Of a stretch of DNA of 64,000 nt, positions 1 to 64,000 are shown piece after piece. Below the pieces are notes generated by a model. That model was not told where the DNA came from. It saw nothing but the letters and a program-made list of their open reading frames with translations, and did not search any database. Source of the stretch: Tubulanus polymorphus (lineage: Eukaryota; Nemertea; Palaeonemertea; Tubulaniformes; Tubulanidae); the NCBI RefSeq assembly GCF_964204645.1, contig NC_134027.1, positions 23,982,485 through 24,046,484 on the forward strand. The letters are read 5' to 3'. Numbering within the stretch: position 1 is the stretch's first letter; the number at the start of each line of letters is the position of its first letter. Both the position numbers and the translations under genes were made by a program.

Positions 1-142
1 TTGATGACGTAGTGCACATCCTCTCACACGAATTAGTTAGCAATATATAGAAAAAACCGTTACAAAATTGTTTTTATTCTGTGATAGCTACTATGCGTTG
101 TCTAAGGGGTTCTCTGTGAGTCGATGTGCATTACGTCATCAA
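1..142. repeat. Short palindromic element with 20-bp terminal inverted repeats
   Basis: The first 20 bases (TTGATGACGTAGTGCACATC) reappear inverted at 123-142 with one mismatch, so the two ends form a 142-bp inverted-repeat element. The left end may be clipped by the window edge. Related single ends occur at 1487-1510, 1613-1630, 54062-54085 and 54190-54215, so this is one member of a dispersed family. No ORF. Confidence 0.6.
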
Positions 143-431
143 CAATGACGTTTCAAGATAACTCTTTTTCTATTTCATAAATTTTCATTTCTTTTTTGAT
201 GATACATTTGCCCTACGTCAGACTGGGCCAATTTCGGTTATCGGAGTTAGTCGACTATAGTTGAACTAAACGAAACCGAGTGTCAGTAAGTCGTTAGTTC
301 CGACCTACCTCCAAGATAGCCGACACTGTGAAATACGTTACGACCGAACTATAGTGCGTTCGGTTATTAGTTCCGACCAGCTAGTCGACTAGCTACGAAA
401 ACCGAAGTTAGCCCCGTTGCTGGACAATTCA

Positions 432-758
432 CATCTTCACCCGTCAAGGGATTCGAACCCACTACGCTAAAGCTGTTCCCCGAACCCCTTGACCTCACGA
501 GTAGTTGGAGTCGTTACCAGCCGACCAGAATCCGGTCGTACCAATTACAGCGCTCGTAACAAACCGTCAGTAGACTTCTGTTGGTTTTCCCGTTAAATTG
601 ACCAATCAGCGAACGTTTTACCGAACAAGGAAGTATTTCGCAAATCGATATATGACGTCACGCGCAACAGCGCCAGTAATGAAATCACGCTTCGTGAGGC
701 CAGGGGGCTGGTGGAAGCGAGTTCGGGAGTGATACCGGACCCCTGGCAAGTGAGGATG
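432..758 (-). mobile_element. Mutator-like MITE, copy I, with 9-bp target duplication
   Basis: The element runs from CATC to GATG with imperfect inverted termini. It is flanked by a perfect 9-bp direct repeat GACAATTCA at 423-431 and 759-767. The same sequence occurs in the opposite orientation at 29060-29329 and 59474-59792, each with its own 9-bp duplication. A 9-bp duplication is typical of Mutator-superfamily elements. No transposase is encoded. An internal GGTTCGAATCCC stretch resembles a tRNA box B, so a SINE origin is the alternative. It lies upstream of, or in the first intron of, the VWC-like gene at 860. Confidence 0.75.
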
Positions 759-859
759 GACAATTCAATTCAATTGCCGATATAGTCAAATTCAAATTAC
801 CTTTATTGATACTTATTTTACGGCATCGAAAATAAACAAAATCGGTATCATGATTTCAG

Positions 860-2788
860 ATGGTTGCACTGTTGAGAGGTTCCCTGATTCCAGTCTCAAC
901 GAGGTTGAAAAGCGTTACGAGGAAAAGACTGATTGCGAACTGTGTTACTGTAAGGATCGCGCCGGAGACGTTACCTGCGAAACGTAAGTCTTTGTCCAAA
1001 ATTTGTATTAAAATAATTGAAAGATCTCGTACAAGATTTATTCTGCTAACTTAGCTAGCTACCGGCGAAAACTGCAAAATCTCGAGGCAAATAACACTAA
1101 AACACATTAACGCTTTATTGGCCGCCGACCACACTCACAACTATATCTGTTCTACTTCGATTTTCGATTTCGAAATCAAATGTTTCGTTCCTGGTGGGAG
1201 TGTTGGGTTTGACAGGCATACAAAATCAAAACAAATCAAGCGAAATCTACCAGTTGAATAGAAATAACAGGTCGGGTCAATCCCTATTTCAAGATCAAAA
1301 ATCATATCTCATCTCCATCTACTAAACAAGAAAACTAGAGCTTGAAATTCTATTGAAGCCTTGAAAAATAACACGTTGTCGACTATTGATGATATAATAT
1401 TTCTTATCATATGATATCAAGGGTTAATAAAGTTATTTTGAATTTGAATATGATTGAATTCACTGACAGCCAGTCTAGCCCCGCTATATTGATGACGTAG
1501 TGCACATCTTCTCAAAAATGATGATTGAAATTTACCAAATAATTTGAAGTATATCTAATTACGAAATAAACGCCTAAATTCACAATATTGTAACTGTTAT
1601 TTTGAAACGGCAATATGACGTAGTGCACACAGACTTACACAACCCCCTTATATAACCCAACATGAGGGTGCCTGGCCAGCACTGTGGCGCTTGCGCGTTC
1701 GCATTCAAAAACTAACCCCAAATAACAACATATTTCCGTCTTTTTCTCCTCGTTCACTTCCTCCTTCCGTTCGGGTACCAGAACACAGTAGTAAATCGAT
1801 GAACATCGTAAACGTAACTCGCAATACTATACGTAAAAAGTAACTTGTAAGTTGCTTCATGGCTTCTAGAAGAACCAGTTTGTGACTTTCTCAAAAGGTA
1901 TTAAAAATGAACTGATCCTTTGTCCTCAAAAATAATTCATTAATGAGCAATTAAAAATTGATGAAAAATATCAACATGTAAAATCAGCAACATGATTTTG
2001 ATCGTGCTAAAACTGGCAATGGGCCCGGTACGACTTTTTGTTCGGACCAAACAGCCACGGGCCAAGGACGAACAGGCACTTCATGATATGCTGCGTCAAA
2101 AAGTAAATGTGAGCCATGGGGGAAGATAGGGTCAAACAGGCACGGGCATATTTGGCACCACGGCGACCAAAATGCTCGTGTGATCGCGGCAGTGCATTCG
2201 TTCCTACTTTAGCGGCGTTCACGCTTGGTTATTTAGAAAGAACTGCCAGTTTTAGCACGATCAAAATCATGTTGCTGATTTTACATGTTGACATTTTTCA
2301 TCAACTTTTAATTGCTCATTAATGAATTATTTTTGAGGACAAAGGATCAGTTCATTTTTAATACCTTTTGAGAAATGACCTATTACAACGTGTTTGAATT
2401 AGGTCCATTCCGGGTACGGACCAAATAAGAAAGGACTAACCACGGACGTGTAAACTTTTTAGATCGTCCGTGAAATGACTAAACACTAGTGTGAAACGTG
2501 GATCATAATATGTTTCGGGTTATTTACAGGTGCGGCGCCATGTACATGCATATATCCGCGTGTCGTTACAAATTTATGTTGAAACACAAGTGTTATTTCG
2601 GCAAGATATCGGATACGTGGCCTAAATGTTGTTGGAAGTACCAAGCAATCTGCAAATCGACCGGTGACTACGCTGCATTGTTCGACAATGACGATTTCGC
2701 CAAATTCAACGAAACGCATCATGCCACTGCATGTACGTGTGACCCTCAAGCCACGCAAGCACCCGTGGAAGCATTTGCTGTTTTATAA
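860..2788 (+). CDS. Secreted VWC-like cysteine-rich protein, 5' part outside window
   Basis: Two coding exons are visible: 860-983 (acceptor TTTCAG, donor GTAAGT) and 2530-2788 (acceptor TTTACAG, stop TAA). They join in phase 2 to encode about 127 residues. Exon one gives GCTVERFPDSSL and a CxxCxC pattern (CELCYC); exon two carries a CC pair and further cysteines. This is the order of a von Willebrand factor C domain split over two exons. There are 13 cysteines in the visible part, an odd number. Exon phases and sequence match the minus-strand paralogs at 9.5-12.3 kb and 51.5-53.5 kb, which have a 70-nt signal exon. No such exon lies in 1-859, so it is probably left of the window. This is the only family member on the plus strand. 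The ligand is unknown; extracellular location is inferred from the paralogs. Confidence 0.75.
1390..1660. repeat. Dispersed repeat in the intron, paralogous to 53.9-54.2 kb
   Basis: This segment of the intron resembles 53900-54230 on the same strand. Both contain a start-like TATTGATGACGTAGTGCACATC motif near 1485 and 54060 and a second TGACGTAGTGCACA copy about 125-130 bp later. Non-coding. Confidence 0.45.
1887..2375. mobile_element. Foldback MITE with 132-bp inverted arms
   Basis: The arms 1887-2018 and 2244-2375 are reverse complements over 132 bp with about two mismatches, around a 225-bp loop. The ends read TTTCTCAAAAGG and CCTTTTGAGAAA. TGAC stands directly before and directly after the element, a possible 4-bp target duplication. 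It sits in the last intron of the VWC-like gene. Two opposed ORFs inside it are by-products of the palindrome and are not genes. Confidence 0.75.
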
Positions 2789-3464
2789 TGAATCTGCATA
2801 CAGTTATTATCTATTGCATGATTAACTAAAACAATGATACCTTTTACAAGTATGCAGTATTTATCGCAACTTGAGCCAAGTATAACGTTATCTTTAATGC
2901 ATTAATGACGATGATATTAAAATGTACGTAGCAAAATGTAATCAAATATAGAAATTTAATATAAGATCTCAATATCAGAATCAAACTTTTTTGATATATC
3001 TTGATTGTAAAATAATTGCGCGATGGGACTCGAACCTGAACCCTATACTGAGACGACATCTTGAGTTCATGAGTTCCGAGTTCATAATTTCCATAGTTCT
3101 CAAGTTCATGAGTTCGTCTAATGAAAAAAAAGCCTGCGATACCAAAACGTCGAATGTAAACACGATGCTCTATCAAAGACCCACGTCTCAGGCTCAGACG
3201 ATACTGAACAACCATCGATTAATGGCATGTTGACGGGCGCCTCCGTTCCCCTCTAGCAGCTAGCTCGGGTGGCTCCGATTTTCTGTGCGCGGGCTAGTGA
3301 AGAGGGTGACTCCTAATATCTGGTGACTCTCGATGTGTCTGCTCGGGTTTTAATGACGAAAAAGATAACAAACGCTATTATAAATTTCTAAACATCTATT
3401 TATTTTCTATAAACCATCAAGAAAGCAGATGGCTGATGATAGACTGGTTGCCGGTTGACTTCAG
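2789..3464. other. Intergenic, with tRNA-like repeat remnant
   Basis: No gene is seen. On the minus strand 3020-3036 reads GGTTCGAGTCCCATCGCG, a good tRNA box B and T-arm. A GATAGAGC stretch near 3170 could be a degraded box A. The spacing, with direct repeats of GAGTTCATGAGTTC between them, does not fold into a tRNA, so a tRNA-derived SINE remnant is likelier. Part of it (GTGTCGTCTCAGG) recurs at 5764-5776 on the other side of the LINE. Confidence 0.35.
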
Positions 3465-3619
3465 TTATTATTTTTATTATTCTTTATTCACGAATTAAAT
3501 TACACTAGAAAATTACAACAAGATAATATAATAAAATAATGTAATTCAAGTCGATGGACACCAGGAGAAGTTACAAACTTATATCCATGAAACATGGCCC
3601 TGGCGCCCATAGAAATCAA

Positions 3620-3728
3620 ACACACGCACGCACACACACACATGTACACAACCCTGCACCACAACACTCACGCATACGCATACGCATACGCACGCACGCA
3701 CGCACGCACGCATGCACGCACACACATC
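3620..3728. repeat. ACGC/CA microsatellite
   Basis: Interrupted runs of ACAC, ACGC and GCATAC units. They lie within the 3' untranslated part of the LINE read on the minus strand. Confidence 0.85.
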
Positions 3729-3788
3729 CATAATGACAAGTTAAGTTCAGATCGACCTATAAACGCATATTAAACAAATGTTAAATTA

Positions 3789-5549
3789 CTATTGACCCGT
3801 TAACAGATACTGTTTGAAATTCTTTTTAAATACATAAACATTCTTCGACTGCTTTAAAGTTGAATCGAGTAAATTCCAAAGTTTTGGACCAGAAACCTTT
3901 ACCGAAAATTTATTTCTTCGAGTTTGAAATCGAGGGATTTCCATATTGTTTTGGCTACGAGTTTGATAATCGTGGATTTCATGTCGAAATTGAAAATAGT
4001 TATTAAAAGAATCAGGTAGCATGGATTTGTTATAATTAAACATGAAGCATCCTAACTGTAATTTGTTCATTTCTTTAATTCTCAGTATTTTCAGTCTTTT
4101 AAAGAGTGGATCAGTATGTTCTAAATAATATGAATTTGTTATTATTCGAACCGCACGTTTTTGAAGTAGTAATAATGAATCTAAATAGACATTAAAATTT
4201 TGAGCCCAAACTATGTTACAATAACTTAAATACGGTTCCACTAAACTAAAATACAATTGAATAAGAGTTTTCTCAGGTAAAAATCGTTTTAATCTATTTA
4301 ACATACTGATACTCTTCGATACCTTGCGTTGAACATTATTGATATGATCAATCCATGAAAGTTTATCGTCAATATTTATACCCAAAAAATTTGTGCTATG
4401 AACTTGATCAATATTAATTCCGCTGATTTGAATCGAAATGTTAAGTGGTAGTTGTGAGCCAAATACCATGCAATGAGTTTTTGGCAAGTTTAAAGATAAT
4501 TTGTTAGCGTAAAACCACGTGGCTAGTTTATCAAGTTCACTAGACACGGTCAATGCAAGGTGATGAATATCGGAACCGCTCGCAAAGACATTAGTGTCAT
4601 CTGCAAAAAGCGTAAATTTCAAAATGTTGCTGACATTAACGCAGTCATTTATGTATATTAAAAAAAGTAACGGTCCCAAAATGGAACCTTGAGGCACACC
4701 AGTAGATATATTCAAAAGATGAGACTTACAATTTTCAATTTGAACAGTTTGTTGTCGGTTTTCCAAATAATTTCTAAACCAGCAAAGTGCGCGACCTTTA
4801 ATTCCATAAAAATCTAATTTTGACAATAATATTTCATGGTTGACTGTATCAAAGGCTTTAGATAAGTCCAAATAAACACCGATAGTGGGATTTTTATTTT
4901 CAAGATTATATGAAATTTCATCAATAATTTTGATGACTGCCATGGCAGAGGAGTGATTCTTTCTAAAACCGAATTGATTTGAATTTATGATAGAAAATTT
5001 ATCACAATAAGACATTAGTCTGTTGTACACGACTTTTTCAAGAATCTTTGAAAAGCAAGGCAAAATTGAGATAGGCCGGTAATTATTAAAGTTATCTTTG
5101 TCACCACTTTTGTATAAAGGTCGAATTCTAGCGATTTTTAATTTGTCCGGAACAATTCCAGTCTGTAGACTCATGTTAAAAACATGGCAGAGAGGATCTT
5201 TAATTAAGTCAAAAATTTTTTTAGTTACTTTCATGCTAATCTCATCGGTACCCAAACCTTTATTGGAGTCAAAATTTTTTACTATATTCATCAGTTCGAC
5301 TGGTGTTGTTGGGAACAAAAAGAAGTTTTCATTTGGGCTGTTATGCAGGAAATCCTTAAAATTTATATTTGTGCTAGGGATCTTTTCGGCAAGCTTATTA
5401 CCGATGTTTACAAAGTACTCATTAAATTTATTAGCAATGTTAACTTTTCCATTTATAGGTGTCCCATTAAGTTTGAATGCGTCAGGTAATTCTTCCGAGT
5501 TTGATGACTTACCAAGAATATTGTTAATAATTTTCCATGTTTGTTTCAT
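3789..5549 (-). CDS. LINE reverse transcriptase, C-terminal part of ORF2
   Basis: 586 codons stay open without a stop. The RT finger-palm motifs are in order: a region around SFSKILEKVVYNRL-like residues, DLSKAFDTV, GVPQGSILGPLLFLIYIND, and the catalytic FADDTNVF. A thumb and C-terminal region follows (SWIDHINNVQRKVSKSI and LVEPYLSYCNIVW). This order is that of CR1/jockey-like non-LTR elements. The apurinic endonuclease that should precede it is missing. The intact frame suggests a recent insertion, but without endonuclease and 5' end it is not autonomous. It would copy LINE RNA into DNA at the target site in the nucleus. Confidence 0.9.
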   Translation of the reverse strand: MKQTWKIINNILGKSSNSEELPDAFKLNGTPINGKVNIANKFNEYFVNIGNKLAEKIPSTNINFKDFLHNSPNENFFLFPTTPVELMNIVKNFDSNKGLGTDEISMKVTKKIFDLIKDPLCHVFNMSLQTGIVPDKLKIARIRPLYKSGDKDNFNNYRPISILPCFSKILEKVVYNRLMSYCDKFSIINSNQFGFRKNHSSAMAVIKIIDEISYNLENKNPTIGVYLDLSKAFDTVNHEILLSKLDFYGIKGRALCWFRNYLENRQQTVQIENCKSHLLNISTGVPQGSILGPLLFLIYINDCVNVSNILKFTLFADDTNVFASGSDIHHLALTVSSELDKLATWFYANKLSLNLPKTHCMVFGSQLPLNISIQISGINIDQVHSTNFLGINIDDKLSWIDHINNVQRKVSKSISMLNRLKRFLPEKTLIQLYFSLVEPYLSYCNIVWAQNFNVYLDSLLLLQKRAVRIITNSYYLEHTDPLFKRLKILRIKEMNKLQLGCFMFNYNKSMLPDSFNNYFQFRHEIHDYQTRSQNNMEIPRFQTRRNKFSVKVSGPKLWNLLDSTLKQSKNVYVFKKNFKQYLLTGQ

Positions 5550-5590
5550 ATCATTTGACTGCCAGTGCAGAATTGGACAAAGTCAACCAG

Positions 5591-6443
5591 TCTTGGTTGA
5601 TGCGGGACATCATTTTTGTAGTTAATTGATGACGTAAACGGATTTAATATCCTTATAATAGGATTCTTCATGTCGCGTAATTTCATAGTGTTTTACATGC
5701 CCAAATAAACTCGAAATATCATAAACTCTGGAAGTTATGAACTGGGGAACTCATGAACCCAAGGTGTCGTCTCAGGGCTTCCATACTATACCGACCAGTG
5801 GCCGTGGTACCTATCTTCCCTCAGGCTCACGAGTAAAAACGACGGATAAAATCGATAAAACCAGATAGGTGACGCGGCAGGAGCGGGTCCAGATGAGGGC
5901 ACGAGGAGCACGTGCTCCATTCGCAATTTTCCTGGGCCTTTTTTTCAAAAGCAACGGCATGATTTTCCAGGGCGCATATTTTCCAAGCTTTACCCAGTCC
6001 TCGCCGTAGTCCCAACTGAACTTTTCTTAGACTGGTTACCGGTCTATTATATGGAATGGGATAGGCAATGAGTCCGAATTTTTCTCAATTACCATACGAA
6101 GTTCATAATTGCTAAATCGAGTCGATCGAATATGGACCCAATTTTGAAGATTTCTTTACAATATGTAATATTATGATATATAATTGAGTTTACACAGGCC
6201 TGTTCGGTTTTGGCTTTTTTCTGGTTTGGCTCAAATTGACTGAGATCGTTGCCTCTTCGGCACAAATATTTCCGTATAACCGAGGATCCAAAAACATTAA
6301 CGGCGTCAGCAGTGAGTGGCCGGGAAGTGCATGCATTGAACACAGTCAGGCGCTGCTTGAACGTCGCTCTGAGAATCAATATTGCACTCAATACAATACG
6401 CCCTACAAAAAACCGCTGTCGTGGCTCTTGCATACCGGTTCTG
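5591..6443. other. Intergenic region upstream of the acyltransferase gene
   Basis: No supported gene. 5700-5790 resembles part of the repeat at 3050-3190. ORFs across 6089-6547 overlap the first acyltransferase exon in other frames and lack support. The promoter and 5' UTR of the acyltransferase gene should lie here, but no convincing TATA box was found. Confidence 0.5.
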
Positions 6444-8151
6444 ATGGCGATGTCGGAGTGTACGATACTCTATACTACTATTGCGTGTACAATAATACTA
6501 TGGTTGGTTCTGATTCTGTTCAATTTTCACAAAACGAAGCGAAATAATCAACGTCAACTGAAGGACGCTGTACGCAAAATCACTGCTACAGGTAGGTATA
6601 GTCTTCTGTAGTAGGTTTATCTTCTATAGTAGGTTTATCATCGTGGCCCAGTTCATTCGTAGATCTGTTAATCTCACGCGTATAGTGGCAGTATTTAGCT
6701 AATGCATCGGGTGATAAGTCTTAATACGGTAGTACCGTGTTTGACTAAGTATTTCCAATTTGTTTTTAGGTAGATTCGCTCGTAAACTGGCTTGTCACGA
6801 GATCTTGAATTTGAATGAGAACAACTCCTCCGCCGGCCAGTCGTGGGCGATATTCTCGTTTAGCAGCGAACGCGAACTACGCGTTTCACTAGTAGAAACG
6901 ACTGTGCGCCACGTGTACAGACGTCATCCGATGTTACGCGCGAAAATTTCCAAAATCGTCACCGGCAAAAACACCGCGATGAAATTCATCGAAGAAATGG
7001 ACGAAGAGACGATAGATTTTCGACAATCGGCCGCGACTGATTATCGGCCGTTGTTAGACGAGGATTTGTTGACGGTATTCGACGAGAACGGACCTTTATG
7101 GAGAATAACGATGCTGAAATCGGTGAAAACAGAAAACCACGACGGTAGAAACAAGTACACGTTCGTGCTGGTCGGTGTACACATGATCTTTGACGGAATA
7201 AGCGTGATCAAATTCATTAACGATTTCCTCGAAATTCTCGGAAAGCTTCTCGTCGATGATTCCGTAACCGAAGTGGACAGTCAACCATTAAAACCTAGCC
7301 GAGATTATTACATGGCGTCTGATATCGAACTGACTATGCGGGATAGAGCGCGGTTCTATTTCGGCGAATTGTTCGAGCTCTTATGGCCGCGACCTCCGTC
7401 GATCGAACTTACTAGGAAACTGAATTACGCGCCGGTGGACGCGGCGAACATGACGCGTACCATCGAGAACATCGAGATCGACTTCGACGAATCGGAAACT
7501 CGAGATTTTTTGGCATCGGCGAAAGCGAATCACTTGCGGATGAACGCTTCGATCATGACAGCGGTGGCTGCGGCTCTGGCTAAAATGGCGGACGGTAAGA
7601 TGACAATTCCGCTCCAAGACGTCAACGTGCAAACGATCGCGAATCTCAGGTCTCCGAGAATCTGTTCCGGGATAACCGAACGCGACATCGGTGACTATAC
7701 GTCGTGGGGGTGTTATTACATCAATGTACAAATTCCGGCCGATATCGATCTGGAAAAGTTTTGGCAAGTCGCCAAGACCACGCAACAAGACGTCGAAAGT
7801 CAAGTAAATGACTTGAAGCTCGTTTTCGAGAGTTGCAAGATGGCGAAGATGGATTCCCGAAAACCGATCCGCAAAAATTTACCGTACGCGATCGATTTAG
7901 GATTTTCGAACTGGGGGAGTTTCGACGTGCTTAACAGAGGCGCAAATCCCGCGGCATTTTCAGATCTTAAACTGCATTTTTTGTTCAACGCTTTCGAAAC
8001 TCGGGCGTCGACGGTCGACGTCGTCGCGATAACAATCGACGGCAGACTGTCGTTAAATCTTCAATACCAAACTGATGACGTCAGCCGCGATTTTGCCCAT
8101 AAATACGCGCTTACGATTCGCGAGTCGTTTCGGGATTATTGTCGTGTATGA
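6444..8151 (+). CDS. Membrane-anchored condensation-type acyltransferase
   Basis: Two exons, 6444-6591 (donor G/GTAGGT) and 6770-8151 (acceptor TTTTTAG), join in phase 1 to give 509 residues. The start MAMSECTILYTTIAC leads straight into a single hydrophobic segment (about residues 7-27), followed by basic HKTKRNN: an N-terminal signal anchor. The body belongs to the chloramphenicol acetyltransferase-like fold. VHMIFDG at about 186-192 is the HHxxxDG motif with the catalytic second His, Asp and Gly kept and the first His replaced by Val. Near residue 410, FSNWG matches the SNxG motif of alcohol acetyltransferase and condensation enzymes. Members transfer acyl groups from thioesters to hydroxyls or amines; the substrate here is unknown. 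The last 125 bp are copied at 14761 and 21376 by the tandem duplication. An upstream in-frame ATG at 6249 exists but is less likely, because the anchor starts right after 6444. Confidence 0.75.
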
Positions 8152-9264
8152 AGAAATAGCTTAACACTATTTTGTCATTTCTGTAGTTAAGTCGCGACCT
8201 CTCACCGGCTAACCTAATATCCAGCACCCACACACGCAGAAACGAAAAAGGAATCCGACAAACCACGTAACCCAGAAAAAACGGTTAGACTGCTGGAAGG
8301 AGCGGTCTATCAATCGTATAGCAGGAATCGAATTGACTAGATAAATGACGAAAAGGTGTCGAAATATCTGTTTAAAGGGGAGCAATCTCGATCACACCTA
8401 CGCACGTCGACAAGGAGTTCCAGCAAGAACCTTAGTGCCTGATGTAGCACAGAGCCAGCGGGGAACCGCTTTAGTGAGTTCGAATCTATTGACGAGAAAA
8501 TATCCTGCGCAGTAGGAATAGCAGATAGGCTATCTGCAGGAAATCGGTTGTAAACCGAGCCAGACTACTTCGAATACAGCTAAAACAATTTCAATCATAT
8601 ATCGTTAAACTGAACTTGAACATTTATTTACATTTTGAAATTATATACATTATACATGTATACTAGTAACTGTACAACTACACGTCGCATTTTCAATACA
8701 AGGGCACGACCATTGCGACGCAGGCCAACAATGTTTTCACAAAGTCACATGATCCAGATAAAAAACAACAAAACGACTATCTTCCTATCCCCAAGTTCAA
8801 AAAGTTTTGACTGAAGATTAAAACGTAGAAGATTTGTACCTGACGCTCTGTTGTCGTTAAGTATCCGACATTCTGTCCTAAAGAAATATTACCTGGTATT
8901 AAAATCTTTAAAAACCTTATCGTCGGAAAACAAGCATTATTTCTGTAGTACACAAGTCGGTTGTTGTATCCACATTGCTATTCCCATGGATCAGAATCTA
9001 TCTTCAGTTGGATCTAACATCATGAAAACGGATGCTATACTTGCCACAAGAATGGTTTCCAGATTTTGAAACTCATCTGAATTCTGGATTGTTTCGTGGC
9101 CGTAATGTCAAAACGTTCCTCAAAAAATGATCCTCGCGACGCGGGTGGCAAAACATCTTCCCCTCCTTCACCAGAGTTTTTGACCAGGACTGCGGCATAG
9201 TATTAGTGCTACCACAAACCAGAGGATACTGACAAATAACTAGATCCTATCGATTTTTATATGT

Positions 9265-9270
9265 TTTATT
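9265..9270 (-). terminator. Poly(A) signal of VWC-like copy 1
   Basis: AATAAA on the minus strand, about 210 bp after the stop codon. It lies in a block (GGCAAAAATAAAACATA) also found downstream of the other long family members, and in varied form downstream of the short ones. Confidence 0.6.
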
Positions 9271-9478
9271 TTTGCCACATATTAAAAATAAATCAAAGAC
9301 AATACCTTGGTCAAATATCATTGAACCTGGACTTAGTAACATAGATTTTAAAATAACTGATCGTTGAATGTGCCAAAAGGTTATAATGTTATTAGATCCG
9401 CACACAAGTAAAAGGTTTCATTTTCAAATTATCAAAATGGCTGCTGTATATATGCGGAGCTGAGACAGTTACCGGACG

Positions 9479-12283
9479 TTATCCAGTTCCCGATTCTGAC
9501 GCGATTGGTGGATCTGTGACACGAGGAACTTGGCACTTGGCTGCATATGAATACCGTGACTGGTTAAACTTTGCGAAATCGGCGCTGTTAAACACAGCCG
9601 TGTGGTCACCAGACGATTGGCAGATTCGGTTATCCGTAGAACAACATCCGGAGTACTGATCAGTTACCCTACCCAGATAGCACGTTGAATCCAACAAGTC
9701 TTTGTAATAACACGGGAATGCCACAAAATCCATTCTACCGCATCTAAACGAGAAAAAAAACATATTCCAAATAAATCGTACTCAGAAAAGACACTACAAG
9801 CCCTCCTTAGCTTTAATGGGGTACCGGCAACGCGACTGTTGCAAGCGTAATTCCGCCATTATCCACCAGGTTCGCGAGTGTAGAGTACGGTACGACGACT
9901 TAGGAACTAGTATATTTGAATTTAGGGTCGGGTTCTATATTTTACCTGTGAACAATAAATAGAACGATGACCACACTCAAACGTGGTGAACGGATAATAA
10001 GATAAAATCCCACTATTTACAGATTAAAAGAATTTAAAAACCAGAATTTATTTATTAAATCTAAAATATTTAAAAGACACGACGTTTCGATCTCACCCTA
10101 GAGCTGATCTCTAGGGTGAGATCGAAACGTCGTGTTTTTTAAATATTTTAGATTTAATAAATAAATTCTGGTTTTTAAATTCTTTTAATCTGTAAATAGT
10201 GGGATTTTATCTTATTACCTGTGAACAAATTTTCAAGCCTTCATTTAGACAGAGCCGATAGAATATGCCCCACTTGTAATACTCTAGGTGACGAATCGCA
10301 TTTTCTGTTTGACTGTACCTTACTTAACGAACAACGCAAAAACTTTTTGAATTTGAATACCTTTAATACCCTTGATATTCTGAAAAACCCAACGGTCAAC
10401 TTAGCTAAATTCATTAAGACCGGCTTAGATGTATATAGATCCCTCCAATAGTATATATAGTATTGTAAATAGTTGATGTATATATATTTTGTTACGTTTT
10501 CATTCTCTAAATTTTAATCACTTCAGTGTTGTTTTGTAAATATTTGTATATACATGTGTAATAGTTTTCCTCCATATACCATGGAAATAGTTGGAGTGTA
10601 AATAAATCGTAATCGTAATCGTAATCGTACGACGTCGCCGCTGGATTCCATCTCGATCTAAATTAGAATCTAGCAATAATTTCTCACATTCTGTGCATGA
10701 AGCACGAAAATATCGTGATAGATGAGCTCTAAAGACTTATCAGACTTTGATTTCAATGCTTGATTTGCCTATTTTTCGGATTGGAAGACCGAAAATTGAA
10801 TACGAAGTAACTGAACTATGGAAATGAACTATTTTTGATCGATTTCGTCTGATATCTCAGTGGATATCGACGACTGATATCTCTGACGAGCTGGTATGCC
10901 GGTACCCCATCATTCGATTACAAATTATTACGCGACGAGTTGCCTTTTATAGTTTAACTAGTTTATTAGACGCACAAGCTTTCGCTACTAGTGCATAGTG
11001 GCTTCATCAAACAGGGATTTCACCAGATAAAGCCACTATGCACTAGAAGCGAACGCTCGTGCTTCAAATAAAATAGTTTACCTATGAAATACTACTCTTT
11101 TCGTTGTATTTATTCTACACCAAGTTAACGCGGCTCCTCGTGCGAAATCAACTCGCAACATTCGCAACGGATGCATGTGTATAATATGTAACATGCATGT
11201 ACAACTAGACAAACAAATTAAATTGAAATTGTGCAATATTTTTGAAAGGCTTACGTTTCACAGGTGACGTCACCAGCGCGATCTGAGCAGTGACACATCG
11301 AGCAGCCTGTCTGATTCTCGTAACGATTGGTAGCGCTGTTGAAACTAGAATCAGGAAACCTATCCGCAGTACAACCACCTGAAACATTATGATTCTGAGT
11401 CATTTTCTCGTTCATAAAATAGTCAATTACAAGAAATAAGAACATGCCATTCGTTTCATTTAACCGATGAATAAATCGACTGTTTGGTGTATTGATTCAC
11501 TAAAATCAGAAATTTTACATCGTCGGTATAAATTTGCTGCTCTTATCACGCGTTTTTCTTGAATATGGAGAAACGAATTTGTAAGTTTATTGAACTATCT
11601 TCCTAAAATATCGCATTGTAGATTTACAATCATCGTTGTGAATTTCGTTAATAAATGAATAAAATTAATTAATAAAATCTTGTAAAATTACAAGACGGTT
11701 TGTAGTTTTGTGCATTTGCATAGTAAATCAGCAAAACTGATGGATTAAATTGTATAATTGAATGTCTACAAGGACATTTTGTGAAACACAATAGATATCG
11801 CAGAAATACACTGAATTTTGTAACAATTTAATTGCAAAACTACAATTATTTCTAACAATGCAGGCAACGGTCACAAGAGACAGTTGAAAATGGTGTATTT
11901 ATTCTACGAAGTTAATTAACAAATTATGGAATGAATGTTAGGAACTTTGCTTTTCAATGAACAAAAGATAAACACGACTAAAACTGCGGATACTAATTAC
12001 GCATTGTCATTGCGGAAGCCCCATTAATCTGTATTCTGCTCAAGGCTCAGGCCTGACGCGAGCTACGAGCAATCTTCTCATGATTGCTCGTAGACACGAG
12101 TAACCCGAGCTACCTGTTGGAATGCCTGCCTAACTAGTTGGGACTGGTATGAATCTGCGAGCAATCATCTCAGAGAGATAGCTCGGACATGCAGTATGAA
12201 TTAACAGTCTTACCTATTTCTCGACTGATGGCCGCCTCCGAGACACCAGCAAATATCACACAAACCAATACAGCGAAAAACAT
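9479..12283 (-). CDS. Secreted VWC-like protein, tandem copy 1
   Basis: Three exons: 12214-12283 (signal peptide), 11255-11378 and 9479-9743, with GT-AG borders and phases 1 and 2, giving 152 residues. The signal peptide is MFFAVLVCVIFAGVSEAA. The mature part has 12 cysteines: a first one in GCTADRFPDSS, then CSMCHC and a further C in exon 2, and CYLGRVTDQY, a CC pair and IC in exon 3. This is a VWC-type pattern split across two exons, with a low-complexity tail ending SESGTG. An even cysteine count fits a disulfide-bonded extracellular protein. VWC domains often bind BMP-type growth factors or act in adhesion; the role here is unknown. Its TATA box is at 12340-12345. The large intron 2 holds a LINE fragment and a private palindrome. 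Third residue is F where the other cassette copies have Y. Confidence 0.85.
9898..10626 (+). mobile_element. 5'-truncated LINE 3' end in unit 1
   Basis: Flanked by the 8-bp direct repeat GTACGACG (9890-9897 and 10627-10634). It encodes the last residues of a LINE ORF2 with a zinc-knuckle-like CPTCNTLGDESHFLFDC pattern (stop near 10451), then an AT-rich 3' UTR ending in AAATAAATCGTA repeats. The same insertion is in unit 3 (23511-24003). Unit 2 has the uninterrupted target. The coding part is interrupted at 9956-10214 by a palindromic insertion. Confidence 0.85.
9956..10214. mobile_element. 259-bp palindromic insertion with 14-bp target duplication
   Basis: TTACCTGTGAACAA occurs directly on both sides (9942-9955 and 10215-10228) and once in unit 3, so this is a clean insertion into the LINE fragment of unit 1 only. 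Positions 9995-10103 and 10109-10217 are reverse complements over 109 bp with one mismatch, around the 5-nt loop CTGAT. No ORF. A 14-bp duplication suggests LINE-type target-primed insertion more than DNA transposition. Confidence 0.85.
10970..11070. repeat. Imperfect inverted repeat, intron 2 of copy 1
   Basis: GACGCACAAGCTTTCGCTAC and CTAGTGCATAGTGGCTTCAT are mirrored by GATAAAGCCACTATGCACTA and AAGCGAACGCTCGTGCTTC across a short loop. Present in all three units (also about 17225-17320 and 24345-24440), so it predates the triplication. A small MITE or hairpin. Confidence 0.6.
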
Positions 12284-12339
12284 GATGAAATTCTGTCCAC
12301 ACGTTAGAGTCGACTGACAAAACACAAGAAACCTGGCTG

Positions 12340-12345
12340 TTTATA
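12340..12345 (-). promoter_or_regulatory. TATA box of VWC-like copy 1
   Basis: TATAAA within TACGATATAAACAGCC, 57 bp upstream of the ATG. The same box at the same distance precedes copies 2 (18588-18593) and 3 (25715-25720), the MAM gene (32554-32559), the short VWC-like gene (38077-38082) and the gene ending at 53508 (53567-53572). Confidence 0.75.
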
Positions 12346-12554
12346 TCGTATACAGCGGTTTTTTTGAAGTGTTTAATTTAATTTTCATAAAGCGAATTCT
12401 GTTTGATAGAATGAACAGTGTCTCGATATTTCCGGATCAATGGTACATGAAATCAATAAAAAGAAACTCTGGGAGCCGAGTTGAAATTTTAAACTGAATT
12501 AGTCCCAAGGTCAATTCAACCGACGTTTTGTGGAAAATCTCAACTAAACTGACT

Positions 12555-12855
12555 GTGGAGCTGGATTCAGAGTCAAATTGAACCCTCACAACTGTTGAAC
12601 TTGATCCAGAGTCATATTAGAGCCACATAACTGTGAAACTGGGATTAAAGCCTGATTAGACCCACACGACTGAGAAACTGGATCCAGAGTCGAATTAAAC
12701 CCACACAACTGCGGAACTGGATCCAGAGTCAAATTAAACCCACACAACTGCGGAACTGGGATTAAAGCCTAACTAAACCCACACAACTGTGGAACTGGGA
12801 TTAAAGTCTAATTAAACACACACAACTGTGAAACTGAGTCCAGAATCAAAATGGA
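12555..12855. repeat. 39-bp minisatellite upstream of copy 1
   Basis: About eight 39-bp units of the type GGAACTGGATCCAGAGTCAA, then TTAAACCCACACAACTGT. Two unit variants (GGATCCAGAGTC and GGGATTAAAGTC) alternate. It lies 270-570 bp upstream of the signal exon. Confidence 0.9.
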
Positions 12856-13220
12856 TCCAGAGTATGTGGATAATCTTTTGAAAAAATCAATGAATTTGAT
12901 ATTGTAAAAATTGCTGCAACTAATTCTTCTTCGAAGTGGCCGAAGGTCTACGTTGATATTATGAAAAAGGTTTCATATTGTTTATCTCCTCTCTCAGCTT
13001 AGTATTCGAACCTGATGGTACTGAGAATGGAGAATTTATAATTTTTGGAATTCATAATTTTGCCGCAAATAGACGAGGCAGGTAATCGAGGGTGGCTTTA
13101 CAAGCTGAAACCTTTTCCCAGGTCGAACTTGGGAGGTCTTCGCATTATTTTTTGTACGATCATATATACATTAACTGCATGCTTTTTGAAACATTTAGAA
13201 TCTAGAACATTAGAGACGTG

Positions 13221-13409
13221 TATATAAGCTATATACGCGTAGGCCTACAACAAAGCAAAACAATTTAATAAAATATCTTTTCGCTAAAACAGCTATAATA
13301 ATATATCAATATGAAGTATGTGAATGTCGCCCCGCTGGTATTTACAATGTTATTGAATATCGTTGCAATTCAAACATTGGATCGAGTGCTCGATTTCTAC
13401 ATGAAATGA
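13221..13409 (+). CDS. Divergent TATA plus signal-peptide-like mini-ORF, unit 1
   Basis: TATATAAG at 13221-13228 is followed 83 bp later by an ATG (13311) opening a 32-codon ORF to TGA at 13407-13409. The protein begins MKYVNVAPLVFTMLLNIVAI, which looks like a signal peptide, then a short acidic/basic tail. It is oriented away from the VWC-like gene, so the space between could be a bidirectional promoter. Copies: 19884-19982, 26703-26801 and a shorter one at 54626-54685. At 33.26 kb and 38.63 kb the start codon is ATT. No good splice donor follows. It is either a tiny secreted peptide, a first exon, or a relic. Confidence 0.35.
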
Positions 13410-13520
13410 ATGTCCATAATTCAGGCCACATGAACGCTGTGGCCATAATTCAGGCCATGAACGCTGTGGCCATAAATCAGGCGATTTCTAAATGAACGCT
13501 GTGACCGTTCAGGACATGTT
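13405..13520. repeat. Short tandem repeat of about 30 bp after the mini-ORF, unit 1
   Basis: Three to four units of CATAATTCAGGCC followed by AATGAACGCTGTGGC. Unit counts differ in units 2 (19985-20115) and 3 (26805-26905). The rest of unit 1 up to 14760 holds only repeats: a paired TTTCCGTTTTATTTTCCC motif around 13680-13900 and the LINE tail at 14035. Confidence 0.7.
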
Positions 13521-14034
13521 GGATTAAATACTTTGATATGCTTAACATGCAATCGATCGACAAACCGTTTAAAGTTTCCTAACATGCAGTGAACAAGGCG
13601 TTGGATTGAAATTGGGGGGCGGGGGTCAACTTTCCTAGTGAAGGTGGCATTTTATCCGTACACTGTGAAAAATTGTTACGGAAGTTTCCGTTTTATTTTC
13701 CCAAACATACCATCGACAATTTAGCTATCATGCTGCAGCCGATGAACGCTGCAGCAGATGAACCGGAGACATTTCCGTCGAGCCACGGAAAAATTCGACG
13801 TATTCACGTAAAATTCCGACGAATCACGGATAATTCCTGCCAGCGATGGATTTTTACCGCATAAACCGTTAAAAAATCGGAAACTTTCCGTTTCATTTTC
13901 CACAACATAATTTTGAATTATTATGTGCTCTCAGATGCAATATGGGGCCATATTCTACTTCAATTTCTATTCAAACACGACCGGCTCAACTACATGGATA
14001 ATTTAACCTTATTTTACCGTACTGCAGTAAACAG

Positions 14035-14300
14035 CAATTTCAATTTCAATTTCAATTTATTCATCATAAATCCAAAGTATAAGATTGTGAATGAAGAAGA
14101 ACAACAATAACAACAAACAGACAAAGAACAAAAAGGATGTGCAACAAAAGAAAAGAAAAAGGAGAGAGAAGTAATACAATGTTTATATATACATACAACA
14201 TTATTTAAGTGATATTTACAAGGGTAAGCCCATAATATATAAATTTCGCGATATTTAGGAAGATTGGTTTACGTATGCACCTTCGCAACCCACGCTATTT
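14035..14300 (-). mobile_element. LINE 3' end fragment with ATTGAA tail, unit 1
   Basis: Read on the minus strand, AT-rich sequence ends in GATGAATAAATTGAAATTG and further ATTGAA units. This is the 3' end of a truncated LINE of the CR1/L2 kind, whose tails are short tandem repeats. Present in unit 2 (from 20628) and unit 3 (from 27434), so older than the triplication. The left and right borders are approximate. Confidence 0.5.
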
Positions 14301-14760
14301 ACTTACATAGAAGTAACAAAGGGGGCCTACAAAAACACCATCGATCTATGATGATTGATAAAACACTATACCCGTGTTGAAGCTGAATAGAGAGAATCCC
14401 ACGATAATAACTAAAAAACACAGTCCGAAAATGTAACTGAAGCTAGTAGTTTATTCAACGTTTCTATAACGTAGGACGATTGTATACAGTTCTTAGGAAT
14501 GAGGAAAGTTGCAGCCATTGCGTCGACCAATCAGTCCATTCACTCATTTACAGCTCACTAATTATTGAAACCATTTTTTCTTTCGCTAGTCACTCCAATT
14601 CTACACTAACGTTGTTAATGCTTACAAATATTTGATATGCGTTAGTGATTTAACAAAGGCTTAAAAGTGCTGACTTTTTAGTTACGACCTTAAAAAGTGC
14701 TTATATTCCACAGAAATATTAAAAAGTATCAAATTCATAATTATTTTTCTGACATTATGC

Positions 14761-14899
14761 GATAACAATCGACGGCAGACTGTCGTTAAATCTTCAATAC
14801 CAAACTGATGACGTCAGCCGGGATTTTTCCCATAAATACGCGCTTACGATTCGCGAGTCGTTTCGGGATTATTGCCGAGTATACGAAGAAATAGCTTAA
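14761..14899 (+). pseudogene. Duplicated 3' end of the acyltransferase exon, unit 2
   Basis: Reads ITIDGRLSLNLQYQTDDVSR and onward in frame with the parent gene's C-terminus. It has no upstream exon or promoter. A 2-bp insertion beside the parental stop extends the frame to VYEEIA before TAA. By-product of the duplication breakpoint. Confidence 0.9.
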
Positions 14900-16474
14900 C
14901 ACTATTTTGTCATTTCTGTAGTTAAGTCGCGGCCTCTCACCGGCTAACCTAATATCCAGCACCCACACAGGCCTGTCGCAGAAACGAAAAAGGAATCCGA
15001 CAAACCACGTAACCCAGAAAAAACGGTTAGACTGCTGGAAGAAGCGGTCTATCAATCGTAAAGCAAGAATCGAATTGACTAGATAAATAACGAAAAGATG
15101 TCGAAATATCTGTTTAAAGGGGAGCAATCTCGATCACACCTACGCACGTCGACAAGGAGTTTCAGCAAGAACCTTAGTGCCTGATGTAGCATCAGAGTAC
15201 ACTATGATCGTAGAGCAACGGCGATCACTGTCCACTACAGGACTGGGTGAACCAGGAGTAAGCCAACGCAGTGACGGAAGTGACGACAATCTCGTAGAAT
15301 CTGGCGAATTGTACTTAATGAATAAAGTTGATTCGTAAATATGTATACTGCCTGTTTCAATTGAAGAACCAGTGCTTTCGTGGGGCATGGTCCGCTGCAT
15401 CGATTGTCTCTACGCAGTCATCATCTCTTGCAAGGGGTCCGGTATCTCCCCGAGCCAGCGGCGAACCGCTTAAGCGAGTTCGAATCCATTGACGAGAAAA
15501 TATCCTGCGCAGTAGGAATAGCAGATAGGCTATCTGCAGGAAATCGGTTGTAAACCGAACCAGACTACTTCGAATACAGCTAAAACAATTTCAATCATAT
15601 CGTTAAACTGAACTTGAACATTTATTTACATTTTGAAATTATATACATTATACATGTATACTAGTAACTGTACAACCACACGTCGCATTTTCAATACAAG
15701 GGCATGACCATTGCGACGCAGGCCAACAATGTTTTCACAAAGTCACATAATCCAGATAAAAACAACAAAACGACTATCTTCCTATCCCCAAGTTCAAAAA
15801 GTTTTGACTGAAGATTAAAACGTAGAAGACGTACGCTGACGCTCTGTTGTCGTTAAGTATCCGACATTCTGTCCTAAGGAAATATTACCTGGTATTAAAA
15901 TCTTTAAAAACCTTATCGTCGGAAAACAAGCATTATTTCTGTAGTACACAAGTCGGTTGTTGTATCCACATTGCTATTCCCATGGATCAGAATCTATCTT
16001 CAGTTGGATCTAACATCATGAAAACGGATGCTATACTTGCCACAAGAATGGTTTCCAGATTTTGAAACTCATCTGAATTCTGGATTGTTCCGTGGCCGTA
16101 ATGTCAAAACGTTCCTCAAAAAATGATCCTCGCGACGCGGGTGGCAAAACATCTTCCCCTCCTTCACCAGAGTTTTGGACCAGGACTGCGGCATAGTATT
16201 AGTGCTACCACAAACCAGAGGATACTGACAAATAACTAGATCCTATCGATTTTTATATGTTTTATTTTTGCCACATATTCAAAATAAATCAAAGACAATA
16301 CCTTGGTCAAATATAATTGAACCTGGACTTAGTAACATAGATTCTAAAATAACTGATCGTTGAATGTGCCAAAAGGTTATAATGTTATTAGATCCGCACA
16401 CAAGTAAAAGGTTTCATTTTCAAATTATCAAAATGGCTGCTGTATATATGCGGAGCTGAGACAGTTACCGGACG

Positions 16475-18531
16475 TTATCCAGTTCCCGATTCTGACGCGA
16501 TTGGTGGATCTGTGACACGAGGAACTTGGCACTGGGCTGCATATGAATACTGTGACTGGTTAAACGTTGCGAAATCGGCGCTGTTAAACACAGCCGTGTG
16601 GTCACCAGACGATTGGCAGATTCGTTTATCCGTTGAACAACATCCGGGGTACTGATCAGTTACCCTACCCAGATAACACGTTGAATCCAACAAGTCTTTG
16701 TAATAACACGGGAATGCCACAAGACTCATTCTACCGCACCTAAACGAGAAAAAAAAACATATTCCAAATAAATCGTACTCAGAGAAGACACTACAAGCCC
16801 TCCTTAGCTTTAATGGGGTACCGGCAACGCGACTGTTGCAAGCGCAATTCCACCATTATCCACCAGGTTCGCGAGTGTACAGTACGGTACAACGTCGACG
16901 CTGGATTCCTTCTCGATCTAAATTAGAATCTAGCAATATTCTTTTCAAATTCTGTGCATGAAGCACGAAAATCTCGTGATTGATGAGCTCTAAAGACTAA
17001 TCAGACTTTGATTTCAATGCTTGATTTGCCTATTTTTCGGATTGGAAGACCGAAAATTGAATACGAAGTAACTTGAAAATGAACTATTTTTGATCGATTT
17101 CGTCTGATACTTCAGTGGCGCCATCTGACGAGCTGGTATGCCGGTACCCCATCATTCGATTACAAATTATTACGCGTGAATACAACGCGACGAGTAGCCT
17201 TTTATAGTTTAACTAGTTTATTAGACGCACAAGCTTTCGCTACTAGTGCATAGTGGCTTCATCAAACAGGGATTTCACCAGATGAAGCCACTATGCACTA
17301 GAAGCGAACGCTCGTGCTTCAAATAAAATAGTTTACCCATGAAATACTACTCTTCGTTGTATTTATTCTACACCAAGTTAACGCGGCTCCTCGTGCGAAA
17401 TCAACTCGCAACATTCGCAACGGATGCATGTGTATAATATGTAACATGCATGTACAACTAGACAAACAAATTGAAATTGTGCAATATTTTTGAAAGGCTT
17501 ACGTCTCACAGGTGACGTCACCAGCGCGATCTGAGCAGTGACACATCGAGCAGCCTGTCTGATTCTCGTAACGATTGGTAGCGCTGTTGAAACTAGAATC
17601 GGGAAACCTATCCACAGTACAACCACCTGAAAGAAACATTATGATTCTGAGTCATTTTCTCGTTCATAAAATAAGTCAATTACAAGAAATAAGAACATGC
17701 CATTCGTTTCATTTAACCGATGAATAAATCGACTGTTTGGTGTATTGATTCACTAAAATCAGAAATTTTACATCGTCGGTATAAATTTGCTGCTCTTATC
17801 ACGCGTTTTTCTTGAATATGGAGAAACGAATTTGTAAGTTTATTGAACTATCTTCCTAAAATATCGCATTGTAGATTTTCAATCATCGTTGTGAATTAAT
17901 AAATGAATAAAATTAATTAATAAAATCTTGTAAAATTACAAGACAGTTTGTAGTTTTGTGCATTTGCATAGTAAATCAGCAAAATTGATGGATTAAGTTG
18001 TAGAATTGAATGTCTACAAGGAAATTTTGTGAAACACAATAGATATCGCAGAAAGACACTGAATTTTGTAACAATTTACTTGCAAAACTGCAATTATTTC
18101 TAAAAATGCAGGCAACGGTCACAAGAGACAGTTGAAAATGGTGTATTTATTCTACGAAGTTAATTAACAAATTATGGAATGAATGTTAGGAACTTTGCTT
18201 TTCAATGAACAAAAGATAAACACGACTAAAACTGCGGATACTAATTACGCATTGTCATTGCGGAAGCCCCATTAATCTGTATTCTGCTCAAGGCTCAGGC
18301 CTGACGCGAGCTACGAGCAATCTTCTCATGATTGCTCGTAGACACGAGTAACCCGAGCAACCTGTTGGAATGCCTGCCTAACCAGTTGAGACTGGTATGA
18401 ATCTGCGAGCAATCACCTCAGAGAGATTGCTCGTACATGCAGTATGAATTAATAGTCTTACCTATTTCTCGACTGATGGCCGCCTCCGAGACACCAGCAA
18501 ATATCACACAAACCAATACAGCGAAATACAT
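16475..18531 (-). CDS. Secreted VWC-like protein, tandem copy 2
   Basis: Exons 18462-18531, 17503-17626 and 16475-16739; 152 residues. Lengths and phases are identical to copy 1. The signal peptide is MYFAVLVCVIFAGVSEAA. Differences from copy 1 are mostly amino-acid changes: A to V after GCT, MDF to MSL, S to P in TDQYPGCC, N to K before RIC, K to T, R to Q and K to Q further on. All 12 mature cysteines are kept. Intron 2 is short (763 bp) because the LINE insertion is absent. TATA box at 18588-18593. Confidence 0.85.
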
Positions 18532-18801
18532 GATGAAATTCTGTCCACACGTTAGAGTCGACTGACAAAACACAAGAAACCTGGCTGTTTATATCGTATA
18601 CAGCGGTTTTTTGAAGTGTTTAATTTAATTTTCATAAAGCGAATTCTGTTTGATAGAATGAACAGTGTCTCGATATTTCCGGATCAATGGTACATGAAAT
18701 CAATAAAAAGAAACTGTGGGAGCCGAGTAGAAATTTTAAACTGAATTAGTCCCAAGGTCAATTCAACTGACGTTTTGTGGAAAATCTCAACTAAACTGAC
18801 A

Positions 18802-19425
18802 GTGGAGCTGGATCCAGAGTCAAATTGATCCCTCACAACTGTTGAACTGGATCCAGAGTCGAATTAAACTCACACAACTGTTGAACTGGATCCAGAGTCG
18901 AATTAAACCCACACAACTGTGGAACTGGATCCAGAGTCAAATTAAACTCACATAACTGCGGAAATGGGATTAAAGTCTAATTAAACCCACACAACTGTGG
19001 AACTGGGATTAAAGTCTAATTAAACACACACAACTGTAGAACTGGATCCAGAGTCGAATTAAACCCACACAACTGTGGAACTGGATCCAGAGTCAAATTA
19101 AACTCACATAACTGCGGAAATGGGATTAAAGTCTAATTAAATCCACACAACTGTGGAACTGGGATTAAAGTCTAATTAAACACACACAACTGTAGAACTG
19201 GATCCAGAGTCGAATTAAATTCACACAACTGTGGAACTGGATCCAGAGTCAAATTAAACTCACATAACTGTGAAACTGGGATTAAATTCTAATTAAACAC
19301 ACACAACTGTGGAACTGTGTCCAGATCCGAAATCAAATTAAACCCTCGCAACTGCGGAACTGAGATCAAAGTCTAATTAAACCCACACAACTGTGGAACT
19401 GAGTCCAGAATCAAAATGGATCCAG
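18802..19425. repeat. 39-bp minisatellite, expanded array upstream of copy 2
   Basis: About 15-16 units, twice as many as in units 1 and 3. A higher-order period of four units (156 bp) is visible: a GTAGAACTGGATCC unit, a GTGGAACTGGATCC unit, a GCGGAAATGGGATT unit and a GTGGAACTGGGATT unit recur in that order. Growth was thus by multi-unit duplication. Confidence 0.9.
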
Positions 19426-19883
19426 AGTATGTGGATAATATTTTGAAAAAAATCAATGAATTTGATATTGTAAAAATTGCTGCAACTATTTCTTCTTCGA
19501 AGTGGCCGAAGAGTCGAGGGTCTACGTTGATATTATGAAAAAGGTTTTATATTGTTTATCTCCTCTCTCGGCAAGTATTCGAACCTGATGGTACTGAGAA
19601 TGGAGAATTTATAATTTTTGGAATTCATAATTTTGCCGCAAATAGACGAGGCAGGTAATCGAGGGTGGCTTTACAAGCTGAAACCTTTTCCCAGGTCGAA
19701 CTTGGGAGGTCTTCGCATTATTTTTTGTACGATCATATATACATAAACTGCATGCTTTTTGAAACATTTAGAATCTAGAACATTAGAGACGTGTATATAA
19801 GCTATATACGCGTAGGCCTACAACAAAGCAAAACAATTTAATAAAATATCTTTTCGCTAAAACAGCTATAATAATATATCAAT

Positions 19884-19982
19884 ATGAAGTATGTGAAGGT
19901 CGTCTCGCTGGTATTTACAATGTTATTGAATATCGTTGCAATTCAAACATTGGATCGAGTGCTCGATTTCCAAATGAATTGA
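19884..19982 (+). CDS. Divergent signal-peptide-like mini-ORF, unit 2
   Basis: 32 codons, MKYVKVVSLVFTMLLNIVAI at the N-terminus, same length as in units 1 and 3, with TATATAAG at 19794-19801. Differs from unit 1 at six residues, but the hydrophobic core is unchanged. Confidence 0.35.
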   Translation: MKYVKVVSLVFTMLLNIVAIQTLDRVLDFQMN

Positions 19983-21375
19983 GTGTCCATAATTCAGGCC
20001 AAATGAACGCGGTGTCCATAATTCAGGCCAAATGAACGCTGTGGCCATAAGTCAGGCCAAATCAACGCAATGGCCATAAATCAGGCGATTTCTAAATGAA
20101 CGCTGTGACCGTTCAGGACATTTTGGATTAAATACTTTGATATGCAATCGATCGACAAACCGTTTAAAGTTTCCTAACATGCAGTGAACAAGGCGTTGGA
20201 TTGAAATTGGGGGGCGGGGGTCAACTTTCCTAGTGAAGGTGGCATTTTATCCGTACACTGTGAAAAATTGTTACGGAAGTTTCCGTTTTATTTTCCCAAA
20301 CATACCATCGACAATTTCGCTATCATGCTGCAGCAGATGAACGCTGCAGCAGATGAACCGGAGACATTTCCGTCGAGCCACGGAAAAATTCGACGTATTC
20401 ACGTAAAATTCCGACGAATCACGGATAATTCCTGCCAGCGATGGATTTTTACCGCATAAACCGTTAAAAAATCGGAAACTTTCCGTTTCATTTTCCACAA
20501 CATAATTTTGAATTATTATGTGCTCTCAGATGCATATTCTACTCCAATTTCTATTCAAACACGACCGGCTCAACTACATGGATAATTTAACCATATTTTA
20601 CCGTACTGCAGTAAACAGGTGCCTGCAATTTCAATTTCAATTTCAATTTATTCATCATAAATCCAAAGTATAAGATTGTGAATGAAGAAAAACAACAATA
20701 ACATCAAACAGACAAAGAACAAAAAGGACGTGCAGTAAAATAAAAACAATAAAAGGAGAGAGAGAAGTAATACAATGTCTAATATATACATACAATATTA
20801 TTTAAGTGATATTTACAAGGGTAAGCCCATAATAAAATTTCGCGATATTTAGGAAAGATTGGTTTACGTATTCACCTTCGCAACCCACGCTATTTACTAA
20901 TATAGATGTAACATAGGGGGCCTACAAAAACACCATCGATCTATGACGATTGATAAAACACTATACCCGTGTTGAAGCTGTATAGAGAGAATCCCACGAT
21001 ATTAACGAAAAAACACAGTCCGAAAATGTAACTGAAGCTAATAGTTTGTTCAACGTTTCTATAACGTAGGACGATTGGATACAGTTCTTAGGAATAAGGA
21101 AAGTTGCAGCCATTGCGTCCACAAATCAGACCATTCACTCATTTACAGCTCACTAATTATTGAAACTATTGAAAGTCATACAGATTTCACAAACGTCCAC
21201 GCGGCCACGCCTTCTTTCGCTAGTCACTCCAATTCTACACTATCGTTGTTAATGCTTACAAATATTTGATATGCGTTAGTGATTTAACAAAGGCTTAAAA
21301 GTGCTGACTTTTAAGTTAAGACCTTAAAAAGTGCTTATATTCCACAGAAATATCAAAAAGTATCTGACATTATGC

Positions 21376-21514
21376 GATAACAATCGACGGCAGACTGTCG
21401 TTAAATCTTCAATACCAAACTGATGACGTCAGCCGGGATTTTTCCCATAAATACGCGCTTACGATTCGCGAGTCGTTTCGGGATTATTGCCGAGTATACG
21501 AAGAAATAGCTTAA
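21376..21514 (+). pseudogene. Duplicated 3' end of the acyltransferase exon, unit 3
   Basis: Identical in layout to the fragment at 14761, including the 2-bp insertion that removes the parental stop. Units 2 and 3 therefore share this change against unit 1. Confidence 0.9.
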
Positions 21515-23090
21515 CACTATTTTGTCATTTCTGTAGTTAAGTCGCGGCCTCTCACCGGCTAACCTAATATCCAGCACCCACACAGGCCTGTCGCAGAAAC
21601 GAAAAAGGAATCCGACAAACCACGTAACCCAGAAAAAACGGTTAGACTGCTGGAAGAAGCGGTCTATCAATCGTAAAGCAAGAATCGAATTGACTAGATA
21701 AATAACGAAAAGATGTCGAAATATCTGTTTAAAGGGGAGCAATCTCGATCACACCTACGCACGTCGACAAGGAGTTTCAGCAAGAACCTTAGTGCCTGAT
21801 GTAGCATCAGAGTACACTATGATCGTAGAGCAACGGCGATCACTGTCCACTACAGGACTGGGTGAACCAGGAGTAAGCCAACGCAGTGACGGAAGTGACG
21901 ACAATCTCGTAGAATCTGGCGAATTGTACTTAATGAATAAAGTTGATTCGTAAATATGTATACTGCCTGTTTCAATTGAAGAACCAGTGCTTTCGTGGGG
22001 CATGGTCCGCTGCATCGATTGTCTCTACGCAGTCATCATCTCTTGCAAGGGGTCCGGTATCTCCCCGAGCCAGCGGCGAACCGCTTAAGCGAGTTCGAAT
22101 CCATTGACGAGAAAATATCCTGCGCAGTAGGAATAGCAGATAGGCTATCTGCAGGAAATCGGTTGTAAACCGAACCAGACTACTTCGAATACAGCTAAAA
22201 CAATTTCAATCATATCGTTAAACTGAACTTGAACATTTATTTACATTTTGAAATTATATACATTATACATGTATACTAGTAACTGTACAACTACACGTCG
22301 CATTTTCAATACAAGGGCACGACCATTGCGACGCAGGCCAACAATGTTTTCACAAAGTCACATAATCCAGATAAAAAACAACAAAACGACTATCGTCCTA
22401 TCCCAAAGTTCAAAAAGTTTTGACTGAAGATTAAAACGTAGAAGATTTGTACCTGACGCTCTGTTGTCGTTAAGTATCCGACATTCTGTCCTAAAGAAAT
22501 ATTGCCTAGCATTAAAATTTTTAAAAGCCTTATCGTCGGAAAACAAGCATTATTTCTGTAGTACACAAGTCGGTTGTTGTATCCACATTGCTATTCCCAT
22601 GGATCAGAATCTATCTTCAGTTGGATCTAACATCATGAAAACGGATGCTATACTTGCCACAAGAATGGTTTCCAGATTTTGAAACTCATCTGAATTCTGG
22701 ATTGTTTCGTGGCCGTAATGTCAAAACGTTCCTCAAAAAATGATCCTCGCGACGCGGGTGGCAAAACATCTTCCCCTCCTTCACAGAGTTTTGGACCAGG
22801 ACTGCGGCATAGTATTAGTGCTACCACAAACCAGAGGATACTAACAAATAACTAGATCCTATCGATTTTTATATGTTTTATTTTTGCCACATATTCAAAA
22901 TAAATCAAAGACAATACCTTGGTCAAATATCATTGAACCTGGACTTAGTAACATAGATTTTAAAATAACTGATCGTTGAATGTGCCAAAAGGTTATAATG
23001 TTATTAGATCCGCACACAAGTAAAAGGTTTCAATTTCAAATTATCAAAATGGCTGCTGTATATATGCGGAGCTGAGACAGTTACCGGACG

Positions 23091-25658
23091 TTATCCAGTT
23101 CCCGATTCTGACGCGATTGGTGGATCTGTGACACGAGGAACTTGGCACTGGGCTGCATATGAATACTGTGACTGGTTAAACGTTGCGAAATCGGCGCTGT
23201 TAAACACAGCCGTGTGGTCACCAGACGATTGGCAGATTCGGTTATCCGTTGAACAACATCCGGGGTACTGATCAGTTACCCTACCCAGATAACACGTTGA
23301 ATCCAACAAGTCTTTGTAATAACACGGCAATGCCAGAAAATCCATTCTACCGCATCTAAACGAGAAAAAAAAACATATTCCAAATAAATCGTACTCAGAA
23401 AAGACACTACAAGCCCTCCTTAGCTTTAATGGGGTACCAGCAACGCGACTGTTGCAAGCGTAATTCCGCCATTATCCACCAGGTTCGCGAGTGTAGAGTA
23501 CGGTACGACGACTTAGGAACTAGTATATTTGAATTTAGGGTCGGGTCCTATATTTTACCTGTGAACAAATTTTCAAACCTTCATTTAGACAGAGCCGATA
23601 GAATATGCCCCACTTCTAATACTTTAGGTGACGAATCCCATTTTCTGTTTGACTGTACCTTACTTAACGAACAACGCAAAAAATTGTTGAATTTGAATAC
23701 CTTTAATACCCTTGATATTCTGAAAAACCCAACGGTCAACTTGGCTAAATTCATTAAGACCGGCTTAGATGTATATAGATCCCTCCAATAGTATATATAG
23801 TATTGTAAATAGTTGATGTATATAATAGTATATATAGTATTGTAAATAGTTGATGTATATATATTTCGTTACGTTTTCATTCTCTAAATTTTAATCACTT
23901 CAGTGTTGTTTTGTAAATATTTGTATATACATGTGTAATAGTTTTCCTCCATATACCATGGAAATAGTTGGAGTGTAAATAAATCGTAATCGTAATCGTA
24001 ATCGTACGACGTCGCCGCTGGATTCCATCTCGATCTAAATTAGAATCTAGCAATGATTTCTCAAATTCTGTGCATGAAGCACGAAAATATCGTGATAGAT
24101 GAGCTCTAAAGACTTATCAGACTTTGATTTCAATGCTTGATTTGCCTATTTTTCGGATTTGAAGACCGAAAATTGAATACGAAGTAACTGAACTATGGAA
24201 ATGAACTATTTTTGATCGATTTCGTCTGATATCTCAGTGGATATCGACGACTGATATCTCTGACGAGCTGGTATGCCGGACCCCATCATTCGATTACAAA
24301 TTATTACGCGACGAGTTGCCTTTTATAGTTTAACTAGTTCATTAGACGCACAAGCTTTCGCTACTAGTGCATAGTGGCTTCATCAAACAGGGATTTCACC
24401 AGATGAAGCCACTATGCACTAGAAGCGAACGCTCGTGCTTCAAATAAAATAGTTTACCCATGAAATACTACTCTTTTCGTTGTATTTATTCTACACCAAG
24501 TTAACGCGGCTCCTCGTGCGAAATCAACTCGCAACATTCGCAACGGAGGCATGTGTATAATATGTAACATGCATGTACAACTAGGCAAACAAATTGAAAT
24601 TGTGCAATATTTTTGAAAGGCTTACGTCTCACAGGTGACGTCACCAGCGCGATCTGAGCAGTGACACATCGAGCAGCCTGTCTGATTCTCGTAACGATTG
24701 GTAGCGCTGTTGAAACTAGAATCGGGAAACCTATCCACAGTGCAACCACCTGAAAGAAACATTATGATTCTGAGTCATTTTCTCGTTCATAAAATAGTCA
24801 ATTACAAGAAATAAGAACATGCCATTCGTTTCATTTAACCGATGAATAAATCGACTGTTTGGTGTATTGATTCACTAAAATCAGAAATTTTACATCGTCG
24901 GTATAAATTTGCTGCTCTTATCACGCGTTTTTCTTGAATATGGAGAAACGAATTTGTAAGTTTATTGAACTATCTTCCTAAAATATCGCATTGTAGATTT
25001 ACAACCATCGTTGTGAATTTCGTTAATAAATGAATAAAATTAATTAATAAAATCTTGTAAAATTACAAGACGGTTTGTAGTTTTGTGCATTTGCATAGTA
25101 AATCAGCAAAATTGATGGATTAAGTTGTAGAATTGAATGTCTACAAGGAAATTTTGTGAAACACAATAGATATCGCAGAAAGACACTGAATTTTGTAACA
25201 ATTTACTTGCAAAACTACAATTATTTCTAAAAATGCAGGCAACGGTCACAAGAGACAGTTGAAAATGGTGTATTTATTCTACGAAGTTAATTAACAAATT
25301 ATGGAATGAATGTTAGGAACTTTGCTTTTCAATGAACAAAAGATAAACACGACTAAAACTGCGGATACTAATTACGCATTGTCATTGCGGAAGCCCCATT
25401 AATCTGTATTCTGCTCAAGGCTCAGGCCTGACGCGAGCTACGAGCAATCTTCTCATGATTGCTCGTAGACACGAGTAACCCGAGCAACCTGTTGGAATGC
25501 CTGCCTAACTAGTTGGGACTGGTATGAATCTGCGAGCAATCATCTCAGAGAGATAGCTCGGACATGCAGTATGAATTAACAGTCTTACCTATTTCTCGAC
25601 TGATGGCCGCCTCCGAGACACCAGCAAATATCACACAAACCAATACAGCGAAATACAT
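23091..25658 (-). CDS. Secreted VWC-like protein, tandem copy 3
   Basis: Exons 25589-25658, 24626-24749 and 23091-23355; 152 residues, same phases as copies 1 and 2. Signal peptide as in copy 2. Exon 3 begins CGRMDFLALPCYY. Cysteines are conserved and all splice sites intact, so it should be expressed. TATA box at 25715-25720; 39-bp minisatellite upstream at 25929-26238. Confidence 0.85.
23511..24003 (+). mobile_element. 5'-truncated LINE 3' end in unit 3
   Basis: Same insertion as in unit 1, with GTACGACG at 23503-23510 and 24004-24011. It lacks the palindromic insertion, and one short stretch (GTATATATAGTATTGTAAAT, about 23791) is duplicated. The ORF2 C-terminus reads through to a stop at 23789-23791. 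The CxxC is changed to CPTS. Confidence 0.85.
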
Positions 25659-25928
25659 GATGAAATTCTGTCCACACGTTAGAGTCGACTGACAAAACAC
25701 AAGAAAACTGGCTGTTTATATCGTATACAGCGGTTTTTTGAAGTGTTGAATTTAATTTTCATAAAGCGATTTCTGTTTGATAGAATGAACAGTGTCTCGA
25801 TATTTCCGGATCAATGGTACATGAAATCAATAAAAAGAAACTCTGGGAGCCGAGTAGAAATTTTAAACTGAATTAGTCCCAAGGTCAATTCAACTGACGT
25901 TTTGTGGAAAATCTCAACTAAACTGACT

Positions 25929-26238
25929 GTGGAGCTGGATTCAGAGTCAAATTGAACCCTCACAACGGTTGAACTTGATCCAGAGTCATATTAGAGCCAC
26001 ATAACTGTGAAACTGGGATTAAAGCCTGATTAGACCCACACGACTGAGAAACTGGATCCAGAGTCGAATTAAACCCACACAACTGCGGAACTGGATCTAC
26101 CAGATCCAAAATCAAATTAAACCCTCACAACTGCGGAAATGGGATTAAAGCCTAACTAAACCCACACAACTGTGGAACTGGGATTAAAGTCTAATTAAAC
26201 ACACACAACTGTGGAACTGAGTCCAGAATCAAAATGGA
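25929..26238. repeat. 39-bp minisatellite upstream of copy 3
   Basis: About eight units in the same order as unit 1, with one unit carrying a local insertion (CTACCAGATCCAAAATC) near 26098. Confidence 0.9.
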
Positions 26239-26702
26239 TCCAGAGTATGTGGATAATATTTTGAAAAAAATCAATGAATTTGATATTGTAAAAATTGCTG
26301 CAACTATTTCTTCTTCGAAGTGGCCGAAGAGTCGAAGGTCTACGTTGATATTATGAAAAAGGTTTCATATTGTTTATCTCCTCTCTCAGCATAGTATTCG
26401 AACCTGATGGTACTGAGAATGGAGAATTTATAATTTTTGGAATTCATAATTTTGCCGCAAATAGACGAGGCAGGTAATCGAGGGTGGCTTTACAAGCTGA
26501 AACCTTTTCCCAGGTCGAACTTGGGAGGTCTTCGCATTATTTTTCGTACGATCATATATACATAAACTGCATGCTTTTTGAAACATTTAGAATCTAGAAC
26601 ATTAGATACATGTCTATAAGCTATATTCGCGTAGGCCTACAACAAAGCAAAACAATTTAATAAAATATCTTTTCGCTAAAACAGCTATAATAATATATCA
26701 AT

Positions 26703-26801
26703 ATGAAGTATGTGAATGTCGCCCCGCTGGTATTTACAATGTTATTGAATATCGTTGCAATTCAAACATTGGATCGAGTGCTCGATTTCTACATGAAATG
26801 A
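26703..26801 (+). CDS. Divergent signal-peptide-like mini-ORF, unit 3
   Basis: 32 codons, protein identical to unit 1. The upstream TATATAAG of the other units is changed to TCTATAAG (about 26613), so the promoter is weaker or lost. Confidence 0.3.
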   Translation: MKYVNVAPLVFTMLLNIVAIQTLDRVLDFYMK

Positions 26802-28199
26802 GTGTCCATAATTCAGGCAAAATGAACGCTGTGGCAATAATTCAGGCCAAATGAACGCTGTGGCCATAAATCAGGCGATTTCTAAATGAACGCTGTGACC
26901 GTTCAGGACATGTTGGATTAAATACTTTGATATGCTTAACATGCAATCGAACGACAAACCGTTTAAAGTTTCATAACATGCAGTGAACAAGGCGTTGGAT
27001 TGAAATTGGGGGGGGGGGGCGGGGGTCAACTTTCCTAGTGAAGGTGGCATTTTATCCGTACACTGTGAAAAATTGTTACGGAAGTTTCCGTTTTATTTTC
27101 CCAAACATACCATCGACAATTTAGCTATCATGCTGCAGCAGATGAACGCTGCAGCAGATGAACCGGAGACATTTCCGTCGAGCCACGGAAAAATTAGCGT
27201 ATTCACGTAAAATTCCGACGAATCACGGATAATTCCTGCCATCGATGGATTTTTACCGCATAAACCGTTAAAAAATCGGAAACTTTCCGTTTCATTTTCC
27301 ACAACATGATTTTGAATTATTATGTGCTCTCAGATGCAATATGGGGCCATATTCTACTTCAATTTCTATTCAAACACGACCGGCTCAACTACATGGATAA
27401 TTTAACCATATTTTACCGTACTGCAGTAAACAGCAATTTCAATTTCAATTTCAATTTATTTATCATAAATCCAAAGTATAAGATTGTGAATGAAGAAGAA
27501 CAACAATAACAACAAACAGACAAAGAACAAAAAGAATGTGCAATAAAAGAAAAGAAAAAGGAGAGAGAAGTAATACAATGTTTATATATACATACAACAT
27601 TATTTAAGTGATATTTACAAGGGTAAGCCCATAATATATAAATTTCGCGATATTTAGGAAGATTGGTTTACGTATGCACCTTCGCAACCCACGCTATTTT
27701 CTTACATAGAAGTAACAAAGGGGGCCTACAAAAACATCATCGATCTATGACGATTGATAAAAAACTATACCCGTGTTGAAGCTGAGTAGATAGAATCCCA
27801 CGATAATAACGAAAAAACACAGTCCGAAAATGTAACTGAAGCTAATAGTTTGTTCAACGTTTCTATAACGTAGGACGATTGGATACAGTTCTTAGGAATA
27901 AGGAAAGTTTCAGCCATTGCGTCCACAAATCAGACCATTCACTCATTTACAGCTTACTAATTATTGAAACTATTGAAAGTCATACAGATTTCACAAACGT
28001 CCACGCGGCCACGCCTTCTTTCGCTAGTCACTCCAATTCTACACTAACGTTGTTAATGCTTACAAATATTTGATATGCGTTAGTGATTTAACAAAGGCTT
28101 AAAAGTGCTGACTTTTTAGTTAAGACCTTAAAAAGTGCTTATATTCCACAGAAATATCAAAAAGTATCAAATTCATAATTATTTTTCTGACATTATGCG

Positions 28200-29059
28200 T
28201 AATGCCAATATTGGCTTTGACGATTTATCTTGTGGATTTGGACGAGGTTCGCGGTTCTAAATGATAATTAAAGTAACACGTCTGTATTACATGAAAAGCT
28301 CTTTTTTCTGGTCCCAATGAATTCAAGTTGAGCGGAGTCTGTGACAAATATTTGCTTCATTTAAAATAGCTCTCGAGCCGATGGTAAGCATGTCCTTGCA
28401 ATTTGTATGAAATTATGTCTATATCTGAACTTTTAATCTCGAAATCTCGACTTTATAAACTCGAAATTTCGACTTTTAAAGTCGAAATTTTATACAATAC
28501 ACATTACATGTTACATAATATGACATACAAGGTGGCAAGAAGATGGCCAAAAAACCAGAAATGATTTCGCAGGAGGTTTTTGGAAGTAAGATCAGTTGAT
28601 AGATCTGATACAATTAGTTACGCTTTTCAGAATAATTCAGAATCGATAAAGGAAAAAAGAGAAATATAGCGCAATGTGAGCCTAACCGATGAAGAATTCA
28701 GTGGGGGGGGGGGGGGGTGGTGTTATAACAGTTTATTTACTTCTCAACGGGCATATTGGTTCTTGTACTTTTCCCCGTTGAGAAGTCCCTGAAGTGCGTA
28801 TAGACTTGGTCACCTAGTAGCACTGAGGTAATTGTTTAATGACTTAAGTTACATTCTAGAATAGAATGATGGAACTGGTCACCGATGAGGTTCATATTGC
28901 ACTTGTCGCATACACGTTCATCCCTTGGAATATAATATATCTCTTATATTATTCCCTGTATGTTATTTCTAGGACCTTAGCATGTATTTATTTTGTATAT
29001 ACTATTGACTTTGTTTCATGAAATGTATTTGTACTAAAAAGAAATCCCTTGGAATATCA
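28200..29059. other. Unique spacer between the tandem array and the MAM gene
   Basis: No gene is seen. It contains a cluster of TCGAAATTT-type direct and inverted motifs (28435-28490) and a poly(G) run (about 28703-28717). The sequence after 28199 has no counterpart in the tandem units. Confidence 0.6.
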
Positions 29060-29329
29060 CATCCTCGCTTGCCAGGGGTCCGGTATCACTCCCGAACTCG
29101 CTTCCACCAGCCCCCTGGCCTCACAAAGCGTGATTTCATTACTGGCGCTGTTGGTCCATTTAACGGGAAAACCAATAAAAGCTTAAAAGTCGTTTGTTAC
29201 AAATGCTGTGATTGGTACGACCGGATTCTGGTCGGCTAGTAACGACTCCGACGACTCGTGAGGTCAAGGGGTTCTGTTCGGCGAACAGCTTTAGCGTAGT
29301 GGGTTCGAATCCCTTGACGGGTGCAGATG
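29060..29329 (+). mobile_element. Mutator-like MITE, copy II, with 9-bp target duplication
   Basis: Flanked by GGAATATCA at 29051-29059 and 29330-29338. Same family as 432-758 and 59474-59792, with about 50 bp missing in the middle. No transposase. Confidence 0.8.
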
Positions 29330-29497
29330 GGAATATCATGGCAAAGACTGAGTTCGTCTGGGGTAAGACGTTAAATCCGAATCGAGAAAGACTCAGTGAT
29401 TGAAGAACAATGGAACACGCGCACAATACATATGAATTTAACGTTTATTGCGAGCACTGAATGCATATCTTCTGTATCGACATGTAGAGATAGATCG

Positions 29498-32496
29498 TTA
29501 GCAATTAGAAGATGTGACGTCATCAATAGCAATATCAGATTCATAACCACTTCCCCGGGTAGCGACAAACTCGATCTAAAAAACAAACCAGACATAATTG
29601 ATTTATCAGATTTTTTTAAGTGAAAGTTCAAATAATTCAAACCGTACTAAGTACGTACTTTGGTGTTCCCTTTTGGAATATTAACTGATCCACGTTTCCA
29701 TTGATTTCCCTGATTACCAGATTTCAAAAATACAACGCGTCCGTTGAGTTTAACTTCTAATTTTCCCATTTGTGAACCACCATACATGTGATAATAAAAG
29801 TTCATGACGCAGGAGTCGGACGCTGATTGGGTACTTGCTTCTAACCTGGCTTGATGACCTGGAATTTTTCCGGAAGCTTCCATGTACACATACATCCCTG
29901 AAAAGAGAGTAAATATCAAACTCTGCTCATATCGCGATACTATTTTATTGTATGAACACATACGTTCAACTTAACAATATCGTTAACTTCATGTTCTCAC
30001 AGTTTGAGGGAGGTGAGGGGTGTAAAGATTTAGGGAAGTTAGGGGTGTATGGACGATGTTATTTGAGGAACTGTTCGTACCACGTCCAGTCGTATGATCT
30101 GCACTTGGACCGGTGCGTGAAGTATATGTACCCCCTGATCGTCTCGTCCACTGTCCATGTGAGTTCCACATCCCGTTATCCGTCTCGAAATCGGTATCCA
30201 ATCGTCCTACGTGATAGAAGATGATTTTTCGACATAATTGGAAAGAGGTACACTATGAAAATCATCACGGGATCCGCTAGATGAAGAGTTCATTTCTAAT
30301 CGTGGTCAGTGATGAGATCCTCTCCACTATTTTCACTATTTTATCGCGATTTTGCTTATGCTGTTACTTCAAATTAACAAACCTGGTGTCACAGTTGGTG
30401 TCGCAGTTGGTGCCACAGTGACCGATGAGCATCCTGTTGAAAAACTGACGTCATCAATACCCATGTCGGATAGCCAAGACTTTGGCCGGGTAGCGACAAA
30501 CTGAACCTGAGCAAAAAGACATTTCTCAGGTTATTCGTTAAACTATTTCATAAGCTAATTGAGGAAAATCTAAGCTGTGCACTGAGTACGTACTGCGGCA
30601 TTTCCTTTTGGAATGGGAACTGATCCATGTTTCCACTGGTTTCCCTGATCACCAGATTTTGAAAATACCACGTTTCCGTTGAGTTTAACTTCAAGTCTTC
30701 CCATAACTGCACCATACATGTGGTAGTAAAAGTTCATGACGCAGGAGTCAGACGCTGATCGAGTATTCGCTTCTAATCTGGCTTGATCTCCTTGAGGTCT
30801 CTCGTATGTCCTCATGTGCATGTACCATCCTGAAATGAGAGTAAATATTGGACTGTGCTCGTCGCGATACTAATCATTTGAATGTAGGTACCAGGGCGGA
30901 TTTTTACCTATGGGGGATATTTACCGGGGGAATTTTACCGGGTTTTTTTTTTACCTGTTACCTATTTAATTGTATGACTACCTTATTTCCTATTTACAAT
31001 TCGCTAACTTTATCTTTCCGCCGAATGAGGGTGTAAGGACGATGGTATTTGATTGAGAAACTGTTCGTACCATGTCCAGTCGTATGATCTCTTCTTGGAC
31101 CGGTATAAATAGATCCTGAATTGCCCCATCGTCTCGTCCATTGTAATGTTCCCTGCGAGTTCCACATTCCGTTATCCGTCTCAAAATCGGTAGCCAATTG
31201 TCCTACGTAATAGAAGATGATTTTTCGACAAAATTGGATAGAAGTTATCATTTTGGGAGCCTCCTGTTTTCGCCATTCTATTGCAACGAGCTACTTGTAC
31301 CGCAACTATAAACTACGTAACAAACCTGGTGCCACCGGGCCGCATCTCGCAGAAAAAGTTATATCGTCAATAGCTATGTCGGACATATAACCGCTTCCCC
31401 GGGTAGCGACAAACTGAATCTGAGAAACACAGACGTTGTTGGTCAAGGATGAACTAATCAAAGAATACTAAACTGTGTGCTCAGTACGTACCGCGGCGTT
31501 TCCTTTTGCAATCGTAACTGATCCCTGTTTCCATTGATTTCCCTGATCACCAGATTTCGAAAATACAACGTTTCCGTTGAGTTTAACTTCTAATTTTCCC
31601 ATTGTTGAACCATACATGTTATAATGAAAGTTCATGACGCAGGCGTCAGACAGTGATTGGGTATTGGCTTCAAGCTTGCCTTGATCACCTTCATGTTTCC
31701 CAGAAGTTTCAACGTACACGTACCATCCTGAAATGAGAGCAAACATTGAACACGGCTCATGGCAAAATCATTCAATTGTATGATCAGGGCTTTTTTTAAT
31801 TAGTAGGAGTACGGATTTTTTTGGGGGGGGGGGAGTGAAAGGGCGAAGGGAAAAAAATTTATTTTTTTTTGAAAACCCAGTGCCAGGATCCTCGAAGGGC
31901 AAAGGACAAAAAATAAAAAACAAAAATTACATTTTTTGTCTTGTTTTGCATTAATTTTCTGAAGGATTAGAAATAAAAGAATTATTTTCTCCGTTCAAAA
32001 AGGCTGACAGCCATTTTGAACTAAATAATCTGGTTAACATCATATACTCACAGATGGAAAGAGGAGGTGAGGGGTCTAGAGACAATGTTTTATGAGGCAG
32101 TAACTGTTCCTACCCTTTCCAGTCGTATGATCTCCACTTGGACCGGTCTTTGAAGATGATGTACCGCCTGATCGTCTCCTCCACCATAATGTTCCCTGCG
32201 ATTTCCACATTCCCATACCCGTCTCAAAATCGTTAGCCAATTTTCCTACGTAATAGAAAACAGATCATAGACAAAATGGGCTTGGCCTACTTTTATGTTA
32301 TCATATCTTTGGACCCGCTTGGCGAAGGAGTCTGTTTCCAAACTGTAAGAGGTTCAAATACTCCGGCAAGAGTAACCTGAAATATATTTGTCTATTGTAA
32401 AGACTGGTATGAATTAATCGACTTACCTATTTCGCCGCTGATGACCGCCTCCGAAACACCAGCATATACCGCACAAACCAATACGGCGAAATACAT
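29498..32496 (-). CDS. Secreted protein with three MAM domains
   Basis: Ten coding exons: 32427-32496, 32114-32245, 31492-31727, 31326-31419, 31071-31202, 30594-30829, 30383-30506, 30081-30206, 29659-29897 and 29498-29575. All have GT-AG borders and matching phases, giving 488 residues. The signal peptide is MYFAVLVCAVYAGVSEA. Each MAM domain uses three exons: DFETDNGMW through TGPRRDHTTG; VMNFYYHMYG with KLEVKLNG and GNQW; and FVATRGSG with SDIAIDD. Domains cover about residues 24-177, 178-341 and 342-488. A Thr/Pro linker (PTATPTVTP) ends the second. There is no transmembrane or other domain, so it should be secreted. MAM domains mediate protein-protein adhesion. The first exon and promoter are the same cassette as in the VWC-like genes. 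TATA box at 32554-32559. Domain one is the most degenerate (DFETGMGMWKS). Confidence 0.85.
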
Positions 32497-32553
32497 GATG
32501 AAGTTCTGTCCACGCGTTTGAGTCGACTGACAAAGATACGTCAAAACTGACCG

Positions 32554-32559
32554 TTTATA
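32554..32559 (-). promoter_or_regulatory. TATA box of the MAM gene
   Basis: TATAAA within ATACGATATAAACGGTCA, 58 bp upstream of the ATG. Nearly identical to the promoter of the short VWC-like gene at 38019. Remnants of the 39-bp minisatellite follow at about 32770-32840. Confidence 0.7.
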
Positions 32560-34787
32560 TCGTATACCGGTACAGCGATTTTTGAAGTGTTTGAATGAAT
32601 CTGATTTTCATCGATAGCATGTTCTCTGTTCTCTGTTCTGCTCGATAGTATGAATATTTTTTCGATATTTCCAGCCCAATGCTATATTAAATCAATATCT
32701 GGGTGCCGAGTAGAATTTTCAGACTAAATAAATCCCAAGGCCAATTCAACCTTCGTTTTGATGCACATCTCACCTAAATAACAGTGGAATTGGATTTTGA
32801 GTCAAATAAAATGCGCACATACTGTGGAACTGAGTCCGGGTGGAATGTTTTGCCTGTCTGACACCTATATTTATGATTAGTAATCAATGATTTGAAATAT
32901 TTTTGATATAGAGTTGGTATTCATGTGTATCTATTGTACAGAATTGTACATTTAATTTTGTAAATGCCGCTGCCATTTCTTCGAAGAGGCCGAAGAGTCT
33001 GATGTCTACGCTGACATCCTAAATATTTATTCGGCAGGTTCTAAAATGATGGTACTGACAATTTTTGATACTGGAAATTCATAATTTTCTTTTTCTGTAT
33101 GTACGTATCATACGTTAGTGCATGCTTTTGGAATATTTCGAATATAGAAGAACATTTGAGACATATTGCATGGGCGGCATACGTGTAGGCCTATAACAAA
33201 GCGAAACAAATCAATTATATCCGTTCACTAAAACAGCTCAAGCAATATATTCAAATTAAGTATGTAAATATCGACTCGCTGGTATTTACAATGCTATTAA
33301 GTATCGTTGCAATTTATACATTGGATCGGATTTGCGATGTGACCATAAATCAGGTGATTTCTAAACGAACGCTGTGACCATACATGACTGGTTGGTTTGA
33401 AAGCTAAGAATTGAAATATGGTAACATAAAATTGATCCGTTTTTCCGGCAACGCAGTTTACAAGGCCGTAGCCCGGGATTGGAATGGTGGAGGGGATTGC
33501 TTTTCCAATGAAAGTGGAACTTTTTGAACAGTTACGTGCTCACAGATGCAATCTCGGGCATTCTTTGACTTCAATTTCTCACCAAACAGAACAGGTTTAA
33601 TTACGGATAATCTAAGCTTATTTTACGGGATACTGCTGTATGCACTGTATGTATACACTCAGCCACGGCACGAACCCCTGCCACAGTAGACCTGGTGCGC
33701 CGGTACATGCGCAGCTTTGCCGCGCTTATACTTGCGGCACCAATCAGATTGCTCGTTGAATAATCGCCGAGGCAAATTTCACGGAAGAACTATAAATGGT
33801 AAAACCTGGACTAAAATAAAATGGGATTTCTTATTGGCTATAATGACATAATCTAAGCTGCGCGTGTAGCTGCGCCCTCGGTCTAGCAGGGGTTCGGGGG
33901 TTCGTACGGCAATCTCGGTGCCATCAGGTTCGAATACCTGCCAGGGTAGGATGCATCGATCCATACATGGACATTTGAACGGGTTCAGCCGAAGTCTTCG
34001 GCAAAGGAAAAACAACTGCTGTTGACGGTGAATGTGTTTCTTATCGTATGCACAATCGTAAAAATGCGTCAGTTTTGTCGGGGCATAATGAAAAAAAAAA
34101 TGAGCTTGCCTATTGACTACTTTTTCACTTGTTGATCGGCTTTTTAGAAGGAAAGGTCTACTACAAAACGAATCATCTGATGTGCATGGACATAACTATC
34201 AAAAGTAATTTTTATCACATCTATGAACTATCGATACTTTATGTCAAATGGTACACCGTATCATCACTAGTGGATAGCCGTAACATTGGTGGATAGATGT
34301 TTATTTGAACCCGGACATCTTACTCGACATCGCACGTATTTCAAACCCTTTCGCTGCGTATGGGGTTGAATCGACGCCATGCATACGGCAAATCGATTCG
34401 AGTTGTAAGGAAAAGTCTATCTTTTTGTTCTACAGAGAGCGAAAGAAAAATCACTAGTTCTTGATGTATTCTTTCAATCATTTGACTCTATGGTTTTATC
34501 AATTTTAACTTTTGGGGCTGAAGTTTGAGGGTTCAAAAAGTTGCGATCTATTATCGATTTTGACTGGGCTGAGGTATTGGTGCTATGAACACGTACAATC
34601 TGTTTACAACTGCCTTACTTATGATTAATCTGTTTTTACAAATATTGCGGACAATTAGAAAATAAGATACATATATATCCAATTCCAGCAATAACTTTGA
34701 TAGTCGTTGTTTCGCTATCTATGCATTCCAGTCATCAAATAACAGTTCAGCCCATTTCATCTGAGACGTTTGGAACTTGATATATTA

Positions 34788-35792
34788 TTAAGTTCCATAG
34801 CGACAATGGTTGCAAAATGTGTTGCGGGCAATGTGTCTAAACTTGACACTAGACAGACAATACAGAAAAAAATTTACACAAGAGTCAATTTGTGATAAAA
34901 GATGTTGCAAAGTGGTCAAAAGCATGTTCCTGATGTTCATCAAAGCAAGAATTCGGGATGCTATCGATGGACTTTCACAAACAAGGTATATAATCACTGA
35001 GGACAGGGCTAACATTGTAGCCTGTGTATCACCTCCAGTTACGACTGACGATGACTTGGACATAGTTTTACGTTGTGATGTTGCTCTGATTACGATTCTG
35101 ATCAACGCAATATTAGTAATCGAGAGAAATGCGAACGGCATCGCTATGATCAATACAATGTATGTTGAGCGACCAGCCACCCTTCCAGCAGGAAGAACAC
35201 CCTGGCCTAACATCATACGATTATACAACGGACAATCGTTGTATCTAGGTATCAGGGTGTTATAACGCCAACGATACACATGTGTCAAAAAACAGAATGT
35301 AAACAGACCCACGACAAAGAACGTACATTTTTTTTTGGTAATGAAAGCTCGGGATTTCAGCGGGAACGACAGTTGCAACCAGCGCTCAATACTGATCATA
35401 GCTATCAGCCAGTTTCGATACATCTTAACGGTCAAATTGGTTATTGTTGTGTAATATCTCGCATAAGGGCCGAGAAAATAACTATCGAGATAGTGATAAT
35501 TAATGTATCCCAATTCCCAAAGTCCTTTATAATCTCCAAGGCTGGAAAAACATAAATTGACAACGAGATAAAATGAATCGACGACAGCGAGGACGCTAAG
35601 CAGGTAGTATGTAGCGACCACGCTCGAGTACATGCGTCTCAGGATAATAAAACTCAAATAGTTGAGGACTAAACCGATCACACTTACAACTGTACCACCG
35701 AAGGCTCGAATATACAATTGGTATTCTCCATTCTTCCAGAAACGTTCACTGAAACACTCGTGGATTGTGTTAGATTGATTATTGTCGGACAT
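34788..35792 (-). CDS. Rhodopsin-type GPCR 1, FMRFamide-receptor-like
   Basis: A single exon of 334 residues with seven hydrophobic segments. Class A landmarks: GLVLN with N1.50 at residue 44, LAVVD with D2.50 at 72, ERW at 136-138 in place of DRY, and NFFLY in TM7 in place of NPxxY. The N-terminus is short with no signal peptide. The third loop (SQRKTMSKSSS) is basic and Ser-rich. The overall look is that of invertebrate peptide receptors related to FMRFamide receptors; the ligand is unknown and could be a peptide. About nine in ten residues match GPCR 3 and slightly fewer GPCR 2. It lies on the same strand as the secreted genes. The lack of introns fits retroduplication or the usual state of such expanded families. 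Confidence 0.8.
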   Translation of the reverse strand: MSDNNQSNTIHECFSERFWKNGEYQLYIRAFGGTVVSVIGLVLNYLSFIILRRMYSSVVATYYLLSVLAVVDSFYLVVNLCFSSLGDYKGLWELGYINYHYLDSYFLGPYARYYTTITNLTVKMYRNWLIAMISIERWLQLSFPLKSRAFITKKKCTFFVVGLFTFCFLTHVYRWRYNTLIPRYNDCPLYNRMMLGQGVLPAGRVAGRSTYIVLIIAMPFAFLSITNIALIRIVIRATSQRKTMSKSSSVVTGGDTQATMLALSSVIIYLVCESPSIASRILALMNIRNMLLTTLQHLLSQIDSCVNFFLYCLSSVKFRHIARNTFCNHCRYGT

Positions 35793-37101
35793 TCTAAAAC
35801 TATCAATTTGGTCTCGTTTATTTTCTATTGTGTGAGTCGGATACGCATATTACGCTTTCGTAAGCTTTCACATTTCATAATCATGTCATCTAGAAATAAT
35901 GAGCTCGCGCATCTATCATTAAATGTATTCAGTGTAGACATGAATGAATAGAAAGATTATCCCCCAGGCATATCGGCTTCTGAAACAGAGTTTCATCAAG
36001 ATTATTTCCCAGTTAAAAAATCACGAACACAATATACCGACTCTTATAGTGTATATATGTGTGATTATAATCGATTCACGTGTATTTTACCTCGGGATCA
36101 GAGGATATGATCGCGAACAAACCGTACTCATATTCTTACCGGATTCAGATACTCAATAGGATATATAGATGTGTCTTGATGAGGTTGTGCTCTTTTATGG
36201 CATCCGAAATCACTATTTGGCTACATAAAAAAGAATCAAACGTCCGCCCCGATATATTACATATATTACACCCCTCGGTTTGATCCCATGGATCAGTAGG
36301 GGTCGAGACACCCTCTGCTTTTATTCTTTGACTTCTTTCGACAAAGGTTCTCATGTTTTCTCTATAACTTGCTTTTTTCGGATCTATTACATATGTTATT
36401 TGCGATAGTTTCCAGTATATATGTGTTAACTTGTAGGTTTTTTACTTCATGTATGATTTAATGATATGATATTGAGTACTTTTATTATGTACTTTAAACT
36501 AACAGTACTTTACATCAATCTTTCCTCTTTAAAGCTTTGCACATATTGTATTCTGCTGATTCTTTCCCGTGTTATCTTTGTTCCATTGACTATCATGTAA
36601 TTTGATTATGATTAATAAACCTTTAAAGATGAAAAGTAAAGAAACCAGAAGATGCTGCGTTCGAATATGTTTTGTCCTCTTAGTCTTTTGCTCCTTTAAA
36701 CCCGATTCTTATGAATTCAGCTTTGAAAATATGTCGAATGCCACCATCAGATTATGTATTCATACAATTTACACGTACCGCAGTATCTTCTATTACAAGC
36801 AAGAAAATAGTCCTACAAAACCGAAATTTCCATTCGACTTCGACAAAATTCTGTAAATTCGCATGGTGGTTGGGATGAGAAAATCACTTCAATCAATAAT
36901 AAATGATTCACTATTTCAAGATAAAAGATAACGTAACTAACTAGAATACATCGCTTTTAATTTTACCGGTATTTTATTTTTGCCACGTATTTAGAATAAC
37001 ACTTAGACAGTCTACATCTCAAAAATCGATGAAATTGGAAGTGAAATGATTACTTGTTAAAACATGACACCAAATTATTTCACAAGCAGATTTTCCGCAG
37101 A
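35793..37101. other. Shared 5' flank of GPCR 1 and 3' flank of the short VWC-like gene
   Basis: Apart from the doubtful ORF at 36629 this stretch holds no gene. It is repeated at 43971-45379. AATAAA on the minus strand at 36973-36978 is the likely poly(A) signal of the VWC-like gene ending at 37102. Confidence 0.6.
36629..36856 (+). CDS. Doubtful small ORF, copy 1
   Basis: 75 codons starting MKSKETRRCC, with a hydrophobic stretch CFVLLVFC and Cys residues. Its duplicate at 44908-45135 keeps the frame. The two differ at nine bases, six changing residues, which is close to neutral expectation. No promoter was recognised. It may be a short secreted peptide or chance. Confidence 0.2.
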   Translation: MKSKETRRCCVRICFVLLVFCSFKPDSYEFSFENMSNATIRLCIHTIYTYRSIFYYKQENSPTKPKFPFDFDKIL

Positions 37102-38019
37102 TTATTCAACTTGTACTTCACTAGTGGGGCTCTGATTGGCATTGGCAACATTGCCACACTGGTTGTTATACGAACTAAATCTACAATCAAACATTTTGAA
37201 TTATAATCACATTTACGGATTCAGTTTCGAAATTCTTTAAGAATTTGAAAAGGCTTACTGAGCGCAGGAAGCGGTTCCACCGTCGCGACCTCCGCAGGTA
37301 CATTTTTCGGTACAGTCGCCATTCACCTCCTCGTATTCGCCCGTAGCTGCATTGAGACTAGAATCGGGGAACCTCTCTACTGTACACGCACCTGTTAGTG
37401 GACATTACAATTTCAAATCATTAATTCATTCATAGATTCATCAACCAGTCTATGAAATTATTCACCAAATACAAAATTTCATTTATCCATAAATCAACTA
37501 GCATTAGGCGTTAAGATCGGCAAAGCGGTCCGTCATTTACTTTTACTTGTCGTTCTCGCCGATTTAAAGCTAAATTTTCTAGAATATTCATCAATCCTTC
37601 AAAACCGTGTAAAATGGATTTGAAAACGATGATTTATCTGGACTGCACAACCCTACTGATTCGATTAAAACATATTTGAGGTATGCACACCCAAAATTAA
37701 GCGAAATATCCAGACAAGATCGTGGACAATCAAAAATAAATAGACTTTACCCTTACCAGTACGCGAGTTTGATCGAATCAAAACGATATACACGAAAGCG
37801 TCGCACGATTTTTTGATAATTCAAATCGAACAATTAGAAAAACATAACTAGAAATTTGACTGGAGCATTTTATTGGGACACCTTGCGGTGTCTTAAGGCA
37901 AAGTGAAATTTCCAGTTATGTCTTGTGTGTGAATTAGAATTCATCTTACCGGGTTCCTGCCATGTGGCTGCTTCAGTAGCACCAGCGAATACCACACAAA
38001 CCAATACGGCGAAATACAT
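37102..38019 (-). CDS. Short secreted VWC-like (half-domain) protein, copy 1
   Basis: Three exons: 37950-38019, 37259-37391 and 37102-37180; GT-AG, phases 1 and 2, 93 residues. The signal peptide is MYFAVLVCVVFAGATEAA. Exon 2 has the ACTVERFPDSSLNAATGEYE start and the CTEKCTC pattern, homologous to exon 2 of the long genes. Exon 3 is unrelated to theirs: 26 codons with one cysteine (YNNQCG) and a polar tail. The mature protein thus keeps only the first half of a VWC domain, with six cysteines. It is probably a separately folding secreted peptide; function unknown. TATA box at 38077-38082. Its upstream neighbour block leads to GPCR 2. Confidence 0.8.
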
Positions 38020-38076
38020 GATGAAATTCTGTCCACACGTTTGAGTCGAGTGACAAAAATACGTGAAAACTGACCG

Positions 38077-38082
38077 TTTATA
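38077..38082 (-). promoter_or_regulatory. TATA box of the short VWC-like gene
   Basis: TATAAA in GATATAAACGGTCA, 58 bp upstream of the ATG at 38019. The sequence 38053-38360 matches the MAM gene promoter at 32530-32840, including a vestige of the 39-bp minisatellite. Confidence 0.7.
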
Positions 38083-40247
38083 TCGTATACCGGTACATAA
38101 ATTTTTGAAGTGTTTGAATGAATCTGATTTTCATTGATAGCATGTTCTCTGTTTTGTTCGATAGAACGAATATTTTTTCGATATTTCCAGCCCAAAGCTA
38201 TATTAAATCAATAACATATCTGGGTGCCGAATAGAATTTTCAGACTAAATAAATCCCAAGACCAATTCAACCTTCGTTTTGATGCACATCTCACTTAAAT
38301 AACAGTGGAACTGGATTTTGAGTCACATAAACGCACACAACTGTGGAACTGAGTCCGGATGGAATGTTTTGCCTGTCTGACATCCTAAACATCTATTCTG
38401 CTGGTTCTAAAATAATGGTACTGACAATTTCTGATACTGGAAATTCATAATTTTCTTTTTCTGTATGTACGTATCATACGTTAGTGCATGCTTTTGGAAT
38501 ATTTCGAATATAGAAGAACATTTGAGACATATTGCATGGGCGGCATACGTGTAGGCCTATAACAAAGCGAAACAAATCAATTATATCCGTTCACTAAAAC
38601 AGCTCAAGCAATATATTCAAATTAAGTATGTAAATATCGACTCGCTGGTATTTACAATGCTATTAAGTATTGTCGCAATTTAAACATTGGATCGGATTTG
38701 CGATGTGCCATGAATCAGGTGATTTCTAAACGAACGCTGTGACCGTACATGACTGGTTGGATTGAAAGTTATAAATTTAGATATGGTAACATAAAATTGA
38801 TCGACACACTGTTCTTCAGAACAGTTTTTTTTAAACAGTTACGTGCTCACAGATGCAATCTCGGGCATTCTTTTACTTCAATTTCTCATCAAACAGAACA
38901 GGTTTAACTACGGATAATCTAAGCTTATTTTACAGGATACTGCTGTATGCACTGTATGTATACACTCAGCCACGGCACGAACCCCTGCCACAGTAGACCT
39001 GGTGCGCCGGTACATGCGCAGCTTTGCCGCGCTTATACTTGCGGCACCAATCAGATTGCTCGTTGAATAATCGCCGAGGCAAATTTCACGGAAGAACTAT
39101 AAATGGTAAAACCTGGACTAAAATAAAATGGGATTTCTTATTGGCTATAATGACATAATCTAAGCTGCGCGTGTAGCTGCGCCCTCGGTCTAGCAGGGGT
39201 TCGGGGGTTCGTACGGCAATCTCGGTGCCATCAGGTTCGAATACCTGCCAGGGTAGGATGCATCGATCCATATATGGACATTTGAACGGGTTCAGCCGAA
39301 GTCTTCGGCTAAGGAAAAACAACTGCTGTTGACGGTGAATGTGTTTCTTATCGTATGCACAATAAGTATCGTAAAAATGCGTCAGTTTTGTCGGGGCATA
39401 ATGAAAAAAACTGAGCTTACCTATTGACTACTTTTACACTTGTTGATCGGCTTTTTAGAAGAAAAAGTCTACTACAAAATGAATCATCTGATGTGCATGG
39501 ACATAACTATCAAAAGTAATTTTTATCACATCTATGAACTATCGATACTTTATGTTAAATGGTACACCGTATCATCACTAGTGGATAGCCGTAACATTGG
39601 TGGATAGATGTTTATTTGAACCCGGACATCTTACTCGACATCGCACGTAGTTCAAACCCTTTCGCTGCGTATGACGTTGGATCGACGCCATGTATACGGC
39701 AAATCGATTCGAGTTGTAAGGAAAAGTCTATCTTTTTGTTCTACAGAAAGCGAAAGAAAATTCACTAGTTCTTGGTGTATTCTTTCAATCATTTGACTCT
39801 ATGGTTTTATCAATTTTAACTTTTGGGGCTGAAGTTTGAGGGTTCAAAAAGTTGCAATCTATTATCGATTTTGACTTTAAGGGCTGAGGTATTGGTGCAA
39901 TGAACACGTACAATCTGTTAACAACTGCCTTACTTATGATTAATCTGTTTTACAAATATTCCGGATAATTAGAAAATAAGATACATATATATCCAATTCC
40001 AGCAATAACCTTGATAGTCGCTGTTTCGCTATTTATGCATTCCAGTCATCAAATAACAGTTCAGCCCATTTAATTTAAGACGTTTGGAACTTAATATACA
40101 ATAAATTTATCAAATTTGTGAAAAATATCGATAAAAAGATAATCATTTCAAACTTGTATTCATAGTTGAGTTGACTGTAATTCATGTCCAAATTAGGGCT
40201 GTATCTGATTGTCAACATAGTCACTAGATTTAGTTTTATCTTGTTCC

Positions 40248-41273
40248 TTAGCGACAATGGTTGCAAAATGTATTGCGGGCAATTTGTCTAAACTTGACGC
40301 TAGACAGACAATACAGAAAAAAATTTACACAGGAGTCAATTTGCGATAGGAAGTGTTGCAAAGTATTCAAAAGTATGTTCCGGCCGTTCATAAAAGCAAG
40401 AATTCGGGATGCTATCGTTGGACTTTCACAAATAAGGTAAATAATCACTGCGGACAGGGCTAACATTGTAGCGTGTGTGTCACCTGCAGTTCCGACTGAC
40501 GATGACTTGGACATCTTTTTACGTTGTGATGTTGCTCTGATTACGATTCTGATCAACGCGATATTAGTAATTGAGAGAAATGCGAACGGCATCGTTACGA
40601 CGAATATGATGTTTGTTAAACGACCAGCCAACCTTCCAGCAGGAAGAACACCCTGGCCTAACATTATACGATTAAACAACGGACAATCATTGTATCTAGG
40701 TATCAGGGTGTTAAAACGCCAACGATACACGTGTGTCAAAAAACAAAATATAAACAGACCCACGACAGAGAACGTACATCTTTTTTGAGTAATGAAAGCT
40801 CGGGATTTCAGCGGGAACGACAGTTGCAACCAACGCTCAATACTGATCATAGCTATCAACCAGTTCCGGTACATCTTAACGGTCATATTGGATATTGATG
40901 TGTAATATTTGGAATAAGGGCCGAGAAAATAACTATCGAGGTAGTGATAATTAATGTAGCCCAATTCCCAAAGTCCTATAAAATCTGAAATGCTGGTTAA
41001 ACAAAAATTGACAACGAGATAGAATGAATCGACGACAGCGAGGATGCTGAGCAGGTAGTATGTAGCGACCACGCTCGAGTACATGCGTCTCAAAATAATA
41101 AAACTCACACAATTGAGGACTAAACCGGTCACGCTTACAACTGTAAAACCGAAGGCTCGAATATACAATTCGTATTCTCGAATATCCCAAAAACGTTGAC
41201 TAAAACACTCGTGAATTGTGTTAGATTGATTATTGTCATACAGTCTAAAAACCGTCAATTTGGTCTCATTCAT
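40248..41273 (-). CDS. Rhodopsin-type GPCR 2, FMRFamide-receptor-like
   Basis: 341 residues, single exon, seven hydrophobic segments. The N-terminus (MNETKLTVFRLYDNNQSNT) is longer than in GPCR 1 and 3 because an earlier ATG is in frame; it holds the N-glycosylation sites NET and NQS. It keeps GLVLN, LAVVD, ERW and NFFLY. The C-terminus lacks the final YGT of the paralogs. Differences cluster in extracellular loop 1 (TSISDFIGLW) and the N-terminus (WDIREYELY), where ligand contact would be expected. Ligand unknown. Confidence 0.8.
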   Translation of the reverse strand: MNETKLTVFRLYDNNQSNTIHECFSQRFWDIREYELYIRAFGFTVVSVTGLVLNCVSFIILRRMYSSVVATYYLLSILAVVDSFYLVVNFCLTSISDFIGLWELGYINYHYLDSYFLGPYSKYYTSISNMTVKMYRNWLIAMISIERWLQLSFPLKSRAFITQKRCTFSVVGLFIFCFLTHVYRWRFNTLIPRYNDCPLFNRIMLGQGVLPAGRLAGRLTNIIFVVTMPFAFLSITNIALIRIVIRATSQRKKMSKSSSVGTAGDTHATMLALSAVIIYLICESPTIASRILAFMNGRNILLNTLQHFLSQIDSCVNFFLYCLSSVKFRQIARNTFCNHCR

Positions 41274-42965
41274 GTTCTGTGGAGTCCATCAGATACGAAT
41301 ATTGCGCTTTCGAAAGCTTTCATATTACATGATCATGTCATCTAGAATTAATGAGCTCGCGCATATATCTTTACTCAGGTTTAAGGCTGAAAAGAACTTA
41401 ATGTATTCAGTGTAGACATGAATGAATAGAAAGATTCTCTCCCATGCATATCGGCTTCTAAAGCGGAGTTTCATCAAGATCATTTGCCGTCAAAAAGTTA
41501 CGAACATGATATAATGACTCTTATAGCGTATATAAATGTGTGAATATATTCATCCGATTCACGTGTATTTTACCGAGTTATCAGAGGATATGATCGCAAA
41601 AACTTTTGTATGATTAAACTGTTCCCTTTTCCGAGCAGATTCTAATACTTCATGTAGTTTTTCACTTATTTGACTTTATGGTTTTATCAATTTCAACTTT
41701 TGGGGCCAACATTAGGGGCTGACGTTTGAGGGTTAAAAAAATTACAAATTTTTATCAATTTTTTTAAACTTTGAGGCTGAAGTTTAGGGCCACGAAAACG
41801 TAAGATCAGTTGAACGACTTTAACTCCTTTTCTGTATAAACTATCATAACAGGGAGGAATCTGTTCTAAATCACTCCACGCATCTAATTGGTTTCATACA
41901 TGTATTGGAAGTTCAACTGCAACAGATACTTGTTGCAAGTAGAAATAGGGGAAACTAAAATTGTGAAATGATATCGACCACCCACTTTGGTGAAAATATA
42001 TTGGAATTTGAAAGTCTTTCCTACAATCCGGGAAATATTTCGGAAATTTATTACTTTCAAACTGCACTTCATGTAGCATTTGCCACTGGCAACTTTCTTC
42101 GGCGGTTCTCTTGAAAATCACTATTACCACCCAGTCCCCGTTCAATGCTGACATATCCCCGTTGTATGACGGTATCTGCTGGTTCCCATTTTTGAAAATT
42201 GAAAATTGACCCATGAATACGAGGAAATTTTGAACGCGTACAACTCAGTGAACATATTAGAATAATTTGCCGGTTAGGTAATTATCCCTAATGATCAGTT
42301 ATTTTCATAAGACAGTAGTCCACATAATCTATAATATCTGACCTTAGAATGGGGAGTTTTTAAAAAAATGTGTCTAAATTCTGATTTGGTTTTACTTTTA
42401 TATCATTTACGAACCCACCACATCTGTCGGGCACGAAATGGCCTTCCGAACGAAAACCGGGTTTAACGGTTTATCTCGATATTTTTAATCTCTGAATAAT
42501 TAAAGCAACGCCTTTTCAGACAACATAACTTAACACTGCTTGTTGCAATTTCAAATAAATCCAGGTTGTGATTATCATAGTTGTTTTATGTATGTGAAGC
42601 CATGGAGAGTTTTTTTACAAATGGATTTTACGCTTCAATAAATTATTGGCTTGAAAACTGCCTTAGTTAAGTTATGATTAACTTGCTTTTTTCGAATAAT
42701 CAGAACATTGTCAAGAGAAAGAAATCCCAATTGAAATATAAGATACATGTATATCCAATTCTAGCAGTAACTTAAATAGTCACCATCTACAAAGAGCTTT
42801 TTGTGCATACCGATCATTAAATGACAGCTCAGCCCATTTCATCTGAAACGTTTGGAACTTAATATACAATTTATCAAATTTGTGAAATCTCGATAAAAAG
42901 ATAATCATTTCGAACTTATATTCATAGTTGAGTTGACTGTCTACATGGTCACTAGATTTATTTTA
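41274..42965. other. Spacer between GPCR 2 and GPCR 3
   Basis: No gene is seen. 41650-42240 resembles 54930-55560 and partly the 3' flanks of the GPCRs (the shared GGTTTTATCAATTT followed by CAACTTTTGGGG). A 106-codon ORF at 41894-42214 is broken in the related copy and is not supported. Confidence 0.5.
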
Positions 42966-43970
42966 TTAAGTTCCATAGCGACAATGGTTGCAAAATGTAT
43001 TGCGGGCAATTTGTCTAAACTTGACGCTAGACAGACAATACAGAAAAAAATTTACACAAGAGTCAATTTGCGATAGAAAGTGTTGCAAAGTGTTCAAAAG
43101 TATGTTCCTGATGTTCATCAAAGCAAGAATTCGGGATGCTATCGTTGGACTTTCACAAATAAGGTAAATAATCACTGAGGACAGGGCTAACATTGTAGCC
43201 TGTGTATCACCAGCAGTTCCGACTGTCGATGACTTGGACATCGTTTTACGTTGTGATGTTGCTCTGATTACGATTCTGACCAACGCGATATTAGTAATTG
43301 AGAGAAATGCGAACGGCATCGCTATGATCAATACAATGTTTGTTGAACGACCAGCCAATTTTCCATCCGGATGGACGTCCTGGACAAACATCATACGATT
43401 ATACAACGGACAATCGTTGTATCTAGGTATCAGGGTGTTATAACGCCAACGATACACATGTGTCAAAAAACAGAATATAAACAGACCCACGACAGAGAAC
43501 GTACATCTTTTTTGAGTAATGAAAGCTCGGGATTTCAGCGGGAACGACAGTTGCAACCAACGCTCAATACTGATCATAGCTATTAGCCAGTTTCGATACA
43601 TCTTAACGGTCAAATTGGCTATTGTTGTGTAATATCTCGCATAAGGGCTGAGAAAATGACTATCGAGATAGTGATAATTAATGTAGCCCAATTCCCAAAG
43701 TCCTTTATAATCTCCAAGGCTGGTAAAACATAAATTGATAACGAGATAAAGAGAATCGACGACAGCGAGGATGCTGAGCAGGTAGTATGTAGCGACCACG
43801 CTCGAGTACATGCGTCTCAGAATAATAAAACTCAAACAGTTGAGGACTAAACCGATCACACTTACAAATGTTCCACCGAAGGCTCGAATATACAATTGGT
43901 ATTCTCCATTTTTCCAGAAACGTTCACTGAAACACTCGTGAATTGTGTTAGATTGATTATTGTCGGACAT
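42966..43970 (-). CDS. Rhodopsin-type GPCR 3, FMRFamide-receptor-like
   Basis: 334 residues, same start and end as GPCR 1 (MSDNNQSNT to HCRYGT). Class A landmarks are unchanged. The second extracellular loop reads MMFVQDVHPDGKLAGRS against MMLGQGVLPAGRVAGRS in GPCR 1, a cluster of replacements in a ligand-facing loop. The intracellular side is conserved (ATSQRKTMSKSS). Duplicated with the short VWC-like gene in block beta. Confidence 0.8.
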   Translation of the reverse strand: MSDNNQSNTIHECFSERFWKNGEYQLYIRAFGGTFVSVIGLVLNCLSFIILRRMYSSVVATYYLLSILAVVDSLYLVINLCFTSLGDYKGLWELGYINYHYLDSHFLSPYARYYTTIANLTVKMYRNWLIAMISIERWLQLSFPLKSRAFITQKRCTFSVVGLFIFCFLTHVYRWRYNTLIPRYNDCPLYNRMMFVQDVHPDGKLAGRSTNIVLIIAMPFAFLSITNIALVRIVIRATSQRKTMSKSSTVGTAGDTQATMLALSSVIIYLICESPTIASRILALMNIRNILLNTLQHFLSQIDSCVNFFLYCLSSVKFRQIARNTFCNHCRYGT

Positions 43971-44907
43971 TCTGAAACCGTTAATTTGATCTCGTTTATT
44001 TTCTATTGTGTGAATCGGATACGCATATTACGCTTTCGCAAGTTTTCACATTTCATAATCACGTCATCTAGAAATAATGAGCTCGCGCATCTATCATTAA
44101 ATGTATTCAGTGTAGACATGAATGAATAGAAAGATTATCCCCCAGGCATATCGGCTTCTGAAACGGAGTTTCATCAAGATTATTTCCCAGTTAAAAAATC
44201 ACGAACACAATATACCGACTCTTATAGCGCATAAATGTGTGATAATAATCATCCGATTCACGTGTATTTTACCTCGGGATCAGAGGATATGAAAAAACGA
44301 AAACGTTTACGCGAACAAACCGTGCTCATATTCTGACCGGATTCAGATACTCAATAGGATAAATAGATGTGTCTTGATGAGGTTGTGCTCTTTTATGGCA
44401 TCCGAAATCACTATTTGGCTCCACAAAAAAAATCCGAATCACACGTCCGCCCCGACAGAACGGAGGTTTTGGGCTAGATCCAAAAGGTCATGTGATCAAT
44501 AACGAGAAGGGATTCTCCGATCTGGTAAAATATTACACCCCTTGGTTTGATCCGACGGATCAGTAGGGGTCGAGACACCCTCTGCTTTTATTCTTTGACG
44601 TCTTTCGACAAAGGTTCTCATGTTTTCTCCAGAACTTGCTTTTTTCGGATCTATTACATATGTTACTTGCGATAGTTTCCAGTATATATGTGTTAACGTG
44701 TATCGACGTTTTTTAACTTTATGTTTTTGTGTGATTTAATGATGTGATATTGAGTACTTTTATCATGTACTTTAAACTAACAGTACCTTACATCAATCTT
44801 TCCTCTTTAAAGCTTTGCACATATTGTATTCTGTTGATTCTTTCTCGTGTTATCTTTGTTCCATTGACTATCATGTAATTTAATTGTGATTAATAAAACC
44901 TTTAAAG

Positions 44908-45135
44908 ATGAAAAATAAAGATACTAGAAGATGCTGCGTTCGAATATGTTTTGTCCTCTTAGTCTTTTGCTCCTTTAAACCCGATTCTTATGGATTCAGC
45001 TTTGAAAACATGTCGAATGCCACCATCAGATTATGTATTCATACAATTTACACGTACCACAGTATTTCCTATTACAAGCAAGAAAATAGTCATACAAAAC
45101 CGAAATTTCCATTCGACTTCGACAAAATTCTGTAA
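44908..45135 (+). CDS. Doubtful small ORF, copy 2
   Basis: 75 codons starting MKNKDTRRCC; duplicate of 36629-36856. See that entry for the substitution count. Confidence 0.2.
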   Translation: MKNKDTRRCCVRICFVLLVFCSFKPDSYGFSFENMSNATIRLCIHTIYTYHSISYYKQENSHTKPKFPFDFDKIL

Positions 45136-45379
45136 ATTCGCATGGTGGTTGGGATGAGAAAATCACTTCAATCAATAATAAATGAATCACTATTTCAAGA
45201 TAAAAGATAACGTAACTAACTAGAATACATCGCTTTTAATTTTACCGGTATTTTAATTTTGCTACGTATTTAGAATAAAACTTAGACAGTCTACATCTCA
45301 AATATGGATGAAATTGGAAGTGAAATAATTACTTGTTAAAACATGACACCAAATTATTTCACAAGCAGATTTCCGCAGA

Positions 45380-46241
45380 TTATTCAACTTGTACTTCACT
45401 AGTGGGACTCTGATTGGCATTGGCACCATTGCCACACTGGTTGTTATACGAACTAAATCTACAATCAAACATTTTGAATTATAATCACATTTACGGATTC
45501 AGTTTCGAAATTCTTTAAGAATTAGAAAAGGCTTACTGAGCGCAGGAAGCGGTTCCACCGTCGCGACCTCCGCAGGTACATTTTTCGGTACAGTCGCCAT
45601 TCACCTCCTCGTATTCGCCCGTAGCCGCATTGAGACTAGAATCGGGGAACCTCTCTACTGTACACGCACCTGTTAGTGGACATTACAATTTCAAATCATT
45701 AATTCATTCATAGATTCATCAACCAGTCTATGAAATCATTCACCAAATACAAAATTTCATTTATCCATAAATCAACTAGCATTAGGCGTTAAGATCGGCA
45801 AAGCGGTCCGTCCTTTACTTTCCTGTCGTTCTCGCCGATATAAAGCTCAATTTTCTAGAATATTCATCAATCCTTCAAAACAGTGTCAAATGGATTTGAA
45901 AACGATGATTTATCTGGACTGCACAACCCTACTGATTCGATTAAGACCTATCTGAGGTATGCACACCCAAAATTAAGCGAAATATCCCGAAAAGATCGTG
46001 GACAATCAAAAATAAATAGACTTACCCTTACCCTTACCAGTACGCGAGTTTGATCAAATCAAAACATAACTAGAAATCTGACTGGAGCATTTTATTGGGA
46101 CACCTTGCAGTGTCTTAAGGCAGAGTGAAATTTCCAGTTATGTCTTGTGTGTGAATTAGAATTCATCTTACCGGGTTCCTGCCATGTGGCTGCTTCAGTA
46201 GCACCAGCGAATACCACACAAACCAATACAGCGAAATACAT
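45380..46241 (-). CDS. Short secreted VWC-like (half-domain) protein, copy 2
   Basis: Exons 46172-46241, 45537-45669 and 45380-45458; 93 residues, nearly identical to copy 1, all splice sites intact. Two control sites are altered: the TATA region reads CGATAAGATAGCC instead of CGATATAAAC, and the poly(A) block downstream reads AATTAAAATACC in place of AATAAAATACC. The protein is intact, but expression may be weak. Confidence 0.75.
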
Positions 46242-46565
46242 GATGAAATTCTGTCCACGCGTTTTGAGTCGAGTGACAAAAACTCTGATCAAAACTGGCT
46301 ATCTTATCGTACAGCGGTTTCAGATGTTTCGAAAATGTTCAAATTCGATTCTTATCAAGCGAATTCTGATGGATAGAATAGATAATCAGTTAAAAATGTT
46401 AAATGAAGTGAACAGGTTCTTAACCTTTTGGTTTATGCTGCAACAAATAGCCGTGTTATTCTCGAGAAACTAGTAGGCCCTAAAAAAACGGTACCCCGAA
46501 CGAATTTAGTAACCCGAGACGTGCCTGTCTAACCAGTAAGGACTGGCATGAATTAACAGTCTCAC

Positions 46566-46635
46566 CTATATCGCCGCTGATGGCCGCCTCCGAAACACCG
46601 GCAAATACCACACAAACTAATACGGCGAAATACGT
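46566..46635 (-). pseudogene. Dead signal-peptide exon
   Basis: Homologous to the 70-nt signal exons and still has a usable donor (GTGAG). Its start codon is ACG, and the TATA box is changed (GACATTAAC for GATATAAAC). An in-frame ATG at 46681-46683 could add 17 residues, but no second exon of its own lies downstream. The next exon on this strand belongs to the gene at 45.4-46.2 kb. Confidence 0.75.
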
Positions 46636-46852
46636 GATGAAATTCTGTCCACGCGTTTGATTCGACTGACAAAAACACGTCAAAACTGGCAGTTAATGTC
46701 GTATACCCCGAGAGAATTCAGTTTTTATTTAAAAAAAAATATAATTGAAAACTCGGATTGCATTGTAGATGAAATCAATTAAAGTTGCCAAGGCGAATTA
46801 AACCAACAGCTGTGAAACTGGATTTTGAGGCAAACCAACCCAACAGCTCGAT

Positions 46853-47856
46853 TCAACAGCTCGGGAAAACGATATGAATAGCCCGCGATCGATACTCACC
46901 GCTACGATAAGCCAGTTTCTGATCATACGCATGGTTAGATGCATAGGGGAAAGGTAGAGCAGGTCCGATGAAGGCGTCCGACACATAGAAAGACTTGCCG
47001 TAAAAGCTGAGCGGCCAGTTGTAGAAAGCTCCATAACAAACTAAATCACTCCCACTGGAGTCATGCGGGAGACTAATCAGTCTAGAAAATGGAATATTTG
47101 AAATAAGGCCACACCAAAAAAAAATCCTGTTTCTCGGGCGGGGCAATCCCCAAAATGAGTAGGTCGGTAGGGAATTTTTTTTTTCTTTTTATAGAAAAAA
47201 AATTTCGGGTATTCTTCTGACAGTGGGTAGGTCGCCGTAAATAATTTCTACGTGAACAAATTTCCAGTTAAAAATATGATTAGCAGCTAGACGAACACAA
47301 TAATAAAGGGAAGTTGGTGTTTTTGTATTATATGTCACACTTGGAAACTGTTTATAAAAAGAAAAACATCAAAATCTTGAATAGGCGTATAATATATTGT
47401 ATACGGAATTCCTAGAATTTTACAATCCAAGGTCGCCATCAATATCTGATAAGCAACGTTGTCTGAGCACACAAGTACCATATCCAGAATAAAATTGTTA
47501 AATCTGATGAAATAAGATATTTTTATCATGTCGTATCACGATTTCACGAAAAAGAAAAAAATATTTACGAGAATGGAGAGCTTTGTAGTCGGTCGGCCAC
47601 ATACATATCTTTGAAAATGGTTATTTCATCCACAATTTTAAAATAGGGTCGGTAGGCAATTTTATTTTATTTCGAAAATAATTATTTGAAATGACGAAAT
47701 ATCGGGTCGGTCGGGCCCGAGAAACAGGGTTTTCTTTTGGTGTGGCCTAACAGGATAAAGAAACATGGTGTTGATGCGTAACAACAGCACGGTCATCCAG
47801 ACGTTATTCGTCGATAGATACGGACATTCGATGACGCCAGTTCCGTTCGCCGCCAT
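46853..47856 (-). pseudogene. GPCR pseudogene split by a MITE
   Basis: Two fragments remain either side of an insertion at 47107-47747. The first (47856 downward) starts MAANGTGVIECPYLSTNN and reaches a TM2-like LLLRINTMFLYPV. The second has CYGAFYNWPLSFYGKSFYVS, then a frameshift, then the TM3 end MRMIRNWLIVAVSIDRG, which matches RNWLIAMISIER of GPCR 1-3 and RNWCTVLLSLER of GPCR 4. TM1 and everything after TM3 are missing. Confidence 0.7.
47107..47747. mobile_element. PIF/Harbinger-like MITE, 641 bp
   Basis: Terminal inverted repeats of about 31 bp begin GGCCACACCAAAA and contain CCTGTTTCTCGGGC at both ends. A TAA target duplication is present at 47104-47106 and 47748-47750. TWA duplications are typical of PIF/Harbinger. 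Internal GTAGGTCGGTAGG-like sub-repeats; no transposase. Confidence 0.8.
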
Positions 47857-49138
47857 TTTGCTCGTGTTTGGTGAATATTTGAATTTCCGTGGACTGCTGT
47901 ATCGTTCAGTATAGACCCGTCTGACTCGTTGGAGGATCTGAAGCCGTCTGACTTCAACGCCGATCTGTAGCCGTTGTGCCAGATGCCGATCTATGCCGAT
48001 CGTTAACTTTCCTCCTATAATTTCGCATTCGTCTTCGATTGTTAGTTACAAGTTACAAGTTACAAGTTAGTTTATTCATCATAATCAAATGACATTCGAT
48101 CGTCAATGAACACCGGAACAGTAGAAAAAGAAAACAATATATACATATAAACAATACCAGAATTATGAAAATATTTACGAGAAAAATGCATGAGACAAGT
48201 ATAAAAAATTAAAATTGAATATAATATTCAAATCCCGATCATGACATCAATTATCTCTCTCGCTGTGCAGATTGGTTCATGAATTACACAGATGAAAATT
48301 TCTAAATCATTGATTTAGCCTTTTTAAAAGTAATCCTTCGAATTTCGAAGCCCAATTTGCTGAGGAGGGGAATTTTGATATACGTAAGCAACACTTATCG
48401 ATTTTTGACTGAACGAACAGCAATCACAGTTGTTTATTGTCTTTATACAAAAAAAACTATATCAGCACATATTTTCAAAAAGTGATTGTTCTGACTTTCC
48501 CCTTCAATGGGAATGTCTGGAAGGGTACAGGTAGATACTAGCACTGGGGATCATTTCAATAACGTTTCTCAGTAAGTGAACGCTGCTTGTGTTTCAGTAT
48601 TATCATTACCTGATGCCGGGTACATCAATTTCTACATGTAGTACATGTAGGCCTATACTGTGAGTCCTTGAATATGAAATTATAAGATTTCATTAATTGA
48701 GCTTGAGTTTAACTCTGTTTTAATCTTTGGTTATCATGAGAAAAGCAATATATGGGATTATGCAAATTAGAAACTGTTCTTGCCAACTCACCTTGCCTTC
48801 CCCCATGTGTGTAAGCTGTATGTACGTACTTACGTAGATCTTAAATGATAAACCTTACCACAGATCCTCAATGTTAGACGTCCCTGGTTCAGATATCATG
48901 TTCAAACACAATCGATTGTTTCATGATCACTGATTTTACAGTCAAAGTTCGTTATAATGCCATCATTTTTAATGCCACTGTTCAGTTAACGCCAACATCT
49001 TTAAGAGAACAAATTTGCCAAATCTAACCCAATTTCTGTGAAAATACCATTCTTTATAACGCCTAATATGTAATAACGCCATGATTTCCGTTGGCCCAAC
49101 AGTGGCATCATAACGGACTTTATATTCAAAATAGCCAA
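47857..49138. other. Gene-poor spacer with a LINE 3' end
   Basis: No gene. At 48045-48070 three copies of GTTACAA precede TTTATTCATCATAA; read on the minus strand this is a LINE 3' end with an (ACTTGTA)n tail, extending to about 48250. The rest shows nothing recognisable. Confidence 0.5.
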
Positions 49139-50206
49139 TCATTTTATTTGGGTGACACTGAATAATGAATTTAGAATGTCAAGAGATACTTTTCGGAATT
49201 TTTCATTTGTCACACAATACACGATGAAATTTGCTGACGAATCGACGATAGAAAATCCTAACGCTATTTGTCTCATAATGTGCAAATGTGGGATATATCC
49301 TAAAGCCATTAAACGGTCGATAAAACCAAAACCTTCACAAATGATAAACAACAAAACTACTGATAAAATCATCTTTAAAATCGTCATTTCTCTTCTAGAC
49401 GATTCATCAGTTATACCGAGCTCTGAACGTCGAGTAACCCGACGGTAAAATATCGCCAAAATAAGAATAGCATTGATAACGATTAATAAACAAATTGGGA
49501 CCATAACAGTAAGATACATGAATAAATAGATCCCAGAAATTGTGAAACGCCATCTGTAATGCTCAAACCACCTTGGATAGCGATACGCTTTGGCACGTAC
49601 TGTAACATATGGCCACTCAGCAGGACAATTCAGAAATCTAAGATGTTGTGTGGGTATGAAATGAATAAGATGACCACAAAAACTCAGCAGTGAAATGAAT
49701 ATCATCGCCGAAACTGATATCAATTTCTTAGGAAATTTTCGAGATTTTATCGGAAACAATACGACGATTAACCGCTCTAGACTGAGCAGCACAGTGCACC
49801 AGTTACGTGTCATCTGAAACATGTAGAAAAACGGCAAGGCAACGGAGATGAAAATCCAACCATAATTCCAGTCGTTCCAGCGAAATACAATATCTCCCAA
49901 AACGGCGTAAATGTACGCAGTTCTCAGCGGATACATAATGAATGTAGCGATCATAAACAAAAGATCGTTAATGGCGAGGATTTTGATGAGAAAATAAATA
50001 TCAGATTTAAACTGTTTCAGAACTAACAGCGTGAATGCGTTGAATATCAAACCCAGCACAGACGCCGGTAGATACCAGCATAAATACGTAAATACATTGA
50101 ATTTGTTGATCCATCTAACGGGACCAGTTTGCATTTCTTGACACGGGTTGAGTTGTTGAGTTGTTGTCAACGCAGAAGTTATATCAGTGATGTTGTTATC
50201 AAGCAT
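49139..50206 (-). CDS. Rhodopsin-type GPCR 4, divergent
   Basis: 355 residues, one exon, seven hydrophobic segments. Class A landmarks: GLIFN in TM1, LAIND in TM2, SLERL in place of DRY, and NFIVY in TM7. N-terminal NIT (residues 5-7) is a possible glycosylation site. Extracellular loop 1 is long and aromatic (DIVFRWNDWNYGW). It is clearly related to, but much more diverged than, GPCR 1-3, and closest in pattern to the pseudogene at 47 kb. A peptide ligand is likely, identity unknown. The 5' flank to 50560 shows no promoter element I recognise. Confidence 0.8.
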   Translation of the reverse strand: MLDNNITDITSALTTTQQLNPCQEMQTGPVRWINKFNVFTYLCWYLPASVLGLIFNAFTLLVLKQFKSDIYFLIKILAINDLLFMIATFIMYPLRTAYIYAVLGDIVFRWNDWNYGWIFISVALPFFYMFQMTRNWCTVLLSLERLIVVLFPIKSRKFPKKLISVSAMIFISLLSFCGHLIHFIPTQHLRFLNCPAEWPYVTVRAKAYRYPRWFEHYRWRFTISGIYLFMYLTVMVPICLLIVINAILILAIFYRRVTRRSELGITDESSRREMTILKMILSVVLLFIICEGFGFIDRLMALGYIPHLHIMRQIALGFSIVDSSANFIVYCVTNEKFRKVSLDILNSLFSVTQIK

Positions 50207-50719
50207 CTCATAAGCTGTGAATTATAGACTGTCCAACAGTTTAATCATTCTGTATTGAATGGGTTCATCAGTGAAACTTTCAGTGAATGAGACTTGAATT
50301 CAATTTAGAATCATCTCCCTGTTCCATTTGTTTGAAGCTAAGCTGCCCATCCCTAACTGGATTTTACAAGATGGAATCATCAATCTAACAGAATTTGAAT
50401 TCATAGTACCGTCGTGCTTAATTTGTGTAAATGAATATCCAAAGTCTGTCGTCAACACTCTTCGCACTAGCGTGTAGTATAGAAGCGACTCAAAGATTGT
50501 AAATACCTTTGCATAATTTCGGCAGTGGATGTGAACATTGATTCGTGTTCAATAAAACAAAAAAATGAAATCCGCGTAAAATTTGGTTATTTTATTGCTG
50601 TAACTTTTTCATGGTGGACTCCTGGGGTATTCGGTTTCACTTGAAGTATGATCTATCCACATGGGCTACGACCATCTAACATGATGCATATATCATACTT
50701 GCCATGACAGAGGTTTGCA

Positions 50720-51030
50720 GCATTAATCTTCTTCACTCGCAATTCTTAAACACGCTCGTTGCAGATTCCAACAGTTCCAGTTATTCCTCATCATATCATC
50801 TTTCACTTATTAATGGGTGCTTGTGACAGTGGTCTCAATGCTCTGCTTGACCCACCGGAAAGCTTGTATCTTTTCTCTTTTATTGCGTTATCGTAATCTT
50901 ACTTAATAGAAATATGTAGGTTATTGTATGTTCTTCTTATGATTTCTTTTATCATCTGTTATTTCTTGTGTTAGTTTTGTTAATATCTTTTTGCTTTTTT
51001 AGAAATAAACCTGAACTTGAACTCACTTTC
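50720..51030 (+). mobile_element. LINE 3' end fragment
   Basis: AT-rich sequence ending in GAAATAAACCTGAACTTGAA. This is the AATAAA-plus-short-repeat tail style of the other LINE ends in this window. The 5' border is uncertain. Together with the surrounding 50207-51290 it contains no gene. Confidence 0.45.
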
Positions 51031-51290
51031 ACCCGAATTTTGTAAACTGCTGACCACGATCTCCCTCGCTACGTTTCTGACATAGCGGTATAGGCGCCCA
51101 CTAACCAGAGCGTACTACCAATAACTAGAACTTATCGAATTTTTATACGTTTTATTTTTTGCCACATTCAAAATGAATCATAGACAATCAACTTGGTCAA
51201 ATATCACTTAGCCTGGACTCAGCAAAATAGGTTTTGAAATAAATGAACGTTGAATGACTTGTATTGTTAATTGCCCCGCATAGTCGTTAT

Positions 51291-51410
51291 GGGGTCAGTT
51301 GCTCAAAAGTTGGTTGAAGATAACTAGTGGATAGATACCATAGTAACAATGAACTTTTGATTGTCACTATCCACTGGTTAACTCAAACCAACCTGTGAGC
51401 AACTGGCCCC
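51291..51410. mobile_element. Small MITE with AGTTGCTCAAAAGTTGGTT ends
   Basis: The inverted ends GGGGTCAGTTGCTCAAAAGT and the complement of its right end enclose a short core. A second member is at 62778-62908 in a BOP1 intron. Confidence 0.7.
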
Positions 51411-51451
51411 TGGTGGTTACTGTACGCAGAGCGCATAACAAGTTACCGGAC

Positions 51452-53508
51452 TTATCCAGTTCCCGATTGTACCAAGATTGGTGGAGTGTTGGCATTACGA
51501 TTGCACTGGGCTGCATATGAGTGCTTCGACTGGTTAAAACTGGTGAAATCGGCGCTGTTAAACATAGCCGTGTGGTCACCAGACGATTTGCAGATTCGGT
51601 TATCCGTTGAACAACATCCGGGATATTGATCAGTTACCCTACCCAGATAACACGAACGGCGCAACAAGGATTTATACATACACGGAGATAAAACGGAACT
51701 CATTGAACCACACCTGCGAATAAAAACATATTCAGAATAAATTCAGGAAAGACACCGCTTGCCCCTTTCCCGGCTTTTACTATGTAACTATTTTGATTAT
51801 TGATTATTACCAAATCTGCGGTTTATTTTCTTAACTAAAACGATTTTTAGAACAGATGAAATCAATCGACATATTTTTCTTGGCGATTGTCACCAGATTG
51901 AGGTCGCAATGTTAAACTACTGATTGCTTTCTAGCGCGTGTATATCGGGAATTCTACGCCATCATAATTGTTAAATGAGTAAATCTCGAGCCGGTTCCGA
52001 TCGACTATTGCTAAAAGGCTTACGTCTCACAGGTGACGTCACCAGCACGATCTGCACAATAACACAATTGACAATCTCCCTGCTCCTCGTAACGATTGGT
52101 ACCCTTGTTGAAACTAGATTCGGGAAACCTCGCCTTAGTGCAACCACCTGAAAGAAAACATTGTGATTTATAGTCATCAATTCATCTATGAATTTATCAA
52201 TTATAGAAAATAAACGAACAATATATCATTCATTCATTCATTCGTCCGTCCATCCGTCCGTCCGTCCGTACGTTCGTAAACAAATCCTGTAAACAAAACT
52301 CTTTGGCTGATTCATTCATTCGAGTATCATTAAAGGACGCTTTGAGGTAATAAATGTTTCTTTTTTCTTTTTTTGACGAAATTGATGATATTTCAGAGTG
52401 ATGAGTAATGACAGAATACACGAAGCAAAATATTCGGATAGATAGAAATGTAACGAGAAATTAGTTTTCTTTACAATTTCATTAGGTTCCTGTTCAAATA
52501 TTGAAATTTAAAAAAGATCTATATTCTGACCTAGAAATCCTCGCATCTTTCCTCTGAGATTCAAATCGTTTGTAGCACATATTTGCAGGGGGTTGCACCC
52601 CCTTTCTTCACGAGGACGTTTGTTATCTAGCTTGCGTTCACTCTTACAAAAACTTACAAAACTAATGGAAAACCATAGTAGCGGCAACAGCGACGAAATA
52701 AGGGCTACGCTTAGTTACTAATCTAAAGATTAAGAGATGCGTCTAAGGCTTATAATGAATTATATACATGATTAGGCTAAAACTATGAATAAGTATCTAA
52801 ACAATTATAGTTTTGAAGTAATTCCTACTACTAATTACTGATTAATTAAATCCTTCATTGCTTAATGGTAAAAAATCTAAGTTAGATATTTAAAAGTTTG
52901 AATATAAGAGAACTGCTGCAATAAAAACTCTCTAATCAGTTCTTTCTAATTAGCTCAATCTGTTTTTCGTTGGTTTGAGAGTAGAACACGTCATCAAGAT
53001 TGAGACCTAATGGTGTTGAAGTCCATACTGCCAACATCCTTCACGAATATTATGTTTTTTTGAATCACACTTATCTATGATCTCGACCACTGAGATCGAA
53101 GGGATTATGACCTGAGCTTCTAAAGTGTAAATAATAAACAGGATCATCATTTGTACGCGGATTGCGAAGTCGAGATTTATAGTTATTCGTGCTCAATAGA
53201 AAACTATTCGTGGAACCGACACATTTCATTTGACAAACAGCATACGATAATAAATAGATTACATTTTCCGAATTACAGTTAAAGGAATAGTTTATCGTGA
53301 AAACTTCAGGAGCAACAATTTTGTTTCCGGTTATAACTACGGGACAAATTTGACAACGTACACTATAATATGAGTAACCCAAGGATACAGTTCGGAACTG
53401 TTTAACCAGTTGGGACTGGTATGAATTTACAGTCTTACCTTTTTCAAAACTGAGGGCCGCCTCCGAAACACCAGCAAATACCACGCAAACCAATAAAGCG
53501 AAATACAT
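51452..53508 (-). CDS. Secreted VWC-like protein, distant paralog
   Basis: Exons 53439-53508, 52024-52147 and 51452-51713; GT-AG, phases 1 and 2, 151 residues. The signal peptide is MYFALLVCVVFAGVSEAA. Exon 2 gives GCTKARFPESSF and CQLCYC; exon 3 keeps CYLGRVTDQYPGCC and IC. Twelve cysteines lie in the same order as the tandem copies, but about a third of other residues differ, so this split predates the triplication. TATA box 53567-53572; 39-bp minisatellite remnant 53745-53895; poly(A) block near 51155. Intron 1 holds a Penelope-like remnant. Confidence 0.85.
52228..52276. repeat. ATTC/GTCC microsatellite
   Basis: Runs of ATTC then CGTC units in intron 1 of the VWC-like gene. Confidence 0.85.
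52945..53375 (-). mobile_element. Penelope-like element remnant, GIY-YIG domain
   Basis: Minus-strand translation gives NVIYLLSYAVCQMKCVGSTN (the YIG motif changed), then RSSGHNPFDLSGRDH, a YLHF motif, CWQYGL and, after a one-base shift, TPLGLNLDD. This order is the C-terminal GIY-YIG endonuclease of Penelope-like retroelements. No reverse transcriptase part remains, and a stop and a frameshift disrupt it. It lies in an intron, so it is not part of the host protein. Confidence 0.7.
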
Positions 53509-53744
53509 GATGAAATTCTGTCCACACTTTTGAGTCGACTGACAAAAAACCTGTCAAAACTGGCTGTTTATATCGTATACAGCGGTTTTTGAAATGTTTG
53601 CATTTTTTCGAGAGAAAGCAGTTAGAATGGATATCACATCGATGGTGCATGAAAATCAATAAAAAGTAACTGGATCCCGAGTAGAAATTTCAAACCAAAA
53701 TAGTCCCAAGGACAATTCTCAACCTACGTTTTGATGCAAAACCC

Positions 53745-53895
53745 ACACAACTGTAAAACTGGATCCAGAGTCAAATTAAACCCAAAAAACTTTGGAACTG
53801 GATCCATAGGGTCAAATTGAACCCACACACCTATGGAACTGGATTCAGAAGTCAACTTAAACCCAAACAACTGTGGAACTGGGTCCATAGTGAAG
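53745..53895. repeat. 39-bp minisatellite remnant
   Basis: Three to four degenerate units (GTAAAACTGGATCCAGAGTC and TTTGGAACTGGATCCATAGG), at the same place relative to the signal exon as in the tandem units. Confidence 0.75.
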
Positions 53896-54625
53896 GTTTA
53901 TTGGCGCCTTGAAAAATGACACATATATTGCTTTATATTGCGACAAATAATATAGATAATCTAATATTAATTTAAATCATAAAGGATCAATATAGTTGTT
54001 TAGGATTGGAATAAACTATCGATTATTGAATTGACCGGCAACCGGTCTAGTCTCGATATATTGATGACATAAGCACATCCTCTCAAAGATAACTATCAAT
54101 TTATCAAAAATTAGATGAGATGCATGAAATATATTTGATTAGAAATAAAGGCAAAAATTCACAAATGTAATTGTTGTTTTGAAATATCATTATTGATGAC
54201 GTAGTGCACATCTCGGCTCGCACGGAACCCCTTCAATAACGCATACTAAGTATCAATTTATATAAACATTATTGCAACAGTTTTTACGGCGTCAAAAAAT
54301 GTTTAGATTGTAGACTTCCTCCCTCGGCAGGTATTCGAACCTGATGGAAATGACAATTTCCGTTACTGAATTAAATAAAACCTTTGCCAGAAACCGAAGA
54401 GGCAGATAATCGAGGGTGGCTGGTAGGCCTACTAGCTAAAACCTTTTTCTAGTTCAAACCTGCCAGGCCACATTCTTATCTGTATGGCCTACGTATCATA
54501 TACAATTGCATGTTTTTGTATCGCTGAGAATTAAACATGTACATAAGCACGTAGGCCCATAGGAAAGCATTACATTATTCATTCCGTTTCACTAAAACCG
54601 CTCAAAATAAAAATAATTTATTCAA

Positions 54626-54685
54626 ATGAATGTGAATATCGCCTCGCTGGTATTTACAATGCTGTTGAATATCGTTGAAATTTGA
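54626..54685 (+). CDS. Shortened divergent mini-ORF
   Basis: 19 codons, MNVNIASLVFTMLLNIVEI, then TGA. Homolog of the 32-codon ORFs of the tandem units, cut short by a premature stop. Likely a relic. Confidence 0.3.
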   Translation: MNVNIASLVFTMLLNIVEI

Positions 54686-56520
54686 ACATTGAATCGGATT
54701 TCCGATATGTTGGATTAGAAACTGCAACATGGTAATCTATAATCGATCAACACAAGGCTTTCCCATCCACAGTTCACTAGTGCTTCTACTAAAATGCGAA
54801 AACACAATTCTACGTGGAAATTTGAACAGGTGCAACCAAACTCTACGACCAACGAAAACACTCAAAAATTTCAAATCACGAACAATACTAAATTTTGTCA
54901 AATTCTTTTTTTCCCTTTTTTACCTTTAATTTTACTCGTCTGAGTGGAAAAGAAATACAGAAAAACCTGATGTACTGTACATATACCGTAGTATAGACAA
55001 TATTTAAAAAATGGTGTATCCATTATCATATCTGTGAATCGACAATGCAAAATCGTACAATGTATCAGTATTGGTGGATAGATGTGGAATCCAGACTTCG
55101 TCCGAGACATCGAAAGAATCGTACTTAAACCGTTTTGCTGTCATCGTCGGAGTCAGCGTCATGGGTGTGGCAAATCTATTCGAGTAATTAAGAAAGCCTA
55201 TAATCGTTCTTATGAAAATGAAAAAAAAAACAATCACTGGATTCAGATGTACTTTTGTTCATTGGTTTTATCAATTTTAACTTTTGGGGCTGAGTTTGGG
55301 GGGCTACGAAAATGATCAATCTATTAAAAGACTCCATCTACTTTCCTGCATATACAATAGAACTCTAATCCCGAAAATATTTGGGAAATTCATTCAAATC
55401 TACAATTCATGTAGCATTTGTCAAGGGCAAATGTCTTCAGCATTTTTCTTGAAAATCACCATCATTAACCAGTCACCGTTGAATTTTGTTGTGTCGCTGT
55501 TCCTTTCGATTTTAGAAAGTTGAAAAATCACCTATGAAATACGCGGGAATGTTGAAATCACATAATGCATAGCAATTCGTGAAAATAATTTGCCTTTGGG
55601 TTATTTGAAACAGATAACTCGCGTGGATGCATGTATCACAAATAAACTGTAAATAGAAGTTATGCAAATGAATATGTCTGAGTGTGACGTACGTGTCTGC
55701 GTAGGGAAACCTAAGAATGGCACGGCCTTGGGCGCTCTGGTGTGTGAAAAGTACATTCAGAATTATCGGGACGCGTATATGTAGGTAAGCACTCCATACA
55801 TGGGTCGGTGGAATGTTGTGACATATTACTACGTCACAATCCGTGATCACCCAGCCATGTGAGGTAAAGAGCCTGCACACGTCACTTAGTCTTCAATATT
55901 GGGGCTAGACTGGCAGTAAGATTTGAACGTTAAGCGAGTTTATGCGGTACTCTATGCACCGCTGATATGGTTGAGACCTGTATCATATTCATATTCATTT
56001 AATTATTGCTTTCGACATTAGTGAGCACTATTCATATTATTTTTCAAGGCGTCAACAAACTTTCAAGCTGTGCTAATAGTAATCAACTCTTATACTCAAA
56101 GTAATAAAACTTTCATCACAAATAAGAATCACCGATCAATCAAAGACAGAATGTATCTATGAGGAGGTGCTGTACAAATGCTGGCAAATGTTGTACCCCC
56201 GCTATGACGAGTTATCGCAACACTGGCATGAATCGTGATGAACAATATGTCAAAATGTCATCATCCAAATCTGTTTACGTATCTATCTGATCATGATGTA
56301 GATAGAACCATATTTTCTTTTGTGAAGAGAGGAGAGAATGGTAGCATTAAATAACTAGAATTCATCGATTTTTATCATCCGGTATTTTATTTGTTTGCCG
56401 GGTATTTGGAATAAATCGAAGACAGTCAACATCGTCAAATAGCAATCAAATTGGCAGCGAAATTGAACGTGACGACGAAATATTCCCCGGCCCATCATAC
56501 GCAGATCATCGATTTCCTTC
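54686..56520. other. Gene-free region with a copy of GPCR flank sequence
   Basis: 54930-55560 is a diverged copy of the segment at 41650-42240 and of the 3' flanks near 34200-34560. No receptor sequence accompanies it. ORFs here are unsupported. 56340-56450 matches the 3' UTR block of the VWC-like genes, with a minus-strand AATAAA. Confidence 0.5.
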
Positions 56521-56744
56521 TTAGCAGCCGTTATACAACCTCAAATTAAAATTAAGAATGAGAAATTAAGATTACTTCTTCAAAATTCTTTAAGAATTTG
56601 AATAAGCTCACGTTACGCAGAGGACATCGCCACTGTTACGATCAGTGCAGCTACATCTTTCGGTACATTCGGCATTCGTCTCCTCGTATTCGCCTGAAGC
56701 CGCATTGAGACTAGAATCGGGGAACCTCTCTACTGTACACGCAC
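56521..56744 (-). pseudogene. Short VWC-like gene lacking its signal exon
   Basis: Exon 2 at 56612-56744 (ACTVERFPDSSLNAASGEYE, CTERCSC) has intact borders (TACAG and GTGAGC). Exon 3 at 56521-56539 adds only LYNGC before TAA. Six cysteines remain. No signal exon is found on the minus strand up to 58000; a related exon lies inverted at 57210. Probably a gene broken by inversion, unless it uses a first exon I cannot recognise. Confidence 0.65.
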
Positions 56745-57209
56745 CTGTATTAAGTGGACATTACAATTTCCATTCATTAGTTCATTCAAATTGTTGAACC
56801 AATCTATCTAATCAGCAATTACGAAAAGGTAAATTAACAAATTCTTTGATTCACCAATAAACAACGATTCATCCAATCATTCCACGAATTAAATGATTAT
56901 TGTCGATTCATTCAAATTGTTCTGATTTCAAGAGCAAACACGATCAAAATATACGCGCGAACCCCGTTAAACGATGCGGATTTATGTGAAACCCAAGCGT
57001 CGACGTCCAAGCCAAACGCAAAAATATCAGTAATATCTAGGCGATATTTTACACGGGATTCGTATGTGACACTGTTTTTTTTGTTTCAAATGAACCTTCA
57101 AAAAGAACGATTATACGTTATGCATGTCATTGTGAAATTCGAAAGTGAAATAGTAAGAATTTGAAATTCATCAATACCAATGGATGAACAACCTTACAAA
57201 CCCGTCATC

Positions 57210-57274
57210 ATGTATTGCGCTGTATTGGTTTGTGTGGTATTTGTTGTTGCTATTGAGGCAGCCGTGCATACCCG
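57210..57274 (+). pseudogene. Inverted orphan signal-peptide exon
   Basis: Starts MYCAVLVCVVFVVAIEAA, clearly the cassette signal peptide, but on the plus strand. It is 65 nt instead of 70, changing the phase, and the donor is GTTTTG in place of GTAAG. The upstream CGTCATC matches the other copies only weakly, and no second exon follows on this strand. Confidence 0.7.
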
Positions 57275-57898
57275 GTTTTGAGATGAAAACAAGCGTACCT
57301 AGTACAAAATGTATAAGGCGAAATGGCAGGAAACGTATCGGTTGAGTAAGCATGAAGTTCCGTTGTGGAGGATTTCTCCCAAAGCCAGTCGGCGCCATCT
57401 AAAAAAAATTTAGAAAGATGGACGCTCCGCCTCAAAATGGTAATCCATCGTGCGAAGAGATATTACTGTGAATATGATTACTGGGTGCTTTTTAAAATTG
57501 TAGAGATAATTTCGTTACTCGCGATAATAACCGCGCAGCTTAGTAGTAGTGTTAGAGGTTTTGTGTATCATGGAGATTGGATTTAGAAACCGGGTTATTT
57601 GAATAGACCGCGGGCGTTGAATAAAAGTAGATGGCGCTATATTACGGTCACGTACAACAGGTTTGTAGGCTGCGATGTATTTTTCAATTTCCGAATCATT
57701 TGTTTGTACGTTAGTTTATGTGACTGTGTTGTCAAAATGAATTATTATCTAAGTAATTTGTCAGATATAAATCATTTACCAATAAGCATGTGATATCGAT
57801 AAATTTAGCTAAAATAGACGACAAAATCAAGAGACGACCAATGTGAGAATATAATCGTGAAAACCCGCTGCCTGAAACGTCGATTCACCGGGAGTGGC

Positions 57899-60800
57899 AT
57901 GGCTAAGGAAAGTCATCAGGATCTGGCAGCCGTGATCAAACAGGTTCACGCCGATCTTAGGAAATCTAATCGAAGAAGTAAGCCATTGAACTAAATTTCG
58001 GTTATTATTCAAAACGAAGCTCCGGATGCAGATTGTTGTTAAGGGTTCGTTAGCGCGAAGACGATCATGCTATTAGTATTAAGTTGAGCAAATTTAGAAT
58101 TGTCATCTAATTAAAAAAAAACGATTGAAAGTCACACGTCGACGTCTGTGATATGTTTAAGCTTTGCTTATTCCTTAAGGCGAATTTATCCTGTCAAATC
58201 AGATTTGATTTTCCTAATCATAATTTGCTAGTCACGTGTAATCTAATCAAATAAGATTTGCACAACAGGATGAATTTGACGCCTTGTTTCAAACGGCTGA
58301 CAAGAAAATACTGTCCCGGTTATTGAAATATTATTTCCGTTTCAGGTTTCTCTTTCAGTTTTGACATACATGTGAGTCTACCATCTTCAAATCGTATCAA
58401 ATCACCTCCGGGGGTGATTTGATGATTTGACAAATCGATATGAATTTGATGCCGTGTTAAATTGAAAAATTAGACCAGATCTAAAATGATTATGACAAGG
58501 ATAACAACGATTTTGCTTAAAATCAAATTTAATGTGACGTGATAAATTCGCCGTTAGTAATTTGTACTAACAGACTAGAGACACGTGGGTAAACTTGATA
58601 GTCTAATTGTTCGATGAAACGTTATGTAGTGATGAGATGAGATGTAATGTGATGTCACAAAAAATATTAATTAATTAGTAAACAATACTGAAATGTACAA
58701 CTTACATTTCTTTCCCATGATATATCTGAACATCAAATTTTGAAACTTTCCCTGGGAGGCCCAGGAGGCCCATCCTGTTAAAAATGAACCCGTCCGGGGC
58801 ATATTCCTTACACAACGGCCTGACTGGCTGGAAAGGCCATTCCGATGATGGCAAAAGTCTGTTCGCAAGATCATTAATGAGCCCTCCTTTCAAATTCCTG
58901 TTTACGGGCTTGCAAACTAAGGTTTGCCATCCTCGCCTCCCAGGGGTCTGGTTCGCTCCGGCGAACTCGCTTCGGGAAACGGCCTTAGTTTAGTAAGTTC
59001 GAAAACCCTTGACCGGTGAAATGCGTTGTATCGAACCGTATATATATTTTAGATCCCGGCAGCGCCGATGAAATCTGGAACGAACACGTCAAAGATGGGA
59101 CTAAGTTGAAGCGTTACGCTTTGGCCATGCTGAAATTAGCGACGACGTATTGGACTAAAAACCCTCTGACACGCATTGACTGGTGCAAGGACTATTGTAA
59201 CGAATACTTCTTCGGAGATGCGCTGCGAGTTGCTTTGGAAAAGGACGCAAAAAGGAAACAGTTTCGGCAACGTCGAGATTCGCCTACTGTTCAGTCGTTT
59301 CTGGCAGGCGTCTCGCCGCATTCAGAGGACGTCGTTCCTGTATTGTACGTATAAAAAATTCATCTCCGAAGAATAATATTCTTTAGTGGCCGATTCGGGT
59401 CACGTTGAGGAGGAAGAAATGCGTCACTCAATCTCCACCAGGAGAGAGTTACGCTTATGATCGTTATTGTGATCATCCTCGCTTGCCTGGGGTCCGGTAT
59501 CACTCCCACACTCGCTTCCACCAGCCCTCACGAAGCGTGATTTCATTACTGGCGCTGTTGCGCATGACGTCATATATCGATTTGTGAAATACTTCCTTGT
59601 TCGGTAAAACGTTCGCTGATTGGTCCATTTAACGGGAAAACCAACAGAAGTCTACTTTCGTTTGTTACGAGCGCTGTGATTGGTACGACCGGATTCTGGT
59701 CGGCTAGTAACGACTCCAACGACTCGTGGGGTCAAGGGGTTCGGGGAACAGCTTTAGCGTAGTGGGTTCGAATCCCTTGACGGGTGAAGATGTATTGTGA
59801 TTTGCATTACGTAACGAAGGTTCTTTTGTGAAGTCAGCATCGCTAATGGAATACGTTGTATTCTTATATCATATATTTTGCAGACATTTTACATTTACTC
59901 TGAATTCGACGTATCTCAAAAGGGACAGTGTGCATTATTAAATATTCGTTGTAAAATATATTTGCAGACAATATCCATTTACTGGTAAAGTTCGTCTGCT
60001 CGATGTCGGAAGTTGTTACAACGGGTTTCAAATATACGAGGAGTTCAGTGTGTTAGGACTCGATCTGCAGCCAGCTGAACAGGTACAGTAAACTTGGCCG
60101 GTGCCAATCTACATGATAATTTCAGTTAACACAAGTAAATGACAACAATTCCAATCACAACTTTGAAATGGTCTTCAGGTTGTTACTACGTTGATAAAAA
60201 ACTGATACCTTGTTTCTCATTTCTGCTGAGTTTAATAGTTGACTCCGCGGCGGCCTTTCCTTAAAATCGTGACTAAGATAACCATAACAGTCCTGGGCAG
60301 CTATAAAAATGGACTGATTACTAAATCTACAACAGTTTTCAAAAATTACACGGCTGATTCGGAGAAACATTTTATTTTAGCGTTAGGTCGTTGGTAGCGC
60401 ATAAATTGGAGAGGCGGGCAGGTGGTAAAATGATGTGATTTTTGGAAGCGTCAATAAACTTTCAATTAAGTGTTTTGTTTTCATTTCAGACCGACGTTCT
60501 ACAAGCCGACTTTCTAAAACTGAAAATTTCACCCCGCGGCGATGATTCGCGCGAAAGCGACCTCGAGTTCTCGGAATACCTGGCGTCGTTGGGGTCGCCG
60601 GTGCTCGAGTTGCGTGCGGGCGCGTTCGACGCGGTCGTCTTCTCGCTGCTGTTAGAATACCTGCCCAGTCCGCGACAACGACTGACCTGCTGTTTAAACG
60701 CGCGCCGTCTATTGTCGTTCAACGGACTGCTGTTGATCGTGACGCCCGATTCGAATCACGTCAACAAAAACTCGGCGATGATGAAAAGTTGGAAAACGGC

Positions 60801-61086
60801 GCTGGAATCGATCGGGTTCCGGCGCGAGAAATACGTCAAGTTGGAACACGTGCACGCGATGGCTTTCCGGAAGATAGACGACAGAGTTTCAGTCGACGAT
60901 GGAGTTGAAATATCCGACGAAGCTCTGTCGCAACTTCTGTTCATTCCTCAAGACAATAATTCGACCGCAAATGATGACGATGACGATGAAGGCGAATGTG
61001 GAACTGAGACTGGAGAGGAAACCTATGATTTCACCCTCGACGAAGAATTGCCAGGATTTGGATTCAATGAGGATGAGAATGGATGA
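57899..61086 (+). CDS. SAMTOR: SAMTOR / BMT2-type SAM-binding protein
   Basis: Four exons: 57899-57977, 59053-59344, 59968-60082 and 60490-61086; GT-AG, phases 1, 2 and 0, 360 residues. Exon 1 (MAKESHQDLAAVIKQVHADL) matches the short N-terminal helix of the family. Exon 2 has IWNEHVKDG and RIDWCKDYC. Exon 3 carries the SAM-binding LLDVGSCYNGF. Exon 4 has VVFSLLLEYLPSPRQR, GLLLIVTPDS and MMKSWKTALESIGFRR, then an acidic tail. In animals the protein (C7orf60) binds S-adenosylmethionine and controls GATOR1, and so TORC1; the yeast homolog Bmt2 methylates 25S rRNA. Length is a little below the human 405. Introns carry three MITEs. Cytosolic, single copy. Family call rests on motifs. Confidence 0.88.
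58179..58552. mobile_element. MITE in SAMTOR intron 1
   Basis: Ends GGCGAATTTATCCTGTC and its imperfect complement GACGTGATAAATTCGCC form inverted repeats of about 35 bp. The left part (58179-58284) is itself bounded by related inverted ends, so the element looks nested. No clear target duplication. Confidence 0.6.
58928..59023 (+). mobile_element. Deleted copy of the Mutator-like MITE
   Basis: Both ends are present (CATCCTCGCCTCCCAGGGG and CCCTTGACCGGTGAAATG), with the middle missing. No target duplication found. It ends 30 bp before SAMTOR exon 2. Confidence 0.6.
59474..59792 (+). mobile_element. Mutator-like MITE, copy III, with 9-bp target duplication
   Basis: TATTGTGAT flanks it directly at 59465-59473 and 59793-59801. 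Same family as 432-758 and 29060-29329. In SAMTOR intron 2. Confidence 0.85.
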
Positions 61087-61117
61087 GTTTAATTCGACTA
61101 TATAGTTTTACTTAAGA

Positions 61118-61123
61118 AATAAA
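61118..61123 (+). terminator. Poly(A) signal of SAMTOR
   Basis: AATAAA 32 bp after the stop codon. Between here and 61781 no gene is seen; the promoter of BOP1 is expected just upstream of 61781 and has no TATA box. Confidence 0.65.
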
Positions 61124-61780
61124 TTTTACCATCATCAATCTACTTTTGTAAAACGTCATGTTTTTTGTTCACTGACTTTGTTTTATTTTCGACTACTGTA
61201 AGAGAGGGGGCGGACGAAGACTAGAGCTGCCATTCATTGGACCATTGAACTTTAACCATTTAGATGAGTCATTTTAGAGCCCGTGATAGGCCACAGCTCC
61301 CAGTGTATCAACGGCTGGTCGCAACGAGGCATATTTTTCGTTCGGGCAACGGGCACTGGGTCCATCCATCCAGCGTTCGTTTCTTGATTTAACCATAGAC
61401 CAATTACGCGACATTGGAAAAAATTCAGTTTTTGAATTCAACCAAACTTAATTTTTGTTTTTTACCAATTCAACTCATCCATTCCAATGGCCCCAGTTTC
61501 GTCAAAAAGTTAAACTCAAATTTGATGAAAAAAATTGAGTTTTTTATTCATTTTCTGAAATTGATTTAGGAGTAGAATCTGTTCTGTGAGACCGGGCACC
61601 TGCCATATTGATTTCCCTTATGTGGTTATTCTTTTAATTATCGGTCTGCATTAGAATTTGCAATAACTTCGTTATTCACGAAAACTGAATCACAGTGGAG
61701 ATAATAAATTATTTGAATTCAATTGTTCCGACGTTTCGTATTCGAGTTTCAATCGTACTTTACCCACGTGGGTAAACAAG

Positions 61781-63818
61781 ATGGCGGCCTCCATGAAGCG
61801 AAAACACGATGTCGAAAACAATCGGCAATTATTATCGAAAGCTGTAAGTATCACCAGCTTGTTTTAGCCATAGGGAAAACTCGATCTTAAGGGGAGATAG
61901 TAATGTACCGATTAGTGATAATTTAATGTTCACTGTGAACCCAAGATCATCAGAAATTACATGAAATGTCATGTAATAAATCGAATTGAATTGACTGCAA
62001 AACAAAATGAAAAATTCGTCTGATTCAAGAATCTTTTATCGCATTCGAATTAGTGTGGGTTAACACTAAATGACTTATCAGAGGCCATGTACTGAATTAT
62101 CCGGGTCCAACTGCAGTCCAGGTCACCTTTTCACGGTGTAGTGTGCGGCTAGCATTTAGGCCTGATTACTAATTAGAGGTTAGGCCTACATAACCACTAG
62201 GGAGACCTATACATTTACTGACTAAAAAACTGCAGTCCTTGTGTCTAAAACTCCATTCCCTTTCCAATTAAATGCCTATGATAAACGGTAGTGCAGTGAT
62301 TGACCAAGCAGTCCGGTTAATATTATAGGCCTAAACACAATCCGGTTACTGACAAACTACTATCACTGGCAAACAAACTGCATTCTGTTTCTGGTTACTT
62401 GAATGAACTGCTGTCCGTTATTGACAATGCAAGGGTTGCAATTGGCTTACTGTCTAAACCACAGGTTATAATCAGACCTTGATACCGGTACCTTAGTGAG
62501 CTTAGGCCTAATTGAATGTCATATATACAATCATTTCAGGGTGACTTGTTTTTGAATGCTGCTAATGATGATGAAGACGATGAAGATTACGACGCTTCAG
62601 ATGACGAATCAGATAATGATACGACCGATTCGGAGGATAGCGTTTATTCCGATTTGGAGGAAGAAGAAGATGACAGCGATGATGAACAATCCGTTGACTC
62701 TTTTGACGTATGTTGTCGATTTTTTTTTCGTGGTTTCCCAAATTAATGGGCTAAAATGGCCACTTCGCCTTGCTAAACATCAGGGGCCAGTTGCTCAAAA
62801 GTTGGTTAAAGATAACCGGCCGTTGAATACCATAGTAATTTTAATTGTCACCATTTCAACTATCCACTGGTTAACTGTAACCAACTTTTGAGCAACCTGC
62901 CCCTGATGGTTAATTCTATTTTAGTAATAGATTGCATTCAAATTCCCATTCATCAGGCTTACTGTCTGCTACTGGAATGCCTCAATTTCTCTTCCAGACA
63001 TTTAATGTTTAAAATGCTAATGGTATAAAAATTTTGCTAAATTCAGGGGTTTTGTTTTTAGCGTATTTGCTGCTGACTCGTTGATTCTTTGAAAACTCAT
63101 CAAAATTTTGAAAAGTGATATTCAACGTCTTTGAAATTAAGAAACTAAGTGGGCCGAATGTCTTGGACTTAGGGAAAGCCATGAATGAAACAAGTTGTCA
63201 ATGTATTTCGGTAAATGACGATATTAAATGATTTTTCCTGGCCCACAGGAAAACTCGGGGAATTTCACAAATTTTACCAAAAACTCGAAAAAGTCAGGGA
63301 ATTCCGATAATGCTATTGACCACGTGTTTCTTTATCAGTACGTACCCGGGGGCTTACTCAATTAATTTCCAGTCAAGTTAACCCCCGGGTTAAAGATAAT
63401 ACCAGTCTATAAAACCGGGCCCGGGGGATTAGCAAATGGGCGGAAAATGACCGCCCTGTTTTTCTGGGACCGAATGTCATAATCGTCGTTTTAGGAGGTG
63501 AACGACAGCGACGTCGAAGATTTCGATATGAAGAAGTTGACGATCACGTCGACACCGGCCGCAGCCGGTCGTCGAAATAAAAACGACGTAAAGCCATCGA
63601 AAACAGTAGCGGATAATGACGCTAGCGCGACGAATGGTAAAAAGGGCAAAGGCAAAGGAAAACGGTCGACAACAGAGAAGGATAAGGCAGCAACCGGCGA
63701 GGTGAAGTTGGATAATCAACCGCCGAAGAAGATGGATAATGATGTTAACGATGATAACGATGATTTGAATAAGAATCCTGTCGTCGACGAGTATGAATTC
63801 GACACGTCAGATGAAGAG
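61781..63818 (+). CDS. BOP1: BOP1 ribosome-biogenesis factor, N-terminal exons
   Basis: Three exons: 61781-61843, 62540-62707 and 63495-63818, all phase 0, 185 codons, continuing past the window after donor GTAAGA. The start lies in AAGATGGCGGCC; a second ATG at 61793 is possible. The N-terminus (MAASMKRKHDVENN) is basic, then long acidic, low-complexity stretches (DDEDDEDYDASDDESDN), then a lysine-rich segment, then DEYEFDTSDEE. That last motif is the signature just before DIRNT in BOP1 proteins, which together with PES1 and WDR12 mature the 28S and 5.8S rRNAs in the nucleolus. The conserved BOP1NT domain and WD repeats would be beyond the window. The call rests on the motif and the acidic layout. 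Confidence 0.75.
62778..62908. mobile_element. Small MITE in BOP1 intron 2
   Basis: Inverted ends CATCAGGGGCCAGTTGCTCA and TGAGCAACCTGCCCCTGATG, 131 bp. Same family as 51291-51410. Non-coding. Confidence 0.75.
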
Positions 63819-64000
63819 GTAAGAGTTGTTTAAACTGCGTATCTGTTGCGATTTGTTGCGCCGTCCAAGACAACTTTTCCCGTGTTACGGGCAAATTGAT
63901 TTATTGCGAGGCGTTGCTGTGGTCAGCACTGAAAAACTGACGAAAATTTTAATCAACCATAGCAGATTTTAACTTGAGCTAGAAACTGTTTTACGTAGTT

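Follow-up and report, generated by a model that had tools for sequence, protein, structure and literature searches.

Analysis of a 64,000-nt stretch of Tubulanus polymorphus DNA (C3:23982485-24046484, here called the window), together with searches of the 267.8-Mb genome, points with a probability of a little over three in four to a promoter-signal cassette of ~180 bp that has undergone copying, flanks included, and recombination, and that drives and exports several different secreted proteins. The evidence, as read from the DNA, consists of the cassette copies themselves, intact gene models, a fusion of the cassette to a MAM-domain body in intron 1, a crossover inside the cassette of gene 38019, a leftover cassette with no start codon, and a promoter and leader that are more conserved than the proteins. 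The bodies that follow the cassette also occur elsewhere without a recognizable cassette. As we read it, the cassette comprises a conserved upstream box, a TATA-type core, an Inr-like start, a leader of ~32 nt and a signal exon, which in the window genes has a phase-1 donor. Transcription would start at the Inr, exon 1 would be spliced to each body, and each body would be exported by means of the cassette signal exon. Selection for one secretory cell type would keep the promoter, and the swaps could have been made by unequal crossing-over or gene conversion between cassettes, combined with joining in intron 1.

The initial annotation had proposed seven cassettes with a 70-nt, phase-1 signal exon, and each was borne out at its start codon (7/7, all on the minus strand, with ATGs at 12283, 18531, 25658, 32496, 38019, 46241 and 53508). 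In all seven genes, exon 1 is 70 nt long and its last base, G, is followed by GTAAG, so that the exon ends in phase 1; the signal peptide that it encodes is predicted, as judged by eye. Cassettes 1, 2, 3 and 7 include a promoter, a leader and a signal exon and lie at 12214-12393 (TATAAA 12345-12340, signal exon 12283-12214), 18462-18641 (TATAAA 18593-18588, signal exon 18531-18462), 25589-25768 (TATAAA 25720-25715, signal exon 25658-25589) and 53439-53618 (TATAAA 53572-53567, signal exon 53508-53439). Cassette 4, that of the MAM gene, has the same parts at 32427-32606 (TATAAA 32559-32554, signal exon 32496-32427). Cassette 5 (gene 38019; 37950-38129) is a recombinant whose 5' part resembles the MAM gene and whose 3' part resembles gene 46241, and cassette 6 (gene 46241; 46172-46351, signal exon 46241-46172) has a degenerate TATA sequence. 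A TATA box had been placed 57-58 bp upstream of the start codon; TATAAA is indeed present in six of the seven genes, but its first base lies 62-64 bp 5' of the ATG (57-58 fits the other end of the box), and gene 46241 has GATAAGA in its place and no canonical TATA box. An Inr-like TCAGTCG or TCACTCG begins 34-35 bp 5' of the ATG in every gene (7/7), which is 28-30 bp past the start of TATAAA in the six genes that have one. Intact acceptors and exons follow all seven cassettes, with two further coding exons in the four long genes, nine in the MAM gene and one in each short gene.

The cassettes belong to a 151-nt repeat family with eight copies in the window. An eighth, orphan cassette (46566-46745, minus strand) lies 394 bp upstream of cassette 6, with ACG replacing ATG at 46635 and no body of its own in the space between the two. 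An inverted, promoterless remnant of a signal exon lies on the plus strand at 57205-57264. Between the cassettes are minus-strand open frames of 346-360 aa (34788-35849, 40248-41288, 42966-44027 and 49139-50221); both frames that were scanned matched rhodopsin-type GPCR profiles, 49139 over the cut-off and 34788 below it, and frames 34788, 40248 and 42966 fall in a 300-nt repeat family. The window also holds a reverse transcriptase open reading frame of 597 aa at 3789-5582 (minus strand; RVT_1, E 2.5e-34) and, at 6745-8151 on the plus strand, a single open frame of 468 aa that matched condensation (E 5.5e-9) and alcohol-acetyltransferase (E 2.8e-8) domains.

The MAM gene at 32496 is complete, with ten coding exons encoding 488 aa and GT/AG at every intron border. 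Its three-MAM body (29498-32245, minus strand) occupies nine of these exons and ends at a stop codon at 29500-29498, with AATAAA at 29449. Each MAM unit is an exon triplet with phases 1-1, 1-0 and 0-1, the last triplet ending in the stop, and the MAM profile (PF00629, cut-off 26.4 bits) was matched in the window at 51.5 bits (C3:24013072-24013344), 44.3 bits (C3:24012140-24012385) and 43.3 bits (C3:24013982-24014215). Cassette homology stops at +99 (32397), and homology to MAM paralogs begins at 32343; the join therefore falls in a ~54-bp interval of intron 1 (32343-32397, minus strand, delimited by the ends of the blastn matches). Both flanks of this intronic breakpoint are in phase 1, and such a phase match is what exon shuffling calls for. 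Nine MAM relatives, part of those found in the genome, were searched for the cassette over 3.0-3.5 kb of 5' sequence each, and none contained it at E < 1 (0/9; weak matches at E 2.9, 7.2 and 8.1). Four of the MAM relatives (L034, L035, L036 and L041) have in common another candidate first exon, which ends in phase 0, and in L034 and L035 the exon after this candidate is MAM derived and ends in phase 1. Very similar MAM exons occur in series, with a repeat spacing of ~2.1 kb, at C3:23760592-23769667.

Gene 38019 joins two kinds of neighbor within the cassette. It matched the MAM gene in four blocks of 90-96% identity from -2928 to +39 and not beyond, and it matched gene 46241 at 92-93% identity from -75 to +3238, with no match upstream of -75 at the threshold used except in the orphan cassette. 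At sites that discriminate between the MAM gene and gene 46241, 38019 is of the MAM-gene type at 29 of 30 from -122 to -41 and of the 46241 type at 42 of 42 from +25 to +116, those past about +99 falling in MAM-gene sequence that has no cassette homology (Fisher p 2.6e-19 for the split, the sites being not independent). Four more sites lie between -41 and +25, three of the 46241 type and one of the MAM-gene type, and it is in this interval, within the cassette, that the switch point lies. The comparison of cassette and body trees that had been proposed as a check gave the same picture, as the 38019 cassette groups with that of the MAM gene (98/99) and its exon 2 groups with that of 46241 (95/85). 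An AU test against a 38019-46241 grouping in the cassette tree gave a p of 0.029 with 21 cassettes and of 0.069 with the 15 genes having exon 2. Thus, one upstream DNA fronts two bodies, and one body follows two upstream regions. The closer upstream match (96% versus 92%) suggests that 38019 is the recombination product.

The remaining window genes encode cysteine-rich proteins. The four long genes have three coding exons, with introns in phase 1 and then phase 2, and encode 151-152 aa (149-152 aa among the nine completed long models). Their bodies, all on the minus strand, lie at 9479-11378 (gene 12283; exon 2 11378-11255, exon 3 9743-9479), 16475-17626 (gene 18531; exon 2 17626-17503, exon 3 16739-16475), 23091-24749 (gene 25658; exon 2 24749-24626, exon 3 23355-23091) and 51452-52147 (gene 53508; exon 2 52147-52024, exon 3 51713-51452). 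The first three of these genes sit one each in three tandem units of ~6.2-7.1 kb at 9.5-28 kb of the window, which share long blocks of 90-98% identity. The short genes have an exon 2 at 37259-37391 (gene 38019) and 45537-45669 (gene 46241), also on the minus strand, and a search for an exon 3 in them found none. Because exon 2 is common to the long and short genes, they form one related family; the window therefore holds two kinds of protein rather than the three that had been announced, and the description of the downstream exons as unrelated holds for the MAM body but not between long and short genes. A further short-type exon 2, followed by GTAAGC, occurs at 56605-56745 (minus strand), with no cassette found upstream of it on its strand within the window; it lies ~0.5 kb from the plus-strand signal-exon remnant at 57205-57264, and the two look like a gene split by inversion.

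The label "VWC-like" given to these proteins was unsupported by Pfam or by profile comparison. VWC (PF00093) gave no match in the four assembled proteins at E values up to 10 (filters drop most matches above 0.1) and 92 matches in the genome, none of them on C3, and hhalign gave a probability of 0.5% over 11 columns, with the best shuffled controls scoring higher. Genome-wide, the single-domain VWC profile (PF15430) was matched twice, below threshold and away from any cassette, once on C4 and once on C1. With E values allowed up to 10, a PDB profile search returned eight matches, of which the top six were to RanBP2/Nup153 zinc fingers (best E 0.0012); we took these as CxxC similarity. Positive selection on the bodies was likewise considered and set aside; in the 21.4-Mb copies dN exceeded dS (33 versus 5 differences in one pair, 47 versus 9 in a second), but not significantly (p values of 0.30 and 0.48; the long gene at C3:23966416 is outside these sets). 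On C1, a remote relative within the cysteine-rich family showed no cassette match at E values up to 50; its signal exon also ends in phase 1 and, to judge from the sequence, might be an old homologue.

Across the genome, a 24-nt core pattern with ≤3 mismatches found 22 sites, spread over four contigs, more than chance would give, as the reversed pattern used as a control found 0 and 0. A 158-nt cassette query also gave 22 matches, 21 of them at the same places (57210 was found by the query only and C10:13308086 by the core only), and a scan of the fetched loci containing these places with a cassette profile recovered 24 places at E values below 1e-10. Sorted by downstream sequence, the 24 are 12 long genes, 3 short genes, 1 MAM gene, 2 on C9, 2 on C10 and 4 that are broken (46635, 57210, C3:23954441 and C10:13307243); by our sorting, 20 of the 24 have either a start codon and donor that are still intact or a body. 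Eight of the 12 long cysteine-rich genes are in the cluster at 23.95-24.04 Mb, three at 21.36-21.42 Mb and one on C4. Since most copies (the 12 long and 3 short genes) carry one homologous body family, independent swaps to unrelated bodies have been few, once for the MAM body and once for the C9 body. We also looked for the promoter without the signal exon. A pattern for the TATA region gave 17 matches, comprising 13 known cassettes and 4 other sites (with 3 mismatches), and the reversed control gave 5. With 4 matches off the cassettes against 5 in the control, there is no good evidence of the promoter on other genes.

The two C9 genes each read as three exons with every junction in phase 0 and a body unrelated to the others, which was found at two places and additionally as a fragment and one weak match. 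Their first exon resembles the cassette only over its initial 22-39 or so coding bases (the extent varies with the pair compared), and it ends in phase 0. The initial annotation had held that the phase-1 donor lets any exon starting in phase 1 be joined, a rule that the window genes, the MAM gene included, follow; the phase-0 end of the C9 exon means that a phase-1 donor is not the sole route. On C10 (C10:13300000-13312000; L011, L044), a small cysteine exon recurs in several copies behind both cassettes, and these exons sit in phase 0, a mismatch with a phase-1 donor. The larger proposal of a fixed promoter-plus-signal module with swapped bodies was upheld by the MAM join in intron 1, the 38019 crossover and the different body on C9.

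How far the cassette is conserved was measured over 20 pairs drawn from seven diverged long genes, with the most similar pair omitted. Mean identity was highest in the leader (5'UTR; 87%), followed by the promoter (76%), exon 1 (76%), exon 2 (71%) and exon 3 (65%), with upstream flanks at 57-61%, introns at 53-55% and shuffled sequence at 52-55%. Silent-site divergence, taken from seven genes of which six are also in the identity set, was 0.27 in exon 1 versus 0.53 in the body and was lower in exon 1 in 19 of 21 pairs. On these sequence comparisons, the cassette DNA is either under constraint or has been exchanged more recently than the bodies, and gene conversion instead of selection could account for the low divergence of exon 1.

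The latter thought can be carried further, in that gene conversion among neighboring cassettes might give them the look of a module with no need for selection for a shared expression program. The mosaic cassette of 38019 fits such conversion, as does an exon 1 with half the silent-site divergence of the bodies. We nonetheless regard conversion as a rather improbable account of the whole, for the promoter and leader are also conserved in copies on C4 and in copies on C3 at a distance of ~2.6 Mb, for which less frequent exchange is expected, and the C9 pair is conserved as well (71-76% identity over longer blocks); conversion and selection are, besides, not mutually exclusive. Less probable again, and in our judgment distinctly unlikely, is an ordinary tandem family whose cysteine-rich genes simply kept the cassette as their ancestral 5' end, the 32496 copy being an orphan located by chance in front of a MAM gene that has a promoter of its own. 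In favor of this view, 4 of the 24 places hold orphan or broken cassettes, and most copies carry one body family. Unlike the orphans, however, the 32496 copy is intact in its TATA box, Inr, start codon, donor and phase, and only 181 bp lie between its donor and the acceptor of the first MAM exon. When 32246-36000 was scanned for first exons that the MAM gene might use, the cassette and a single other candidate came up, the latter with a phase-2 end that would be incompatible with the join. The C9 genes, with a second unrelated body behind the cassette, also speak against a plain tandem family.

Very improbable, finally, is an arrival of the cassette before genes by transposition, either as a mobile element itself or as cargo of a 39-bp minisatellite. 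Arrays of the 39-bp unit do lie upstream of cassettes on C3 (in the window at 12435-12968, 18721-19449 and 25926-26225), C4 and C10, C9 has diverged units that occur singly, and a first look genome-wide gave 484 candidates for the unit (40 scored, 214 matches). However, none of 20 sampled arrays was followed by a cassette within ~2.4 kb (the best promoter-only match had E 0.029 over 25 bp and the best profile match E 4.3). The 39-bp repeat is a dispersed minisatellite, and we rejected it as a cassette-specific enhancer. The cassette itself has only 22 core sites genome-wide, and at 20 of its 24 places it keeps a start codon and donor, or a body.

The closest known relative of the copied and recombined cassette that we favor is the WFDC/Kunitz (SPINT)/semenogelin (REST) locus on human chromosome 20, described in the available text of the source (PMC3209443) as a cluster of genes in which a conserved signal exon and a phase-1 exon-2 acceptor go with unrelated secreted bodies, and in which a Kunitz gene is suggested to have come under the control of regulatory sequences from a WFDC gene. 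The conserved signal exon before unrelated bodies is found here as well, as is the phase-1 exon-2 acceptor in the window genes, the C9 pair (phase 0) excepted. In contrast, that locus has a conserved third, 3' untranslated exon (PMC3209443), whereas the downstream parts are not shared here; a search for a block shared 3' of the body by the MAM gene and the long genes found none except a stretch of 172-184 bp (99% identity, 3.8-4.5 kb downstream of the ATG), which is at the end of the compared stretch and has no assigned place in either gene model. In T. polymorphus, the breakpoints are located in intron 1 and inside the cassette itself, and the copies are on four contigs, unlike the arrangement described in the available part of PMC3209443, from which the word "promoter" is absent. 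In conotoxin superfamilies, according to the portion of PMC3862624 consulted, intron 1 is in phase 1 and intron 2 in phase 2 in most cases, and a mature-peptide exon has been proposed to become linked to a different signal exon through recombination. The long genes have the same two intron phases but no propeptide exon; there is no evidence for venom here, the bodies include three MAM domains, and the conserved unit takes in the promoter and leader (compare PMC3862624, as available). A secreted trypsin family of Nematostella gland cells has similarly been diversified by tandem duplication and exon shuffling, MAM-bearing forms included (PMC6767649, in the part available), but there the protease domain is the constant part, and the main text, so far as available, describes no shared promoter-signal cassette and does not contain the word "promoter." What the present case adds to the WFDC/REST and conotoxin precedents is a promoter inside the conserved unit, copies on four contigs and unusually direct breakpoints, located to tens of bases. 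Our literature search found no publication on this locus, although one may still exist.

The acquisition of expression and export at once by new secreted proteins usually has to be pieced together from events that are ancient and indistinct. A single genome here presents the constant unit together with old and new bodies, cassette-free relatives and breakpoints, and the promoter is conserved above the proteins that it is taken to drive, so that promoter capture by exon shuffling becomes directly testable with transcripts. We also suggest, tentatively and as something we rather doubt, that the cassette is an evolutionary platform, with recombination occurring preferentially in its 180 bp and in intron 1 and repeatedly placing new proteins under one gland-type promoter and signal peptide. 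If so, the platform would give T. polymorphus a fast-changing secretion from one cell type, for which neither a promoter nor a signal peptide need evolve anew.
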